Assembly: GCA_017506865.1 (NCBI GenBank)
Contig: JAFCMP010000029.1
Span: 186,001-250,000 of the forward strand
Reading direction: 5' to 3'
Source: Tribonema minus
Lineage: Eukaryota > Sar > Xanthophyceae > Tribonematales > Tribonemataceae
Length of the DNA: 64,000 bases
A program made the translations under genes and the position numbers. Below the pieces are notes generated by a model. The model was not told the DNA's origin and made no database searches. It was given only the letters and a program-made list of their open reading frames with translations. This document shows, one piece after another, positions 1 through 64,000 of this stretch. How positions within the stretch are numbered: position 1 is the stretch's first letter; the number at the start of each line of letters is the position of its first letter.

Positions 1-23
1 TATGAACACACGGTGGCCGTCAC

Positions 24-3000
24 TGGCGGGGAAGGTAGATGACGTCACCCTTCGGGGGTGTACTTGCGCTGCCCCTGAGGAGCATGGGAGTTGAAGAAAG
101 AGGGGGAGAGTCACAACACTTGCGGTTGTGCGTATCGGCGCGCGTGCAGGGTGGATGGATGTCATTGGCGGGGGTGTAAATGGCGCTGCCCCTGAGGACT
201 CCATTGAAGTTGAAGAAGGCAAGGAGAGTCACTGAATGGGCTGCTGTTTCAGTTCAAGGCGGAATGGTGAGCACACGGCGGCCTTGCGCGATCGGCGGAC
301 CGCACTGCCCCCCCGCCCCCCTCAACACACACACCGCCAGACTGCTGTTCATGGTTGCTTGCTGAGCCATGCGGTAGGGGTAGAGTTAGGGTTTGCGCTG
401 AACATATACGGCCGAGCTCTTGCACAATTGGCGAAACATTCGCGCCCCCCCCCTAAACCCTAAACCTAGTCGTAACCGTAACGTCGTTAGGCCTCATGGC
501 TGCTCTGTCACACGGGGACGCGGCCCGAGCAGGTCACAACGGCCAGCGCTGTGCACGCGCAGTGCTCAGGCACGCCACACGCTTACAAGCGTCGCGCGTT
601 GCAAGCTGCGGACGAGGCTGTGACGCATCGCCGCACCTCGCGGCAGTGCCGGCACCGCGGCGCGCTGCTGTCAACCATGTTCATACTTATCAGTCTTTAT
701 GCATGCTCAGCTCTGTGCAGGAGCACAGAAACAACGCCGGCTAGTGCACAAACCACCAGTAGCTGCAGCCCACCGCCGCACCTCGCGGCGTTGCCGACAC
801 CGTAGCCGTACGCCCACTCCAGCGACAGCGCGCACGCCGCAACGCTGTCTTTCCTCCCTCAAACTACATCCATGCGGAGCCTCGTGCATTGCAAACTGCA
901 GTAAACTCTGTGTGACAGATCAACCCACCTTGCGGCGTTGCTGGCGCTGTACCCGTATGCCCACTCCAGCGACAGCGCAAGCTTCTGAAGGCATCAAATG
1001 CCATGAAGACATGAACCCTAACACTAACCCTCGCCCATAAATCTAACCCTGCCCTAACCTACCGCCCTACCTTGCGGCGTTGCCAGCGCTGTAGCCGTAC
1101 GCCCACTCCAGCGACAGCGCGGACGGCGGCGCGCCGCGCTGCGGCCCGCCGCGCGGCAGCAGCGTCGGCTCCGTGAACGCCGCCGCGTTCTGCCACTGCG
1201 CCTGCGGCTCCAGCGTCTGTGCGTACACATACGTACATACCACAGGAGATGATGGTGAATAGCGAGTGCACCAGCCGCAGGGTGTGATGACATGCTGCTA
1301 GAGTAGGTCACAGGTGGTGCTTGTGTCAAGATTCACAGATGGTCGCATGCAGTTGGCGACGTGTGCGGGGCAATGCGGCGGCGCACTGCAGCGAAGATGC
1401 GCGCCAGCAGCAGCGTCAGCCTCGAAAAAGCGGCCGCGTTCTGCCACTGCGCTGGCGGTGCCAGCTTGTGCCGGCAGCAGGGCAACACTTGACGCGTCAG
1501 CTGCAGCCTGATGCTGCAACAACCGGCGGGTGTGAGTCGCAACTGCAATCACATTCATGAAAACCCTGTGCCTGGCCCCCTCACTGAGCAACCTGCATCT
1601 CTCTCCCGAAGCGAAGGCCCCTCCCTCAAAGGGGCCCCCTGACTGCCGCCCGCAAACAAAAACGTCAACATCATTATCACAACTTCAAGCGCCTACACGC
1701 ACCGAAGCGAGCCCCCTGGCCTTAATGGCGGCGGCCTCCGTGCACCCCGCCTCCAGGTCAACCACATACATACATGCCCTGTGCAAGGCTCCTCTCAAAG
1801 GGACCCGACGGCCGCCAACAGACAAAACTTCAACATCCGCATCACAACTTCATGCGCCTACCACCCATTCACGCACCGAAGCGAGCCCCCTGGACTCTAT
1901 GGCGGCGGCCTCCGTGCACCCCGCCTCCAGGTCTGTCGCCGCAACATACCCCTCTTCAGCACCCCCCTCTGCGACGTCAGTGCTCAGGGTCTGCCCCTGC
2001 GGCCCGCGCTAGCGACGACGGCGGCGGCAAAAAGACTTCAACATTCACCTCACAACTTCAAATGCCTGCATCAACCCCCCTCACCGAAGCAAGCCCCCTG
2101 GACTCGATGGCGGCGGCCTCCGCGCACCCTGCCTCAAGGTCCGTCGCCGCAACATACCCCTCTTCAGCGCCCCCCTCTGCGACGTCAGTGCTCAGGGCCT
2201 GCCCCCTGTGGCTCATGCTTGTGACGACGGCGGCGGCGTGCTTGTCGACGTGGTCGGGCCTGCGCGGGGGGGGTTCGGCGATGTCGCCTACATAGTCTAC
2301 CCAGCTGAGGAGCTCGGGGGCGGTGCGGCAGTAGTCTTCAAAGGCCTGCGGGGGGGGGGGGGGGGGGGGGGAGGGGGGGGGGTAATGGGGGGTTGGCGAT
2401 GCATGTGGTGCGGGGGGTACAGGGGGGTGGCGATGTATGTGGTGCGGCGGTGGTCTTCGAAGGCCTGCCGGCGGGGGGGGGAGGCGGGGGGGGGGGAGGG
2501 GGTACAGTGGGTTGCGATGCATGCGAATACGTGCTCATCGAGCATACATATTGCTCGTGTACTTTGACGCATGGACCGCTGTACTGTATCGCGCTGTGTG
2601 CGACCGTAGTGTAGAGGTGGCATGTATGTACACATACATGTACATGCGTGGCAACAGTGCCCATGAAGTTCGCCCTGCTGAACCGTACCCGGCGTTGCGC
2701 GGCAGCATTGGCCCAAAGGGCCCGTGGCAGTTGCAGCAGTGGCGCAGTCGCACTGCGGCACTTTCACAACGCTCGTGCACACTTGCAGTCTCCAAAAACT
2801 TGCATCATGATTCCGAGATCTTTCAAAATGGTCCGGCCCGACAGATGGGTGCACAGCAATCAATGAGCTTTTAGTGCTCTAACGCGGGTACTTCGCGCGA
2901 GCTGTGCTGTGCTGTCACAGGCGAATGGCTGAACCACATCCTGCGAGCTGCGCAGGAGTGCGCTGCTGAGGTAACACGGGGTGAATCAGGTATGTATACG

Positions 3001-6000
3001 CTGTACATACATGCCCCATACGTGCCCCCCAAGGGGTTCACACGCAACTGTACGTAACCGACTTGCGCAGGATCTGACGGCGCTCGGCCAAGCAGCACCC
3101 TCGGATGACCGTAGAGAAAGCACTGCTACATAGAGTGCATGGCAGCAACAGTGGACACTCTGATGCGACAGAAAGGTATCAGTACAACCCTGGCTGAAGC
3201 TCACTTGCACATGTGATCACATTGGAAGTTCTGACCGAACAGCACCCCTGGGATGACGGCATACGGAGAAACACCGCAAAAAGACACGATCTCGACAGTA
3301 ATGCGCACGCTGACGGGAAACAAGGGCAGCAACAGAACCACGCTGTAAACTGTGATCAAACCCACAATCCTGACCCTAGTCACTGCCGCTAACCCTAGGG
3401 TAGGCAGGTAGCTACACGCGCGTCGCGTCCACGGCTGCTCAACCGGACTGCCGCTAGGGTTAGGGTTAGGGTTAGGGTTAGGTATCACTGAAGCCCTGTA
3501 CGCCGCGCGTACCAGCGTGGCGAGGGCGCTTTACACTTGCAGCGTCTTGAGCTGACTCTGATGATGCGCATATACGCAGCGCTCATCCAAACCCTATGAT
3601 TAGGGTTAGGCCAGACCCTCGGACGTCTGTAGCCAAGGCACAGCTGCGAAAGCCCACCCAATAACGCACACACTCTACCAAGAAGAAAGGGCGGCAATGG
3701 TGCCTGAACCCCGTGATGACGTGTTGTCAACTCAAACATTTGTCCCTAGCCACCGTCGCTTGTCCGTATCGGGGGGTCAACTCTCACCTGCATGGTCATA
3801 GACTGCTCGTCCTCAGCGTACCGGGCCTGTGAACGCAAAACCAGGCGCACGAAGCAAGTGGTTAGCGTCACCTAATCGTACGCCCGCAGTGCGCCTCTCG
3901 AAAGCAGACGTGGAGCTGCAACTAACCCTCACCCTAACCCGAACCCTACACATGATGGCGCGCCGCAGATCAGGTATGCAAATTTTGATTTGAAAGCACG
4001 AGTATACATCAGAGGGGGGAGCTTGCTGCACGTTTCTGTGACGTTGAAAGACTGAACATTTCCGCACCAACAGCTGACTGCCACGGCGCACGTGTGTGCA
4101 ACGTTGGTGAACCATGTATGAGAAAAGGCTTTTCGTGGATGGCATCCGTGCGACACAGCAGATGACAACGTTGTGGTGCATGACACAGTCAGTGTATGCG
4201 CTATTGGGGTGTGGTACATATAGATACTTCCATGTCCTACTGGGCTGTGTACAATGCGGCGGCTGCACCTAAGCACACAAGAGCGGGTCTGTCTCGCGGT
4301 TTTCACAAGAACAATTCCACGGTAGTGCCTGCACAAAGCGCAAAGAAACAGGAGGTTACCAATGCGTGTCGACTCTGTTCTGCTCCTGGTGGACTGTGTG
4401 TACTCCTTATTTTGAAGATGTTGCAAGTAGAAACATTGGATACGGCTGTTGCTGGCCTTAGGGTTAGGGTTAGGGTTAGGCTGGCACCATCACCCCCCAG
4501 CAAATTGATAGAGTAAACTGTATTTGTGACCGCTGTAGTTAAAGAGGTGATCATGACAGCATAAGCCCCTGCTGTCTCCACCCCACAACGTGCCGTAAAG
4601 TGCCTCGTTCCATCTTGATTCTCAGGAATAGGGTTTAGGGTTGGGGTTGGGGTGAGTGCGCGCTGCGATTGGTGGAAGTTCACGAGACACGATGCAGATT
4701 CTGGTAGCAAGCTGGACGCCCCCATCTGAGCGTTTTCCCGCACTCAGCAAGCCTTGCTTCATTTACTCAATAAAGTAAATGAAGTACCTGCTAAGTGTTT
4801 TTAGTGAGCGGAAGCTTACGTGGCGCTCTGCCGCGGGTGATCGCTGCGATTGGCGGAAGTTCACAAGACGCCTGCAGATTATGGTAGCAAGCTGGACACC
4901 CCCATCTTGGCATTTTCGCGCACTAGGCAAGACTTGACTTGTTGATTTGTCTCACAAGTCAATGAAGTACTCGGCGGGCGCTTTCAGTGAGCGGAAGCTT
5001 ACGTGGCGTTCTGCCGCAGGCGCGCGCTGCGCCCCCTTCTTCTCCGCCCCCCTGTCGAAGGCCAGTCGAACGAGGGCCTCCAGCTCTGTCTCGAGGGGGG
5101 GGTCCACCCCAGTCAGTTTGGAGATGCCGCTGCGCACGATGGGGAGATGAGTGAGGGGGGTCGTTGATGTTGCGGGGCAAGGGATAGGGGTGGGGGTCTG
5201 TCCCTCTAGCTTGAAAGGCCACTGTATGTAAACAGGGGTTGTCAAATGAGGGAGCAAGGCTAGGTTCAAATAAGCACCAAGTGATCCACCAGCAAAAAAT
5301 CTCATCAATAGCAATATCTCATCAACGCTCAGGCTCCCGCCTTGCTCAAGCGCTAGGCATTTTCGTAGAAAAGCTGATGGCAAACTTCAACCACCCATCG
5401 GTGCTCCGCAGCCCCAGCACCACATCGCATCAGTGCTTTTTCTGCTCAGTGATTCTCTCTGACGTCTTGCGGAATTGTTATTCTGTAGTTACCAAGCTGA
5501 CGGCAACTGCAATTACCTGAGACTGCTGCGCAGCGCCAGCACCATCACGTCAGGCACCTGCTCTGTGATTTTCTCTGCCGTGTATGTAGGTATCAGGCTG
5601 ATGGCAACTTCAACTACCGACAGTGCTCCGCAGCGTCAGCCGCAGATGTCATCTGCGCCCTTGCTCAGTGATTCTGTTTGGTGTGCTCATGAATTACATT
5701 CAGGGTCAGAGATTGTTTAAGTGGTAAGTAGGTGCAGTAGTTGAGTTCGCTCTGATGTGCTTTCTTGTAATAAAAATTGCATTTAGGTACCCCAGCGAAG
5801 AGCAATCTTCAATTACCTGACAGTGCTCCGCAGCTAGCACCATCTCATCAACGATCTTACTCAGGGACTATCTCTGGTGTGGTTTTGAAGCTCACTTTGA
5901 AGTTATCCAACAGCAAACTTCAAATACCTGACAGTGCTCCGCAGCGCCAGCACCATCTCATCAGCGCTCAGGCGCCCGCTCTCGTCAAAGTCGTAGATGG

Positions 6001-8543
6001 CAAAAACGAAGCGCGCCTGGGAAGCAGCAACGAGTAAAAAGGAGGGTTAGGGTGGGAAGCAGCGGCTGTTTAGGATGGGGGTTGAAGCAGTGTGAGCGGG
6101 CCGCAGATCTCGAAAAGCAGCTGCGTGCCGTCAAAGTCGTAGATGGCAACAACGAAGCGCGCGCGGGGGGCAGCGGCGGTTCAGGATGGGGGTTGAAGTA
6201 GGGTTAGGGTTGGGGTGTGAGCGGGCTGTGAATCTCGAGAGAAAAACGGTTGCTGTAGATCGCCAAAGTCGCAGATGGCAACAACAATGAGCGCCTGGCA
6301 AGCGTTGGCGGTCGGGATTGACAGATAGGGTGGGGTTGGGACTGCCGTGAGCGCCCATCGCCAGTGCAGTCCTGTGCTCTGCGTAAACGTTCCATACTAC
6401 ATCCTGAAGTAGAAGTATGATTGTCAAAATTCACGAATTCACCAGAGGACAAAGAGACCTCTCAATATGATGAAAGGCGCACGGCTTAGGCCAAGCCACC
6501 ACTTGCCATCTTCCCCGCGCATCAGCACATAACGTTCACACTCAGGGACTTGCAATGCAGGGGCTCTACAACGCAGGCGCTGGCATTTTACACACCACTG
6601 CTCTCATGATTTCGGAACAATTTTTTAATGTGACGCGCTTCAGCGTTCATGAATGTGACAGCCATTGCCTTTTGGCGCATTGACTGCCGGCCTTGGGGGC
6701 CTTGAAAAAGAAGGCCTTCCATACAGCAGCACGCGCAGTCTCCTTGCTGAGCAGTGCCACATCAAAAGCGCTCCAGGGCATCGATGGCGCTTGGGACCTA
6801 AAACGTCCCCGAGTGCACGCGCGCATACTCCATGCAGGTTATTTGCGCAGTCACCTTGTCGGCCAGCGACATGCCGCTGAGCAGCGCCACGCCGCCCAGC
6901 AGCTCCAGCGCATCCACGAGGCCGTTGCGGTCGTCGTCGAGCGCCGTGAAGAGCGCGTCGGCAACGCCGTCGCGCTGCGCGTCCGACAGGCGCAGGTGCG
7001 CGCGCAGCGCCGCGCGCAGCATGTCGCGCACCTCCTCCGGGCTGCAGTGTGGGCGCGAGACACAGGGGGTATGTAGGCTGTGTGGGAGTAGGTATCGGAA
7101 GGGTGGCAGCTGTGGCTGAGCACTGCGCAGGTGCGCACGCAGCGCCGCGTGCAGCATGTCGCGCACCTCTTCCGGGCTGCGGCGTGCAAGGCGGGAGGGA
7201 CAGCATGCAGGCAGGCGTTGAATGCAGGCGGATGGTAGGGCAAAAATATGCCTGTCGCGAGGTACTGTGAACGCGGCGTCTGTGACACTGTCGTGCTGTG
7301 TGCAGCGCCGCGCGCAGCATGTCGCGCACCTCCTCAGGGCTGCGGCGCGCGGCGCGAGAGACAGGGGGGTATGCAGGCTGTGTGGGAGCTTGAGTAGGTA
7401 TGCTGTCGTTGAGCACCGCTTGGTACGTTCTCAGCAAAGCGTGAGGGCAGGGGGGCGTAGGCAGACACCTAACCCTAATCCTAACCGAATCCAGGTGGGT
7501 AGACATGCTAGTATGCGCTCAGTAAGGGCGTGAGGGCGGAAAATGCAGAAAACTACGGCAGGTGTGACAACAAAGACAGTCATCGAGCAATGCTGCCATG
7601 CTTCAGCGTCACGTGCCCACAGGCGCCATGCGCAGTGCGCGTCCTCCGGGTGCCGCGTGAGGTCATGTAGGTATGGGAATCACGCAATGCAAGCATACAT
7701 ACCCTGCGCCGCTGGCCGGCAGCACAGCACCCAAGGCTGTACGACCTCGTGCCTCTCAGTCAATGACTATGGTATAGGTAGGTGTGTAGGCTGAGCAGGT
7801 GGGCATCGCGTGCGGAGGGCCTACATGCAGCACACGGCTCGCACTGTGGCCACCCCTTTATGGGGTCACAGGTGCGTGGGCCGGCAGGGCGGGACAACGA
7901 ACTAAATGCTTCGCTTAGGACTGCTGCATGCCTGTAAGGTTGTTGCACTGCACGGTTGACAGCCCAATGGTGCTTCAATAGCGGCATTGAGGCATCGCCT
8001 CGGCACATTGCCTGAGTGGACACGTGCAAATCAATATGTGCGGGCAAGCGTATAGAGAAGGATATGTATGATATGTGTGTCGCCGTAAGGCAATAGCTGA
8101 CCTGAGCCCAAAGCCCTCCGCCACATCGTTGAACGCCTCCCACAAATCATACACCCGCGGCTTTGGCACTGCAGGGTGGCACAGCAGGCAGCAGTCGGCA
8201 TTTGGAACATTTTTGCACTAACATCCTATGTGTGCTTCTGTAAATCTCAACCAGAAGAGTGTTGACACTGGCTGGCGGCGTACGCTGGTGCCATATGAGA
8301 ACCGTGAAACCCGCATACGTCAAGCTGACCTGTTCTGCAAGGCCACTGACACGGTCTGTGCAGGTTGTCATCAAAATACGATGGTTCTGATTTCTCTACT
8401 GCTGTGCAGCTGAAAACCTTTGAAACCGCATTGACAGCAAGAGCAGTGTTTACAAGCAAACCAGATCTGTGCGCTGACTTACAGTTGGCCAGATGAGCGA
8501 TCTCAGGACAAGTCAAGGTCGCCCGCCCTAGCGTCTGGCCCAT
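24..8543 (-). CDS. EF-hand / HELP-motif (EML-like) protein, partial, 8 exons, continues past left edge
   Basis: I assembled this from exons (minus strand) 8483-8543, 8102-8168, 6855-7041, 5928-6016, 5003-5129, 2085-2345, 1071-1216 and 24-74. All donors are GT, all acceptors AG, and the phases match at every join. The start is the ATG at 8543. The protein begins MGQTLGR, a possible N-myristoylation site. Residues 22-43 read WEAFNDVAEGFGLS. EF-hand loops are DDDRNGLVDALE (about 78-89) and DFDESGRLSADE (about 114-125). A third, degenerate EF-hand leads into FEDYCRTAPELLSW (about 179-192). Residues from about 300 read LEWAYGYSAGNAA and then, in the last exon, GDVIYLP, which fits the HELP motif that precedes WD40 repeats in EML microtubule-associated proteins. 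WD40 repeats would lie beyond the edge. I infer a calcium-responsive, possibly membrane-tethered, microtubule-associated protein. The EF-hands are firm, HELP is likely, and the last exon and the join 5003 to 2345 are less sure. Confidence 0.75.
165..210 (-). repeat. Decayed copy of the 24-74 exon 5' end
   Basis: The acceptor and the first codons (GGGGCAGCGC, then a variant reading IYTPAND) recur upstream of the exon, as in the other exon-end arrays of this window. Confidence 0.5.
614..985 (-). repeat. Three decayed copies of the HELP exon 3' end
   Basis: Copies at about 619-663, 768-838 and 920-978 resemble the end of exon 1071-1216 (the part coding SLEWAYGY and the donor side). They lie downstream of the exon in the gene's direction and have no acceptor. 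Confidence 0.65.
1383..1480 (-). repeat. Decayed copy of the HELP exon 5' part
   Basis: It shares GCCGCGTTCTGCCACTGCGC and neighbouring bases with exon 1071-1216. It lies upstream of that exon. Confidence 0.6.
1590..2010 (-). repeat. Two decayed copies of the 2085-2345 exon 3' end
   Basis: About 1690-1760 and 1865-2000 repeat the segment that codes TDLEAGC.EAAAIESRGLAS with its donor. The second copy extends over about 140 bp. A partial copy of the exon's 5' end (coding AFEDHRR) sits at 2440-2480 on the upstream side, behind another G-run. Confidence 0.7.
3455..3482 (+). repeat. Interstitial telomere repeat, about 4 units
   Basis: It lies in the long intron of the EF-hand/HELP gene. Shorter tracts lie at 4457-4478, 3921-3945, 17850-17868, 21323-21342, 22388-22410, 32279-32297, 35886-35903 and 52071-52092. 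Confidence 0.95.
4655..4842 (-). repeat. Tandem copy of the 5003-5129 exon end and its intron
   Basis: About 185 bp is shared with 4848-5020, including the exon end and the GTAAGC donor. The copy preserves the splice junction, which supports placing the donor at 5002 rather than reading through to the stop at 4952. Confidence 0.7.
5285..5855 (-). repeat. About five decayed copies of the EF-hand 2 exon 3' end
   Basis: Copies near 5290-5340, 5396-5420, 5516-5550, 5617-5650 and 5815-5850 resemble the end of exon 5928-6016 (coding SADEMVLALRS). They are spaced roughly 100-200 bp. Confidence 0.65.
6125..6300 (-). repeat. Two decayed copies of the EF-hand 2 exon 5' end
   Basis: At about 6129-6165 and 6260-6300 the acceptor side of exon 5928-6016 is repeated (coding ARFVVAIYDFD in the first). 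Both are upstream of the exon in the direction of transcription. Confidence 0.6.
7125..7350 (-). repeat. Two decayed copies of the EF-hand 1 exon 5' end
   Basis: At about 7128-7185 and 7300-7350 the segment coding PEEVRDMLRAALRAHLR with its acceptor is repeated upstream of exon 6855-7041. The similarity stops inside the exon. Confidence 0.75.
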
Positions 8544-9309
8544 CGCGCGCCTGTGCAATTGCTTCAGCAGAAGTTGCTAGCAGCAGTGCACATCACATCC
8601 AGCAGCCTGCTTCGAGCTTAACTTTAACTTCAGATCCACGATCTTCGCCGTTTCGTCAACTGAAGCAACTGACACTTGAAGTTCTCTTGTCCAGAGTTGG
8701 TGGTGGCTTCTCACGCACCCGTACGCAGGAAGGGAAATCGCAAAATGGGTTCGAAGACTAATGTGCACGCTGATTCCACAGGGCAGCGGTCAGTGCAAGG
8801 TGAGAGTTAGTACTGGGGAGAGCACACGTTCCGAACGACAAACGACGCGTCAAAGCAGACCTCCTCGCATCTCGCACGACAAGTGGGTTGCGTATCACGC
8901 ATGATGCTGAACTGCCAATTTATTGCGACGTTGCAGCGCAAGCTGACTTCCGCGGACGCATTCTCATGCACGCTAGGGCTTCCGACTTTTGGGAACGAAT
9001 TGAAAGCGCCGAACCACCTCGGTTGACGCAAGACCTCGTGCGATCGCTCGTGAAGCCGCAGATATGAAGGTCTTGTCGATATGCCCCTGCGCACGCATGC
9101 TGCGGTGGTGGTGTCCACGATGCAGCAAACATCCACTTTCGGACTCGCTGGCGTTTCACACTAACCAACCCCGCAGTCTACATACCCGTCTCGAAGTATT
9201 GTTCCAGCCTCTGGGGGCTACACACATCCAGAAACCAATCTTGTGGCAGCACTTACACACCCATCCACCAGTCTAGTGTCAGCACTGCCACACCTCAAAG
9301 CAATGTGTC
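8544..9309. promoter_or_regulatory. Divergent intergenic region between EF-hand and F-box genes
   Basis: The two genes start on opposite strands here, so both promoters should lie in this stretch. I see no TATA-like or repeated element. It may also contain the missing first exon of the F-box gene. Confidence 0.4.
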
Positions 9310-11037
9310 GTGCCGCTCGTCCCCTCATCCACTGACGCCCTTCCCCGTGCCCACCTCGTCTCGCTGCACACACGCACCCCGACAGCCCCCCTCCTCAGCG
9401 GCGACACCTGGAGCCACATTCTCGCCCTCCTGGGGCCCGGTAACCACCTCCAAGCCGCCTCCGTCTGCCGCGACTGGCGCGCACACTACACACGCCGCCA
9501 CCCCCGCAAGACCACCTCCCCGCGCGCCATGTGCGCCGCGCTGCCGCTGCTGCAGTGGGCGCACGCCGCCGGCTGCGCGCTCGACGCGCAAACCTGCGCC
9601 GCCGCCGCCGCGCGCGGCGACCTCGCCATGCTGCGCTGGGCGCGCGGCGCCGGCGCCGCGTGGAGCGCTGCCACGTGCAACTTGGCGGCAGCGGAGGGTC
9701 ACCTCGAGGTGTTGAAGTGGGCGCACGATAACGGGTGCGAGTGGACGTACTGGACGTGTCGGTGCGCGGCGCAGCGCGGGCGCCTCGACGTTCTGAGCTA
9801 CCTGCGCGAGCACGGCTGCGAGTGGGACCAGTGGACCACCAGCGGTGAGTCACAGTCTTTTGCTACTTGAGTCAAAGTCCTTTGCTATTTGAGTCCAAGT
9901 CCTTTGCTCTTTGCGCGAGCACGGCTGCGAGTGGGACCAGTGGACCACTAGCGGTGAGGCAGAGACCTTTGCTATTTGAGTCAAAGTCGTCTGCTGTTTG
10001 CGCGAGCACGGCTGCGAGTCGGACCAGTGGACCACCCGCGGTGAGTCAGTGGTCAGTTTTAACTGGCAGGCGCCACACATGCCTTGGTGCCGCAGCCACG
10101 TGCAGTCATCACTTTTGTCCAACTGGCAGGCGCATGCAGTTTGTCGATAGGCAGGCGCCGCACACGCCTCCGCGCACGGGCGATGAACAGGCACTGGAGC
10201 ATTTCTTGTAGGCTTCCAAAGACCCTGTCCCCGCCCCCTGCAACGGTCACGCATGCGCCATGTGCGGGGCGCTGAGCCTGCTCACCCATGGCTGCGCCCG
10301 TAACGCCGTCTTCACTGCTCTATGCGCAGCAGCGCTCGACCCGTAACTGCTGAAACCGCCAACGCGCGCCCCGCTGCTGCCGCCGCCCTGCGCTCCCGCA
10401 GCCTTAGCAGGTGGACACGCATTGTCACAGCATCACATACCTGAGCGTTAATTTGTGAAGACCCATGCCTCAAATGCTAAAAGCTTGCACACAGAAGTCT
10501 TCTGGCTACTGTGAATACGATGGCACTGCTTGACTCGTGGCCAATTGCCGCCGCAGCAGCGACCACGGTTATTGGCGGAAGGCACCCGCGGCAAACCACC
10601 CCTTGTCACCTACCGCTTCACGATCTTTTTAATCGCTTCCATGCACACCTTGCGCGCGTTCATTCATTCACGAACGCGAGCGCTGCCTCTCGTCGTCGCA
10701 CGCAGCCGCGGCGCGCGGCGGCCACCTCGAGATCCTACAGTACGCGCGCGCGCGCGGCTGCGCGTGGGACGCGAGCGCGCTCTGCAACGCGGCGGCGGCG
10801 GGACACGTGCACGTGCTGCGCTGGGCGCGCGCGAACGGCGGCGCGTGGCACCCCGGCGTGTGCGAGTGCGCGGCGGCGGCGGGGCGCCTCGACGTCCTGA
10901 AGTTCGCGCGCGCGCACGGCTGCCCGTGGACGCGCGAGACGCGCCGCGCCGCGCTGCGCCACGGGCACGCCGCCGTCTTCGACTGGGCGCGCGCCAACGG
11001 CTGCCCCGATGACGACGCGTCGCCGCCGATCGCGTAA
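9310..11037 (+). CDS. F-box protein with about eight ankyrin-like repeats, 2 exons
   Basis: Exon 1 runs to 9844 and exon 2 is 10706-11037. The intron is GT-AG and phase 1, and the codon split across it restores an alanine inside a repeat. The N-terminal part contains an F-box-like segment (GDTWSHILALLG, then VCRDWR). It is followed by about eight repeats of roughly 26 residues ending in patterns such as HGCEWD, RGCAWD and HGCPWT, with GHLE[VI]L in the middle of the unit. Proteins of this layout are usually substrate adaptors of SCF ubiquitin ligases, and the family is abundant in algae, oomycetes and their large DNA viruses. The frame is open from 9277 but holds no ATG before 9528, so the first coding exon is probably upstream. 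An acceptor at 9398 is a possible start of this exon. The intron holds two decayed copies of the exon 1 end and a dispersed repeat. Confidence 0.75.
9903..10045 (+). repeat. Two copies of the F-box gene exon 1 end
   Basis: At 9903-9960 and 9993-10045 the 3' end of exon 1 (coding LREHGCEWDQWTT) and its GTGAG donor recur downstream. The sequence is nearly unchanged, so these are young duplications. Confidence 0.8.
10474..10641 (+). repeat. Short dispersed element R1, copy 3
   Basis: About 165 bp is shared with 42640-42866, 47795-48022 and (inverted) 52170-52335. Shared words include GCACACAGAAGTCTT, GACTCGTGGCCAAT and ACCACGGTTATTGG. This is the most diverged copy. It lies in the F-box gene intron just upstream of the exon 2 acceptor. 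Confidence 0.7.
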
Positions 11038-14000
11038 ATCGTCGCCGATGCGTAATCGCCGCCGATGCGTAACTGCTGATGCGTAACTGCCGTGTAACTG
11101 CCGCGAGCCTTTCAAGCGCAACAGGTATCGCCGGAATGCGCTGCGGGCTCGGTGCCACCGCGGCAGTAGGCATTTGCTTGCTACCGCCCCAGTGCTGCGC
11201 AACTCATGTCGGCAGTTTGGACTTCAAGTATGTATGATATGACAGTTACGTGGCTGGCGAGCCCCATGCGCCAATGCACTGGCGCAGTGCATTCGTGTAA
11301 GTGCGTACTTGGGGGCTAATGGGGGGGGGGGGGGGGGGGGGGAGGGGGGGGAGTGCTCTCTCGACAAGCCTCTACATGTGTCCTTTTTGCTGCAGTCCTG
11401 TAGTTTCAGCTGCCGTGACGTCTCCGCTGTCTTTGTACGCGAGAGAGGTCTCCCGAGCAGCCTGTATGGCTGTACTACCAGCGCTCGAGGCAACTCAGGG
11501 CAGGGCGCTCGGTGCGCGCCGCCGCCCCCTGTATGTGCCTGCTTTTGTTGTTTTCAGTCGCGCGCGGTCACATTTGTGGCTGCACGCAGTACCGTACTTC
11601 TGTCAATTGGTGAGCCTTGAGCGCACCGCCGCGCCGCATTGCCTTGTGCAATGCACGTCGACGCTCGCTTCATGCGGGCGAACTCGAGTGGCAGTCGGCA
11701 ACGGCTGCCCTCAAGCACAGCAGCTGGCTCCCCAACTGTCACATGTGCATGCTTCTGCAGCACAGTGCAGTTGAATGAGATGTGTGCGAACACTTGCATG
11801 TGCTGATATCAAGTTCAAATTGAGACAGCATCTGAGCAGCGTTGTGCATTGCGTACACACTGTTGCATGATCTACGTACCGCTACGGGACCACGTGCCGT
11901 TGCGTTCTGCGACAATCTCTGTACATACATGATACTTCGAAGTATTTTATATGTACGTCTATGTATCTGTGTAATGGCACGCGCCTTCATCTCTACTTGG
12001 CAATGGCTACTGGTTGTGTTGCTTGTTGCCCTTTCTACCGTTGTCTGCCGCTGTTTTGCAAGTCTGCCCGTGGTTCCCAGCCATGTGCGCGGCGCATCAC
12101 AAATGGGCATCGCCGTGCCACGCTCACGCATCGCCTGCACGCTGCACTCTCGATAGTGTGCGCCCACGTGTTGTCGACGCAACGAATGCACCAAGTGGGT
12201 AGTTGTGTTGTCGCTGCATCTGGTAGTGTCATACAGGTACCACGATGTCATTGCATCGACAACACCTGGGCACACATTATGGCCAGCAACCCACCTGTTT
12301 TGACAAGGGGGGGGGGGTGGCACAGTCCCCAGCTAGCATGAATATATATATAAATTCCAGTCATGCGCTTGTGCGCCCAGGTGATGTCCGTCCAGTACCT
12401 CATTGCTAAACGCTACAGGGACTGAGAGTTGTTGCATGACAACGCCTGGTACAAAGTGACTTCATGCTGATCGGAGGTGAGTGACTCTCAAATTCTGGTC
12501 GAGTCGAGTGAGTCTTGGAGAAGTTGACCTACCGCTTTTCGTGGTGTGTGTGTGTGTGTGTGTGTGGGGGGGGGGGCATAGGGAAAGGGGGGGGGGGGGG
12601 GGGGGTGAAGCGCGTATCACAACAGCGGTTCCGCACATGCTGCCACCTAATCCTGACATGGTTCAGGACTGGGTGCCCAATACATGAACGAGATGGCCAT
12701 TGTCCTGGCGCACTGCGCACTTGTCACAACCAGGACTTATAAATAACAGACGGATCTTTTTAGTTGTGTGGCATTGCCTGTTAACCTAGGATTAGGGATA
12801 ACAGCAAAACTAACCAGTTATCCGCCGTTCCGAATGTAGAACCCATCTAATAATCTGAACGCAGTGCCAGGGTCTGGTCCGCTTTCACAAAAAAAAAAGA
12901 AAAAAAAATCTGGTATCGAGACGCTGCATCCGGGACCTGAGGCCTGCCTGAGACCGGAGATCCAGGAGCTGGCGCTGCTGGACCTTTTGGAGGACTCTTA
13001 ATCAATAATCTGGCCTGGGAGCTGCTGCTGTCGCCGCCTTGGCAGGCCGCCTCCTGAGCCGCACCATGAAGAGTTCAAAGAAGTATGGCACGGTAAGTGG
13101 CGAGATATCCCACCCTGGCTTGACGAATGTCACTCGAAATGCATTGTTACCACTGCCATCGGGTGTGTATGCTGCGCAATGGCGTGGGCCGCTTGGCGGT
13201 TGCATGTTTCAACGTGCGCAAATTCAGAGGTTTCTTTGGCCTTGGCGCGCTGTGCTCTCGTGCACTTGCCTTGCTCCTGAAACTGTGTACGCCTGGCGAC
13301 GTTATGATTCTGTCTGATTGTACTGCAGCAATTGGACAGCTGCGAACATGTCTATCGATTCGTGGGGGAAGGGGTGCATGTCGAGGTTGGCATCTCAATC
13401 TCAGTCGTTACTGATGCCAACCGCCGTTGCGTGCAAATGCTGGTGGCTGCCTCAGGTGATGAGCACCTCCAACATAGAGTCATTCTACCAGGGCGAAGGG
13501 GAGAACAAGGCGAAGTTCAACAGGCAAGATCGCTCAATGTGCCTCCCGCCTCAACCTGCGCTTGCTTGCTCGTTCCGTGTGGCAGTAAAACCCAGTGGGG
13601 AATGTGCACATGCTGCCTAACGAATGAAGACATGTGTTGCAATTGCAGCAAGAGCTACAGCAGTGTCCACTTTCTTAGCAAGACCATGTGCAATGTTCAG
13701 GTGAAGGGCTGCGTGCCTACGCAGTGGACAGTTGAAGTTGCCACAAAATCGAGGCTTGGAGGTTGTGAGTTCACTGTCATTGGAAATCGTTGAGCCAGCC
13801 TAAAATGAGCCGCATGCATGGCCTGGAAACTTGGTAATCAAGGACACATCACGTTGCAGCCATCGCCTCGTGCACCAACAGCACAGCAAATACGGTCAGC
13901 AAGTGCCATCTTGCGAACGCGAGCATCCATCACCATGACAGCACACGCATTGTACCCACGTACTGGTGTGATGATGCATGACATGCCGTCAAGCTGGTTC

Positions 14001-14331
14001 GCGTCGTACGTAGCGTTTCCCGCACCAACTTCGATGCACTGAGCGACCGCCAATTGCCAACATGCTGGTGAGTGCTCGCGGCACAAACCCACGAGTGCCG
14101 TCTTCACTGAACACCCCCTGCCTCCGTTGTCATGAACTGCACATCGAAGAGGCAGGCTTCTGTCGGCGCGGGGCAGAAGCTACCTAACCCCAACTCTCGC
14201 AGTGCTAGCCTAAACTAACCCTGACCTCCAATCCTTGATCTGCCCCTGCATCTCGAGGAGGGGCAGGCTTTTGTCAGCGGGGGCAGACACTAACTTCAAC
14301 TTCAAACCTAACTTCAAAGTCAAACCAGGTC
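11038..14331. other. Intergenic region between F-box and transporter genes
   Basis: It contains a G-run at 11320-11352, a (GT)n tract with G-runs at 12541-12605 and an A-rich tract at 12890-12909. There is a 153-codon plus-strand frame at 13332-13793 that lacks an ATG near its start and matches nothing I know. Around 14140-14175 and 14235-14290 a GAGGGGCAGGCTT segment is repeated, possibly a decayed 5' exon of the transporter. Confidence 0.45.
12541..12605 (+). repeat. (GT)n followed by poly-G tracts
   Basis: About 12 GT units are followed by a G-run, a short interruption and a G-run of about 18. This is a simple repeat. Confidence 0.85.
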
Positions 14332-14395
14332 TTCGTCTGTGGCCCCCGGCATGGTGACGAATCCGCTGAACCCGACAGACCAGAGCTTTCGTCAC
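14332..14395 (+). repeat. Decayed upstream copy of transporter exon 1 5' end
   Basis: It shares the acceptor and the segment coding [17 protein letters not shown] with the exon at 14437, then diverges. Confidence 0.7.
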
Positions 14396-14458
14396 AGACT
14401 AACGCAACTTCAATTCTAACTTCAACACTGACTCAGGTCTTCATCCGTGGGCCCCGGC

Positions 14459-17400
14459 ATGACGACAAACCCGCTGAACCCGACGGACCGGAGCCGGCGC
14501 GCGCTGTACGAGAGCCTGCCGTTCATCTCGGTGTACGGCATGCAGTACCGCGAGCAGAGCATTGCCAAGAGCCTGAGCCGCGTGAGCCTGGCGGACATGG
14601 GGGGGGCGATCAACGAGCAGGACGCGCTGCTGGCTAACGTGGATGTGGACGAGGTAAGTCGACTTGTTGTGTGTGCCTGCGCGCAGCGCCTGGGTTAAGA
14701 TTGTAACGTGCGTGAATGCTACCATGTTACAGTTCAGTAGGGTACTTGAGTAAGCACAGAAGCCTGGTGGACATGGGGGGGCGATCAATGAGCAGGACGC
14801 GCTGCTGGCCAACGTGGACGTGGATGAGGTAAGTCCGCTTGTGCTGCGCCGGCCGCGTTGCCCCGGTTGAGGTTTTGATGTGCGTAAGTACTACTGTCAT
14901 GACGGGTCAGTAGGGTACTTCAGAAAGCACAGAAGCCTGGCGGGCCAGGGGGGGGGCAATCAACGAGCAGGACGCGCTGCTGGCCAATGTTGATGTGGAT
15001 GAGGTACATACCCTAATCCTTAGTGCACTTGCGTGTGCCTGCTCGCATAGCCTGGGTCAAGTCCTGCTTCTAGTGCGTGATTACTGCCGTCATCTCGACT
15101 CAGGTACCACAAGCCTGGCGGGCAGGGGGGGGGGCGATCAACTAGCGGGACGCGCTGCCGGCTAACATGGGTGTAGTCGAAGCAACTGTTGTACCCGGTT
15201 GCATAACCTGTGTCACATACTGCTGTGCGTGTAGAACAACACATTGACAGGTCATCGTCATGCGCGACAGCCATGCTCAGCAGTCACCGCTGCGCACTGG
15301 GGCACTCCCATCCTGAGGTTGTGCGGATAGCTGACGCGTCCGCTCAGCGCGCTGAGCGCTCCTGTACATTCTGAGCGCTGCTGCACGCGCGGAGCGGTGC
15401 CACATTTAATGATCACTGCTGCAAGCACCGAGCTCTGCTGTGCAGGACGACTGTGCTGCTTGCGCATGATGTGCGCTGCTGCTGCTATACAGTGCCGTGC
15501 ACCGCTACCCCAGCTGAGCGCTGCTGCACGTGCGCCGAGCGCTGCTGCCTGTGCGGCGCGCTACTGTAAGTGCGGAGTTGCTGCTGGCTGCCGCAGCGCT
15601 CTGCTGCACGTGCTGACCGCTGCTCAGCTTGCTGACCGCTGCTGAACTTGCTGAGCTCTGCCGCTGCTGCGCAGGTGGTGCTGACGACGCCGCTGATGGC
15701 GGCGATCATGGTCGCGGTGATGCTCATGTTTCTCGTGGGGTACAACACGGGCGTCATGAACGCGGTGGAGCCCGTGGTGTTCCCGGGCCACAGCGTGACG
15801 GAGTGGTCGCTGGCGGTGGCGGTGTTTGCGGTGGGGGGGCCCTTTGGAGCGGTGCTGGCGGGCAAGGTGGGTACTTCAACTTGAAGTACATAAACGTAAT
15901 GCTCACTTCAACTTGAAGTACCTACCATGTGCTAAAATGGTGGCGGTGTTCGCGGTGGGGGGGCCCTTTGGAGCGGTGCTAGCGGGCAAGGTGGGTACTT
16001 TATCAATGAATGCTGTCATCATGGAATTTTAGTATCCTTCGTACACTATGACATGTCAGAACGTGACGGAGTGGTCGCTGGCCGTGGTGGTGTTCCCGGT
16101 GGAGGGGCTCTCGCGGAGCTTGCGGGCAAGGTGGGCACTTCAACTTGAAGTATATAACACATGTATGTTCACTTGAACTTGATTGACCTAACAGCTATGT
16201 GCTAAAGTGTTGGCGGTGTTTGCGGTGGGGGGGCCCTCTGGAGCAGGTAGGTCTTCACTTCAACTTCAATGAGTACCTGATAGCCCTACAGTAAAAGCGT
16301 ACAACAATGTTTGCGCGGTCTGCGATGGGGGGGCCCTCTGGAGCGGTGCTTGGCGGGCAAAATGGGTACTTCAACTTGAACTGCACAAAGCGTGCCAAAT
16401 TGGTGGGCGGTGTTTGCGGTGGGGGGGGGGCTTTACAGCGTGCTGGCAGGCACGGTATGTACTCCGTCATGAGGTACTCCAACTTGCAGTGAATAATAGT
16501 GTGGTATCGAGTTGCGGTTGCTTGTGGTCCAGTTAGTCAGTAGGCAGGCAAGGTCACAATGGTAGAACTTCACATCAACTTGAAGTGCCCAATAGCACGC
16601 CAGAATGTTGGCAGTGTTTACATTGGCGCTGGCGGACAAGGTGAGTCTTCATTCCAAATTGAAGCACCTACTGTAATACCTCATTGGCAGTGTTTGGGGG
16701 GGGGGGGGTGCTTTTGGAAAGGGCAAGGGCAGATGGTTACTTCAACTTGAAGTTCATAACATGATCAAATGGTGGCGTTCATTTGCGGTCGAGGGGCCCT
16801 CTCGAGCGGTGCTGGCAAGCAGGGTGGCACCTCAACTTGGGTGGGAGATGCGTTTGGTGCGTGGGGTTCTGGCCGGCAGTGTGCCCCCTTTTTCTACGCA
16901 TGCGTAATGTGCTGTATTCGTCACAGCTTGGCCTGTGCTGGTGCAGTGCCTGCATGCGTTGTGCCGCACTAGGAGTGTGACGCACACAACAGCATGACTT
17001 GTGTTGAGTGGTTCAGTGATACCTGCAAGTAGTGGCCCCTGCGAAAATCAGCACTTGCTACGCGGTGCTTGGACTGTTTTTGTCAAGTTTGCGGTACATG
17101 TAGCGGCACCGAAACGGTGAAACCGTTGCACTGGTTGCAGTGGCGGTGTTTTTGGCAGAGGGGGGGGGGAGGGGGGCACAGAGCGGTTATGGCACGCAAG
17201 GTGCTTATCAATGCGCTGCAAGCACAATCTTATGCATGACACGATATGAACAACACAGTGGCAAGCTGGTGTGACTGCCGTGTTGCACCACATGAAGTTA
17301 GTACATAGTTGAACTACCGAAGTTGTGGGCGCAGCACAATGCAGCGCTGGCTGGCAGCTGTGTTGTGAGTGGTGGTGGTGGTGTGGGGGAGGGGAGGGAG

Positions 17401-20400
17401 GGGGGGCAACTCGCTGAAATTTTGAATGGCGAGCAAGGTCACTACTGACTTGCTTACTTGCTTAGAGCTAAGTGCCACTGCCAGATCACTTGTGCGCATT
17501 GAAGCACCGATCTGCACAGCTCTGAAAAGTGTCAAACGGAGTGCAAAGGACGTAGGCATGTCGGGATAACGGTCCGAGTAGAGTGGCCTCTGCAGAATAG
17601 TGGCCAAGTTTGGGACAGTGGCCTCACAATCGCCCCTTGCCCCAACCCTTACACAACAACAGCTAGTGCATGGCCCGCACTTCAAGTGTTTGCCACAACT
17701 CCAACGTATTGGCTCGGACCAGAGTGGCTGGCTGTTGCCGTGCTGGTACATACTCAATATCACGATTCCACTGAACTGTTGTTTTCTGGGGGTCTTGCGT
17801 AACAGCCGTGGCCCAGCCACTGCTGCGAACTTAGCGGCGGGGAAGACGGGTTAGGGTTAGGGTTAGGCCTGTGCCAATCAAGACGTGTGCACTCCGCTGC
17901 TACTCGCCTCCAAGCCTTTCTTCAAAGTACCTGACCTGGCGCCTGCCTTCTGCTGTTGTTCGTCGCCGAAATGCGATGTGGTTTTACCCTGCTCACATCG
18001 GCATCACAGTTCAATACAAAGTGCAGTACATTTTGAAGTGCGAAGCTGATGTTGCTGGGGGGGGGAGCTCACCATGTGGAGCACTGTTGCCACCACGCGA
18101 CAGGAGTCCGACATGCGCGCGAACGCAGCGCCGCCATCAGGCGCGCAGCGTGGCATTTTGAAGTCGAACTTGCGGTTGTTGGTATGCAAACCTCACCAAT
18201 CTCAATTGGTGCTTGCTAAACAACCCTGTCTCGAGTCGAGTGCATGACATCATGCCGCGCATTGTTGCGCGATGCGTTCCCAACCGGAAAGGGCCTAGCG
18301 CCGCCATCAACTTCAAACTTGAACTCGTGGATATTCATCTCATCCTTCGCTGCTTCCTGAACCACCCTGTTTTGAATCGGACGCATGACACGACGCCGCT
18401 GCCGCCGCCGCTTGACAGGTGTCCAACCTGAAGGGGCGCGGCGCCGCCATCACGGGCAACGCGTGGCAGTTTAAACTTGAACTTGCAGCGATGATTCATA
18501 CACCTTCTCACCAATTGCATGCGTTGCTGGCCAAACTACCCTGTTTTGAGACCGGTGTCCAGCCTGAAGGGGCGCAGCGCCGCCGTCAAGGGCAACATGT
18601 GGCTCTTCCTCGCTTGCACTTATGGCGATTCATGAATGAACCTCTCATCCTTTATTGCTCTCTGAACAAAACTGTCTCACGTCGGACGCATGACATTGCG
18701 CCGCCGCCGCCGTTGCTCAACAGGTGTCCAACCTGCAGGGGCGCAGCGCCGCCATCAAGGGCACTATGTGGCTCTACCTAGCGGGCGGCGCGGCGCTGAC
18801 CATCGCGCCCAGCATCTACTGGATCATTCGCATCTGAATTCTTAGCCTCCCAATTGTCCATCCAGAGATTTTAAGCCGAGTGCATGACAGCACGCCGCCG
18901 CCGCCGCCGTCGCTTGACAGGTGTCCAACTTGCAAGGGCGCAGCGCCGCTATAAAGGGCAACATGTGGCTCTTCCTAGCGGGCGGCGCGGCGCTGACCAT
19001 TGCGCCCAGCATCTACTGGATCATCGCGGGCCGCGTGCTGGTGGGCTTTGCCAGCGGCTACGCATCCGTCATCGTGCCCATCTACCTGGGGGAGCTCGCG
19101 CCGCCGACGCTGCGCGGCACGCTGGGGACGCTGACGCAGGTGCAGTACAACGGCACTGCTGTGTACTTTTTATTAATTCTCGCTCAGGGCGCGAAAAAGC
19201 CCAGATGATTGGCATCTAGCTGTAAGGAATCTACATGTCGTATGACAGTCTGAAAGTGTCGCAACGACAACCACTCAAACGCCGCCGCCGCCAAATGGCA
19301 TCTCGGGGTCCTCCCCTACGCCCTCCTCCATGTGCCCCCCCCCCCTGGATTCTGCCATGTGTGTCATGACACGGCCAGAGTACGCCATGTGGAGCGCTGC
19401 CGACAGTGCCGAGCGTAAGCGCGCCAGGGCGATGCCCTTGAGAGCTTTAGGGCGCGCTCCTCCGGGCACTGACATCCTGCTGGCATACTCCGTCGCCACA
19501 GCCTCCAGCAGCTTCCGCCCCTGCTCCCCGATGCTGCCAAATGACCCTATTGCCAAAGTGGCAAGTTTGTAGCAATTCTGATCATAATGACCAGAATAGT
19601 GGGTGTACTTGTTGAATAACAGTTGGGCTTTCTCGCCGCCTACGCGAGGTTTCAATAACATGTACAATACGATAGTGCGACGACCGTACCGGTTACGCGG
19701 CTGACGCTGCGCGGCACGCTGGGTACGCTGACGCAGGTGAGCGTGTACAGGACAGTACAGTACAGTACAGTACAGTACAGCGCAGTTCAACAGTACAATT
19801 GTGGATCCTGTGTACTAGTTGAAGTAGTGGGATGACCATGCAGCTCACGCGGCTGGCGCTGCGCGGCACGCTGGGGACGCTGACGCAGGTAAGCGTGCAC
19901 AGTGTACAGTGAGTGTAGTACGACAAGTTTACGGATAGTCTCTGACACCGAACGAACATAGTATGCCCTGAATGTACCATTCAAGGATGTTGACCACCAG
20001 CAACGTAATTACACATGCCTCCTTGCCCTTTGCTGATCAACAGTTCAGCATGGTGATCGGCATTCTGGCATCAAACCTGCTCTCCTTCCCCTTGGCCGAC
20101 GAATCCGAGCAAAGTCTCTGACGCTGAAGGAAAACTTGACCTGTATGTGCCATTCAAACTCTGATTTTGGCCACTCACACAGTGAACACGTGCGCCCTCC
20201 TGCCCTTCGCAACAGTTTAGCATGGTTATCTAAAATTGCCCCTAGTCGACGAATCCACGCAAAGTTTCTGACGCCCAAGGAAAGCGCGACCTGAGTGTAC
20301 CATCTGAACTTCATGAAGTTGGCCGTTAACAAGCTGAAGCCATGTAAACCTCCTTGCTTGTCGCCGTTTCCACAACAGTTCAGCATGGTGATCGGCATTC

Positions 20401-23400
20401 TGGCGTCGAACCTGCTCTCCTTCCCCCTTGCCGACGAGTCGGGCTGGCGCATGCTGCTAGGAGTGACCGCCGTGCTGTCGCTGTGCCAGCTGATGGCGTC
20501 GCCGTTCATCGTGGAGAGCCCGCGGTGGCTGCTCAGCAAGGACGAGTATTCCATACAGGTAAGCAGCAACGCTCAGCTCTAGCGCGAGCTTACTTGAGGA
20601 GCGATACTGTCATAGCAGTGTGTTGCGGCACATCAATGTTTGCGTATAGATGTGTGCTGTCGGTTTGCCAGCTCATTAAGTCATTGTTGAGAGTGGAGAG
20701 CCCGCGGCAGCTGCTCAGCAAGGATGAGTACTCCATACAGGTGAGCAGCAACGCTCAGCTCTATCGCAAACTTACTCGAGCGTTTCTGTCATCGCAGTGT
20801 GGCACGGCGATGTTTGCGTAAAGATGTGTGCTGTCGTTTTAAAAGCTCATGGCGTCGTGTCAAATATCGCACTGGCTGCTCAGCAAGGACAACTACTCTA
20901 TACAGGTTAGCAGCAGCAGCGATCAGCATTAACGTGCATCGTCTCCGTGTTTAGCACTTGGCTTAACGTTGCGAGAGTGCTTTTGTCAGAACCTGTTGCA
21001 GAGAGTGCATACCTCTTGGGAACGATTTTTCGCATGCAGAAGCGCTTTGGCACTAGCGTGGGGTCTTTAAAACAAATGAACTATTCCTATGACATTTTGA
21101 GAGTGCAACGAACGTGGCGGTTTGCGCGCCACAGGCTCAGCAGCAGCAGACGGGCATGCGGCAGTGCTCAGTGCTAGTGTAGGTATGTATACGCGTACAA
21201 AGATGCAACTGAGGAGCGCTGATGGCGCTGCTCGACACATTAACGCGGGAGAGCGGGTGGCGTATGCACGCAACCGACATGTGATCCATAGCTGCGGGTG
21301 TGCCTTGTGATACGGCTGCGTCAACCCTAACCCTAACCCTAAATCTGCAGGCACACTCCAAGCTGTGCTCATGAACTCACTCATGGACAGGTGTCTACAT
21401 GAACATAATCATGAACGTTGCATGTATGTACCAGAAGCATTTCCATGCTGTTGTGCGATTTGACGCAATACGTTTGTACTGGTGCTGCCATGTGAACGCA
21501 TTCAGGAACCGCTGTCGACGCGAACGAGCATTTCAAAGTATTTGATTCTGAATGTGTGAGCCAGAAGTATGCCATGGTGTTGTGCGATCTGACGCGCTGC
21601 GTTTGTGCGGATGCCGTCATTGCGTGTCCCGCAGGCCAGCATGCTCCTCAAGCAGCTGCGAGGGTTCCGGAGCGACACCGAGGTGAGTACTGAGTGCACA
21701 GGTAAACAAGTCGTTGCTTGAGTCATGCGTTCAGGGAGTGGTGCACAGGTAAACGAATCTCTGAGTGAGTGGTGGATTCTGAGCAGTGCACGGGTAAAGA
21801 GGCTTAGAGTGAGTAGTGAGTACAAAGCATTGCACTGGTGACTAGGCTTCTGACTAATGCACAGGAAAATGAGCCTTGGATTGATTCAGCGGTTCAGTGA
21901 ACAGTGAACAGGCCAACATGCCTTTGAGTTAGTCAAACAATTCTTTCAGTGAGTCGTATATTCAGGCCACCAGCCCGTGGAGTTTAAGCTCTGAAGTATG
22001 AGGCGATGCAGCAGGTGCCAGCGTCTCTAGCTCCCTGCTGTTTGCAGCGTTCCTTCCGTGGTAAAAAAAATCAGGAATCGTTTGCTTCGCAAGGCGAGTC
22101 GAGAGCTGCATCCCTCTGATGCGTGGATGCTCAATCCTTGCTGATGGCGTTGTTGGTGGTAACTCCTAGACCCCTGAAGGTAACCCTACAACGACACTTG
22201 AAGTTGACTTTCAGCAGACAACTGCCAGCACCCTCAACCAGCCTTGCCTTTGGCCCCGTGCATGGGGCTGTTGACGGTGACCCCTTACCTTTCATTTGTG
22301 ACGGTGCCAGCTGCAGCAGGAGTTTAAGTTGCGCTCAGCACCACCAGCTGATAAGTCGGCGATCGCTGCATGTAGCGGCGGTGCTCACCCTAATCCTAAC
22401 CCTAACCCTTACGCTGACCATAGGCTGTCATCGCCTTGTTATGCCAGGTCCAGAGGGAAGTATACCACATCATGCTATGCTTCGAAGTAGTTGAAGTCTA
22501 CATAGCTCATCACTTCAGCTCACGCACATCACCGCCGTCCGAGGAGTCGACCCTGTGCCAACAGTTGAGGTTGTCCTTGGCAGACAACCGCCAAGCACCT
22601 GAATCATCCTTATCTCTAGCCTCCGCCAAGCGCTCTGAATCATCCTCATCTCTAGCCTCATGCGTGGCGTTGTTCATGGTGCTGTTGATGCGCACCCTGT
22701 ACGCTTAGTGTGGATGCCAGCTGTACATCAGTAGTTCAAGTCGCGCTTGTCTCCGCAGTCTGAGGAGTCAGCGCTCGCTGCATGCAGAGGCGGTGCTCAC
22801 CCTATCCGTAATCCTAGCCCTCATACTAGCGCATGATCCGGCTGTCATGGTCTTGCGATGCCAGTTCCTGAAGGAAATAGAGACCACATCGTGTTCAAGT
22901 TGAAGTCTAGCTTGTCACTAACCACTGAAGAAGAAAGCATTTGCTGTGCGAAGAGCAAATGCTGACAGCGTGGTGTTTTTACCACACGTCGTTTGCTCGT
23001 GATACCAGGTCCAGAAGGAAGTAGACCACATCGTGCAGGCCAGCAGGGTTCAGCGGCTCGAGGGGCAGTCCAGCGCGCACGGCTCAGGTGACGAAACCGC
23101 TCTGTAACTGCTTTGTAACTGTTTGCCGGTATACTCGCGTGAGCAAACACCACTTAAGGTTAGGGTGAGGGGTACGATAGGGTTAGGGTTAGGGTTAGGG
23201 TTAGGGTGAGGTGGTCGTGGCTCGGACTGGATGCGCTTTTGAGACCAACACGCTCCCAAGTCCAATTCTCGACTCTCGTCTGGTCGACGCCCAGCACCCC
23301 AATGCCAAGCGCGCGACTTCTGCGACCTGATGCGCGCGGCTGCTCGATATCATTGCATTCGCGGTGCTGCGCATAGCTCGGAAGCTCAACTTCGTTGCCT

Positions 23401-26332
23401 CCATCGCCTTGTAGCTTGAATGCTTCAGCTTTGACTACTTCAACTCCTGACGCGGTGACGCTCAGCAGGCGCCGTCTGGGACCTCATCACTGCCCCACGC
23501 ATATGCAGCTGCTGGCGACACAGTTTACGCAGCCGCACATGACTCAGCAGCTCAGCTGCATCGATTTGCCATCTTCCACTACTCTACACCACATCTTCAA
23601 TTTTTACCCTTCCCAAATTCAACACTGTGACGCTTCGTAGGCGCCGCCTGGGACCTCATCACGAATCCACCCATGCAGCCGCCGGTGCCCTATTTTACTA
23701 AGTCATCCCGCACTCTACATCTTTCACTTCAACTCTTACCCTTGCCAACTTCAATGCTGTGACGCTCCGCAGGCGCCGTCTGGGACCTCATCACGGACCC
23801 GCGCGTGCGCCTCCTGGTCATCTCGTTCACGGTGCTGCACATGGCTCAGCAGCTCAGCGGCATCAACGCCGTCTTCTACTACTCTACGTCGTTCTTCGAC
23901 GGCATCGTCGCCGACCCGCTGGTGGGCACCGCCGCTGCCGGCACGGTCAACGTGCTCGCCACGTACGCCGCGCTCAAGCTCATGGACAGGTATGTATGCG
24001 TGCGAGGGGGGTAGGTAGGTATGTACGGGAAGCCAAACCTAACCCTAAGGTGCTGTAGGTGGGGGGGGCAAATGCGCCAATGCATCATTTGAACTTCATG
24101 GGCAGAGAGCCACACAACGCCATGGGCGGCAAGGTCAACGTGCTGGCCACGTACGCCGCGCTCAAGCTCATGGACAGGTATGTATGCGTGCGTGAGGGTA
24201 GGTAGGTAAGCAACGTGCTCGCCGCGTGCGCCGCGCTCAAGCTGATAATATCACAAGCTCATGGACAGGTAGGTGTGCATGACATGAGCGGCTGCTGCAC
24301 CGTGCCCAGGGTGCCACAGTGAGTTACATCACACGCTGTGCAACAGCTGGCAGGTACACATGACGACTTGCCAACAGGGGCTACTGCACATGCATTTGTC
24401 TAGATTTGAAGAACACAGTTGTGTTGGTCTTGATGAACGAGAATATATCCCTGGCGCGGTGCGGACGTGTGTGGAGCAGCGGCGGCACGTTTGCCCTTCA
24501 ACATCGGCTGAATGCGTTCGCGACGCTGTTCCACTTTTGTTGTGTTCTTTGCGACGGCATGCTGGATGTGTTCCCAACACTGTTACAAATCCTTCATGTT
24601 GTCTGCCATGCAGGTGCGGGTGCGTGACGCTGCTGCTGTGGGCCAGCGGCGGCGCGTTTCCTGTCGTGCATCGCCATCGCGGCGTCCTCAATGCTGCTAC
24701 GTTTCTATCCTCTTTTTTGCAATGTCGCCGACACCACATCATTGAAACTGATCCGTTTCAATCCTACTCTCTGCGGCGCAGGTGCGGGCGCGTGACGCTG
24801 CTGCTGTGGAGCAGCGGCGGCACGTTTCCTGTCGTGCATCGCCATCACTGCGTTCTTGAAACTGATCCATTTCTACCCATTTTCCGTTTCTATCCTCTTC
24901 TCTGCGGCACAGATGCGGGCGCGTGACGCTGCTGCTATGGAGCAGCGGCGGCATGTTCCTGTCGTGCATCGCCATCACGGCGTCGCTGCTGGGTATAGCG
25001 CCCAACTACGTGGCGCTGCTCGGCGTCATGGCGTTCGTCTCGTTCTTTGAAATCGGTCTGGGGCCCATCCCGTGGCTCATCGTCGCCGAGATGTTTGACG
25101 CGAAATACGTCGCCACCGCCATGTCAATCGCGTCGCAGGTGCGCCGCACACAGATGAAAATGGAACCTCAACACTTGAAGTAATGACTTGAGAGGTTGAA
25201 TAATAGGTTGCAACTTGAACCACTGAAGTGGTCACACTTTGCTTTGCACAGGAGTGTCATGGCTCTATTGGGTGCTTCTAGCTCGGCGCTGTTTACGGTG
25301 GGATTCACGAGAGAAGGAGGGAAATCAGGCAAACCGCATACGGGGCCACTGCTATCTGCCAACTGTGTGGGCTATGCACGTTTTCAGCTGGATGCTGAAG
25401 AGCTAGCTGTGTGTGGGGCGCCACTAGACACAGTTACAGAATGCAGGGTCAAGTACTCACACACAAGTGCTGGTGGCTTCTCAGAGAAGCACAACCACTC
25501 ATGGAAGCAGACCTTCTGTATCCAGCGCATTAGCCCCTGTGTGTCCGTGACAGCAGGCCTTCTGGACTGCATTTCGAGAGCATCTTGATGAAGCTCTGCT
25601 CGCTCTTGGCTCTCTTCTCTTGCAGTTAATTCTTGGCTTTGTCAAATGTTGCCATGCAGCTCCGACATGTACGAAATAGGCTCGTCGTCACAGCGACCTG
25701 CTCGCTATACAGTGCTCGCAACTGACATTTTCATCTTTTGTTGTAGGCCTGAGCTTACCAGTGCTCTTGTTTGCAGGGCAGGGGGGGCATTGCACCTTTG
25801 CTGTTGTATGTGCCGCCATCTTTGTCTTCACCACTGCATTCACACCAAGAGAAATGAAGGGATCACACTTCACAGCGGTCACGATTTTGCATTTCATCTC
25901 CACCGCAGGTGAACTGGGCCTTCAACTATGTGGTCGGGCTCGGCTTCCTGATGCTCTCGCGCGCGCTGGGACCACAAGGTTTTTGTCTGCTTCACACACG
26001 TGCATCACGATGGAAGATATACCTTCAGATATGAAGCCACATTCTCCCGGTGTCGCTCCGGTGTCGCTCGCGCGCAGGTGAACTGGGCCTTCAACTTTGT
26101 GGTGGGGCTCGGCTTCCCGATGCTCTCTCGCGCGCTGGGCCCGTGGGTCTTCGTCCCCTTTGCCGCAGTGCTCGCCGCCGTCTTCCTCTTCTCGCTGCTC
26201 ATGCTCCCCGAGACGGCGGGCCGCACGCATCAGGAGATACAGCGCATCATCAACGCGCCCACCGCCGGCAAGTTCCGCAACAACGGCATGCAGTTCGTCG
26301 TGGTGGAGGGCGTGGACCTGGAGACGTCCTGA
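14459..26332 (+). CDS. GLUT-like sugar transporter (major facilitator superfamily), 9 exons, 536 aa
   Basis: Exons: 14459-14653, 15675-15866, 18921-19139, 20379-20558, 21635-21682, 23009-23087, 23773-23989, 24913-25138, 26078-26332. All introns are GT-AG, the phases agree, and the length is a whole number of codons. Landmarks in order are GYNTGVMNA (first membrane helix), [10 protein letters not shown] and [25 protein letters not shown] after helix 6, [14 protein letters not shown] in helix 7, [12 protein letters not shown] in helix 10, and [12 protein letters not shown] after helix 12. These match the conserved positions of human GLUT and related hexose facilitators almost one for one, so hexose transport across a membrane is likely but the substrate is not shown. 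The loop 2-3 motif is degenerate (NLQGRSAAI instead of GRR). The ATG at 14459 lies inside an exon that has its own acceptor at 14436, so a 5' exon probably exists. Nearly every exon has decayed tandem copies beside it. Confidence 0.93.
14762..15180 (+). repeat. Three decayed downstream copies of transporter exon 1 3' end
   Basis: Copies at about 14766-14832, 14947-15006 and 15115-15180 carry the part coding [18 protein letters not shown]. The first two keep a donor-like GTA after GAG. Confidence 0.75.
15240..15670 (+). repeat. GAGCGCTGCTG-rich minisatellite
   Basis: Short units related to GAGCGCTGCTGCACG recur irregularly and run up to the acceptor of transporter exon 2 at 15674. The AGCGCT core also appears in many other introns of the window. 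Confidence 0.6.
15930..17210 (+). repeat. Array of about nine decayed copies of transporter exon 2 3' end
   Basis: Copies start near 15936, 16062, 16205, 16315, 16400, 16610, 16684, 16768 and 17135. They resemble the part coding [17 protein letters not shown] plus the donor, and several are followed by the same ACTTCAACTTGAAGT word. Similarity falls with distance from the exon. None has an acceptor, so none can act as a cassette exon. Confidence 0.8.
18105..18836 (+). repeat. Array of about five upstream copies of transporter exon 3 5' end
   Basis: Copies near 18108, 18285, 18416, 18547 and 18720 carry the acceptor and the part coding [14 protein letters not shown]. The last is the longest, about 110 bp, and breaks at 18829. 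The period is roughly 130-175 bp. Confidence 0.8.
19163..19690 (-). mobile_element. 5'-truncated LINE-like element (copy A) in sugar-transporter intron 3
   Basis: The minus-strand frame that ends at 19275 contains [20 protein letters not shown] and closes with EMPFGGGGV. The first part resembles the C-terminus of non-LTR retrotransposon reverse transcriptases seen in algae. About 110 bp of 3' untranslated sequence follows, down to 19163. Two other copies share this 3' end (57618-57805 and 60739-60886), all in the same orientation. The upper boundary near 19690 is approximate. It separates exon 3 of the transporter from two decayed copies of that exon's 3' end. Confidence 0.6.
19690..19895 (+). 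repeat. Two downstream copies of transporter exon 3 3' end
   Basis: At about 19693-19738 and 19847-19890 the segment coding [10 protein letters not shown] with a GTGAGC or GTAAGC donor recurs. Between them lies a short (ACAGT)n-like tract at 19745-19780. Confidence 0.75.
20040..20265 (+). repeat. Two upstream copies of transporter exon 4 5' end
   Basis: At 20043-20105 the acceptor and the part coding [21 protein letters not shown] are nearly intact. At 20216-20262 a shorter, more decayed copy follows. Confidence 0.8.
20690..20915 (+). repeat. Two downstream copies of transporter exon 4 3' end
   Basis: At 20693-20745 and 20868-20912 the segment coding [15 protein letters not shown] and the donor recur, the second with more changes. 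Confidence 0.8.
21683..21960 (+). repeat. Minisatellite starting at the donor of transporter exon 5
   Basis: About five irregular units of 45-60 bp with the core GTGCACAGGTAAAC and GAGTGAGT recur directly after the exon. Confidence 0.6.
22440..22900 (+). repeat. Two upstream copies of transporter exon 6 5' end
   Basis: At about 22443-22480 and 22860-22895 the acceptor and the part coding VQxEVxHIV recur ahead of exon 23009-23087. Confidence 0.7.
23155..23208 (+). repeat. Interstitial telomere repeat, about 5 units with degenerate edges
   Basis: It lies in transporter intron 6. The perfect part is about 23178-23206. Confidence 0.9.
23452..23700 (+). repeat. Two upstream copies of transporter exon 7 5' end
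   Basis: They start at about 23468 and 23640. Each has a CAG acceptor followed by GCGCCG.CTGGGACCTCATC as in the true exon at 23773. Confidence 0.8.
24115..24275 (+). repeat. Two downstream copies of transporter exon 7 3' end
   Basis: At 24117-24182 the segment coding [15 protein letters not shown] and the GTATGTATGCG donor are almost intact. At 24207-24273 a second copy is interrupted. Confidence 0.8.
24610..24850 (+). repeat. Two upstream copies of transporter exon 8 5' end
   Basis: At about 24612-24680 and 24780-24850 the acceptor and the part coding [13 protein letters not shown] recur. The true exon begins at 24913. Confidence 0.8.
25905..25978 (+). repeat. Upstream copy of transporter exon 9 5' end
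   Basis: A CAG acceptor is followed by about 65 bp coding [13 protein letters not shown], nearly identical to the exon at 26078. Confidence 0.85.
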
Positions 26333-26459
26333 GGAACGCGCCTTTCCTTAGGAATGCGCCATTTCTGAGGAATGCGCCGTTTCTGGGGAAGACGCCGTTC
26401 CTGGGGAACGCGCCGTTCCTGAGGAACGCACCGTTTCTCAAGAACGTGCTGTTCCGGGA
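26333..26459 (+). repeat. 18-bp tandem repeat directly after the transporter stop
   Basis: About seven units of consensus GAGGAACGCGCCGTTCCT follow the TGA with no gap. In another frame they would encode RNAPFL repeats. The tract lies in the presumed 3' untranslated region. Confidence 0.8.
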
Positions 26460-28083
26460 TGGTTGCGGCGCCGAATGCCCCCCCCCGCCCGTTGCACGGC
26501 AACGGACCGCTCTGCGCCGCCTGGGACGATGTGGGGGGGAAGGAGGGCGGGGGGGGGAGGGAGGGGGGTAGCGCAGGCCGCGAAAAGTGGCAGAGGGGAC
26601 AAGTTCTCTTCGTTGCTTGCTCGCGCCGTGCGAAGCGGAACGAGCTCCGCCGCGTCAATTGCCGCGGAGCGTACACGCATCACACAAACAGACCTTGAGA
26701 GGGGGAAAAGGGGGGGCGGCAACGACGGCGGCTTGCCGCGCGGCGCTGCCACAATTCTGCCGTTGGGTGCCGCCGATCGATCGGTTTTGGGGACTAAACA
26801 ACAAGTTGATGTCGGTTGTTCACAACACGCGGAATGCTCCAGAACATGGAGATTGGGAGGTGCCTTGCCGCGCGCGCCCACTGATGAGCGCTGCTGCAGC
26901 ACCCCCCTCCCCCTGCCATTTCGGCGCCGCGGAGAGAGTGTAAATTTCAGAGATAAGGCCGCACGTAATTGATCGTCTTTGTTGGTCAAGAGAGCTTGGT
27001 CGGGCGTCTTGTGCTGAATAAATGCACCCTTTCAATTGCTGTTCTGAAACCCCTGCTCTTCGACTCTGTTGTAAGGCTGTGAAGGGATTGTGACTTTAGC
27101 CGCCAGACTTGAAGTGCAAGGATGAGCAGTGTTACAGTTGCATGTTGTTTGAGTTCACTCATATCATAGTGAAGCTTTGCACACAGCACAAGGGCTTAGA
27201 GCAGAGCTTAGTAATCAATCAGGTCACGGGCGGCTGGCTGCCAACAGGGAATGCTCACAATAATGAAGGCGCATCAGGCTTCTACAAGGCGGTTGAATGA
27301 TAGGGCACACGGCGCAATGTCTGCCATGGACACTGAGCGCGAGGCCATGACTTTCAACCGTTTGACTCAATGGAAAGGATCCATGAGTACATGGCGCTCA
27401 TCGTGGCGTGCAGCGTTGCCGGCTGGAGTCATGCGCGGACACTGCGACTAAGCGCCATCGCGCGCCGAAGCACGTGGACCGACTGTGCGCAGCAGCCGAG
27501 CGTGATGCGGGCCACGCAGCGCACTCGGCGGAAGTGCCTCAAGGCAATAATGCTACATAGTAGATCTAGTCATCAATGAGGAAGCACCATTTGTGACATC
27601 TGACTGACTCGTGGGACTTGTAGTGTCGCACGATAAACATTGCGCTGCCTGCCAAGTCTGACGCCTTGCCTGTCACTGGCTGCAAACGACACACGACGCC
27701 TCGGCTTTGACAGCTGCTCATGTTTAATGTGAACTGCTTCGACGTACCTGCACTGGCGCAGTTCGAGGATCCTGAGGAACGCTCGACGGCACTCATTTTC
27801 AACCATGCATCAAGCGCTGAACAGCGTGCAAACCACATGCGACCTACCTGCATGGGACGCAACAGCAAGATGCGCATGCATATGGCTGTAGTATGTGTGC
27901 AAGCACACAGGCGATAATAGAGAGCCGCATGTGCGACACAACAATCCTCACATGGCCGCCACCATTGTTTTCAAAGCATCCATGGCGTCACTGTATTGTC
28001 CAGCTCGTTTGCCTCTTGAGCCACAGCCTACAAAGTCACTACCTGCTTTGCCTGAATACTTCCAATTACATGTTTTTCGCGCC
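26460..28083. other. Convergent intergenic region between transporter and coiled-coil gene
   Basis: The first 500 bp is GC-rich with G-runs (26534-26570, 26700-26717). Long frames exist on both strands there (26463-26972 plus, 26438-26989 minus), but with no motif or splice logic, so I treat them as chance. The rest is of mixed composition and I see nothing in it. Confidence 0.5.
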
Positions 28084-31000
28084 TCAGAAATTGTCATTGT
28101 CATCACCACCGCGCAGCGTCGCTCCGGCGGCGGCCACAGCCGCGCCGTCGCCATCGTCAAACTCGTCTATCTCCTGCATCATGGCGCTGAGCGATGTGCT
28201 GAGAACGCCTGGCAGGCTGACCGCGGGGGCCTTGGTGGAGCTTCGCCTGTGAGCGCAGCATGCATGCACACAGCGGCAAAGATTCGTGAGTGTTGGCTAA
28301 TCCTAACCCTGATTCGGCAGGCTGAGCACTGGTGCCGTGGCGGAGCTTCGCCTGCGAGCGCAGCGTGCATGGCAAAGTGACTGTTGGCTCTGAAGTTTGT
28401 GAACGCAACGGGCGCTGGCAGAACAACTGGCGCGCATGCGAGAGTTGCGCTGGCTCAAGCACTTGGGGTCAAAAAGTCCTAACTCAAACCCTACGCTAGC
28501 CATAGAGCTAACAGTGTGTGCTGAACACAGCAACCATGATGACCTAGGACAGAGGTACAGTGTCAGGCGTTCATTCTTCGCCTGCGAGCGCAGCGTGCGT
28601 GCCACAGCGGCAAAGACTCGTGACCGACCCTAATGTTAATGGGCGCTCTGGCGCTGGCTTTGGGATGGGGGATAGGGTTAGCGAGAGTGGCGCTGACTCC
28701 AGGACAGCGCTAGCACAGGTGTCGGCGCGGGTAGGGCGTTTAAGCGCGTAGTTGATCGTGCGCCACTGCGTCATTGCAGCGATTGCCAGGTGTCACTTAG
28801 GGTTAGGGTAAGGATAGGGCGACCCTAACCCTAACCTCAATGTCACTGCGTCACTGCGTCATTGCAGCGATTGCCAGTCTGTTCTGCACACAATCATTGT
28901 ATAGCATAGGAAGCAACCCCGGTGACCCAGGACAGGGGTACGGTGTCATCATTTCATTCACAGCATCTAGGCCTTGAGTTGCCTGCATTGTGGCGCCGTG
29001 GCTCACCAATTTGCATAGACTAGAAGTACTTTACTAGCGCGTTCAGGCCCATGCCCTTGCAGCAGAGAGGCCCCTTGCCCTCGCAGCAGAGAGGCCGCTT
29101 GCGGTGACTGACTCACTAACTTACAGACTGGTCGTTCTGTAGTTCATCAGGCATTTTCGCTCGCATGCCATGTAGACGATTAATGAGCTTTCCACACATG
29201 TACTTCTACACATCTATGTACATGACAGTAATGATGCAGGCTTGCCTGGATGACGCTGCCGTCGCCGCAGCGGTGACTGCCGCTGCGGGCGTTGCTGCGG
29301 GATGTTCGCTCTGAGCCATTGCGCGCACTAGACCCTCCACCTGCGGCAAGCACACCGTCGTGCACGCAAATAGGCTGTTAAGAGAGCGCCGCGGCTGCTA
29401 TCAGCGCCACATTGATGTGAGAGTCACGGTGTTGTCGTCATGAGGCTCCAAGAGACGCCGAGTTTTCTTGCCTCTCTGATGCATGCAGGACAGCAGCGCT
29501 CAACAAGGAAAGCAGTGCTCAACCATATTGCGACAATGTGCCAGTCTCGTCGTCTGCACCTTCAGCAGAGCGTCACACTTGCAGTCACAAGAGCCCTGTG
29601 TGCGCGAACGTGAAGTGCGTAAACGCTGAGCAAACACATGACAGATAGTTCAAGAGGGGAGAACACTCCACTGCAACCGAAACACGTCACCAACAAGAGC
29701 TTTGACAGCAGAACTCAACACAGCAAAAAACTTAAGAACAGAGGATGACTTACACTCGAAAGGTGCAAATCCTCATCAACATTAATTGCCTCCAGCATTC
29801 ATGGCAACTGGACATAACTGAGCATGTCTAGCTCAGGCCTGGCAGCTCGTCACAGGAGACAACATGTCTCAACAGGCACCTGTAAAAGTGTAAGGAGGGC
29901 ACAGACATGTCAACCCGCGCTACAAAGGTGTTTCTGTGATGAAAAAAGAGCGAGCGACTCCGGTCTCAGGCCTAGTCTGGTAGCACAAAACGTAAGATGC
30001 CACAAGTGAAACGGGAACTGTGTGGTAACACGGCAGCGCACCTCATGAGCCGACATGAGTCGAACGATGCGCAAACCAAGGATGACGGGGCACACCCACA
30101 CACAAACTTCGAGTATACCCTGAAGCTCAAGTATCTCGCAGACCAGGGGGACAACGGGGGCACACCCCAAGACAACCGTTCAAGGTCCTTCAAGCACCTC
30201 AAAGTGAATTTTTTAGAAGTCCGCGCAACTAGTAGGGCTCACGATCACCGTGATGTCATCACGGCATGTGTTTCCGAACCCACCTTGCGCTGCGCTCTCT
30301 CAACTTCAACTTCCTCAGCGGTTCCGCCCTGGCCGGCGGCAGCGCTCGACAGCACAGCGGCGAGCGTTTCGGCAGCCTGATCTGCGGTCCACAGCCCATC
30401 ACAGCACAGACTGCACACGTGCGCTCGCAGCGCTTCGAAGGCGCTGCCGGCGGCGGCGGCGCCGCTCTGAGGCGCGCAAAGGAATAGTGCGCAGCAGTGA
30501 TCAGTGATCACGCTGACGACAAAGCGGCGTGTGGCATCGCCGCAGCGCCGAGCACAGACACCTTTCACTGCGCAGTCTCTCATTCACTCACTTGCTCACT
30601 CACTCTGTGACTCAGTCACGTCACCCGCTTCTTTGCGCGGGACGAGCTCGCTGCTGAGCGCTGACACCAGCATTCACTCACTCACTAAATTCACTCACTC
30701 AGTAACTCGACTGTGTCGAATTCACTCACTCAGTGACTCGATTGTGTCGGTCCACGCCATTATGAGCCGGCCGTCCCCCGCAGCAGCGCTCGCGCGCCGC
30801 GCCGCCGCGGCGGCAGCAGCGACGAGGAGCAGCTGCGCGGAGAGTCGCCGCCCTGCGCGCCGCGGCAGGGATGCTGCTTGCACGGACTTGTGCAGCGAAC
30901 TGCACGGACTTGTGCAGCGAACTGCGGCACAAAATATAGCGGCAGCACCACAACAAGCGGGGACCGCACCAGCTTGTCCGGTGGCACTCACCGACTGGCA

Positions 31001-34000
31001 CTCAGCCCCGTGTTGAAGTATGCCGGATGCAACTCGACTTCCTGTCCACAACTTCAACTTCATGTTGAACTGTTGAAATACCTCTACTTCAAGGTGAAGT
31101 TGAAGTTGGGGACGGGAAGTCCAGTTGCATCCGGCATACTTCAACTCGGGCTTGAGTGCCAGTGGTGAGTGCCACCGGACAAGCTGGTGCGGTCCTCGCT
31201 TATCGTGGTGCTGCCGCTGTATGGTGTGCCCGCGGCGCAGTCGTTGTCGAGTTGCTGGACAAGTCACTGACAGTGCGAGCAGCGTCCCTGCCGCGGCGCG
31301 CAAGGGCGGTGACTCTCCGACTAGCTGCTGCCCTCGTCGCTGCTGCTGCGCCGGCGGCGCGGCGCGCGAGCGCTGCTGCGGGGGACGGCGGCGGATGCTG
31401 CAGCGGTGCGGCACTCACTCACTCACTCACTCACTCAATGACTTGGTCATGGAAGCCCCCAGTGGCCCCCCACCTTATTGTGCTGGCGCCCGCACCCTCT
31501 CCACACGGTGATCGCCCACTCACTTACTCACTCACTCGTTCACTCGCTCATCACTCAGCGACTCAGTTGCGCAAGCGCCCACCTTCCTGTGCTTGTGCCG
31601 CACCCTCTCCACGATGATGACTCACTCACTGGTTGACTCACACTCACTCACTCACTCACTCACTCACTCAGCGACTTAGTTGCGCAAGTCCCACCCACCT
31701 TTCTGTGCTCACGCCGCACCCTCTCCACGGTGACGATGCCCACGAGCGCTGACACAAGGACAGCGCAATCACTCACTCACTCAGCGACTCGATTGCGCAA
31801 GCGCCCACCTTTACTGTGCGAGCGCCGAGCTCGCCGCTGAGCGCTGACACCAGCGCATTCACCCACTCACTCACTCACTCGCTCACTCACTCAACGACTC
31901 AGATGCCCACCTTTCTGTGCTCGCGCCGAACCCGCTCCACGGTGACGACGCCCACGAGCGCGGCGCGCGGGACGAGCTCGCTGCTGAGCGCTGACACCAG
32001 CGACAGCACAGCGCCGGCGCTGGCCACCGCGGCCGCGCGACTGTCGTCTGCGCCACCGCCCTGAGGAGCGCTGCTGCCGTGCAACTGCGCGTCGAGCGCC
32101 GCCGCAACGTGCTGAGCAACGATGCGGGGAAGGGGGGAAAGGGGAAAAGGGGGGGGTGAGGGGGGGGGGGATGGGTTGGAGCGCTGCCATGCGGCCAAGA
32201 GTGGGTGTCAGCGGCGGAAGGCTGTGCAAGCGACAACAACGATGATGCACCCTTCAATTTTTGTGAGCAATGGCCCTGACCCTAACCCTAACCCTAAGGT
32301 ACGCAATGCAACGCGCCGCGGCCCGCTGCGCCTCGCGCCTGCACCGGTACAATGCAAACGCTGGTGCCAGCCGCCAAGAGTCTCCGTGGTGCTCCGCCGC
32401 CATTGCGCAGTGCTTTCTGACCCCTGCCTGCATGAATTTCCCGGAGTCACCACGCTTCGAGCACGCTCTGCTACACCGCTGATCGCAATGTTCTCACCTT
32501 CCGCGCAGCTGAGCGGCTGATGCGTACAGGAGATGCGCTCCGCCCGAGGCTTTACTGTGCGTGTGATGACGTGAACGCTTTCCGATCCAGCAGAGGGCAA
32601 CGGTGTTGATGATTTAGTCACTTCGAAGCACACGGGTCCGAGCTCGCTCGTCACGTGTACACAAATGACGTGAACACACAACGGATGCCCCAATTTCCAG
32701 CGTCACCCGCACACTTAAGTTTGAACTTCACTTGCTACACTGAGCGCTGCTGCTCTCACCTCGTCCCCCAGCTGAGCCGCTGATGCGTACAGGGGATGCG
32801 CCCCGCCGGGCTGCGCCGCCGCCGCGCGCTCCACTGCGCGCAGCAGGCCCGCAAGCGCCGCGGCGGCGTCAGCAGTGCTCAGCTCCTCTCCCACACGCTG
32901 CGGCGCCTGGTGTAAACGTGATGGGCAGCAATGAAAGAGCGGTGAACGTGGTGCGCAGCGCTGTCAAGCAGTGTGCGCAGATGGGGGGAAGGGAGGGGGG
33001 GGGGGGGGGGGGTTGCCACATGTGCGGTGGCAGGCATGTCGCGCAGCAGCCCCGCTAGCGCCGCGGCGGCGTCAGCAGTGCTCAGGTCCTCTCTCACGCG
33101 CCGCGGCGCCTGGTGTAAACATAATGCGCAGCGGTGTCAGAGCGGTGTCCCTGGTGGTGCGCAGCGCTGTCAAGCAGTGTGTGCATAAGGGGTGGGAAGG
33201 GGGTGGGTGGGGGGTGGGGGTGTGCATTGGCAGGCATGTCGCGCTCGGCGGTTCTGCGCCGCGGCGGCGTCAGCAGTGCTCAGCTCCTCTCCCACGCGCC
33301 GCGGCGCCTGGAACGAATGTGGTGCGCAGCAATGAAAAAGCAATCCACGTGATGCGCGGCATTGTCAAGCAGTGTGGGCATATGGGGTGGGAAGGGGGTG
33401 GGTGAGAGGTCAGGGTGTGCATTGGCAGGCATGTCGCGCTCGGCGGCTCTAAGCTGCTGCGGTGTCAGCAGTGCTCAGGTCCTCTCCCATTCGTCGCGGT
33501 GCCTGGCGTAAACGTGATGCGCAGCGGTGTCAGAGCGGTGTGTCTGCTGGCATGAACGCGGTGCGTAGCGCTGTCAAGCAGTGTGCGCACAAGGGGCGGG
33601 AAGGGAGGGGGGGGTATGTCATGTGTGCATTGGCAGGCATGTCGTGCTCGGCAGTTTTGTAGCGGCACGCATGCGTGTGCATGCTTGAACGGCTTTGAAT
33701 GTGAACAAATCGGGGAGAGGGGGTGTATGGGGGGGGAGGGGGGTCAGCCAAGGGCAGCAGCACCTCCGCAAGACCGAGGAACTTGACCGCCAAGTGTTTG
33801 CGGTCCGTGCCGCACTACCCCAGACGCCATTACTGGCTGCAAGCAGCTCGAGATGCATCAGACTTCAAGCGAACCTGTTGAAGCAGCACAGAGCAAGTAG
33901 CGGGCACAGGACTGCTGAGCTCATGTAAACCAACATATGTTCAGCGGTAGCATATGCGGCCCGATTCCCGACTCGGCTAGAGGTGCTACCCGGTGTGAAC

Positions 34001-37000
34001 TATGGATCTCATGTTGCCTGTTGCTCTTGGATGACAGAAAAGTCAGGCAAAAGCGCGCTCGCATCTTGCCTCAATCGCTCACCGTGCGAGCTCCAGGGCT
34101 TGACCGTGCACTGTCGCTTAGAGTTGAGCGCTGATGAGGTGACGACTGAGCACTGTTGCCCAGAGCTGAGCGCTGATGCGGCGGCGATGCCATGGCAGCG
34201 TACGACTGCTCCTGCCACTGCTGCTGCTGCTGCTGGTGTCGGGGGCTGCTCCCTGTTGACGTTGGCCCCTCAGGGGACCGTGATCGCGGTTGAGCGCTGT
34301 GCGCCTCGTGCTGTGGGGGGTATGTATAGTGTTGCTGCTGCGCGGGGTATGTGGGGGATGGCGACGCGCTCCGCTGACTGCGCAGGACAGGAGGGGGGGG
34401 GGGTTGCAAGAGAGCACTCATGGTTTATCATGCATGGCATAGGTCATACTCTGAAGTATGTACATGCGTGCATACTGGTGGTCTGGCGAAAGGCTCGCCT
34501 GCGACTGTGTGATACCGCACGCGTGGACAGACACCGTGCATGCATGTACGCATTGCACACACTTGTTTCTGCCCGAGCGGACGTGAGAAGAGTGTGTTGG
34601 GAGGCGCCACTACTTACTTCAACAGGCCTCACGCACCTCAGCTCTGCAGCAAACGTTGCAGTGATGCCGGGGTTTGCGTTAAACACATCGAGCGACACCG
34701 TCCTGCCGCCGTGCTCCGCCCTGTCGCGCACGGGTGCGTCACCGACTTGAACTTCTCCAATGTGCTGCCGCAAGTTCAAGTTGCCGGAGGCCGTCGGCGC
34801 AGCGGGGGCGGGGCTGTGTGGGGAGTCCCACGCCTTGCACATGAGAAGGGCACGTCAACAATCGTCCGCATATGAACTTCAAGCGGGTGGAACGAATTCA
34901 AAACAGAGAGTGAACCTGTTGCTAATGCTCTGCTTTGCACTTCAACAGCCTCCTGCCGCAGGTCAAACTTCAAATTGGCGCTGCATCGTCGGTCGGCGGA
35001 GCAAGGGCAGGGCTGACCCTGACCCAATGCGCCAGGTCATAGTGAGAAATGCTGAGCAATGACGCATCTTCAGTGTTTTGCGAATCACAGAGTCTTCAAG
35101 TTCGAATCGAACGAATTTGAAGCACACCGTTGCTGCAAATACGGTTCGCCTTTTAGCATCAACAACGCACACGAGGCTGCAGGCAGTCAGAGCTTCCTGC
35201 GCAAACCAAACGGCCATACCTCATCTGGAAATTGCTGCCGCTGCTGGTAGTGGTGGTACTGCTGCTGCTGCTGCTGCGCCTCCGCGGGTGAGCCTTGCGC
35301 TGCTGCTGCCGCTGCTGAGCGCTGGTGCAGTTGCTGACCCGCTGCTGCTGCCGCCGCCGCTGCTGCCGTCGTCGCTGCCGCTGCCACGACATTCTGCTGA
35401 TAGCGCTGGTCTAGCCACTTGACGTGGGCGCTGACGCTGTCCTCCTGCACCTTAAGTGGAAGTTGAAATGTGAAGTTGACACGCCATTGATTCACCTTCA
35501 CGTACTGGGCTGCTGATAGCGCTGGTCTAGCCACTTGACGTGTGCGCTGACGCTGTCCTCCTGCACCTTAAGTGGAAGTTGAAATGTGAAGTTGACACGC
35601 CATTGATTCACTTTCACGTATTAGAATGAATTGGGCTGCTGATAGCGCTGGTCCAGCCACTTGACGTGGGCGCTGACACTGTCCTCCTGCACCTCAAGTG
35701 GCAGTTGAAACATGAAGTTGATACGCCATTACTTCACATTCAAGTACCATGAAATTGGTCTGCTGATGCTGGTACTCAGCTAGGTAGACTGTTGTCAAGG
35801 CACTGCCGCGTGCAACTCGTATTTGTTCCCATTGCAAGTCCCCAACGCTGCCACTGGGTTGCTGACTGCCCTGGTGGACGCAATGTAACCCTAACCCTAA
35901 CCTCAACCCAAAAAGCATCCCTGTGACAGCATGCTTGCTAAAACTAACCCTGACCCTACTTCGCAGCATAGTGCTCATCGCAAGTCGCGCCATGATGCAC
36001 CAAGGAGCTTTGGTGACAAAGCATAAAGTGACCAGAGTACTTCAATAAAAATCAGGGACGCCCACTCACCGGCGCCACCTGCTCCTTGAACGCCCTGACA
36101 AGGTCGAAGTTGGCGAAATCGCCGTTGAGCACATCGCAATGACCATCGGGTTGCCAAGTAACTACACCACCACCGCCCCACTTGTGTCTACACAGCTCAC
36201 ACAGACATCGCACACAAAGTGACATGAACTTCAACAGGTGCTTCAGCCACCAGCGCCTACTCACCAGCGCCACCTGCTCGTTGAACGCCTTGACAAAGTT
36301 CAAGTTGGCGTATGAGTCGGCCGCCGCATCCTCGCTGTCAAAGGTGACACCCCGCGGCATAAACTTCAACAGAGTACTTCAATTGCTTACTCACCAGCGC
36401 CACCTGCTCGTTGAACGCCTTGACGAAGTCAAAGTTGGCGTAGTAGTCCGCCGCCGCGTCCTCGCTGTCAAAGGCGACGCCCCGCGGCACAAACTTCAAC
36501 AGAGTACTTCAACTGCTTTACTCACCAGCGCCATCTGCTCGTTGAACGCCTTGACAAAGTCGAAGTTGGCGTAGTAGTCCGCCGCCGCGTCCTCGCTGTC
36601 AAAGGCGACGCCCCGCGGCACCGCGCGCCGCGGCCGCAGCGGCGACGTCTCCGACATCAACGGCACTCTTCTTTCATGTGCACGAGTCGCTGGCGAAGAC
36701 AGTGACATCTGAGCTGCCGCTGGTGCTGCTGCGGTGGCTGTTTGTGGCGAAAGACCCCCGCGCATGCGCACGGGGGGTGCCGCTTGGGGAGTGTCGTCTG
36801 CGCAGTGGGCGGGTACTCCGGCCTGCAGTTAACATGAGCGGCGCAGCGGCAGTGAGGCGTTTGCGCACTGTGGGAGGATGAGCCCCAACCTTATTCCTAA
36901 GCCTATACCTGACCTAACCCTAACTCTGAGAGGATGCTCACTCCCGCCGCATGTGGGCACCGCTACAGCCAGTCAGCGGGTTCAAAAGTGTGAGGCGGTG

Positions 37001-40000
37001 TCATTCGCTCCAAGAGGATGCCCAGTCAGCTGTTCTCGTCCTGTGAAGTGACGTGTGCACAACATGCGTTTTGTGATGTTGTGTGTATTGTGACGTACAC
37101 GCCACGGGCACATAGGCCTGCCTCCGTGACCCCTGCAAGCGCCGGAACCAGCGCCTTCAGCTGTTTGATGCTGCTGCCCCTGTGCCATGTGGGTCAGGCT
37201 ACCCTTGTGCCATAAGTCAGGCTAATGTGGTGCCCATGCTTCAGGTTTAAGGTTAGGGTTAGGCCGGCTCGAACAGATTACATCCGCGCTGCTTGTCACG
37301 GCGGTTCAAATCGGCGCAACCAGGCAACCGTGGTTTAGAGCGCTACTGCAATGTGCACTCCCCCATCGCCTTTCAAGATGCGCAGCTGGAACTCGCTTTG
37401 CTGGGCGGAGTCTGCAGCAGCCGCATGCACTTGCAGACGCTTGCCCCAGCGCGAGCGGCAGCATCGCAATCGCGCTGATGCAACACGTCAGCGTCCGACT
37501 CACGACGCGATACGCATTGCAGCGGCGCGGTATCAAAATGGCGGTCAACGGCGATCACGCAATCCCAGCGGTGCTCAGCTCGGCAGCGCAGCTGCAGTGG
37601 TCAGCTCCTTTTCGAGGGTTAGGGTTAGGGTTAGCACCGAACTAGGGTTAGCATTGAACTCGTGCGTATTCTCCAGGCCAGGCGCCATCCAAAACTGGTC
37701 AAGTGCTGCCGGCAAGGCGCGCCAAGTCCACCGTTGAAAGTGCGGTAGTTGCTTCCTGAAAGTGTTCACAGTTTTGCTGGCTGCACCCCTCACACTCAAC
37801 TTCCAGCCCCCCCATCTTCCAACACCGGAGCGTCTACCAGGGCTGGGCAACCCTAGTCTAAAGTGCGGCACACATTAGCAACTCAATGCAACTCAAATGA
37901 GTGACGTGACACCTTCGGAGCGCGGAACTTCAAGCACTGGAGGGGCAGATGGACAAGGACTTGGAGGGGGGGGGGTGGGTGCCATTTGGCGATGTCGTTT
38001 AGAAGGTATCGTAAATGCGCACTGGGACACTGTCGAGGTGTTCACACAAGGTACATTTAGGTTATGGTAGCAAGCTGGACTTTCAAGGTGTTCACAAGGT
38101 ACATCTAGATTGTGGTGGCAAGGTGGACATCCTCTTGATGTTTTCGTGCCCTGAGCGAGACGAGAATCAACTAGAAGGTACATGTACCTTTGTGCGCAGC
38201 ACCTCCATGTCAACGTAGCGGCTCTCTTCCTGCGCCTGCGTCAAGCAAACGACACAGCATATGCGACGCATGGACGCACCGTCAGCGAGCTGCAGATTGC
38301 GGCGACCACGATTGTGTACAAGTAGTGCCTGTGGCAGCGCTTAGTTATGGGCTTGTAGGGCAGGACGCTTCCAGTTCACCGTTGTTCTCAGTTGGCGGCT
38401 CTCTTCCGCACACATTCATATGCAATATATAGCAATCAGTTCTAAACAGTGAGCGGCCACCTACAATGTTGTATGCCCCGTAGCAGCGCTCTGAAACGTG
38501 TTGCGATGAGCCGTGTGGAACTTGAAGTTCACCATTCGGAGCAACACGTGCCGTCGCACGGCGGCGTTTTGGGCGCTGGCACTTAGGGTTAGGGTTAGGG
38601 TCAGTGCAGTGGACCGCATGAGCCTAACCCTAACCCCACGCTTTGGAAGGGGAGGACTGATGCACATAGTGCAATGCGTGGTGCTCTGTGCACATGCACA
38701 TGGTGCGCTCGCGAGCATCCTTTCTGTGAGAAGATGCTGCATGTAGGGAGCTGTCATTGTGTGCGTACAATGTGATTGCTGCAACTGAGCATGACTGCAT
38801 CTGTTACTTCTGCGACAGGCATAATGTCAAGAAAATATTGCAGGCGCCGTCTTCAACTGTGAATGCCCAAGAACCACAATGAATCAAAACTACCACCTTG
38901 AAGCACTCCAGTGCGAAAAGTTGCAGCGCTCAACCGCACCTGAAGTTCCAGCGCACGCTGCAGGCTGTGACTCTCCGCGTCGAGCCTGTGTCGTTGAAGG
39001 CGGCGCTGCTGCTCTTCCAGCTTCTCGCTGTCAACAGAAGTCGCAGCGGGTATGTACCAGAGCAGGGCAGGCATCGAAGCGCACTCAATCACATTGATCA
39101 ATCATGCTCTTGCGGAAGACACCGCAGCGAGAAGGGAAGCGCTCTCAACACAGGCGCCATTGCTATACCCACTAAGCCTGCCACTCATGCTGGCACATAC
39201 GGACCTGACACATTGTCCGCAAGGTTACTGACCTTCACCTTGGCTTTGACCCTGACACAGGGACACTCAATGACAGATGTACATCAGGATGCATGATGAT
39301 TTGCGCAAGTGAGGCCGGCTCACCAATTCAGTGCCTGATACCTCTCAAACAGAAACATATGCGGATCTCTCAGACAGGGCACAATTACCGCAGGCGAATC
39401 ATGGCACATGCACACGCAGTACGAATTTGTTGGCAAAAACTCTGCCGCACTGGGCTTCACTTGGCAACGCCCCTTCTGGGGATCGCAAGCTGCGAAGACA
39501 TCGCTGTCGAACAGCAGGCAAATTAACACTGCTATCAACAATCTATTCGGCTGACACGGCTGACAAGCGCACGGAGAGTCAAGTGATTTTGAAGTGGCTG
39601 GCAGTACGACGTGTACCTACCGTATCTGCGCGTCAAACCCAGCACTTGCTGTCCAAAACCTACTTCGTATGCATCTGAAGAGCACGGGAGAGTCAGAAGA
39701 TGTTGAAGGTGCTGGCAGCTCGTGTGTACTTACCGTATCTGCGCCGCCGCCAGCTCGTGGCGCTTGCGCTCGAGCTCCACGCGCAGCGCCTGCAGCAGCG
39801 CTCAGCAGCCGCACACATTCTGCATCAGCATTCAGTGCGCTTGCTCTGCCCAGTGTCAGAAAAGGGGCAGCAGTGCTCAATGATGCAGGAGATTGTGGCA
39901 GCGCTCCAATCAGTGCTCAACGACCATGCCTCGCGCGATGTGAAGGGGGCAGCAGTGCTCGATAATTCGGTGTATTGTGGCAGTGCTCAAATGGCCTCGT

Positions 40001-43000
40001 GCAGCAGTGATCAGCGATTATGAGTGCATCGCGGGGCACGGTATGTATAGCATGCGCAGCGACTGAGGCACAGTGCTACCACCACATTATTGCACAAGTG
40101 AACTGTGACTGCCCCGGTGACTTCAACTTTTCATGACTCTTAACTGGTTTTTACATCGCAATTTAAGACCTAAGCTCCCTTCATCAGCCAATCATCAGAT
40201 TCACAGTGGAAGCCTTGGCCTCTAAATCCACAAAGTCCACGTGATTGGATTGTATAATCCAGCAAGCTCTGCACACCTGACAATATTTTAATGAACTTCA
40301 AAGAACTGTGGATGTTTGTGAAAAACATTGCATCAAGTTGCACAACTTGCTGTGTTGCCGTGTTCACCTGCTCTCGCTCGAATGCCTCGCGCGCCGACTG
40401 CCGGCGCACTTCAACTTCAAGCTTGTCCCTCTCGAGCTCCTGCAGCCTGGAGGCCTCCTTGTGCAGCTGCGCGCGCGACGTGGCATATCACACGGTTGAG
40501 CGATGCTGCGGTTCACGTTCACTATCGCGAACTGGGGCAGTTTTATTAGACTACCACTGCTGAACGAGTGCACCAACGTTTACTATTGTGAAAAGGGACA
40601 TTTTTGTTCATCCCCGCTGCTGCACAAATGTGCAAAACGTTGACTATTGTGAAAGGGACAGTCTTGTTCATCCCCGCTGCTGAACAAATGTGCCAAACGT
40701 TCAATATTGTGAAATGGACAGATTCATTTTGTCCCTGCTGCCGAACAAATGTGCCAAGTGCTTGGCTCGTCACCGTTGTCAAGTACAACTGGCAGAAATT
40801 GCGCCTAGGTAGCAAGCAGGCCCATTGCATCAGCTGCAGCGTGGAAATGCAAATGCAGCGATGCCCCTCCCCCCCCCTCCCCCCCCTCTCTGTTCACCAC
40901 CCACATCTCCCTCCCCCCCTTTATCTCACATCGAAACGAGATGCAGCTGTCCGCCGTAGCATCGTAATTTCTGCGTGGCCAGATTTTTTCATCGTAATTT
41001 CTGTGTGGCCAGAATGTTTCATGCACATGCGCAGCACAAGGCGCTGCAACGATTGGGGGCTGCTCACAATGATGTTTGTCTTGAAGTACACCAACCAAGC
41101 AGGCACACTGTGGCGTTGCTGCTGCTTGTTTTTTTATGTTTTTTGGCAGCAATCTATTTTCAATTTAGAGAAGGGTCTCCAGGAGGCATTCAGCACACCC
41201 ACTGCATGTACATTGCAGCACGCAATCATGGTAATGAAATCTTTGTCACGGAATGGAATCCACTTGTCTACCGCGTAGGGGGCAACCAATGCACCATATA
41301 GCATTCAACATCCATAGCTGGACGCTTGGCACTGGGAACTGGGGAAGCGGGCTGCAATGGCATCATGGTAACAATCGCACCGCTGCGCAGTTGCGTTTCT
41401 TCAACATGAAGTTAGGATTACATTTGGGGTTGAAGTAATAGATGTAGGGTTTAGGTTGTGTGCGCGGCCCCACCTGTTCCTCATGCCACGTCGGGTAACG
41501 GCTCGAGACCTGCAAGCGCAGCAGAAGGTGGCAACGCTGAGCACCAGGTGGCAACGCTCAGGCAACAGGGGGTGGCAGCATTCAGCAAAAGGTGGCAACG
41601 CTCAGGCGATAGCGTGGTAGCGCGCTCGGCAGATGGTGGCAGCGCCCAGGCGATAGCGTGGTAGCGCTCAGCAGATGGTGGCAACCCTCAGCTGATACGG
41701 TGGTCCCTACAAGCAGAGAAAGGCAACGCTCAGTGATTCGTGGACTTACTCAGTCACTCACGCGATCAGGCGTCGTGGCCATGAAAGCGCGCCGCAACAG
41801 TGGCTCTGCCCGGCTAGCCAGTGCCTGTGCTCATGAGCAGTCACTCCTTTACTCGACTCCACGACTCGCGCACGGCAACTCTCGATGCACTAATGTCACT
41901 CATCACAGCCTGACAGCGCATTTGCTGGTGTTCAGACGAATCAAGGCAAGCTATGCAGGCGCCAACCAAGTCAGGGTGTGCCGGCTCAGTAACACACAAA
42001 CTCTTGTCACAGAGGCCCAAGTGCCCGTCAGAAGATCCCAGGAGGCGGTAAATGCGCAAGCAGTGGACGAGTCACTCACTTACTCGGACTGCGACTCACC
42101 ACAGCCTGAAAGCGCGTGCGCTGGTCCAGCAGGCGCTTGTCGCTGGCCTTGAGCTCCGCGCGCGCCAGAAAGTCCTCATTGGCCTGCGCGCACGGGTAGG
42201 TATGTATGTATAGGTACGTGAATTCATCAGTGTGAATTAAAAATGACAGCAGCATTTCAGAAAGTCTCGTTGGCCTGAGCGCACGGGCAGGTATGTATGT
42301 ATAGGTATGTGCATTCATCAGTGTGAATTAGGAACGACAGCAGTGTTTCATTGTTGCATACGTGAAAGAAAAGTGTTCAAAGTCGCCAGCAGTGTTGGCC
42401 GTGGCACATCATGTATGTATACATGCGGTATGTAAGTAGGCGAGGGTAGGTGGAGTCATCAGTGTGGAACGACCACAACCGAGCACTACTTGAAGTCAGA
42501 ATGAGGCGTGGACAGTGCAGTGCACGACAGTGGTAAACTGCGCGGTCTGAATCATAATGGTTCACCATGATACTTCATAATGATTTACAACCATGATAAG
42601 CAAAATCACACCATCTCATAATATATGGGCTACCAGCTGGAGCTGGCCTACCGAACACGTGAGACCTTTCCATACTGAACACCCATGCCCTTGAACGCTA
42701 CAAAGCTCGCACACAGAAGTCTTTTGACCTGTGGATATGATGGCACTATTTGACTCGTGGCCAATGACTGCAACAGTGGCGACCACGGTTATTGGTGGAA
42801 GGCACTTGCGGCTAACCATCCTTTGTCACCTAGAGCTCTACGATCTTTTGATTCGTTTCCACATAATCTCTACACGCACCGGCTTCAGCCGGCGCAGGAC
42901 GTCCTGGTTGCGCATGGATGCAACTGAGCACTGCTTGGCAAAGGTCGCGCTGAATGTCAAGCATGTCAATTGCTGTATTGGGGCCTCCGCGAATGCAGGT

Positions 43001-44690
43001 CCATATGTACTATGTAGTACGTACACACACCTGCTTCAGCCTGCGCAGGACGTCCTGGTTGCGCATGGATGCAACTGAGCACTGCTTGGCGAAGGTCGCG
43101 CGCGTGCGTCGCAGCGCCTTCTGGTGCACCACGCCGAACTCCGCGGCCGTGGCCTCCCTGTACTTGAACCTCTCCTCCAGGAGCTGCAACAGGAGGTACA
43201 CGCAGGGGAGGGGTGCACGATTGCCGGGGTGCATACTTCAGGTGACTGAAGTGAAGGTGGGAGTGTTTAACAGCAGTTGGACTCAGCGACAGGAGGTAGG
43301 TGCAGGAGTGCATACTTATTACATATACAAAGGCCAGCCTCCGCGGTCGTGGCCTCCCTGTGCTTGAACCTCTCGTCCAGGAGCTGCGCTCGGCAATGGG
43401 AGAATGGAAGGCTAGTACTTGGTGCATGATTGTTGGGGTGCATATTTCGAGTAGCTGACGTTGCTGATTTAGGAGTCTTTGCCGTCAGCTAGACTTAGCA
43501 ACGGGAGGCAGCTGCAGGTTGCAAATTTGTAAAAATATACGAAGGCCGAATGTGCGCGGGTGGCTGCAGGTGCGCTCAGTAGTGAGGGGTACACATGCAG
43601 TGTGCATGTACGCTGAGCGAACTTGTCTTCAGAACAGTTGCCTGGCTTTTGTGTTTCTTCCAGGTCTGGCATTGCAGCAGAAGGTGACATGCATGGCTGG
43701 ACCCTGACCCCAGCTTAAGACGTACACTTATGAACCAGTCTGGGTGGGAGCAACCACGGCGGTGCTGTAAGTCAGGTGCTGCTGGGGACATGCACAATAG
43801 TTCATACGCAATGCAGGGGTGCCCCTGGCACATCCTATGTTTTTTCTGTACAGCAACGTTCGTATTACAGGCTGCTTGTGGCTGAAACGCAATTTCCGTT
43901 TGTTTTTGTTGCCATCATGATCTCTTACAGTTTTGACAGCTCTGCTCTGCCGCCATGAAGTGACGGCGGGTGCCACAGGCGGCAGGCACTTCCCGTGCAG
44001 AACATGCCAGTGATAGCAGCACCAGCAAGGCGAGCTCTAAGTACACCGTCATAGAGTTCGTAAACTGGAGCGCTGCTGCGCTCTGCACTTCAAGTCCCTT
44101 TTGTTTGCAGATTTTTTGCGTTGACCAAACTTTGCGGTGCCTGAGCTGCTGAGAATACTACCACATGCTGTGTATCCATCGTCAACACGATGGCAACCTG
44201 CACATCGCACGTTGTCATGATAACTTAAATATAGATATGTAGGAAGATAAGCATTTGCAGCCCCAGCGGGGTGCTTGTGCAAGCGCAGCAGCAGCAATAG
44301 CAGCAAGCCGTGCGCTGCACTGCTAGGAGCTCAGCATCTGCAATACGTCAGTCCGTGTGTCATTTTGTGACAGGAAAGTGTCGTCTTGTCTGGCGTCATC
44401 GTACAACTGCCAAGACACAGTGTCAGGAAGCACCTCTGCACGCCGAGTTGAAGTTTGTGGGGTCCAGCCGGATGTGATGTAGCTCTAACGCTGACCAGCA
44501 GATCAGACTGCGAAACGAGACTTGGACACTTGATGCGTCATGCAGCAAGCTGAGGTAACGCAAATGTGCCTCAGTCTACGCATCATCAATCCATCGTCAT
44601 TTTTGATGTTAATAGTGATGCTTGGCTTGCCTGTCGTCGCGCCACCAGCTCCTTCCGCTTCTCCTCCAGCTCCAGCACGGCGTCCGACAT
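28084..44690 (-). CDS. Large coiled-coil protein of unknown family, 18 exons, about 799 aa
   Basis: Exons (minus strand): 44631-44690, 43031-43183, 42100-42183, 41474-41509, 40368-40466, 39734-39789, 38940-39027, 38188-38235, 36526-36822, 35220-35444, 34743-34813, 34083-34377, 32760-32897, 31911-32111, 31268-31375, 30284-30466, 29246-29340, 28084-28246. All phases agree, and two introns have GC donors (after 44631 and 29246). The N-terminal third is charged and helical (for example ELEEKRKELVARRQ, MRNQDVLRRLKQ, RLQELERDKLEVEVRRQ, KLEEQQRRLQRHRLDAES). The middle is Pro/Ser/Gln-rich with runs of Q and A, then Ala-rich helical segments, then an acidic tail (MQEIDEFDDGD, ending GGDDNDNF). I do not recognise the family. 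Heptad-rich N-termini with a disordered middle are typical of centrosomal or basal-body proteins, which is only a guess. The start at 44690 could instead be 44822. The 31268-31375 exon is the least certain because it sits in a palindrome. Confidence 0.7.
28318..28615 (-). repeat. Two upstream copies of the last coiled-coil-gene exon 5' end
   Basis: At about 28318-28375 and 28570-28615 the acceptor and first codons of exon 28084-28246 recur (GGCGAAGCTCC-like on the minus strand). Confidence 0.65.
28797..28837. repeat. Head-to-head degenerate telomere repeats
   Basis: TTAGGG units and CCCTAA units face each other across about 15 bp, in the last intron of the coiled-coil gene. Confidence 0.85.
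30660..31895 (-). repeat. (ACTC)n tracts and decayed copies of exon 31911-32111
   Basis: (ACTC)n tracts lie at about 30668-30740, 31417-31437, 31517-31560, 31640-31677 and 31861-31892. Between them lie several decayed copies of the exon's 3' part (coding LVSALSSELVPR or ERVRREHRK plus donor), for example near 30637-30672, 31480-31510, 31690-31760 and 31800-31857. Confidence 0.7.
30772..31385. repeat. Large imperfect palindrome (inverted exon duplication)
   Basis: The left arm (30772-31060) is the reverse complement of the right arm (31082-31385) with scattered changes and small indels. The spacer is about 20 bp. The right arm, read on the minus strand, holds a phase-compatible exon (31268-31375). 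The left arm holds its inverted copy. A 22-bp unit (TGCACGGACTTGTGCAGCGAAC) is duplicated only in the left arm. Confidence 0.85.
32500..32552 (-). repeat. Downstream copy of exon 32760-32897 3' end
   Basis: It repeats the part coding LYASAAQL in decayed form, about 250 bp downstream of the exon. Confidence 0.6.
33055..33505 (-). repeat. Three upstream copies of exon 32760-32897 5' end
   Basis: At about 33060-33105, 33255-33310 and 33440-33500 the acceptor and the part coding ELSTADAAAAL recur. The period is about 190 bp. G-runs of 8-20 lie between them. Confidence 0.8.
34940..35020 (-). repeat. Upstream copy of exon 34743-34813
   Basis: It is about 75 bp, similar to the exon and its acceptor side with many changes. 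Confidence 0.5.
35512..35735 (-). repeat. Two upstream copies of exon 35220-35444 5' end
   Basis: Units at 35512-35612 and 35636-35735 repeat the acceptor and the part coding EDSVSAHVKWLDQRYQQ plus about 50 bp of intron, with very high similarity. Confidence 0.85.
36065..36492 (-). repeat. Three downstream copies of exon 36526-36822 3' end
   Basis: Copies at 36395-36490, 36262-36362 and 36070-36130 repeat the part coding AADYYANFDFVKAFNEQ and the donor. The first two are almost intact, and the third is more decayed. Confidence 0.85.
36823..38187. other. Intron 8 of the coiled-coil gene, no feature beyond telomere-like words
   Basis: It contains short TTAGGG tracts near 37250-37262 and 37615-37634. 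A possible short exon near 37375-37415 has the wrong phase. Nothing else is recognised. Confidence 0.4.
38583..38636. repeat. Inverted pair of telomere-repeat tracts
   Basis: Three TTAGGG units and two CCCTAA units are separated by about 22 bp and could form a hairpin. The pair lies in intron 7 of the coiled-coil gene. Confidence 0.9.
40500..40765 (+). repeat. About 62-bp tandem repeat
   Basis: Three to four units with TATTGTGAAA.GGACA and CCCGCTGCTGAACAAATGTGC occur in an intron of the coiled-coil gene. Confidence 0.8.
41520..41712 (+). repeat. GGTGGCAACGCTCAG minisatellite
   Basis: Units of 20-45 bp with cores GGTGGCA.CGCTCAG and GATAGCGTGGTAGCG repeat just upstream (minus sense) of exon 41474-41509. 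Confidence 0.75.
42180..42350 (-). repeat. Tandem copy of the acceptor region of exon 42100-42183
   Basis: About 90 bp from the exon edge outward (CGCACGGGTAGGTATGTATG and following) is repeated once with few changes. Confidence 0.75.
42630..42866 (+). repeat. Short dispersed element R1, copy 1
   Basis: About 237 bp is almost identical to copy 2 from TACCAGCTGGAGCTGG to GATTCGTTTCCA. It lies in the intron between exons 2 and 3 of the coiled-coil gene. Its right end coincides with the point where all four copies diverge. Confidence 0.75.
42868..42966 (-). repeat. Downstream copy of exon 43031-43183 3' end
   Basis: It repeats the part coding FAKQCSVASMRNQDVLRRLK, nearly intact, between the exon and an R1 element. 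Confidence 0.85.
43338..43397 (-). repeat. Upstream copy of exon 43031-43183 5' end
   Basis: It repeats the acceptor and the part coding LLDERFKHREATT, with a break inside the exon. Confidence 0.8.
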
Positions 44691-45329
44691 TGTGCTCAAG
44701 GCAGCAGCACACGAGCAACGCCCGCCTGCGCCGCGGCAACTGCCGGATTTCTTGGCGACTGTACGCGACTTCAGTCGAGGGACATTGGGCGCGAAGTGCG
44801 ATGCGAGCGACAGCAGAGACACATGACCATGGATCCTGGCGCCGCGTCAGCGGCTGCTGGAAGTCCGCAGGCGCACCTTCTTCCTACGGCGGTGCTGTAT
44901 CACAGAGAGAGCAGCTTGCGCAAGCTGAGCCTACTTGAGGTAACCGAACGATTTAAACCATGGCCATGGCGTACCACGCCAGTCTTCTGCTTAGAAGTAT
45001 CCTGGGACACTTGCCGTGGTGCTTGCTCACCTGCTACACTCGGCGTCCCTTTTCGACCACTTGTCATACTGTAACACTAGACCAGCGGCGGCTCGAGGCT
45101 TCAACTATGATCACATGATATGTGAGCCGCATAGCTCCTCATGCGTAAACGGCGGGCACATGCGCTCCTTGTCGCCAGCTGCTCTTTCATTTAGACTCAC
45201 GGAAGTATGATCCGCACGTTGCGCGGCGGCTCGCCGAAAAGTGTGTTTCCGTGTCCTCTGCACTGCGCCACATTTATGCGTGCGTGCTATGCTCACATCA
45301 AGCCACAAATACACGTCCTTCAGGCACGC
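44691..45329. promoter_or_regulatory. Shared divergent promoter region of coiled-coil and TLK genes
   Basis: Only 639 bp separates the two start codons on opposite strands, so the genes may be co-regulated. I see no named element. Both first exons could extend further into it (alternative ATGs at 44822 minus and 45207 plus). Confidence 0.5.
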
Positions 45330-48300
45330 ATGGTGGGCGCCGGCGATGCGGATCCATCGCAGTCTGCAGCGCTAGCCGGCAGCGGCGGCGAGGCGAGCAA
45401 TAGCTGCAGCAGCACCATCGGCTTCGGCGCCGCGTCCTCGCCGCCGCCGCAGGCTGCTGCAGCCAGCAGCAGATTCAACAAATCAGGCGAAAAGGCAGCA
45501 ACGCCGGCGTCTGTGCCGCTCGCAGAGCATACCAACAGCCGCAACACGCCTGCCGCCGCCAAAGCGCCGCCGCAGCAGCCGCAGGCGCAGAGCGCAGCTG
45601 CCGCGGCAGCGGCGCCGCAACGCAGCGTCGCAGCGGCTGCAGTAGCAGCGCCGTCAGCGCCGCCAGCGCAGCCAGCGCCGTCTCCCAGGCCAGCAGCAGC
45701 GCCAGCTGCAGCAGCAGCGCCAGCAGCAGCAGCAGCAGCAGCACCCGCCCCCCCTCGCAGCAGCACCAACAAGCGCAAGCGCGGCAGCATCACCTCGCCG
45801 GACGCCGCCGCGCCCGCCGCCGCTGCACCCGGCAGCGGCGGCCCCGGCGCTGGCGGCAGCAGCGGCGCCGCGGCCAGCGCGCAGCGGCGCGGCGTCATAG
45901 ACGCCTACTTCAAGCCCAGCGAGGGCGCTGCAATCGGCAGCGGCGGCGGCGGCGGCGGCGGAGCTGGCGGCGGCGGCAGCAGGACGCCGCCGGCGCGGCG
46001 CCGCGCCACGTCCGTCGCGTCGGCGACGCTCGTCGGCAGCGGCGGCGGCGGCAGCAGCGCGACCACGACGCGCTTGCAGGGGTACTTTGGCGCGCCGCCA
46101 CCAAGTGGGAGGGAAGGGGGGGATGCGGAGGGGGGAACAGCAGCAGAGGCGGCAGCGGCGGCGAGGGCGGCGGCCGGGGGACAGGGGATGGTGGCAGCAG
46201 AAGCAGCGACGGAGGCGGCGGCGGTGGCGGAGCTGCGCACGGCGCTGGCGGCGAGCGCGGCGCGCGCGGCGGAGATGGAGCGGGAGCTGACGCAGGTGGG
46301 CATACATGCCTACCTACATGCTTCTGAAGTATACATAGCCGACCATATAATCAATAACGCAATAGTGACTTTTAGAGGGGCGAACTACAAACAAAAACAG
46401 GGTCTACCAATGGGCACTCCCTGCGCGCCTCAACTAGCAAACCTATATTGCGCATACTATGAATTAAGAATGGTATTTCGTAGAGTTGAACTATATAGAG
46501 CAAATCCTACAGGCTCAGAGAAAGCAGTACTAGTCTCCCTTTTCAATTGGGCTCGATATATTGATGATATACTGGCCCCAGGCCTCCCAAGTCACGTTAA
46601 CATAGAGGATATTTTATACGATAATAGACACCTAGAAGGAGGTACTGATGGAATATATCCACGACGAATAGCCATAGGGAACACAGACACATACATTGAC
46701 AACCCTATGAACTCAATCTAGAACAATCAGGAACCACAGTAAACTATCTTGACTTACAAATCAAGGTAACAAAAACTGAGCATTTTACCATTGACCTTTA
46801 TGATAAACTACGACACATGCCCGTTTTCAAAGATTACATTCGATTTCCAACTATGCTGACAATACTTTCCGACGAGATAAGGTATGGTGTCTTTTGGTCA
46901 CAATTGTACAGGTTTACTCGAATTATCACCAAACCAAATGATTTCATGAACAGGGTCATATCATATTCCAGGGACATGATCAACCACGGATATTCAACAT
47001 TCAGACTCACTATTAAGCTCAGAAACTTTAGCAAGCGGTATGCCAAAGTACACAACAGACATCATGTCAATCATTTAACAAACGATTAGCTACAAAGTAT
47101 TTCAGAATTATTATTCGTCAATTAACAGCCAACAAACAAAAATGAATACGACTAGCGTATTTATTCTGTATTCATAGCTATGAATCACCACAACCTAAGC
47201 TAAGTAGTGTGGCTCAAAGCTGTGAATATGGTGCGTACGGGGAACCTCCCTGCAAATGCAAATGGGACTTTTCACCCCCACTCTGGGGTGATCTGACTGT
47301 ACGTACGACTCATTTTCTTCAACTTCAACTTGAAGTTTGATGAAACGGTTGAATCAGGATGTAACGGGAAGTCACATCATGTGAATCATTGAGTATGATT
47401 CGCTTATGCAGGGGAGCACATATCGGTGCCCTGCATAATCAATAAGTCGAGGAAAATAAAGCTATAACGTAACACATACGTTGCCTTTTTTAAACATTGC
47501 TGACGGACTACCCGAGACGGAGTGGAAACTGGGTAGATGGAGCTAGAACAGGTGGTTTACACCTCTAGCGCGGCGAAGCTAGGGGACCAGACAAGGCTCC
47601 TGACACGCGCTCCGCTGCTACGCTACTGCTCGTAGGTGAGGAAAGGAGAACGCTACGGATAGCTCGTGCTAAACAACCTGGAGCCTTCGTGTCGCCGCAC
47701 GTTTATTTCGAAACCCCGCACACCACCTTCTACACTACGCGCATTCAAGAGCGCTGTCAATAGCTGCTGCACCTCCTGTGTTTGGAATACCAGCTGGAGC
47801 TGGCCTACCGAACACGTGAGACCTTTCCATACTGAACACCCATGCCCTCGAACGCTACAAAGCTCGCACACAGAAGTCTTTTGACCTGTGGATGTGATGG
47901 CACTGTTTGACTCGTGGCCAATGACTGCAACAGCGGCGACCACGGTTATTGGTGGAAGGCACTAGCGGCTAACCATCCTTTGTCACCTAGAGCTCTACGA
48001 TCTTTTGATTCGTTTCCATATATACATAGACGCCAAGGTTGCAAGGCAGTCTGCGCGCTTCGGGGCGTGGCCTTTGTACACGATTGTAAAACACGCCCCG
48101 TTTCTCGAATGCGCCTAGTCATGATGGCGCGCTCGTGAGAACTGGCGTGCTGCTGCTGGCGTTTGGGGAGTGCACGGCAGCCGGACAGCGCCACTACTGC
48201 AGCTTTGGACGGAAACTACTACGTCTTATGTGCCGCACATGCCGACTGCAGCGCTGCAATGAGGCCGCAGTGCCGCGCTGAAGCGGCAATCAGCGGCCAG

Positions 48301-51300
48301 GTTGCACGCACGGCTTCTCGCGCCTCGTGCTCAGGGTCAGGGTTAGGATTAGCTCTAGTGCCGTGCCAAGTGCTCTGTGAACTGCTCCAACGTGGGGGGC
48401 GGCGGCAGGGGTACACGCAGTGCGCAAACACAATTCAGAGACGGGCATATCTGCCGCTGACAAAGCAAGAAGCTGCGGGCACGCTTTGCGCTACAAAGCT
48501 CTGAAGTTGGAGTAGGATGTATCGACTGCAATGCAGAGCGTTGCTGCGTGCTTGAGGCGGCCGTTGCGTGGTCAGCAATGCCGCAATGGAAGAGCCCGAG
48601 GTCGCCAGTCGAGGGGCCGCTGTACCTGTAAAGTATAGTTGTAGTGGAGTATGATGTCTTCAAAGTACATGTTGTACAAAAAGACAAGTTGAAGTATAGT
48701 ATGGTATGAAACATGTGGTCCGAACAAGAGGTGGAAATGTGTTCACCCATGCCAGCCGATGCTGTTCCTGTTGCACCGGGGGGTGGGCATGCAGATGGCA
48801 TGCGCACACGCTTCAAGGGTATCATATGCCATGTGTGGTACGGAAGTAGTAGGGGTGCTCCGGCAAGTGCGCATTGCTCAGCGTGAGGGTGTAGGGGGTA
48901 GGTATAGCAGAGTATGGTACATCATCAAATAGCGCTAGCAGTACACTTGTGCATGGGTTGGCATGAGGGCTTGAGCTACAACAAATCGGTTTCGTGACAG
49001 CATCTGCGACGAGCACTCGCCCCGGGGCGCAGACGTCACAATCTGTCTGTTTTTCAAAAGCAGAAGGCGCTCTTTCAAGTTGTCAGACAATTGTCGTTGT
49101 CGTCTTGATCGCTGTTGCATGCTGGCTGACCTGCCTTCGTTGCTGGCCTTGCAGGAGCGCGAGGCGCACCGCTCCATGGTGGCAGCGCTCAGGGCGGAGC
49201 TGCACAGGTACGGCCGCGCTCACATGGCAGTAGTTCAATGACAGTGCTCGTATCATGTTAGTGCCCTGGTGAAAGTGACCGAAGGAGCATTACGGTGCGC
49301 ATCGCCGCTTTATGGTGGCAGCGCTCAGGGCGGAGCTGCACAGGTGCGGCAGCGCTCCCATGACGGTCGTCAGGTGACATTGCTTACATGACAACAGTGC
49401 TCAGGCGGCAGTAACCAGATTAGTAATCACAGTGCGCATTGCCGCTTCATGGTGGCAGCGCTCATATGACAGTTCGAAAGTGACAGTGCTTACATGCAGG
49501 TTGTGCTCAGCTGACAGTGCTCAGACAGTGTCGCCGCTTTATGGTGGCAGCGCTCAGGGCGCAGCTGCGGCAGCGCTCCCATGACGGTCGTCAGATGACA
49601 GTACTCACATGACGACATAGCTCGTACGACAGTGCTCATGCCAGATTACAGTGTGCATCGCTGCTTCATGGTGGCGGCGTTCAGGGCAAAGCGGCTGCGT
49701 AGGTGCGGTAGCGCTCAAACGACAGTCCCAAGGTGGCGGTGCTCACACGACGACAGAGCTCAGACGAGCTCAGACGAAAGTCCCAAGATGACAGTGCGCA
49801 TCGCCGCTTCATGGTAGCAGCGCTCCGGGCAGAGGTGCGGCAGCGCTCTGATGGCAGCGCTCAGACGTCAGTGCTCACATGACGACAACGCTCGTGTGGC
49901 AGTGCGCATCGCGCCACGGTGACAGCGCTCAGGGCGGGGCTGCAAGAGTGAGGCAGCGCTCACAGATGTCAGCGCGCAGAGGATACGGCGCGCGTCGCTC
50001 CGCAGCGGCAGCGTGCTCCCGGGAGCGGAGCTGCGCCACGGAGATGACACTGCTCGGTCGACGGCGCACGACACAGATGATGCGCGTGGCAGCAAGCAGC
50101 GCGCCGCACACTGAGAGGCGCAATGGCTGCCGCCGCGCGTGGTTGCGTAGCGGAGGCCGAGAAGCTGCTGCGGTGTGCAGCGCGCCAGATGCAGTGCCCT
50201 GCGCTCTGCGTCGCGTCCTTGCAGATCTCAGCACTGTCCGGGCGGCAGCATGCGCTGAGAGAGAGTTGTGCACGGCAGCAGAGCGCGTTTGCGTGGGGCA
50301 GCGCGTGTCGTCGCTAATGCGAAGCTCGTGTGCGCGCATCGACCTGACAGCGGCCGCTGGCGTGCATGCGCGTGCACAGAGGAGGCTGCGCAGCTGGTGC
50401 AGCTGGCAGTACGCTGGAGAAAAACCACCGCAAATGGCGCCGCATCGGTTCGGCGATAGCGCCGGATCGCTGTTTGGCGGCGAGTGCTCGCTGTCGCAAG
50501 TCTGTGATGCAGTCCACGTGGGGGTGAATGCCTCATGCGCGAGCGCGCATTCGCTCGCGCGTGCAGGGTGGAGGAGAAAACATCAGTTCACCGCACATCG
50601 CTTGTGATCGCATTGTAGCTTCCGCGCGTGAGCGAATGCCTCAATCGTGAGCGCGCGTCTGCCTGCGTGCGCAGGGTGGAGGGCGAAGCAGCCGCAGCGG
50701 CGGACCTGGCGAAGGCGAGGGAGGCTGCGTACATCGGCGTGCTGACGCAGCTGCTGACCAAGGTGCGCATGCCACAACGACTCCGCGCGAGGCCATGTCT
50801 CTGCACGACTTTTGGGGCCAGTGCCAGGGATTCATGTGCTTGGTCCATGCTCGCTGTGGCAACCTCAGGTCTCTATTGAATTTTGGCTGGCAGAATAAAA
50901 GAAATTTGGGGGGTGGGGGGTGGGGGTGGGGTGGGGGTCACCTACATCGTGTACGCGCTAAGGCCGACTTTGTGAACCAAGGGCATATCTACCTGCATGA
51001 AGTACAATAGAGAAATGGCATGTAGCAGCACACTGCGTGACCTTTTGGGCTCGTTGCTGGAACTGCCATGACCCCTGGTGCGGTGGCAGTTACGGGTCAG
51101 GACCTGGATGAGAGATCAAGTCCAGACTACTAGTAAAAGTAGGGCAAGGAAGAGGTGGTCTTGTTCTCACTCGGAGAAAATAATCATCAGCATCACCATG
51201 ACCGCGGAATGGAGTACATGCTGTGTTTTTGGCAGCAGCTGCAGAGCGGTGGCAGGTGGCGGGCGACCCTGATAGTACGGGTGCTAGGGTTTGAGCTAGG

Positions 51301-54300
51301 GTTTCGGTCTGGGCACACACCATGTCATCCTGCTACAGCACGATGGTGCAACAAGAACTAGCGTTAGGGTTACGAATAGGGTTAGGGTTAGTTTGTGCGC
51401 CAGTCATGCCACAGCTCTCGTTCAATAGCCCAACATCACAGGTATACTGAGATGTAATCAGACTTGCTGTAGGTAGGTAGTTTGCGCACTCCTCCGCGGT
51501 GGTGACATGACCGCGGAGGCAGCGATCATCAAGTGCAAGGCATGACCATGCATAATTGCTGGACTTTGATGTATCATGCTTCGCCATGAACATCATGGCC
51601 GGGTGGGTGCGCTTTGTATTACTTAGACGGTGGCGCTGTCAAGTTGCCTGGCATGAGAAAGTACTTCAATGAATGTTACAATGTGTGCAATTCTGATTGG
51701 GCGAAGGAACGGAGGAGCGTCACAGCGAATGTAGCGAAATGAAGGGTTGAAGTCTTGCAAGACTGCCAAGCTCCGGCCTTGATGCACTGTACACCTGCAT
51801 GTTCACAGCGTGCGCGATGGCCTTATCACTGCGAACACTCCTTGAGAGACTGCCCAGCTGCAATTGATAATACAACTTCCATGTCTGCAGTGCAAGTACT
51901 GCGTCGACCGCATCGGCGCAGCTCCGACTGCTGCATGCCCATCTACTTCGAAGTACCAAACATGTGCAGTGGCCTCATCAGACGGCAACGGCGAAGCAAG
52001 CTCCAATCCATGCATACCGTACTTTATGTCTATCTTCACAAGTGTACCGTGTGCGCTTCAGGCGAGCAAGCCCTAACCCTAACCCTAACCCTGAAGCCGC
52101 CGCCTCGCACCTGCTGGGGCGCCGCGCGGCAATGTATGCATAGAAGTATCCTTGTCTACATATTGAATGAAAGCGAATCAAAAGATCGTAGAGCTCTAGG
52201 TGACAAGGGATGGTTAGCCGCAAGTGCCTTCCACCAATGACCGTGGTTGCCGCTGCTGCAGCAATTGGCCACTAGTCAAACAGTACCACCATATCCACTC
52301 GTCAAAAAAGACTTCTGTGTGCAAGCTTTTAGTATTCTTACATCTGATCGTGCGCATTGGCCGTATCAGGCGGCGGCGGCAGAGCGGCAGCACGCACGCG
52401 AGAAGCTCGCTTAGGGTTAGGGTTAGGGTTAGGGTTAGGGTTAGGGTTAGGGTTAGGGTTAGGTTAGGGGTCAGGGTCAGGTTGAGTACCATGCGACAGT
52501 ACGGTACAGAACTGCAAGAGCTCAATGCGTCACACATAAACTACTGCGCCAACTGATGTACAAAATATGCATTGAATTCGTGCGCAATGGCCGCATCAGG
52601 CGGCGGCGGCGGAGCGGCAGCAGGCGCGTGAGCAGCTGGCCGCCGACTCATGCCAACATCTATATATTTTGAAGTTCTGTCATGTCATCTCTTACCCTAT
52701 TATTCTTCTCAAGCTTTTTCATTCATTCTGATCTTTCTGTTGTGCGCGGGGGCCCTATCAGGCGGCGGCGGCAGAGCGGCAGCAGGCGCGCGAGCAACTG
52801 GCCGCCGACTCACATCTGCTGGGGCGCCGCGTGGCGTTGGGGTCCAGGCTGCTGCCCGCGAGGGGCGGCGCGGGGGGCGCGGCGCAGGTGCGTCACCAGG
52901 TCGATGTTCAAGTTGATGTTTCGTAGCACACATGCGTGCTGCTGCGCTGCCAGGCGATGCCGCAGCGCTCTGCGCGTCAACTTGGGTCGCAGCATTGTGG
53001 ATTAGACATGTGACTCACAAAGCTGCCGATCGAGAAAGCTGGGAGCGTCTGCGGTGTCTTAGGGTTAGGGTTAACCCTAACCCTAACCCTAACCCAGTTT
53101 GTGTGTGCTGCGCAAGCTTCACCATTCCAAGTACTTCAAAGCAGTTGACCCTGACTCTCAGGTGTGTCACACTGTAACTGTAATTTTACCGGTGAGAGGC
53201 AGAGGTAGGGCTAGGGTCAGGATGGCGGCAAGCGCAGGATAATACACGAAGACTTCAATGTCTGATGCCTTGTCATTACACAACACCAGAAGCCCTGCAT
53301 GATAACTGAGTGCAGCTAGAGTACATATTGAGTACAGGTAGCTAGTGCACTGTCAGACATGACCAGCAGGATTGTTGCACATGACATCAGGAGTGCAACA
53401 CAGACCAAGAAACTATGAAACCTGCTGGTGACAAGAGGAGCGGAATCAATTCTCAACTGGGAGCCTTCTCATGCTGCACCATGGCACAGGAGGTGTGGGA
53501 GGAAGGGCAGCTCGCAAAGGACCTGCGTGCCAAGGCAGGAGCGCTGCTGGAGCGTAAAAGCAAGCTGGATGCGCGCAGGCGAGTGGAGCGTCCATGTTGA
53601 AGTCCATGCTTTGAAGTTACGTGCAATCATTGAATCGTTGCAATCGGAGCGTTCATGTTCAGGTCAGTGATTGAATGTACATGCAAGAGTACCATCGAGT
53701 CAACTCATGATCATCGAATCAATTGCGAGTGGAGCGTCCATACTGAAGTCAGTGACTGGAGTTACATGCAAGAGCCGTATCATCGAATCAAGTCATGATC
53801 ACTATATCAATTGCGAGCGGAGCGCTCATGTTGAAGTCAGTGATTGTAGTGACATGCAAGAGCTGTATCATGTGAATCAACTCATGATCATTGAATCAGT
53901 TCAGCAGACTGCACATTCAAGTTGATGATTGAGGCCACAAGCAGAGCGCTACATGTAATGTAATTGGATAACCTGATGAAATTGCGCAGGTGTCGGCGGG
54001 GTCATTTCGTGTGGCGGAAACTTGACTTCCAGCATTTTTTTGTTTGCGTGATCACATCGACAATGCACGCTTACTTTTTGCTGATGAATGACAGCAAAGC
54101 ACACGGAAGCCGCGACGTACGGCAGCAACACATCACTTTGTGCCGATTCTACTGCGCTGCAGAGCACAGATATGTTGCAAGGACAGGAGGCACGCCGTCA
54201 TCCCTTCCCCTCCCCCCCGCCAAAAGACCTAAACAATGATTGTTGCACCAGTAGATAATTCGTGGCAGCATGCATGCTGCTGAGCACTGTTACCATGCTG

Positions 54301-57300
54301 CCTCTGCTGCTGCAGAAAAGCAGCGCTCAAGGCCGCCAAGGCGTTCCGCGCTGCGCAGTCAGCCAAGACGACGGCGGCAGCGGCGGACGCGTCCGGCAGC
54401 GGCGGCGGCGCAGACGATGCCGGCTCCAACAGTCAGGTGAGAATTGAAGGTATCATGTTGAAGCTGTTGTTGCTGCGCGTCGTGATGCTGCGACATCGGC
54501 AGTCGGGCGGTAGTTTGTTGTTGAGCGCGGACGATGCCGGCGGCGGCAGTCAGGTGAGAGTTGCAGTTACCACGATCACCCAGGCATCGCCATGCGCATA
54601 ATTATCAGACGTTGCTGTTCTGTCCTTGAGCATTAGGGGTACATCAAGGGCCGTTTTCTGGCGCAGGAGCTGGCGCGGCACATTTCACCTCCCGACGTAG
54701 CTCAACACAAGTAGAGCGCCACTTCGACCGGTGGGCCGAGCTCCAGCCCTAGCCACTCCGTAACCCTCATTCTGGCCCCAACCCAAGAGCTTGTGTCTGA
54801 CACATTCAGAACGCGCGGCTATGCATTTGCTCAGTGCGCATCACACTTCCAGGAGGGCACCCGGTGGTGGTAGAGGAGACACGTCGGTCACAAGTCACGA
54901 GCGCACGCATCGCTCACTTGGTGCGCACTGCCACGTGTTCCTCACTGATTGACAGTTCCAGGAGCTGCTGGTGGTGGAGGAAGAAGAGGCAGTGCGGCGC
55001 CACACGGCTCAGCTGAAAAAGGACGAAGCCGCATATGCTGAGGAGCGCAGAGCCCTGGATGCGCGAAAGGTGGGTAGAGTCAGGGTCGGAGTCGAGGTCA
55101 GGAAGCGACACAGCGCGGGCAGGCGCGCGGGTCTGCAACTGCTTTATCGTGGTCTTCAGTGAGCGTACACATCTGCAACAAGTTCTTCAAGTGGTTGTGA
55201 CGTCACCCCGCTCAGCTCAAAAAGCAAGAAGCCGCGTTTGCCGAGGAGCGCCGAGCCGGGGAGGCGCGCAAGGTGGGTAGAGTCAGAGTCAAGGTCAGGG
55301 TCGGGATCAGGAGAGCGACACCATCGCGGGCAGGCGTGTGACTCTGCACGCGCTTCATTCTGGTACTCTGCATGCATTCACGTCTGACGAATCTGCGGTT
55401 TGTGAGCGGTTATCTGCAAGTGCTTTATTCTGGTACATACTCTGCATGCATCCACATCCAAACGAGTCTTCAGTTTGGAAGCTGTTGCGTCGCCGCACGG
55501 TTGGGCAGAAGCAGGACGTAACGGCGTTCGCCGAGGAGCGCAGAGCGCTGGAGGCGCGCAATGTTCAATAGAGTCAGACTCAGAGTCAGGGTCAGCATGC
55601 GAGGGTGTAGGGGCAGACATACCCGCCTTGTGAGTGTGCGCCCGCACGCCTCACGCGCGGCATTATGTGATGATTCTTGCACTTGAAGTAGAAGTATCAA
55701 ATTCAAAAGTTCACTGTATGTAGTTGATGATATCAAATTAAAGTATTCTCACTGTATTCACCGATACGTACCTGCCCCCCCCCGCGCACGCGCAGGCGCG
55801 GCACATGCGCGAGCTGCGGCGGGCCGCGTGCGAGGACCAGAGGTGCGTCATACTTGAAGTTGAAGTAACCCTCCGGGGTGTCTGTCTGCCAGCGCCGCCG
55901 GCGCTGATGCTGCATCAGGACGCCACGGCACGCGGCGCGCGAGCGCTGACTTCACGCGCATGTACGCGGCGCTGAGCGCTGTCATCGCACTTGCATACAT
56001 ACCTACATGCAGTGTGGAGCGCTGTCACAGGGCGCTGAGCGCTGTCGTGTGCGCAGTGATGAGGCGCGGCAAGCTGCAGTGAAACTGCTCTGCGGTGCGG
56101 CCCTGCGGTCCGTCACCCTGGCATATGCGTAGGTTCTGCGCCGATGCTGCTGACTCTGACCCCGGCAGTTCATCGGCGCTAACCCCAACCCTAACCTTGC
56201 CCCCTGGCATGTGAGAAGTGGTCAGCCCGCTCATGCGCGGAATGTGCGTTGACACGCGTGTAAAGTGTGCAAGAGGTGTGCGCTGGTGCTGCCGATATCA
56301 ATCCAGATGCCTCGTCGTTCTGTTGCCACCGTGTGGCGTTGCGCGTGTGAGTCCTGCATTGATGCTAGCGACCCCCCCCCCCCCCCCTCCCCCCTCTCCC
56401 CTCGTTTCGCATCACTGCGTGCGCGAGACGTGTGTGGACGCTTGCGCAAGCGTCCAGAGCATGAGACGCCTGTGAATCCTCCCCCCCCTCCCCCTTGTTC
56501 GACACCTGCCGTGTGGCACTGCTCAGTCTGCCGGTGCGCAAACGTGCGTGAACGCACGCGCCGAGAGCATGAGCCGCCTGTGTCGCTGTTGACTCCCCCC
56601 CCCCCCCCCCCCCCCTGCCTTCTGTACTGCTGATGTTACCCCCCCCCCCCCCCTGTGTGGCATTGCTCAGTCCGCTGGTGCGCAAGACGTGCGTGGACGC
56701 GTGCGCGGAGGGCCCGCGCGGTCGCTACGTGCTGCTGAACCTGCTCGGCAAGGGCGGCTTCAGCGAGGTCTGGCGCGCTTACGACGTGCGCGGCCTCGGC
56801 GAGGTGGCCGTCAAGGTGAGCGCAACTTCTGCGAACTGTGCAGTGTCACTTGTTTGTGCACGTGTATGAGTCATTTGTCAATGTTTTCAACTGCACACGC
56901 TTCGAAGCACATTGCTATGTCGAGGTGGCCGTCAGGTGAGCGCAGCTTCTGATGTGTAGGGTCTGTGCAGTATAACTGATGTATGCATACATGTGCATCT
57001 ATATATGATACACATACATGGCCATCAGCGAGGTCTGGCGCGCGAATTACGTGCGCGGCCTCGTTGAGGCGGCGGTCAAGGTGAGCGCAGTTTACATGCC
57101 TGCTGACCATAAGGCCGAATCGACATCTCTCCTCAAGTTGTACACTTCAGTTTTCTTGGTTTATGCTACCTGCTGTTAGAAACACGGTGATAGGTTTTTT
57201 GTACCTCTGGAATTGCTTGAATGATGAATTAGAGCCCCTCCTAAGTGCAAGTATTTGTACATAAATTCCATGATGATATCAGCAGCTGCAAAGCACCTGC

Positions 57301-60300
57301 TCGCTGTATCTGCTCGCTATCGAACTAATTGTCAAGTGCATGCTGCATGTGGCTGCCCCCCTCCTTACAAATGCACCAGTGTGATTCCGGTTGGAGCGAT
57401 GTATTGAGCCGATTCTCAGGTGCATGCTGCATGTGGCTGCCCCCCCCCCCCCCCCCCCCCCCTCCCCCTTCAGATCCACCAGTTTGATTCCAATTGGAGC
57501 GATGCGCGCCGCACCAGCTTTGTGCGGCACGCCACGCGAGAGTACAAGATTCAGAAGGTGAACCTGCTGATGGTCAATGCATGCACTTGAGGTGGACATG
57601 ATGGCACGGGCGCCCTTGTACCTTTTACTGATTCTCGCTCAGGGTGCGAAAGAGCCCAGATGAATGGTATCTCAGCTTGCTGTACGGAATCTACACGTCG
57701 TGTGACAGTCTGAAAGTGTCTCACTGACTACCACTCAAACGCCGCCGCCGCCAAATGGCATCTCGATATCCCCTCCTACGTCCTCGTCCATGTGCGCCCC
57801 CCTCGTGTACCTGCGCAATGCTGACATGCTGCGCTCGGGGTTTGGGGTTAAGCGCAGGTCAAAGGCTAGGGTTAGGTGGGTACAAATCAGATTCAGTGAA
57901 CGCTGAAGGTGAACTGCGCATTGACGTACTCTGCAAGGACAATCTGAGCACGCGGCCGTTTTCGCACTGTGTAATGCGGATGAATTGCGCTCAGGGTTTG
58001 GGTGCAGAGCTAAGGTGAGGGGCAGGGAAAGGATCAAACTCAGCGCTGGTTGTGCTGTGCAATGCGCGGGTACAGCATTCAGAAGGTGTCTTGCGCAGCA
58101 AAGGTGAACTGCGCATTGCCATACTCTGCGAGGAAATGATATACTTCGAAGTATATGCATCTTGATGATGTATGATTATAAATTTCATTACGTCTTTAAA
58201 ATGTATATACTTGCAAGTACAGTATTTACGACAATGCGGTCGTTTCCGCACTGCGTAAGGTGTACGGCAAGGGTTATGGGTAGGAAGGATTAGGGGGAGG
58301 TTGAAGCTGGTACAAAAATTGGTACGGATAGAGCGGTGTAACACCCCGTGTACGGGTCATCTCTGATGGGTACGACTCTCGGAGGAGCTTTCAGTGCAAC
58401 GTGGTATTGTGGTCCAGCCATGTGCAGCTGCTGGACACGTTGGCGCTCCGCGCAATCAGCTCTGTTTGTTGACGAATTTTCTTTGTGATAGCTGACCTGA
58501 CACCCACATGAATGACACGTGTTCTGGTATGCATTTGCTGTGAGTTGCCGCATGTGCTGTGCTACAAGTTCCACACGGGCGGGTGCGGCGTGCAGCTGCT
58601 GAACCAAATCAATACTTCAAGAAGTACGACGATGCCATCTTCAATTATTCTTGTTGATTCCAGAATTCCATCACAACCAGCATAAGTACTTGGTACTTGA
58701 TGAACTTTCGCTTTAGGCGCGAAGACGCCCAGTTGGTTGACGTCCGATGTACTACTCACGAAGCGAGGCTTGCTTCAAGCACTTACATGTTGTTGATCGC
58801 TGTGCGTTGCCCCCCCCCCCCCCCCCCCCGCCCCTCCCCTCCCTCAAGGCCCTGCGGCACGAGCGCGTGGTGCGTCTATTAGACTGCTTCGAGATTACAC
58901 ACTCCAGCTTTGCCACCGTCCTGGAGCTGTGCAACGGCGGCGACCTCGATGAGTTGCTCAAGCAGAACCGCTGCATACCGGAAAAGGTGAGCGCTGATCA
59001 CTTGCGGTTGCGCAGAAGTTGAAGTTGCTCGCGACACACTGGCATTTACAGTTATCGCGATGCAGTTGCGCTTATATGGGGCCGGTTACGGCGGTTACCT
59101 GTTTTTGGAACCGCGCCACCTCAAAGCGTCTCCCACCGCCGCTGCAAACAACAGGCGAAAACGCACGTGTGGAAAGAAAGGCTGTGCAGCATGCACAGAA
59201 GTGTTGTATGGATTTATGATGGGTGCAGGTGCATCAGCATGTAGAAGTGTGTGAAGTGTATTTGCTGCGAGATTCTTTACGCTGCCAATGCGGCGCTGCA
59301 GCAGCAGTGCTCAGATTCACACAAGCCGCTGCAAACCGCCAATTGAAGGTCTATGTATTGTGAGCCGTGAACTTCGTCGAAGGATTCCACTGTGTGCTTT
59401 GGGATGTTGGCTGATTTGTGATGGGTGGACCGGATACACGTGCTGGCTGCGTATATCCCGTCAGTTGCAGCCGTGCAAGTTTCTGTGAAGTCATGCCTAG
59501 ATGAGTGTGCAATGTTATGTTGCCACGCATTGGCGCAGCAGGCTGTGAGCTTGCACAGGATGCACGCTTTCTGTAACACATATAATCACACAACATGCGT
59601 GCACCACACCGGATGCGCAGTCCGTTTTGCTCCGAACTGTGAGGGGCCTGCGTTACATTCACGACCTCGCCGCATGGCAGCTGTGCATACATGACAACAT
59701 CTCATCTGTACACACTTACTATCTTGCATGCATATCTGCATGCATACCTACATGCATACATGCTTGTGCCTTGCGATACTCCTGCAGATTGTGAGCTGCC
59801 TATGCCACAAGCTCTCAGCACACGGCGATTGCTTGTTTCCACCCATGTACTTCAATCCAAAGTTCATCCCCACATACGCTTCAAAGCATAGACATACCCA
59901 CATGCGTACGTGCGTGTGCCACGCAGGCACACGATCCATACCTCTACAAATCGTGCGCTATACGAACTCGGCAAACGGCGAACTTGCATACATGATGATG
60001 CATGTTTCTAACTCGTACATGTATACTTGCATGCATACCTGCATGCGCACACGCACGTGCGCATGCTAAGACGGCAAGCGCCAGCAAGTGACACGTTCGC
60101 TACGCATATATAGCCTAATGCGCACCTGCATGCGAACGTGCGTGCGCCATCCGCAGGACGCGCGATTGATACTGCTGCAAATTGTCAGCGGCCTGCGTTA
60201 CGTGAGCTCGCCGCACGGCGACCGCGCATACATGCTCATGTACATCAAATCAAGTACCCACCTCAATATGCACATTCTTGATGCCAATGTACAGCAAATC

Positions 60301-63300
60301 AAGTACCTTACTTCAATATGCACCTTCTTGATGCATGCGTGCGTGCGCCATGATGCAGGACGCGCGATCGATACTGCTGCAAATCGTCAGCGGCCTGCGC
60401 TACATGAGCTCGCCGCACGGCGACCGCGCCGCAATTATTCACTACGACCTAAAACCGGGGAACATTCTCTTCGATGTCAACGGCGACGTCAAGATCACGG
60501 ACTTTGGACTCAGCAAGATTGTTCCAGACGAAGGTGAGACCAGGCGCTTGGCCGTGAGTGCTGCCGCTTTGTGATTGTATTGGCCACGAGTGCTGCCAGT
60601 TTGCTCATTCAAGCTGCAAGTGTTTTTTCATCCTCGTTGCCACAGTGACTTTGCAAATGCTGGATACTGTAGGCGAGGTCAGGTGCAGCGGCTGTGGCCT
60701 ATTAAGTTATTAACACAGTGCATGAACATGTGCGTCATGTACTTTTTATTAATTCTTGCTCAGGGCGCGAAAAAGCCCAGATGATTGGCATCTAGCTGTA
60801 CGGAATCTACATGTCGTTTGACAGTCTGAAAGTGTCGTAACGACAACCACTCAAACGCCGCCGCCGCCAAATGGCATCTCGGGATCTACTTGAATGAGCC
60901 AGCTCATTGTACTTGAATTATCGATGGTCGAGGGCGAGGCCAGGGTCAGGGTTCAGGGCAAGTTAGGGTTAGGATTAGATTTTGGGTGAGAGTTAGGTGT
61001 CGAGCCCAGCCCTAAGTCTGTCTGCCGCGTGCAAGCACTCACACGTACTGGTGCAGTTGCCCGGTGTTTGGCGGCATGCCGACACTGGAGGTGGCCATTG
61101 TATGTGCTCCCTTCAGTACTGCGCTGAACACATGTGTTGATATATGAACATGTGATAATATGTGAACAGCATCTTTACTGCGCAGGCTGTGAGCTTAACA
61201 GCTGCGCCGTGCGACCGTCTCCAGCCGCTGCGGCTCTCACAATAGGCAACTTGGCAGCACGCAAATGTTGTGTGTGTCGAGTGCTGCTGCCTTTTTTTCT
61301 TGTCTGAGCTAGGGTTGATGGTCTGTCAGATTGGCTGTCGGCGCTCACCACCCTTGCATGTGCTCCCTTCAGTACTGTAAGGATCACGTGAATACATGCA
61401 AACAGCATCTTTACTGCGCATGCGGTGTGCTCATGAGCTTAGGGTTAGGGTTAGGGCCGTGCGGCCATCGCCCTCGCTTTGCTCGTGCCGCGCGTGGCCG
61501 CGACGGTCGGCAGTGCGGCTGCAATGGAAATGGCTTCTCACTGCTTGTGCACGCAGAGCGCCTTAGGGTTAGGGTGAGGGTTAGGGTTAGGGTTAGGGTT
61601 AGGGTTAGGGTTGCCGCAGTGCGCAGAGAGTTAGGGTTAGGTTTAGGAGTAGGGCTGCGGCCCCCGTGGAAGTCCCGTGGAAGTCAGGGCCAGTCGTGAC
61701 TTCTGCGCGCCCGAGCAGAGGAAGGCAGTGACAAAAAGTGGTTGGTGTGCCTTATGGGCACCAAATAACAAATTGTTGACGACAACCTCATGTACATGTA
61801 CGCTCACTGCAGGCGGCGGCGTTGGCGACATGACCAGCATGGAGCTCACCAGCCAGGGTGCGGGAACGCTATTTTACTTGCCGCCTGAAACGTTCGTCAC
61901 CGGCAGCAACGCTCCGCGCATCAGCAGCCGCAACAAGGTGAAGTTCACTTGTGGGTAAGCATGTACGGGGGTGGTATGCTGGTAGCGCTCAGACAAGCAG
62001 CGCGCATGATTGAGAATCGTGCAAACTTTCGTGCCCGTATGCAAATGGTGTCCTGCTGGTAGTACACACACTGCAGGACAAGGCGAATCGCCTGCCGTGC
62101 CCGCATAGAAACGGTGGTTTCGACGCTGACGCTGCGGGCACTGCAGCGGCAGTGGCTCGGCCGGCGCGACACTTATGAAGCGTAAAAGCAAACTTGCAGC
62201 AAGATCCTCTTCCATACTGCACAAAGCCCTGTCCACGGGTCTCATGCACCAGACAGTTGGTCTCGCTGTGTGCGCCTTTGAGAAGGAGCTGCAGCAGCAC
62301 TTGTCAACCGCAGCTTTGAGGCCGTACTTGGAAGTGGTGCGCACCAAACCCGCTGCCACACACGCCTGTGGAGCGCCTCAAGCGATGTTTGACGTGGGCA
62401 CAAAGCATGCATATTTGCGGCACACGTTGCTTTCAGAGTGTGGAGCATTCCTGGTAGTCTGGGACGAGCTCAGGATCTTTTGCGAGTTGCTCTTTGAGTG
62501 CACTGGTTGATAATGGTTTTCAACTTCACTTCGCGTGTGCCTGGCGCTGCAGATCGATGTGTGGAGCCTGGGCGTCATCTTCTACCAGATGCTTTACGGG
62601 GTGCGCCCCTTTGGCGAGGGCCAGACGCAGGTGAGGTCGCACATACATACCCTACCCTTGCACCATTTTATAAATATTGTTGTCGTCCTTGCCGACGTCG
62701 GCGCTCTCTGTGAACTTGTTGTTGCCGAGATGGAGGATCGTGACGACGACTCTCCGGTCGTCGCACTCTCTGTGTCGTCACACGTGTGTCGCAAACCTCA
62801 GGTTACTTGTACGAGGTGACGTGCCACTTTGACAATTCAAGTTGAGGGCGCACTTCATTTGACAACCAGATCGGGTTGTGTACAGATCTGCGACAAGCCA
62901 GCACTCTCCGCATGCCGCCCTGCCCCTCTCGGTCTGCTCCTTGGATACTCGAAACGGACAGCGTGGGACGGCACACCTGAGCGCAAGCGCGTTGGCAGGG
63001 CTGCGAGTGATCGCGGTTTCACGTGCGCGTTCACGCCAGGCACACTCCCGTTTTCCGCACAGCTCGACGTCACTTCAGCTCTTGAAAACTTCAACACAGC
63101 TCACCCCCCCACCGGCCTACCACCTGACCCCTCCCACACCCCACCCCCCCCCGAATTCCGCCACCCCGTGCGCAGGAAGCCATCCTACGCGAGGGCACCA
63201 TGCTGCGCGCGACGTCCGTCGCCTTCCCCGCTGCCGGCGCCGCCGCGGCCGTCTCCGAGGAGGCCAAGGCGTTCATCATTGCGTGCCTTACGCACAGCCA

Positions 63301-63367
63301 GGCGGAGCGCCCCGATGTGCAGCAGCTGTGCGACCACCCATACCTGAGCCGCGGCGCCGGGAGATGA
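45330..63367 (+). CDS. TLK: Tousled-like serine/threonine kinase, 15 exons, 844 aa
   Basis: Exons: 45330-46295, 49155-49207, 50675-50762, 52762-52887, 53490-53578, 54316-54436, 54962-55069, 55796-55842, 56671-56815, 57474-57557, 58849-58986, 60359-60533, 61813-61937, 62553-62630, 63176-63367. The phases agree throughout, and the intron after 53578 has a GC donor. Residues 1-322 are low-complexity Ala/Gly with a basic patch (NKRKRG) and two motifs, IDAYF (190) and LQGYF (249); animal TLKs have a similar ISDYF. Residues 323-532 are coiled coil. The kinase domain has GKGGFSEV (559-566), the VAVK lysine 581, alpha-C Glu604 in [13 protein letters not shown] (683-690), DFG (703-705), [10 protein letters not shown] and [12 protein letters not shown] and the SQGAGT activation loop are diagnostic of TLKs, which act in the nucleus on the histone chaperone ASF1 during S phase. 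The start at 45330 was chosen over 45207 because the upstream residues look like 5' leader. Confidence 0.93.
46316..47089 (+). mobile_element. Reverse-transcriptase fragment, Penelope-like or related, frameshifted, in kinase intron 1
   Basis: The translation contains [17 protein letters not shown] (RT motif 4 region) and RYIDDILA (catalytic YIDD). After a shift to the -1 frame near 46705-46712 it continues with [21 protein letters not shown] and SQLYRFTRI, and stops at 47089. That order matches a widespread protist reverse-transcriptase type close to Penelope-like elements. The N-terminal part and any GIY-YIG endonuclease are missing, so this is a 5'-truncated, frameshifted relic. The stretch is markedly AT-rich compared with the GC-rich exon just upstream, which points to a separate origin. 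The first half is in frame with kinase exon 1, so unspliced RNA would encode a fusion reaching 46721. Confidence 0.7.
47090..47660 (+). other. AT-rich, structured stretch after the reverse-transcriptase relic
   Basis: After the relic's stop the sequence stays AT-rich to about 47480. Short perfect hairpins are visible: TCACCCC with GGGGTGA at 47271-47292, AGGTG with CACCT near 47549-47563, and CTAGC with GCTAG near 47564-47582. These could be the 3' end of the element or a structured RNA. I cannot assign a class. Confidence 0.35.
47786..48022 (+). repeat. Short dispersed element R1, copy 2
   Basis: This near-identical twin of copy 1 lies in kinase intron 1 downstream of the reverse-transcriptase relic. 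Read on the minus strand, its right end encodes [18 protein letters not shown] then a stop. The same peptide is kept in copies 1 and 4 and is recognisable in copy 3. Confidence 0.75.
49300..49955 (+). repeat. Array of about six downstream copies of TLK exon 2
   Basis: Copies at about 49300-49350, 49435-49462, 49528-49572, 49660-49702, 49796-49842 and 49903-49950 repeat the part coding [13 protein letters not shown] and the donor. Linkers are rich in GACAGTGCTCA words. Confidence 0.8.
50540..50585 (+). repeat. Upstream copy of TLK exon 3 5' end
   Basis: GCGCGTGCAGGGTGGAGG recurs about 130 bp before the exon acceptor at 50674. Confidence 0.65.
52170..52335 (-). repeat. Short dispersed element R1, copy 4 (inverted)
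   Basis: It is the reverse complement of copies 1-3, including the AAAAGCTTGCACACAGAAGT end shared with copy 3. It lies in kinase intron 3 and is bounded by decayed copies of exon 4. Confidence 0.7.
52411..52470 (+). repeat. Interstitial telomere repeat (TTAGGG)n, about 9 units
   Basis: Near-perfect TTAGGG units are joined directly to a truncated copy of TLK exon 4. Confidence 0.95.
53059..53095. repeat. Head-to-head telomere repeats
   Basis: TTAGGG units run directly into CCCTAA units, forming a palindromic junction in TLK intron 4. Confidence 0.95.
53579..53960 (+). repeat. About 110-bp tandem repeat starting at TLK exon 5 donor
   Basis: Three to four units share GGAGCGTCCATGTTGAAGTC-like, ACATGCAAGAG and AATCAACTCATGATCA words and begin at the exon edge. 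Confidence 0.8.
54514..54560 (+). repeat. Downstream copy of TLK exon 6 3' end
   Basis: It repeats GACGATGCCGGC...CAGTCAG and a GTGAGA donor about 80 bp after the exon. Confidence 0.8.
55205..55600 (+). repeat. Two downstream copies of TLK exon 7 3' end
   Basis: At 55210-55275 and 55503-55563 the part coding AxFAEERRAxEAR and the donor or its remnant recur, each followed by the GAGTCAGAGTC-type intron words of the true exon. Confidence 0.8.
56370..56655 (+). repeat. Two upstream copies of TLK exon 9 5' end, with poly-C tracts
   Basis: At about 56408-56450 and 56520-56560 the part coding VRKTCVDAC recurs in decayed form. Poly-C tracts at 56372-56387, 56594-56615 and 56638-56653 precede each copy and the true acceptor. 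Confidence 0.75.
56900..57090 (+). repeat. Two downstream copies of TLK exon 9 3' end
   Basis: At 56916-56942 (short) and 57028-57090 the part coding SEVWRAxYVRGL and the GTGAGCGCAG donor recur. Confidence 0.8.
57355..57422 (+). repeat. Upstream copy of TLK exon 10 5' end
   Basis: It is a decayed version of the segment coding [10 protein letters not shown], about 110 bp before the exon. Confidence 0.7.
57618..57805 (-). mobile_element. 5'-truncated LINE-like element (copy B) in kinase intron 10
   Basis: It matches copy A (19163-19330) over about 180 bp with scattered substitutions, including the coding end EMPFGGGGV and the 3' untranslated part. It is truncated about 20 codons before the stop. 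Confidence 0.65.
59640..60235 (+). repeat. Array of about four upstream copies of TLK exon 12 5' end
   Basis: Copies near 59640, 59783, 59927 and 60155 resemble the acceptor and the part coding [15 protein letters not shown]. The last is almost intact. Linkers are rich in ATGCATAC and ACATAC words. Confidence 0.8.
60739..60886 (-). mobile_element. 5'-truncated LINE-like element (copy C) in kinase intron 12
   Basis: It is nearly identical to copy A from the 3' end up to the last nine codons of the reading frame, where it is truncated. It is closer to A than B is, so A and C are probably the more recent insertions. Confidence 0.65.
61563..61612 (+). repeat. Interstitial telomere repeat (TTAGGG)n, about 8 units
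   Basis: It lies in TLK intron 12. A shorter tract is at 61439-61456, and a degenerate one at 61630-61645. Confidence 0.95.
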
Positions 63368-63588
63368 CACAGATGACCATCGTGCTACTTCAACTTGAAG
63401 TACGGGGTCATGCTTGAAGTATCATGTCAGGAGAAGCGCCCCGGCGTGCCAGCAGCTGTGCGACCACCCGTACCTGAGCCGCTGCGCCGGGAGATGACAC
63501 GGTCGTGCTACTTCAACTTGAAGTTTCTATTTGAATGTGCGCGTCCCCGGGGGTCGGCGTTCACCGCGGCGCGTACGGGTGACAGAGC
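63368..63588 (+). repeat. Region after TLK stop with a copy of the last exon end
   Basis: At 63425-63500 the end of the last exon including the stop codon is repeated with small changes. Both copies are followed by ACTTCAACTTGAAGT. Confidence 0.8.
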
Positions 63589-64000
63589 ATGGCCCGACAA
63601 AACTATCAGTTGGTGGAGCATCACATTTTGGCCACAGAACTTGTGCAAGTCTCAGACTTCAAGTTCAACTCGCGTGTCCGTGAGCTTGAGGCGCAGAGCC
63701 CTGCAGCTCTGCGCGCCACATCAAAGTGTGATTCTAACGGACTGGGTCTGGCGGTGTTGAGGACGAAGGGGGCAGTGCTGGCAATGGCGGTCGCCACATC
63801 ATTGTTGCCCTGCAGGTGCCCTCCCCTTTCCATCATGCTCCCCTTGAATGCGGACAACAGTGTAGAAGGGGGGGAGGGCGGGGGGGTGGTGAATGACCCC
63901 TCGTCCGCCGGCATTGCCGCTGCACACTGCCGATGTGTTAACGCAGTGATCCAGCACGACGCAGCATGCGGGCATCTGTATGTCAGCTGCGCATGCGCAC
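63589..64000 (+). CDS. Open reading frame truncated by right edge, unknown product
   Basis: An ATG at 63589 opens a frame that has no stop for 137 codons and is still open at the last base. It begins MARQNYQLVEHHILATELVQ and then has a charged stretch (RVRELEAQS). After about residue 75 the composition changes to Gly/Ala/Cys-rich, so a splice donor near 63813 (AG followed by GTGCCC) may end the first exon there. It lies 221 bp after the kinase stop on the same strand. I do not recognise it. An unbroken frame of this length by chance is possible in this GC-rich DNA. Confidence 0.35.
   Translation, partial: MARQNYQLVEHHILATELVQVSDFKFNSRVRELEAQSPAALRATSKCDSNGLGLAVLRTKGAVLAMAVATSLLPCRCPPLSIMLPLNADNSVEGGEGGGVVNDPSSAGIAAAHCRCVNAVIQHDAACGHLYVSCACA

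Follow-up and report, generated by a model that had tools for sequence, protein, structure and literature searches.

Splice-site-bearing copies of exon ends in the introns of Tribonema minus, probably a product of local tandem duplication

What lengthens an intron that holds, sometimes many times over, a worn copy of the end of its own neighbouring exon? Intron size is commonly attributed to transposons. The initial annotation of the window (the whole 64,000-nucleotide stretch analysed here) put the decayed tandem copies of exon ends in its five genes at roughly ninety by eye. It described a directional rule for them, saw in them what tandem duplications breaking once inside an exon and once inside an intron would leave, and took them to imply an ongoing, genome-wide growth of introns. 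We fixed exon borders by homology, here and at other loci of the same genome, and asked which splice site each copy carries.

Two window genes and their exon-end copies

Two genes of the window match deposited Tribonema minus (Xanthophyceae) proteins. Spliced alignment with P0001 gives an SLC2-like sugar transporter, whose joined exon segments match Pfam Sugar_tr at 1.8e-75, and spliced alignments with five homologues and the deposited P0121 give the conserved exons of a Tousled-like kinase (TLK) gene, with the 5' exons not fixed. The five homologues are mostly concordant on the TLK borders, disagreeing at 54956, 55069, 55842, 56671 and 61813, and one of them, P0144, stops short of the last exon. 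The 11 transporter and 9 TLK exons make up the 20 window exons; the three further window genes have borders that homology could not fix and so stand outside the counts.

Sugar transporter:
13066..26329 (+): SLC2-like gene, 11 exons
13066-13092, 13456-13523, 14437-14653, 15675-15866, 18921-19139, 20379-20558 (+): exons 1-6
21635-21682, 23009-23087, 23773-23989, 24913-25138, 26078-26329 (+): exons 7-11
14289..14386 (+): exon 3 upstream copy, acceptor side, AG kept, 80% identity
14761..14894 (+): exon 3 downstream copy, donor side, GT kept, 80%
14934..15061 (+): exon 3 downstream copy, donor side, GT kept, 77%
15939..16000 (+): exon 4 downstream copy, donor side, GT kept, 97%
16062..16216 (+): exon 4 downstream copy, donor side, GT kept, 81%
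16318..16389 (+): exon 4 downstream copy, donor side, GT lost (AT), 88%
16406..16477 (+): exon 4 downstream copy, donor side, GT kept, 79%
16625..16651 (+): exon 4 downstream copy (short), donor side, GT kept, 86%, E 8.5e-4
16685..16759 (+): exon 4 downstream copy, donor side, GT lost (AT), 77%
16771..16839 (+): exon 4 downstream copy, donor side, GT kept, 81%
18383..18467 (+): exon 5 upstream copy, acceptor side, AG kept, 83%
18550..18613 (+): exon 5 upstream copy, acceptor side, AG lost (CG), 86%
18699..18827 (+): exon 5 upstream copy, acceptor side, AG kept, 91%
19696..19739 (+): exon 5 downstream copy, donor side, GT kept, 93%
20038..20105 (+): exon 6 upstream copy, acceptor side, AG kept, 93%
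20210..20230 (+): exon 6 upstream copy (short), acceptor side, AG kept, 90%, E 8.2e-4
20654..20801 (+): exon 6 downstream copy, donor side, GT kept, 82%
20873..20915 (+): exon 6 downstream copy, donor side, GT kept, 88%
22435..22475 (+): exon 8 upstream copy, acceptor side, AG kept, 85%
22857..22893 (+): exon 8 upstream copy, acceptor side, AG kept, 84%
23452..23587 (+): exon 9 upstream copy, acceptor side, AG kept, 79%
23595..23676 (+): exon 9 upstream copy, acceptor side, AG kept, 83%
24127..24208 (+): exon 9 downstream copy, donor side, GT kept, 94%
24254..24281 (+): exon 9 downstream copy (short), donor side, GT kept, 89%
24611..24686 (+): exon 10 upstream copy, acceptor side, AG kept, 88%
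24752..24853 (+): exon 10 upstream copy, acceptor side, AG kept, 91%
25904..25973 (+): exon 11 upstream copy, acceptor side, AG kept, 93%

Tousled-like kinase:
54956..63364 (+): TLK gene, conserved exons
54956-55069, 55796-55842, 56671-56815, 57474-57557, 58849-58986 (+): conserved exons 1-5
60359-60533, 61813-61937, 62553-62630, 63176-63364 (+): conserved exons 6-9
55201..55348 (+): exon 54956-55069 downstream copy, donor side, GT kept, 79%
55486..55602 (+): exon 54956-55069 downstream copy, donor side, GT lost (TT), 74%
56511..56568 (+): exon 56671-56815 upstream copy, acceptor side, AG kept, 85%
56921..56951 (+): exon 56671-56815 downstream copy, donor side, GT kept, 94%
57025..57089 (+): exon 56671-56815 downstream copy, donor side, GT kept, 88%
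57368..57401 (+): exon 57474-57557 upstream copy, acceptor side, AG lost (AA), 85%
60137..60227 (+): exon 60359-60533 upstream copy, acceptor side, AG kept, 92%
63428..63524 (+): exon 63176-63364 (last coding exon), copy of its 3' end, no known donor, 86%

At E<=1e-3, 41 copies touch 13 of the 20 window exons: 17 are downstream with the donor, 15 upstream with the acceptor and 9 internal to the exon sequence, and none of the 41 goes against the rule or carries both sites. A looser scan of these exons (E<=1e-2) lists 45 rows; its "donor" row for TLK exon 9 belongs to the last coding exon, which has no known donor. An Rfam search at the gathering threshold gave no match.

Which splice site a copy carries

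In the final test set homology fixes the splice sites of 81 exons, 20 in the window and 61 elsewhere, belonging to 18 genes. The non-window genes represent three Pfam families and are a non-random choice: 7 chaperonin loci out of some 10, 7 kinesin loci out of some 31 (compactness being considered) and 10 kinase loci with split hits. L021, L027 and L028 already displayed overlapping hits betraying copies when the choice was made. These 24 loci have at least two exon anchors, and L007, L023, L024, L027 and L029 yielded no accepted junction. Acceptance required a score of at least 7 and an HMM gap error of at most 2, limits chosen after the list was seen. Three loci were left out of the final table, L001 for its repeat context and L006 and L009 for implausible junctions. 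Ten more, L011-L020, have one exon anchor each and served in the repeat census alone, which covers 352.7 kb (the window and 34 further loci of the genome) with low-complexity pairs taken out.

In this set we found 100 local direct copies, 72 of them bearing a splice site. Upstream copies had been claimed to hold the acceptor side and downstream copies the donor side, and this is borne out: 42 lie downstream with the exon's 3' part and the donor, 30 lie upstream with the acceptor and the exon's 5' part, and all 72, on 36 exon-sides, are in the predicted classes, with none in a wrong class in any of the 81 exons and 18 genes. Other loci, used as a control, predict 0.6 site-bearing matches per 81 exons, and 19 of 43 site-bearing hits there fall in forbidden classes. 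No local inverted copy carries a splice site in the 81-exon set. Internal copies are skewed the same way, 6 of 6 upstream ones being centred within the first 30% of the exon and 20 of 22 downstream ones beyond 0.5 (the remaining two at 0.48 and 0.36). The rule holds at 56/56 when L021, with 16 site-bearing copies, is dropped; in the earlier set that kept L001, L006 and L009, 71 site-bearing copies obey it and one weak exception does not, a match of 78% over 45 bp (E 2.9e-4) at L009, a doubtful locus.

The copies are unevenly spread. That most exons are copied stands for the window, 13 of whose 20 exons have a copy of some kind, and fails elsewhere, where 16 of 61 exons have a site-bearing copy against 12 of 20 in the window. 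Several other genes of this genome contain them, but patchily: 9 of the 18 genes have a site-bearing copy, 7 of the 16 tested outside the window. A single exon can have up to nine site-bearing orphans, as we call the copies stranded in introns.

The directional rule is not evidence of selection, because geometry alone yields it. When a duplicated unit spans a donor, the copy attached to the exon is the first, so the orphan lies downstream; at an acceptor the order is reversed. The proposal that only splice-neutral events survive thus gains nothing from the rule, and the absence of both-site copies alone bears on it. That absence, also claimed initially, is upheld: none of the 72 copies keeps both sites, and among the 59 at the 40 exons with both borders known we found no whole-exon duplication. 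In the final set, with steps of at least 400 bp left out of the expectation, 7.0 such copies (P 0.0006) or 3.2 exon-sides (P 0.034) would be expected. For the earlier set the expectation is 2.7 to 5.4 (P 0.003 to 0.057, depending on counting). This shortfall is a hint of selection, to which whole-exon events were presumably lost.

Geometry, decay and competing explanations

The repeats are overwhelmingly local and direct. The self-comparison of the window suggested with the initial annotation finds direct pairs close together (218, median offset 451 bp) and inverted ones far apart (93, median 26 kb), simple repeats included, and the 352.7-kb census has 378 direct versus 8 inverted pairs less than 1.5 kb apart. 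The duplication step has a median of 144 bp (10th to 90th percentile 88-275 bp), copy and exon align over 40-124 bp (same percentiles), and donor and acceptor copies do not differ in how much intron they include (p 0.33). Local repeats occupy 24.7% of the bases of 60 sampled introns, so that local duplication is present in roughly a quarter of their sequence, and intron length rises with repeat coverage (rho 0.48, p 1e-4), a correlation that may come partly from the greater room in long introns. Three motifs were considered as candidate hot spots of duplication: ACTTCAA/TTGAAGT, which occurs 336 times against 90 expected, CAGCGCTC and CAGTGCTC. They lie inside local repeats in 25-35% of cases (25% of intron bases, 14% of all bases). 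In 21-27% of cases a repeat edge is no more than 20 bp away, the 11% for comparison being of all bases rather than intron bases only.

Contiguity is less regular. Of 46 high-identity pairs (>=90%, length >=40, offset <1.5 kb), 8 are contiguous and 38 are spaced by 46-700 bp, some of the latter being non-adjacent members of a single array. Edges inspected in five of the eight show overlaps of 3, 2 and 6 bp and gaps of 11 and 7 bp. Among pairs of at least 88% identity in the tested genes, 0 of 25 involving an exon are contiguous, against 5 of 14 others. Exon-derived parts of copies are better conserved than intron flanks: where exon identity is at least 92%, the flank matches at about 0.6-0.7, compared with about 0.90 in a simulation of neutral tandem duplication, which modelled donor-type copies with 50-120 bp of intron. 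The spaced, flank-poor copies need more than one clean tandem duplication to account for them.

The copy-spacer-copy arrangement of those 38 pairs is what a mobile element or introner inserting at exon ends would leave, the spacer being the element and the copies its long target-site duplications. We hold this to be very improbable. The 99-bp spacer between the copy at 25904..25973 and exon 11 and the spacer at the TLK copy 60137..60227, the two searched, matched only themselves genome-wide in a search that ignores simple repeats and very common words; with the 0.6 other-locus hits per 81 exons, we found no sequence family shared among genes. The supposed target duplications are also long and variable (40-124 bp), against 3-9 bp for some known introner families (PMC9860276), and arrays of up to nine orphans would be unexpected. 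Misassembly or haplotype collapse has in its favour one tandem of a 456-bp unit at 100% identity and near-identical stretches on some contigs of the assembly, but is scarcely credible: site-bearing copies are 72-97.5% identical to their exons (median 86%) with frame-breaking indels, a divergence that refutes an artefact as the source of the whole pattern, and the rule recurs in independent genes.

Orphans might instead have a function, in which case selection would maintain them as alternative exons or as regulators of splicing. Exon parts do outlast intron flanks, splice dinucleotides are kept in 61 of 71 copies (GT 35/40, AG 26/31) against 76% of control dinucleotides, confirming that decoy sites are present, and the deposited TLK model P0121 uses the copy at 60137..60227 as an exon. 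We nevertheless consider function very improbable. Site-bearing calling itself favours intact sites; of the 35 indel runs in the exon parts of the 71 copies, 34 have a length not divisible by 3; divergence is much the same at the first codon position (9.9%) as at the second (9.7%); and orphan sites score below their parents (median donor 7.98 versus 11.09, acceptor 5.74 versus 6.43). The TLK orphan would repeat part of a conserved kinase domain, and none of the five homologues includes it. Purging of decoy sites leaves no sign in dinucleotide retention, yet the orphan scores are the lower ones. Orphans thus decay mostly as non-coding DNA, yet most keep GT or AG.

The better preservation of exon parts is perhaps due to gene conversion. 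That the functional exon refreshes these parts by conversion, or that selection on splicing maintains them, seems possible though rather unlikely; mismatch clustering as a sign of conversion is mixed in 53 copies, dispersion giving p 0.018 and the longest clean run p 0.39. Were conversion at work, each exon would be surrounded by a self-renewing stock of decoy sites, able to convert the exon in turn.

A duplication account and its known relatives

Small local tandem duplications with breakpoints in an exon and its adjoining intron are probably the best account of the orphan exon ends. T. minus genes would acquire such duplications in steps that mostly measure 90-280 bp, with a median of 144. 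Where the two breakpoints fall on either side of an exon-intron border, the exon body would keep one copy, whose splice site is used, and the second would become an orphan in the intron, downstream (3' part and donor) or upstream (acceptor and 5' part). Each event would lengthen the intron by one unit, repeated events would build arrays, and the orphans would then wear away mostly as non-coding DNA. Shown directly are how the copies are oriented and placed, how many there are, that they retain splice sites, that indels break their frame and, in some cases, that they are contiguous. The local direct duplications proposed initially are thereby supported in several genes of this genome. The duplicated units cross existing exon-intron borders; homologues use the exon-attached sites, and so, throughout, do two of the three deposited models checked. 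Spaced copies were presumably likewise born as contiguous tandems, through a mutational step that may be a microhomology-mediated or slippage-type duplication. It is plausible, from copies of up to 97.5% identity and the identical 456-bp unit, that duplication is still ongoing; the haplotype comparison at L001 is uninformative on this, because the stretch recurs on other contigs (93% to C223, 100% to C485) and holds a single local repeat pair.

In the T. minus genome one can directly measure duplication across exon-intron boundaries, the selective filter on it and how far a spliceosome tolerates many near-perfect decoys. It also holds a caution for annotators, since a deposited kinase model includes an orphan copy. 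In the open-access literature, judged by titles and the starts of abstracts, we recognised no report of orphan exon-end arrays.

Related processes are known (PMC12477816 and the papers cited below). Tandem duplication of an exonic AGGT can create an intron, with the surplus spliced out (review PMC3443670); there too a local duplication within a gene doubles splice motifs and the excess is spliced away, but a new intron results, whereas T. minus units cross an existing border and extend an existing intron. In potato RdRp, a duplication over one intron-exon boundary carried the 3' splice site along (PMC4974935, which also mentions an 83-bp tandem duplication inside an intron). One boundary is crossed in both, but the potato case is single and gave a new intron with inserted exon sequence, against 72 copies spread over 9 of the 18 genes tested here. 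Drosophila shares the regional tandem duplication of coding sequence with proto-splice sites: partial exon duplication there gave new intron positions, in 5 of 31 near intron pairs (PMC2891723), rather than arrays of orphan exon ends. Introners, mobile families of which some make short target duplications, also alter intron content genome-wide (PMC9860276), whereas the T. minus sequences are locus-specific in the searches made with two spacers. Set beside minisatellites, the CCT-gamma arrays run head-to-tail by eye, each unit joining an exon 3' end and its donor to some 40-60 bp of intron, while across the genes the step varies from 88 to 275 bp and 38 of the 46 high-identity pairs are spaced.

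Placed genes and the direction of exon-end copies

The window is C29:186001-250000 of a eukaryotic genome that totals 158 Mb in 554 contigs. Joined exon segments of the sugar transporter match the deposited T. minus protein (P0001) at 94% with the whole query covered, and those of the kinase gene match a T. minus kinase-like protein at 84% over 81% of the query; we call this gene TLK because several relatives among its matches carry the name tousled-like kinase. The three remaining coding stretches comprise one with ankyrin repeats, which by our reading also has an F-box, one with EF-hands, and one that has no Pfam match and is coiled-coil-like by eye. Exon borders of the transporter (11 exons from P0001) and TLK were set with a purpose-written protein-to-genome spliced aligner, and five homologues were mostly concordant on the conserved TLK borders, with discordance at 54956, 55069, 55842, 56671 and 61813. 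For genes outside the window, exons were located by exon-by-exon Pfam matches in the genome (kinase, chaperonin, kinesin) and GT-AG introns were placed from frame, profile position, codon bias and splice score; all five Pfam-placed CCT-gamma introns recur in the alignments of its deposited protein, P0241, and of two homologues.

The final set holds 81 exons from 18 genes, with 61 acceptors and 60 donors. Counting as copies local, direct matches at most 2.5 kb away with E<=1e-3, low-complexity sequence discarded, we found 100, of which 72 bear a splice junction: 42 lie downstream with the donor and 30 upstream with the acceptor, and none is upstream with a donor, downstream with an acceptor, or in possession of both sites. 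The direction described in the initial annotation, and its absence of both-site copies, thus hold for 72 of 72. These copies are spread over 36 exon-sides, 28 exons and 9 of the 18 genes. The same rule recurs beyond the window, but junction-bearing copies occur in only 7 of the 16 genes tested there.

Genes with junction-bearing copies
Window: 2 of 2
Chaperonins: 2 of 4
Kinesins: 3 of 6
Kinases: 2 of 6

When the same exons were compared with flanks of other loci, 5862 comparisons gave 43 junction-bearing matches (24 allowed-class, 19 forbidden-class), a rate of 0.6 for every 81 exons. Local inverted copies in the final set amount to one internal match, none with a junction. The earlier set of 85 exons gave 71 rule-obeying copies and one weak exception, in the doubtful gene model L009 at another locus.

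Geometry, selection and the intron flanks

The directional rule had been attributed to the survival of splice-neutral events only, a link that is not borne out, since the rule is geometry and needs no selection. A tandem unit running from the exon interior into the downstream intron would leave the exon body on the first copy and a downstream orphan made of the exon's 3' part and donor, and a unit that starts in the upstream intron and ends inside the exon would leave an upstream orphan with the acceptor. Selection may be sought in the missing both-site copies. From the observed steps and exon lengths, whole-exon units should be 11.8% of border-crossing units, so that 7.0 of 59 copies are expected and none is seen (P 0.0006), or 3.2 of 27 exon-sides and none seen (P 0.034), the latter being the fairer figure because copies within one array are non-independent. 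For the earlier set, P is 0.003 when copies are counted, 0.029 with weighting towards copy-bearing exons and 0.057 when exon-sides are counted. The deficit is a modest hint that suggests selection.

The intron flanks depart from neutral expectation. With exon identity of at least 92%, simulated neutral duplication under the same detection predicts a flank identity of ~0.90; the 24 such copies show 0.64-0.72 by distance bin, against a null of 0.55-0.61. Twenty-one copies of the final set that include 35 bp or more of exon stand at 0.95 identity in exon and 0.61 in intron, with unrelated flanks at 0.37. Copies below 86% show no such gap (flank 0.68-0.84 observed, 0.67-0.69 simulated). This lead may reflect gene conversion in which the exon overwrites its orphans, selection acting on the copies, or copies that began with a spacer and little intron and were later rearranged. 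Mismatch clustering in 53 copies gives a mixed signal, with p 0.018 for dispersion and p 0.39 for the longest clean run.

Decoy sites and intron content

Decay was measured on 71 copies of the earlier set. Within sequence derived from the exon, 34 of 35 indel runs have lengths not divisible by three, and mismatch rates at codon positions 1, 2 and 3 are 9.9, 9.7 and 15.7%, as expected if the copy decays freely and the exon is altered mainly at third positions. Splice dinucleotides are intact in 35 of 40 donors (GT) and 26 of 31 acceptors (AG), with control dinucleotides at 76%. The 10th percentile of functional sites is reached or exceeded by 27 of 40 orphan donors and 14 of 28 orphan acceptors, though for both classes the median orphan score falls below that of the parent sites. 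With dinucleotides mostly kept and many scores good, there is no visible purging of decoys. Deposited models use the exon-attached sites in 10 of 10 transporter and 8 of 8 CCT-gamma introns.

In the deposited TLK protein, P0121, the intronic orphan at 60137-60227, in the stretch 60137-60240, is spliced in at acceptor 60156 and counted as an exon, so that the 12-residue segment ahead of the catalytic loop occurs twice. All five TLK homologues choose acceptor 60358, and a prediction or annotation error is likelier than real use. Exons start with GT (AG/GT at the acceptor) at 14 of 59 acceptors of multi-exon genes, the pattern that proto-splice-site intron gain would leave.

Local repeats make up 24.7% of the bases across the 60 introns whose borders were placed, which have a median length of 669 bp. 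On average they cover 4-9% of introns shorter than 600 bp and 26-34% of longer ones, and coverage rises with length (rho 0.48, p 1e-4). The window, at 26% local repeats versus 8% in 20 kinase loci, is therefore not an average piece of the genome. Near-identical kinase-gene matches are common to locus L001 (contig C144) and contigs C223 and C278; C485 does not share them for the same gene. L001, which has one local repeat pair, is 93% identical to C223 over 7.2 kb and 100% to C485 over 4.9 kb, and this sharing may reflect haplotigs, segmental duplication or insertion of an element.

Duplication process and known systems

Across 352.7 kb scanned, pairs less than 1.5 kb apart are direct in 378 cases versus 8 inverted, and successive copies are stepped by a median of 144 bp (quartiles 112-182, 72 steps). 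Identity reaches 90% or more in 46 pairs, 8 of them contiguous (overlapping, or with a gap of at most 11 bp) and the other 38 separated by 46-700 bp; edges inspected in 5 of the 8 show overlaps of 3, 2 and 6 bp and gaps of 11 and 7 bp. We infer microhomology-mediated duplication or slippage as the origin. At identities of at least 88%, with contiguity taken as length/offset of at least 0.85, 0 of 25 exon-involving pairs in the tested genes are contiguous, compared with 5 of 14 other pairs there and 6 of 21 elsewhere, and spaced exon copies need an additional step. Genome searches with the spacers of transporter exon 11 and the TLK exon at 60359 returned only the self-match. Across all loci the near-palindromic ACTTCAACTTGAAGT has 8 exact occurrences versus 0.0 expected, CAGTGCTCAG/CAGCGCTCAG are also strongly over-represented, and these motifs lie near repeat edges about twice as often as bases do overall.

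Self-comparison of the window also returned the following:
30770-31389: largest such palindrome among the matches listed, 620 bp, 82.9% identical to its own reverse complement
3452-3482, 22384-22422, 23153-23212, 52410-52464, 61562-61612: mutually matching tracts
10456-10645, 42631-42865, 47788-48022, 52164-52336: short dispersed repeat family 1
19162-19342, 57617-57802, 60738-60886: short dispersed repeat family 2

The mutually matching tracts may be read as TTAGGG/CCCTAA-like, and so telomere-like, from the sequence at 52410 and 61570 and from k-mers. Both dispersed families are ~150-235 bp long, with copies 81-97% alike. The frame at 46300-46721, after an alanine/glycine-rich stretch, looks like a reverse transcriptase by a YIDDIL motif seen by eye; a Pfam search of the whole frame gave no match.

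In the open-access literature listings searched, we found no report of orphan exon-end arrays as a widespread means by which introns lengthen. Intron gain by tandem genomic duplication is treated as an accepted mode in PMC3443670, and PMC2891723 credits tandem duplication with 5 of 31 near intron pairs in Drosophila. The potato event described in PMC4974935 likewise spans a single boundary, but there the duplication created a new intron.
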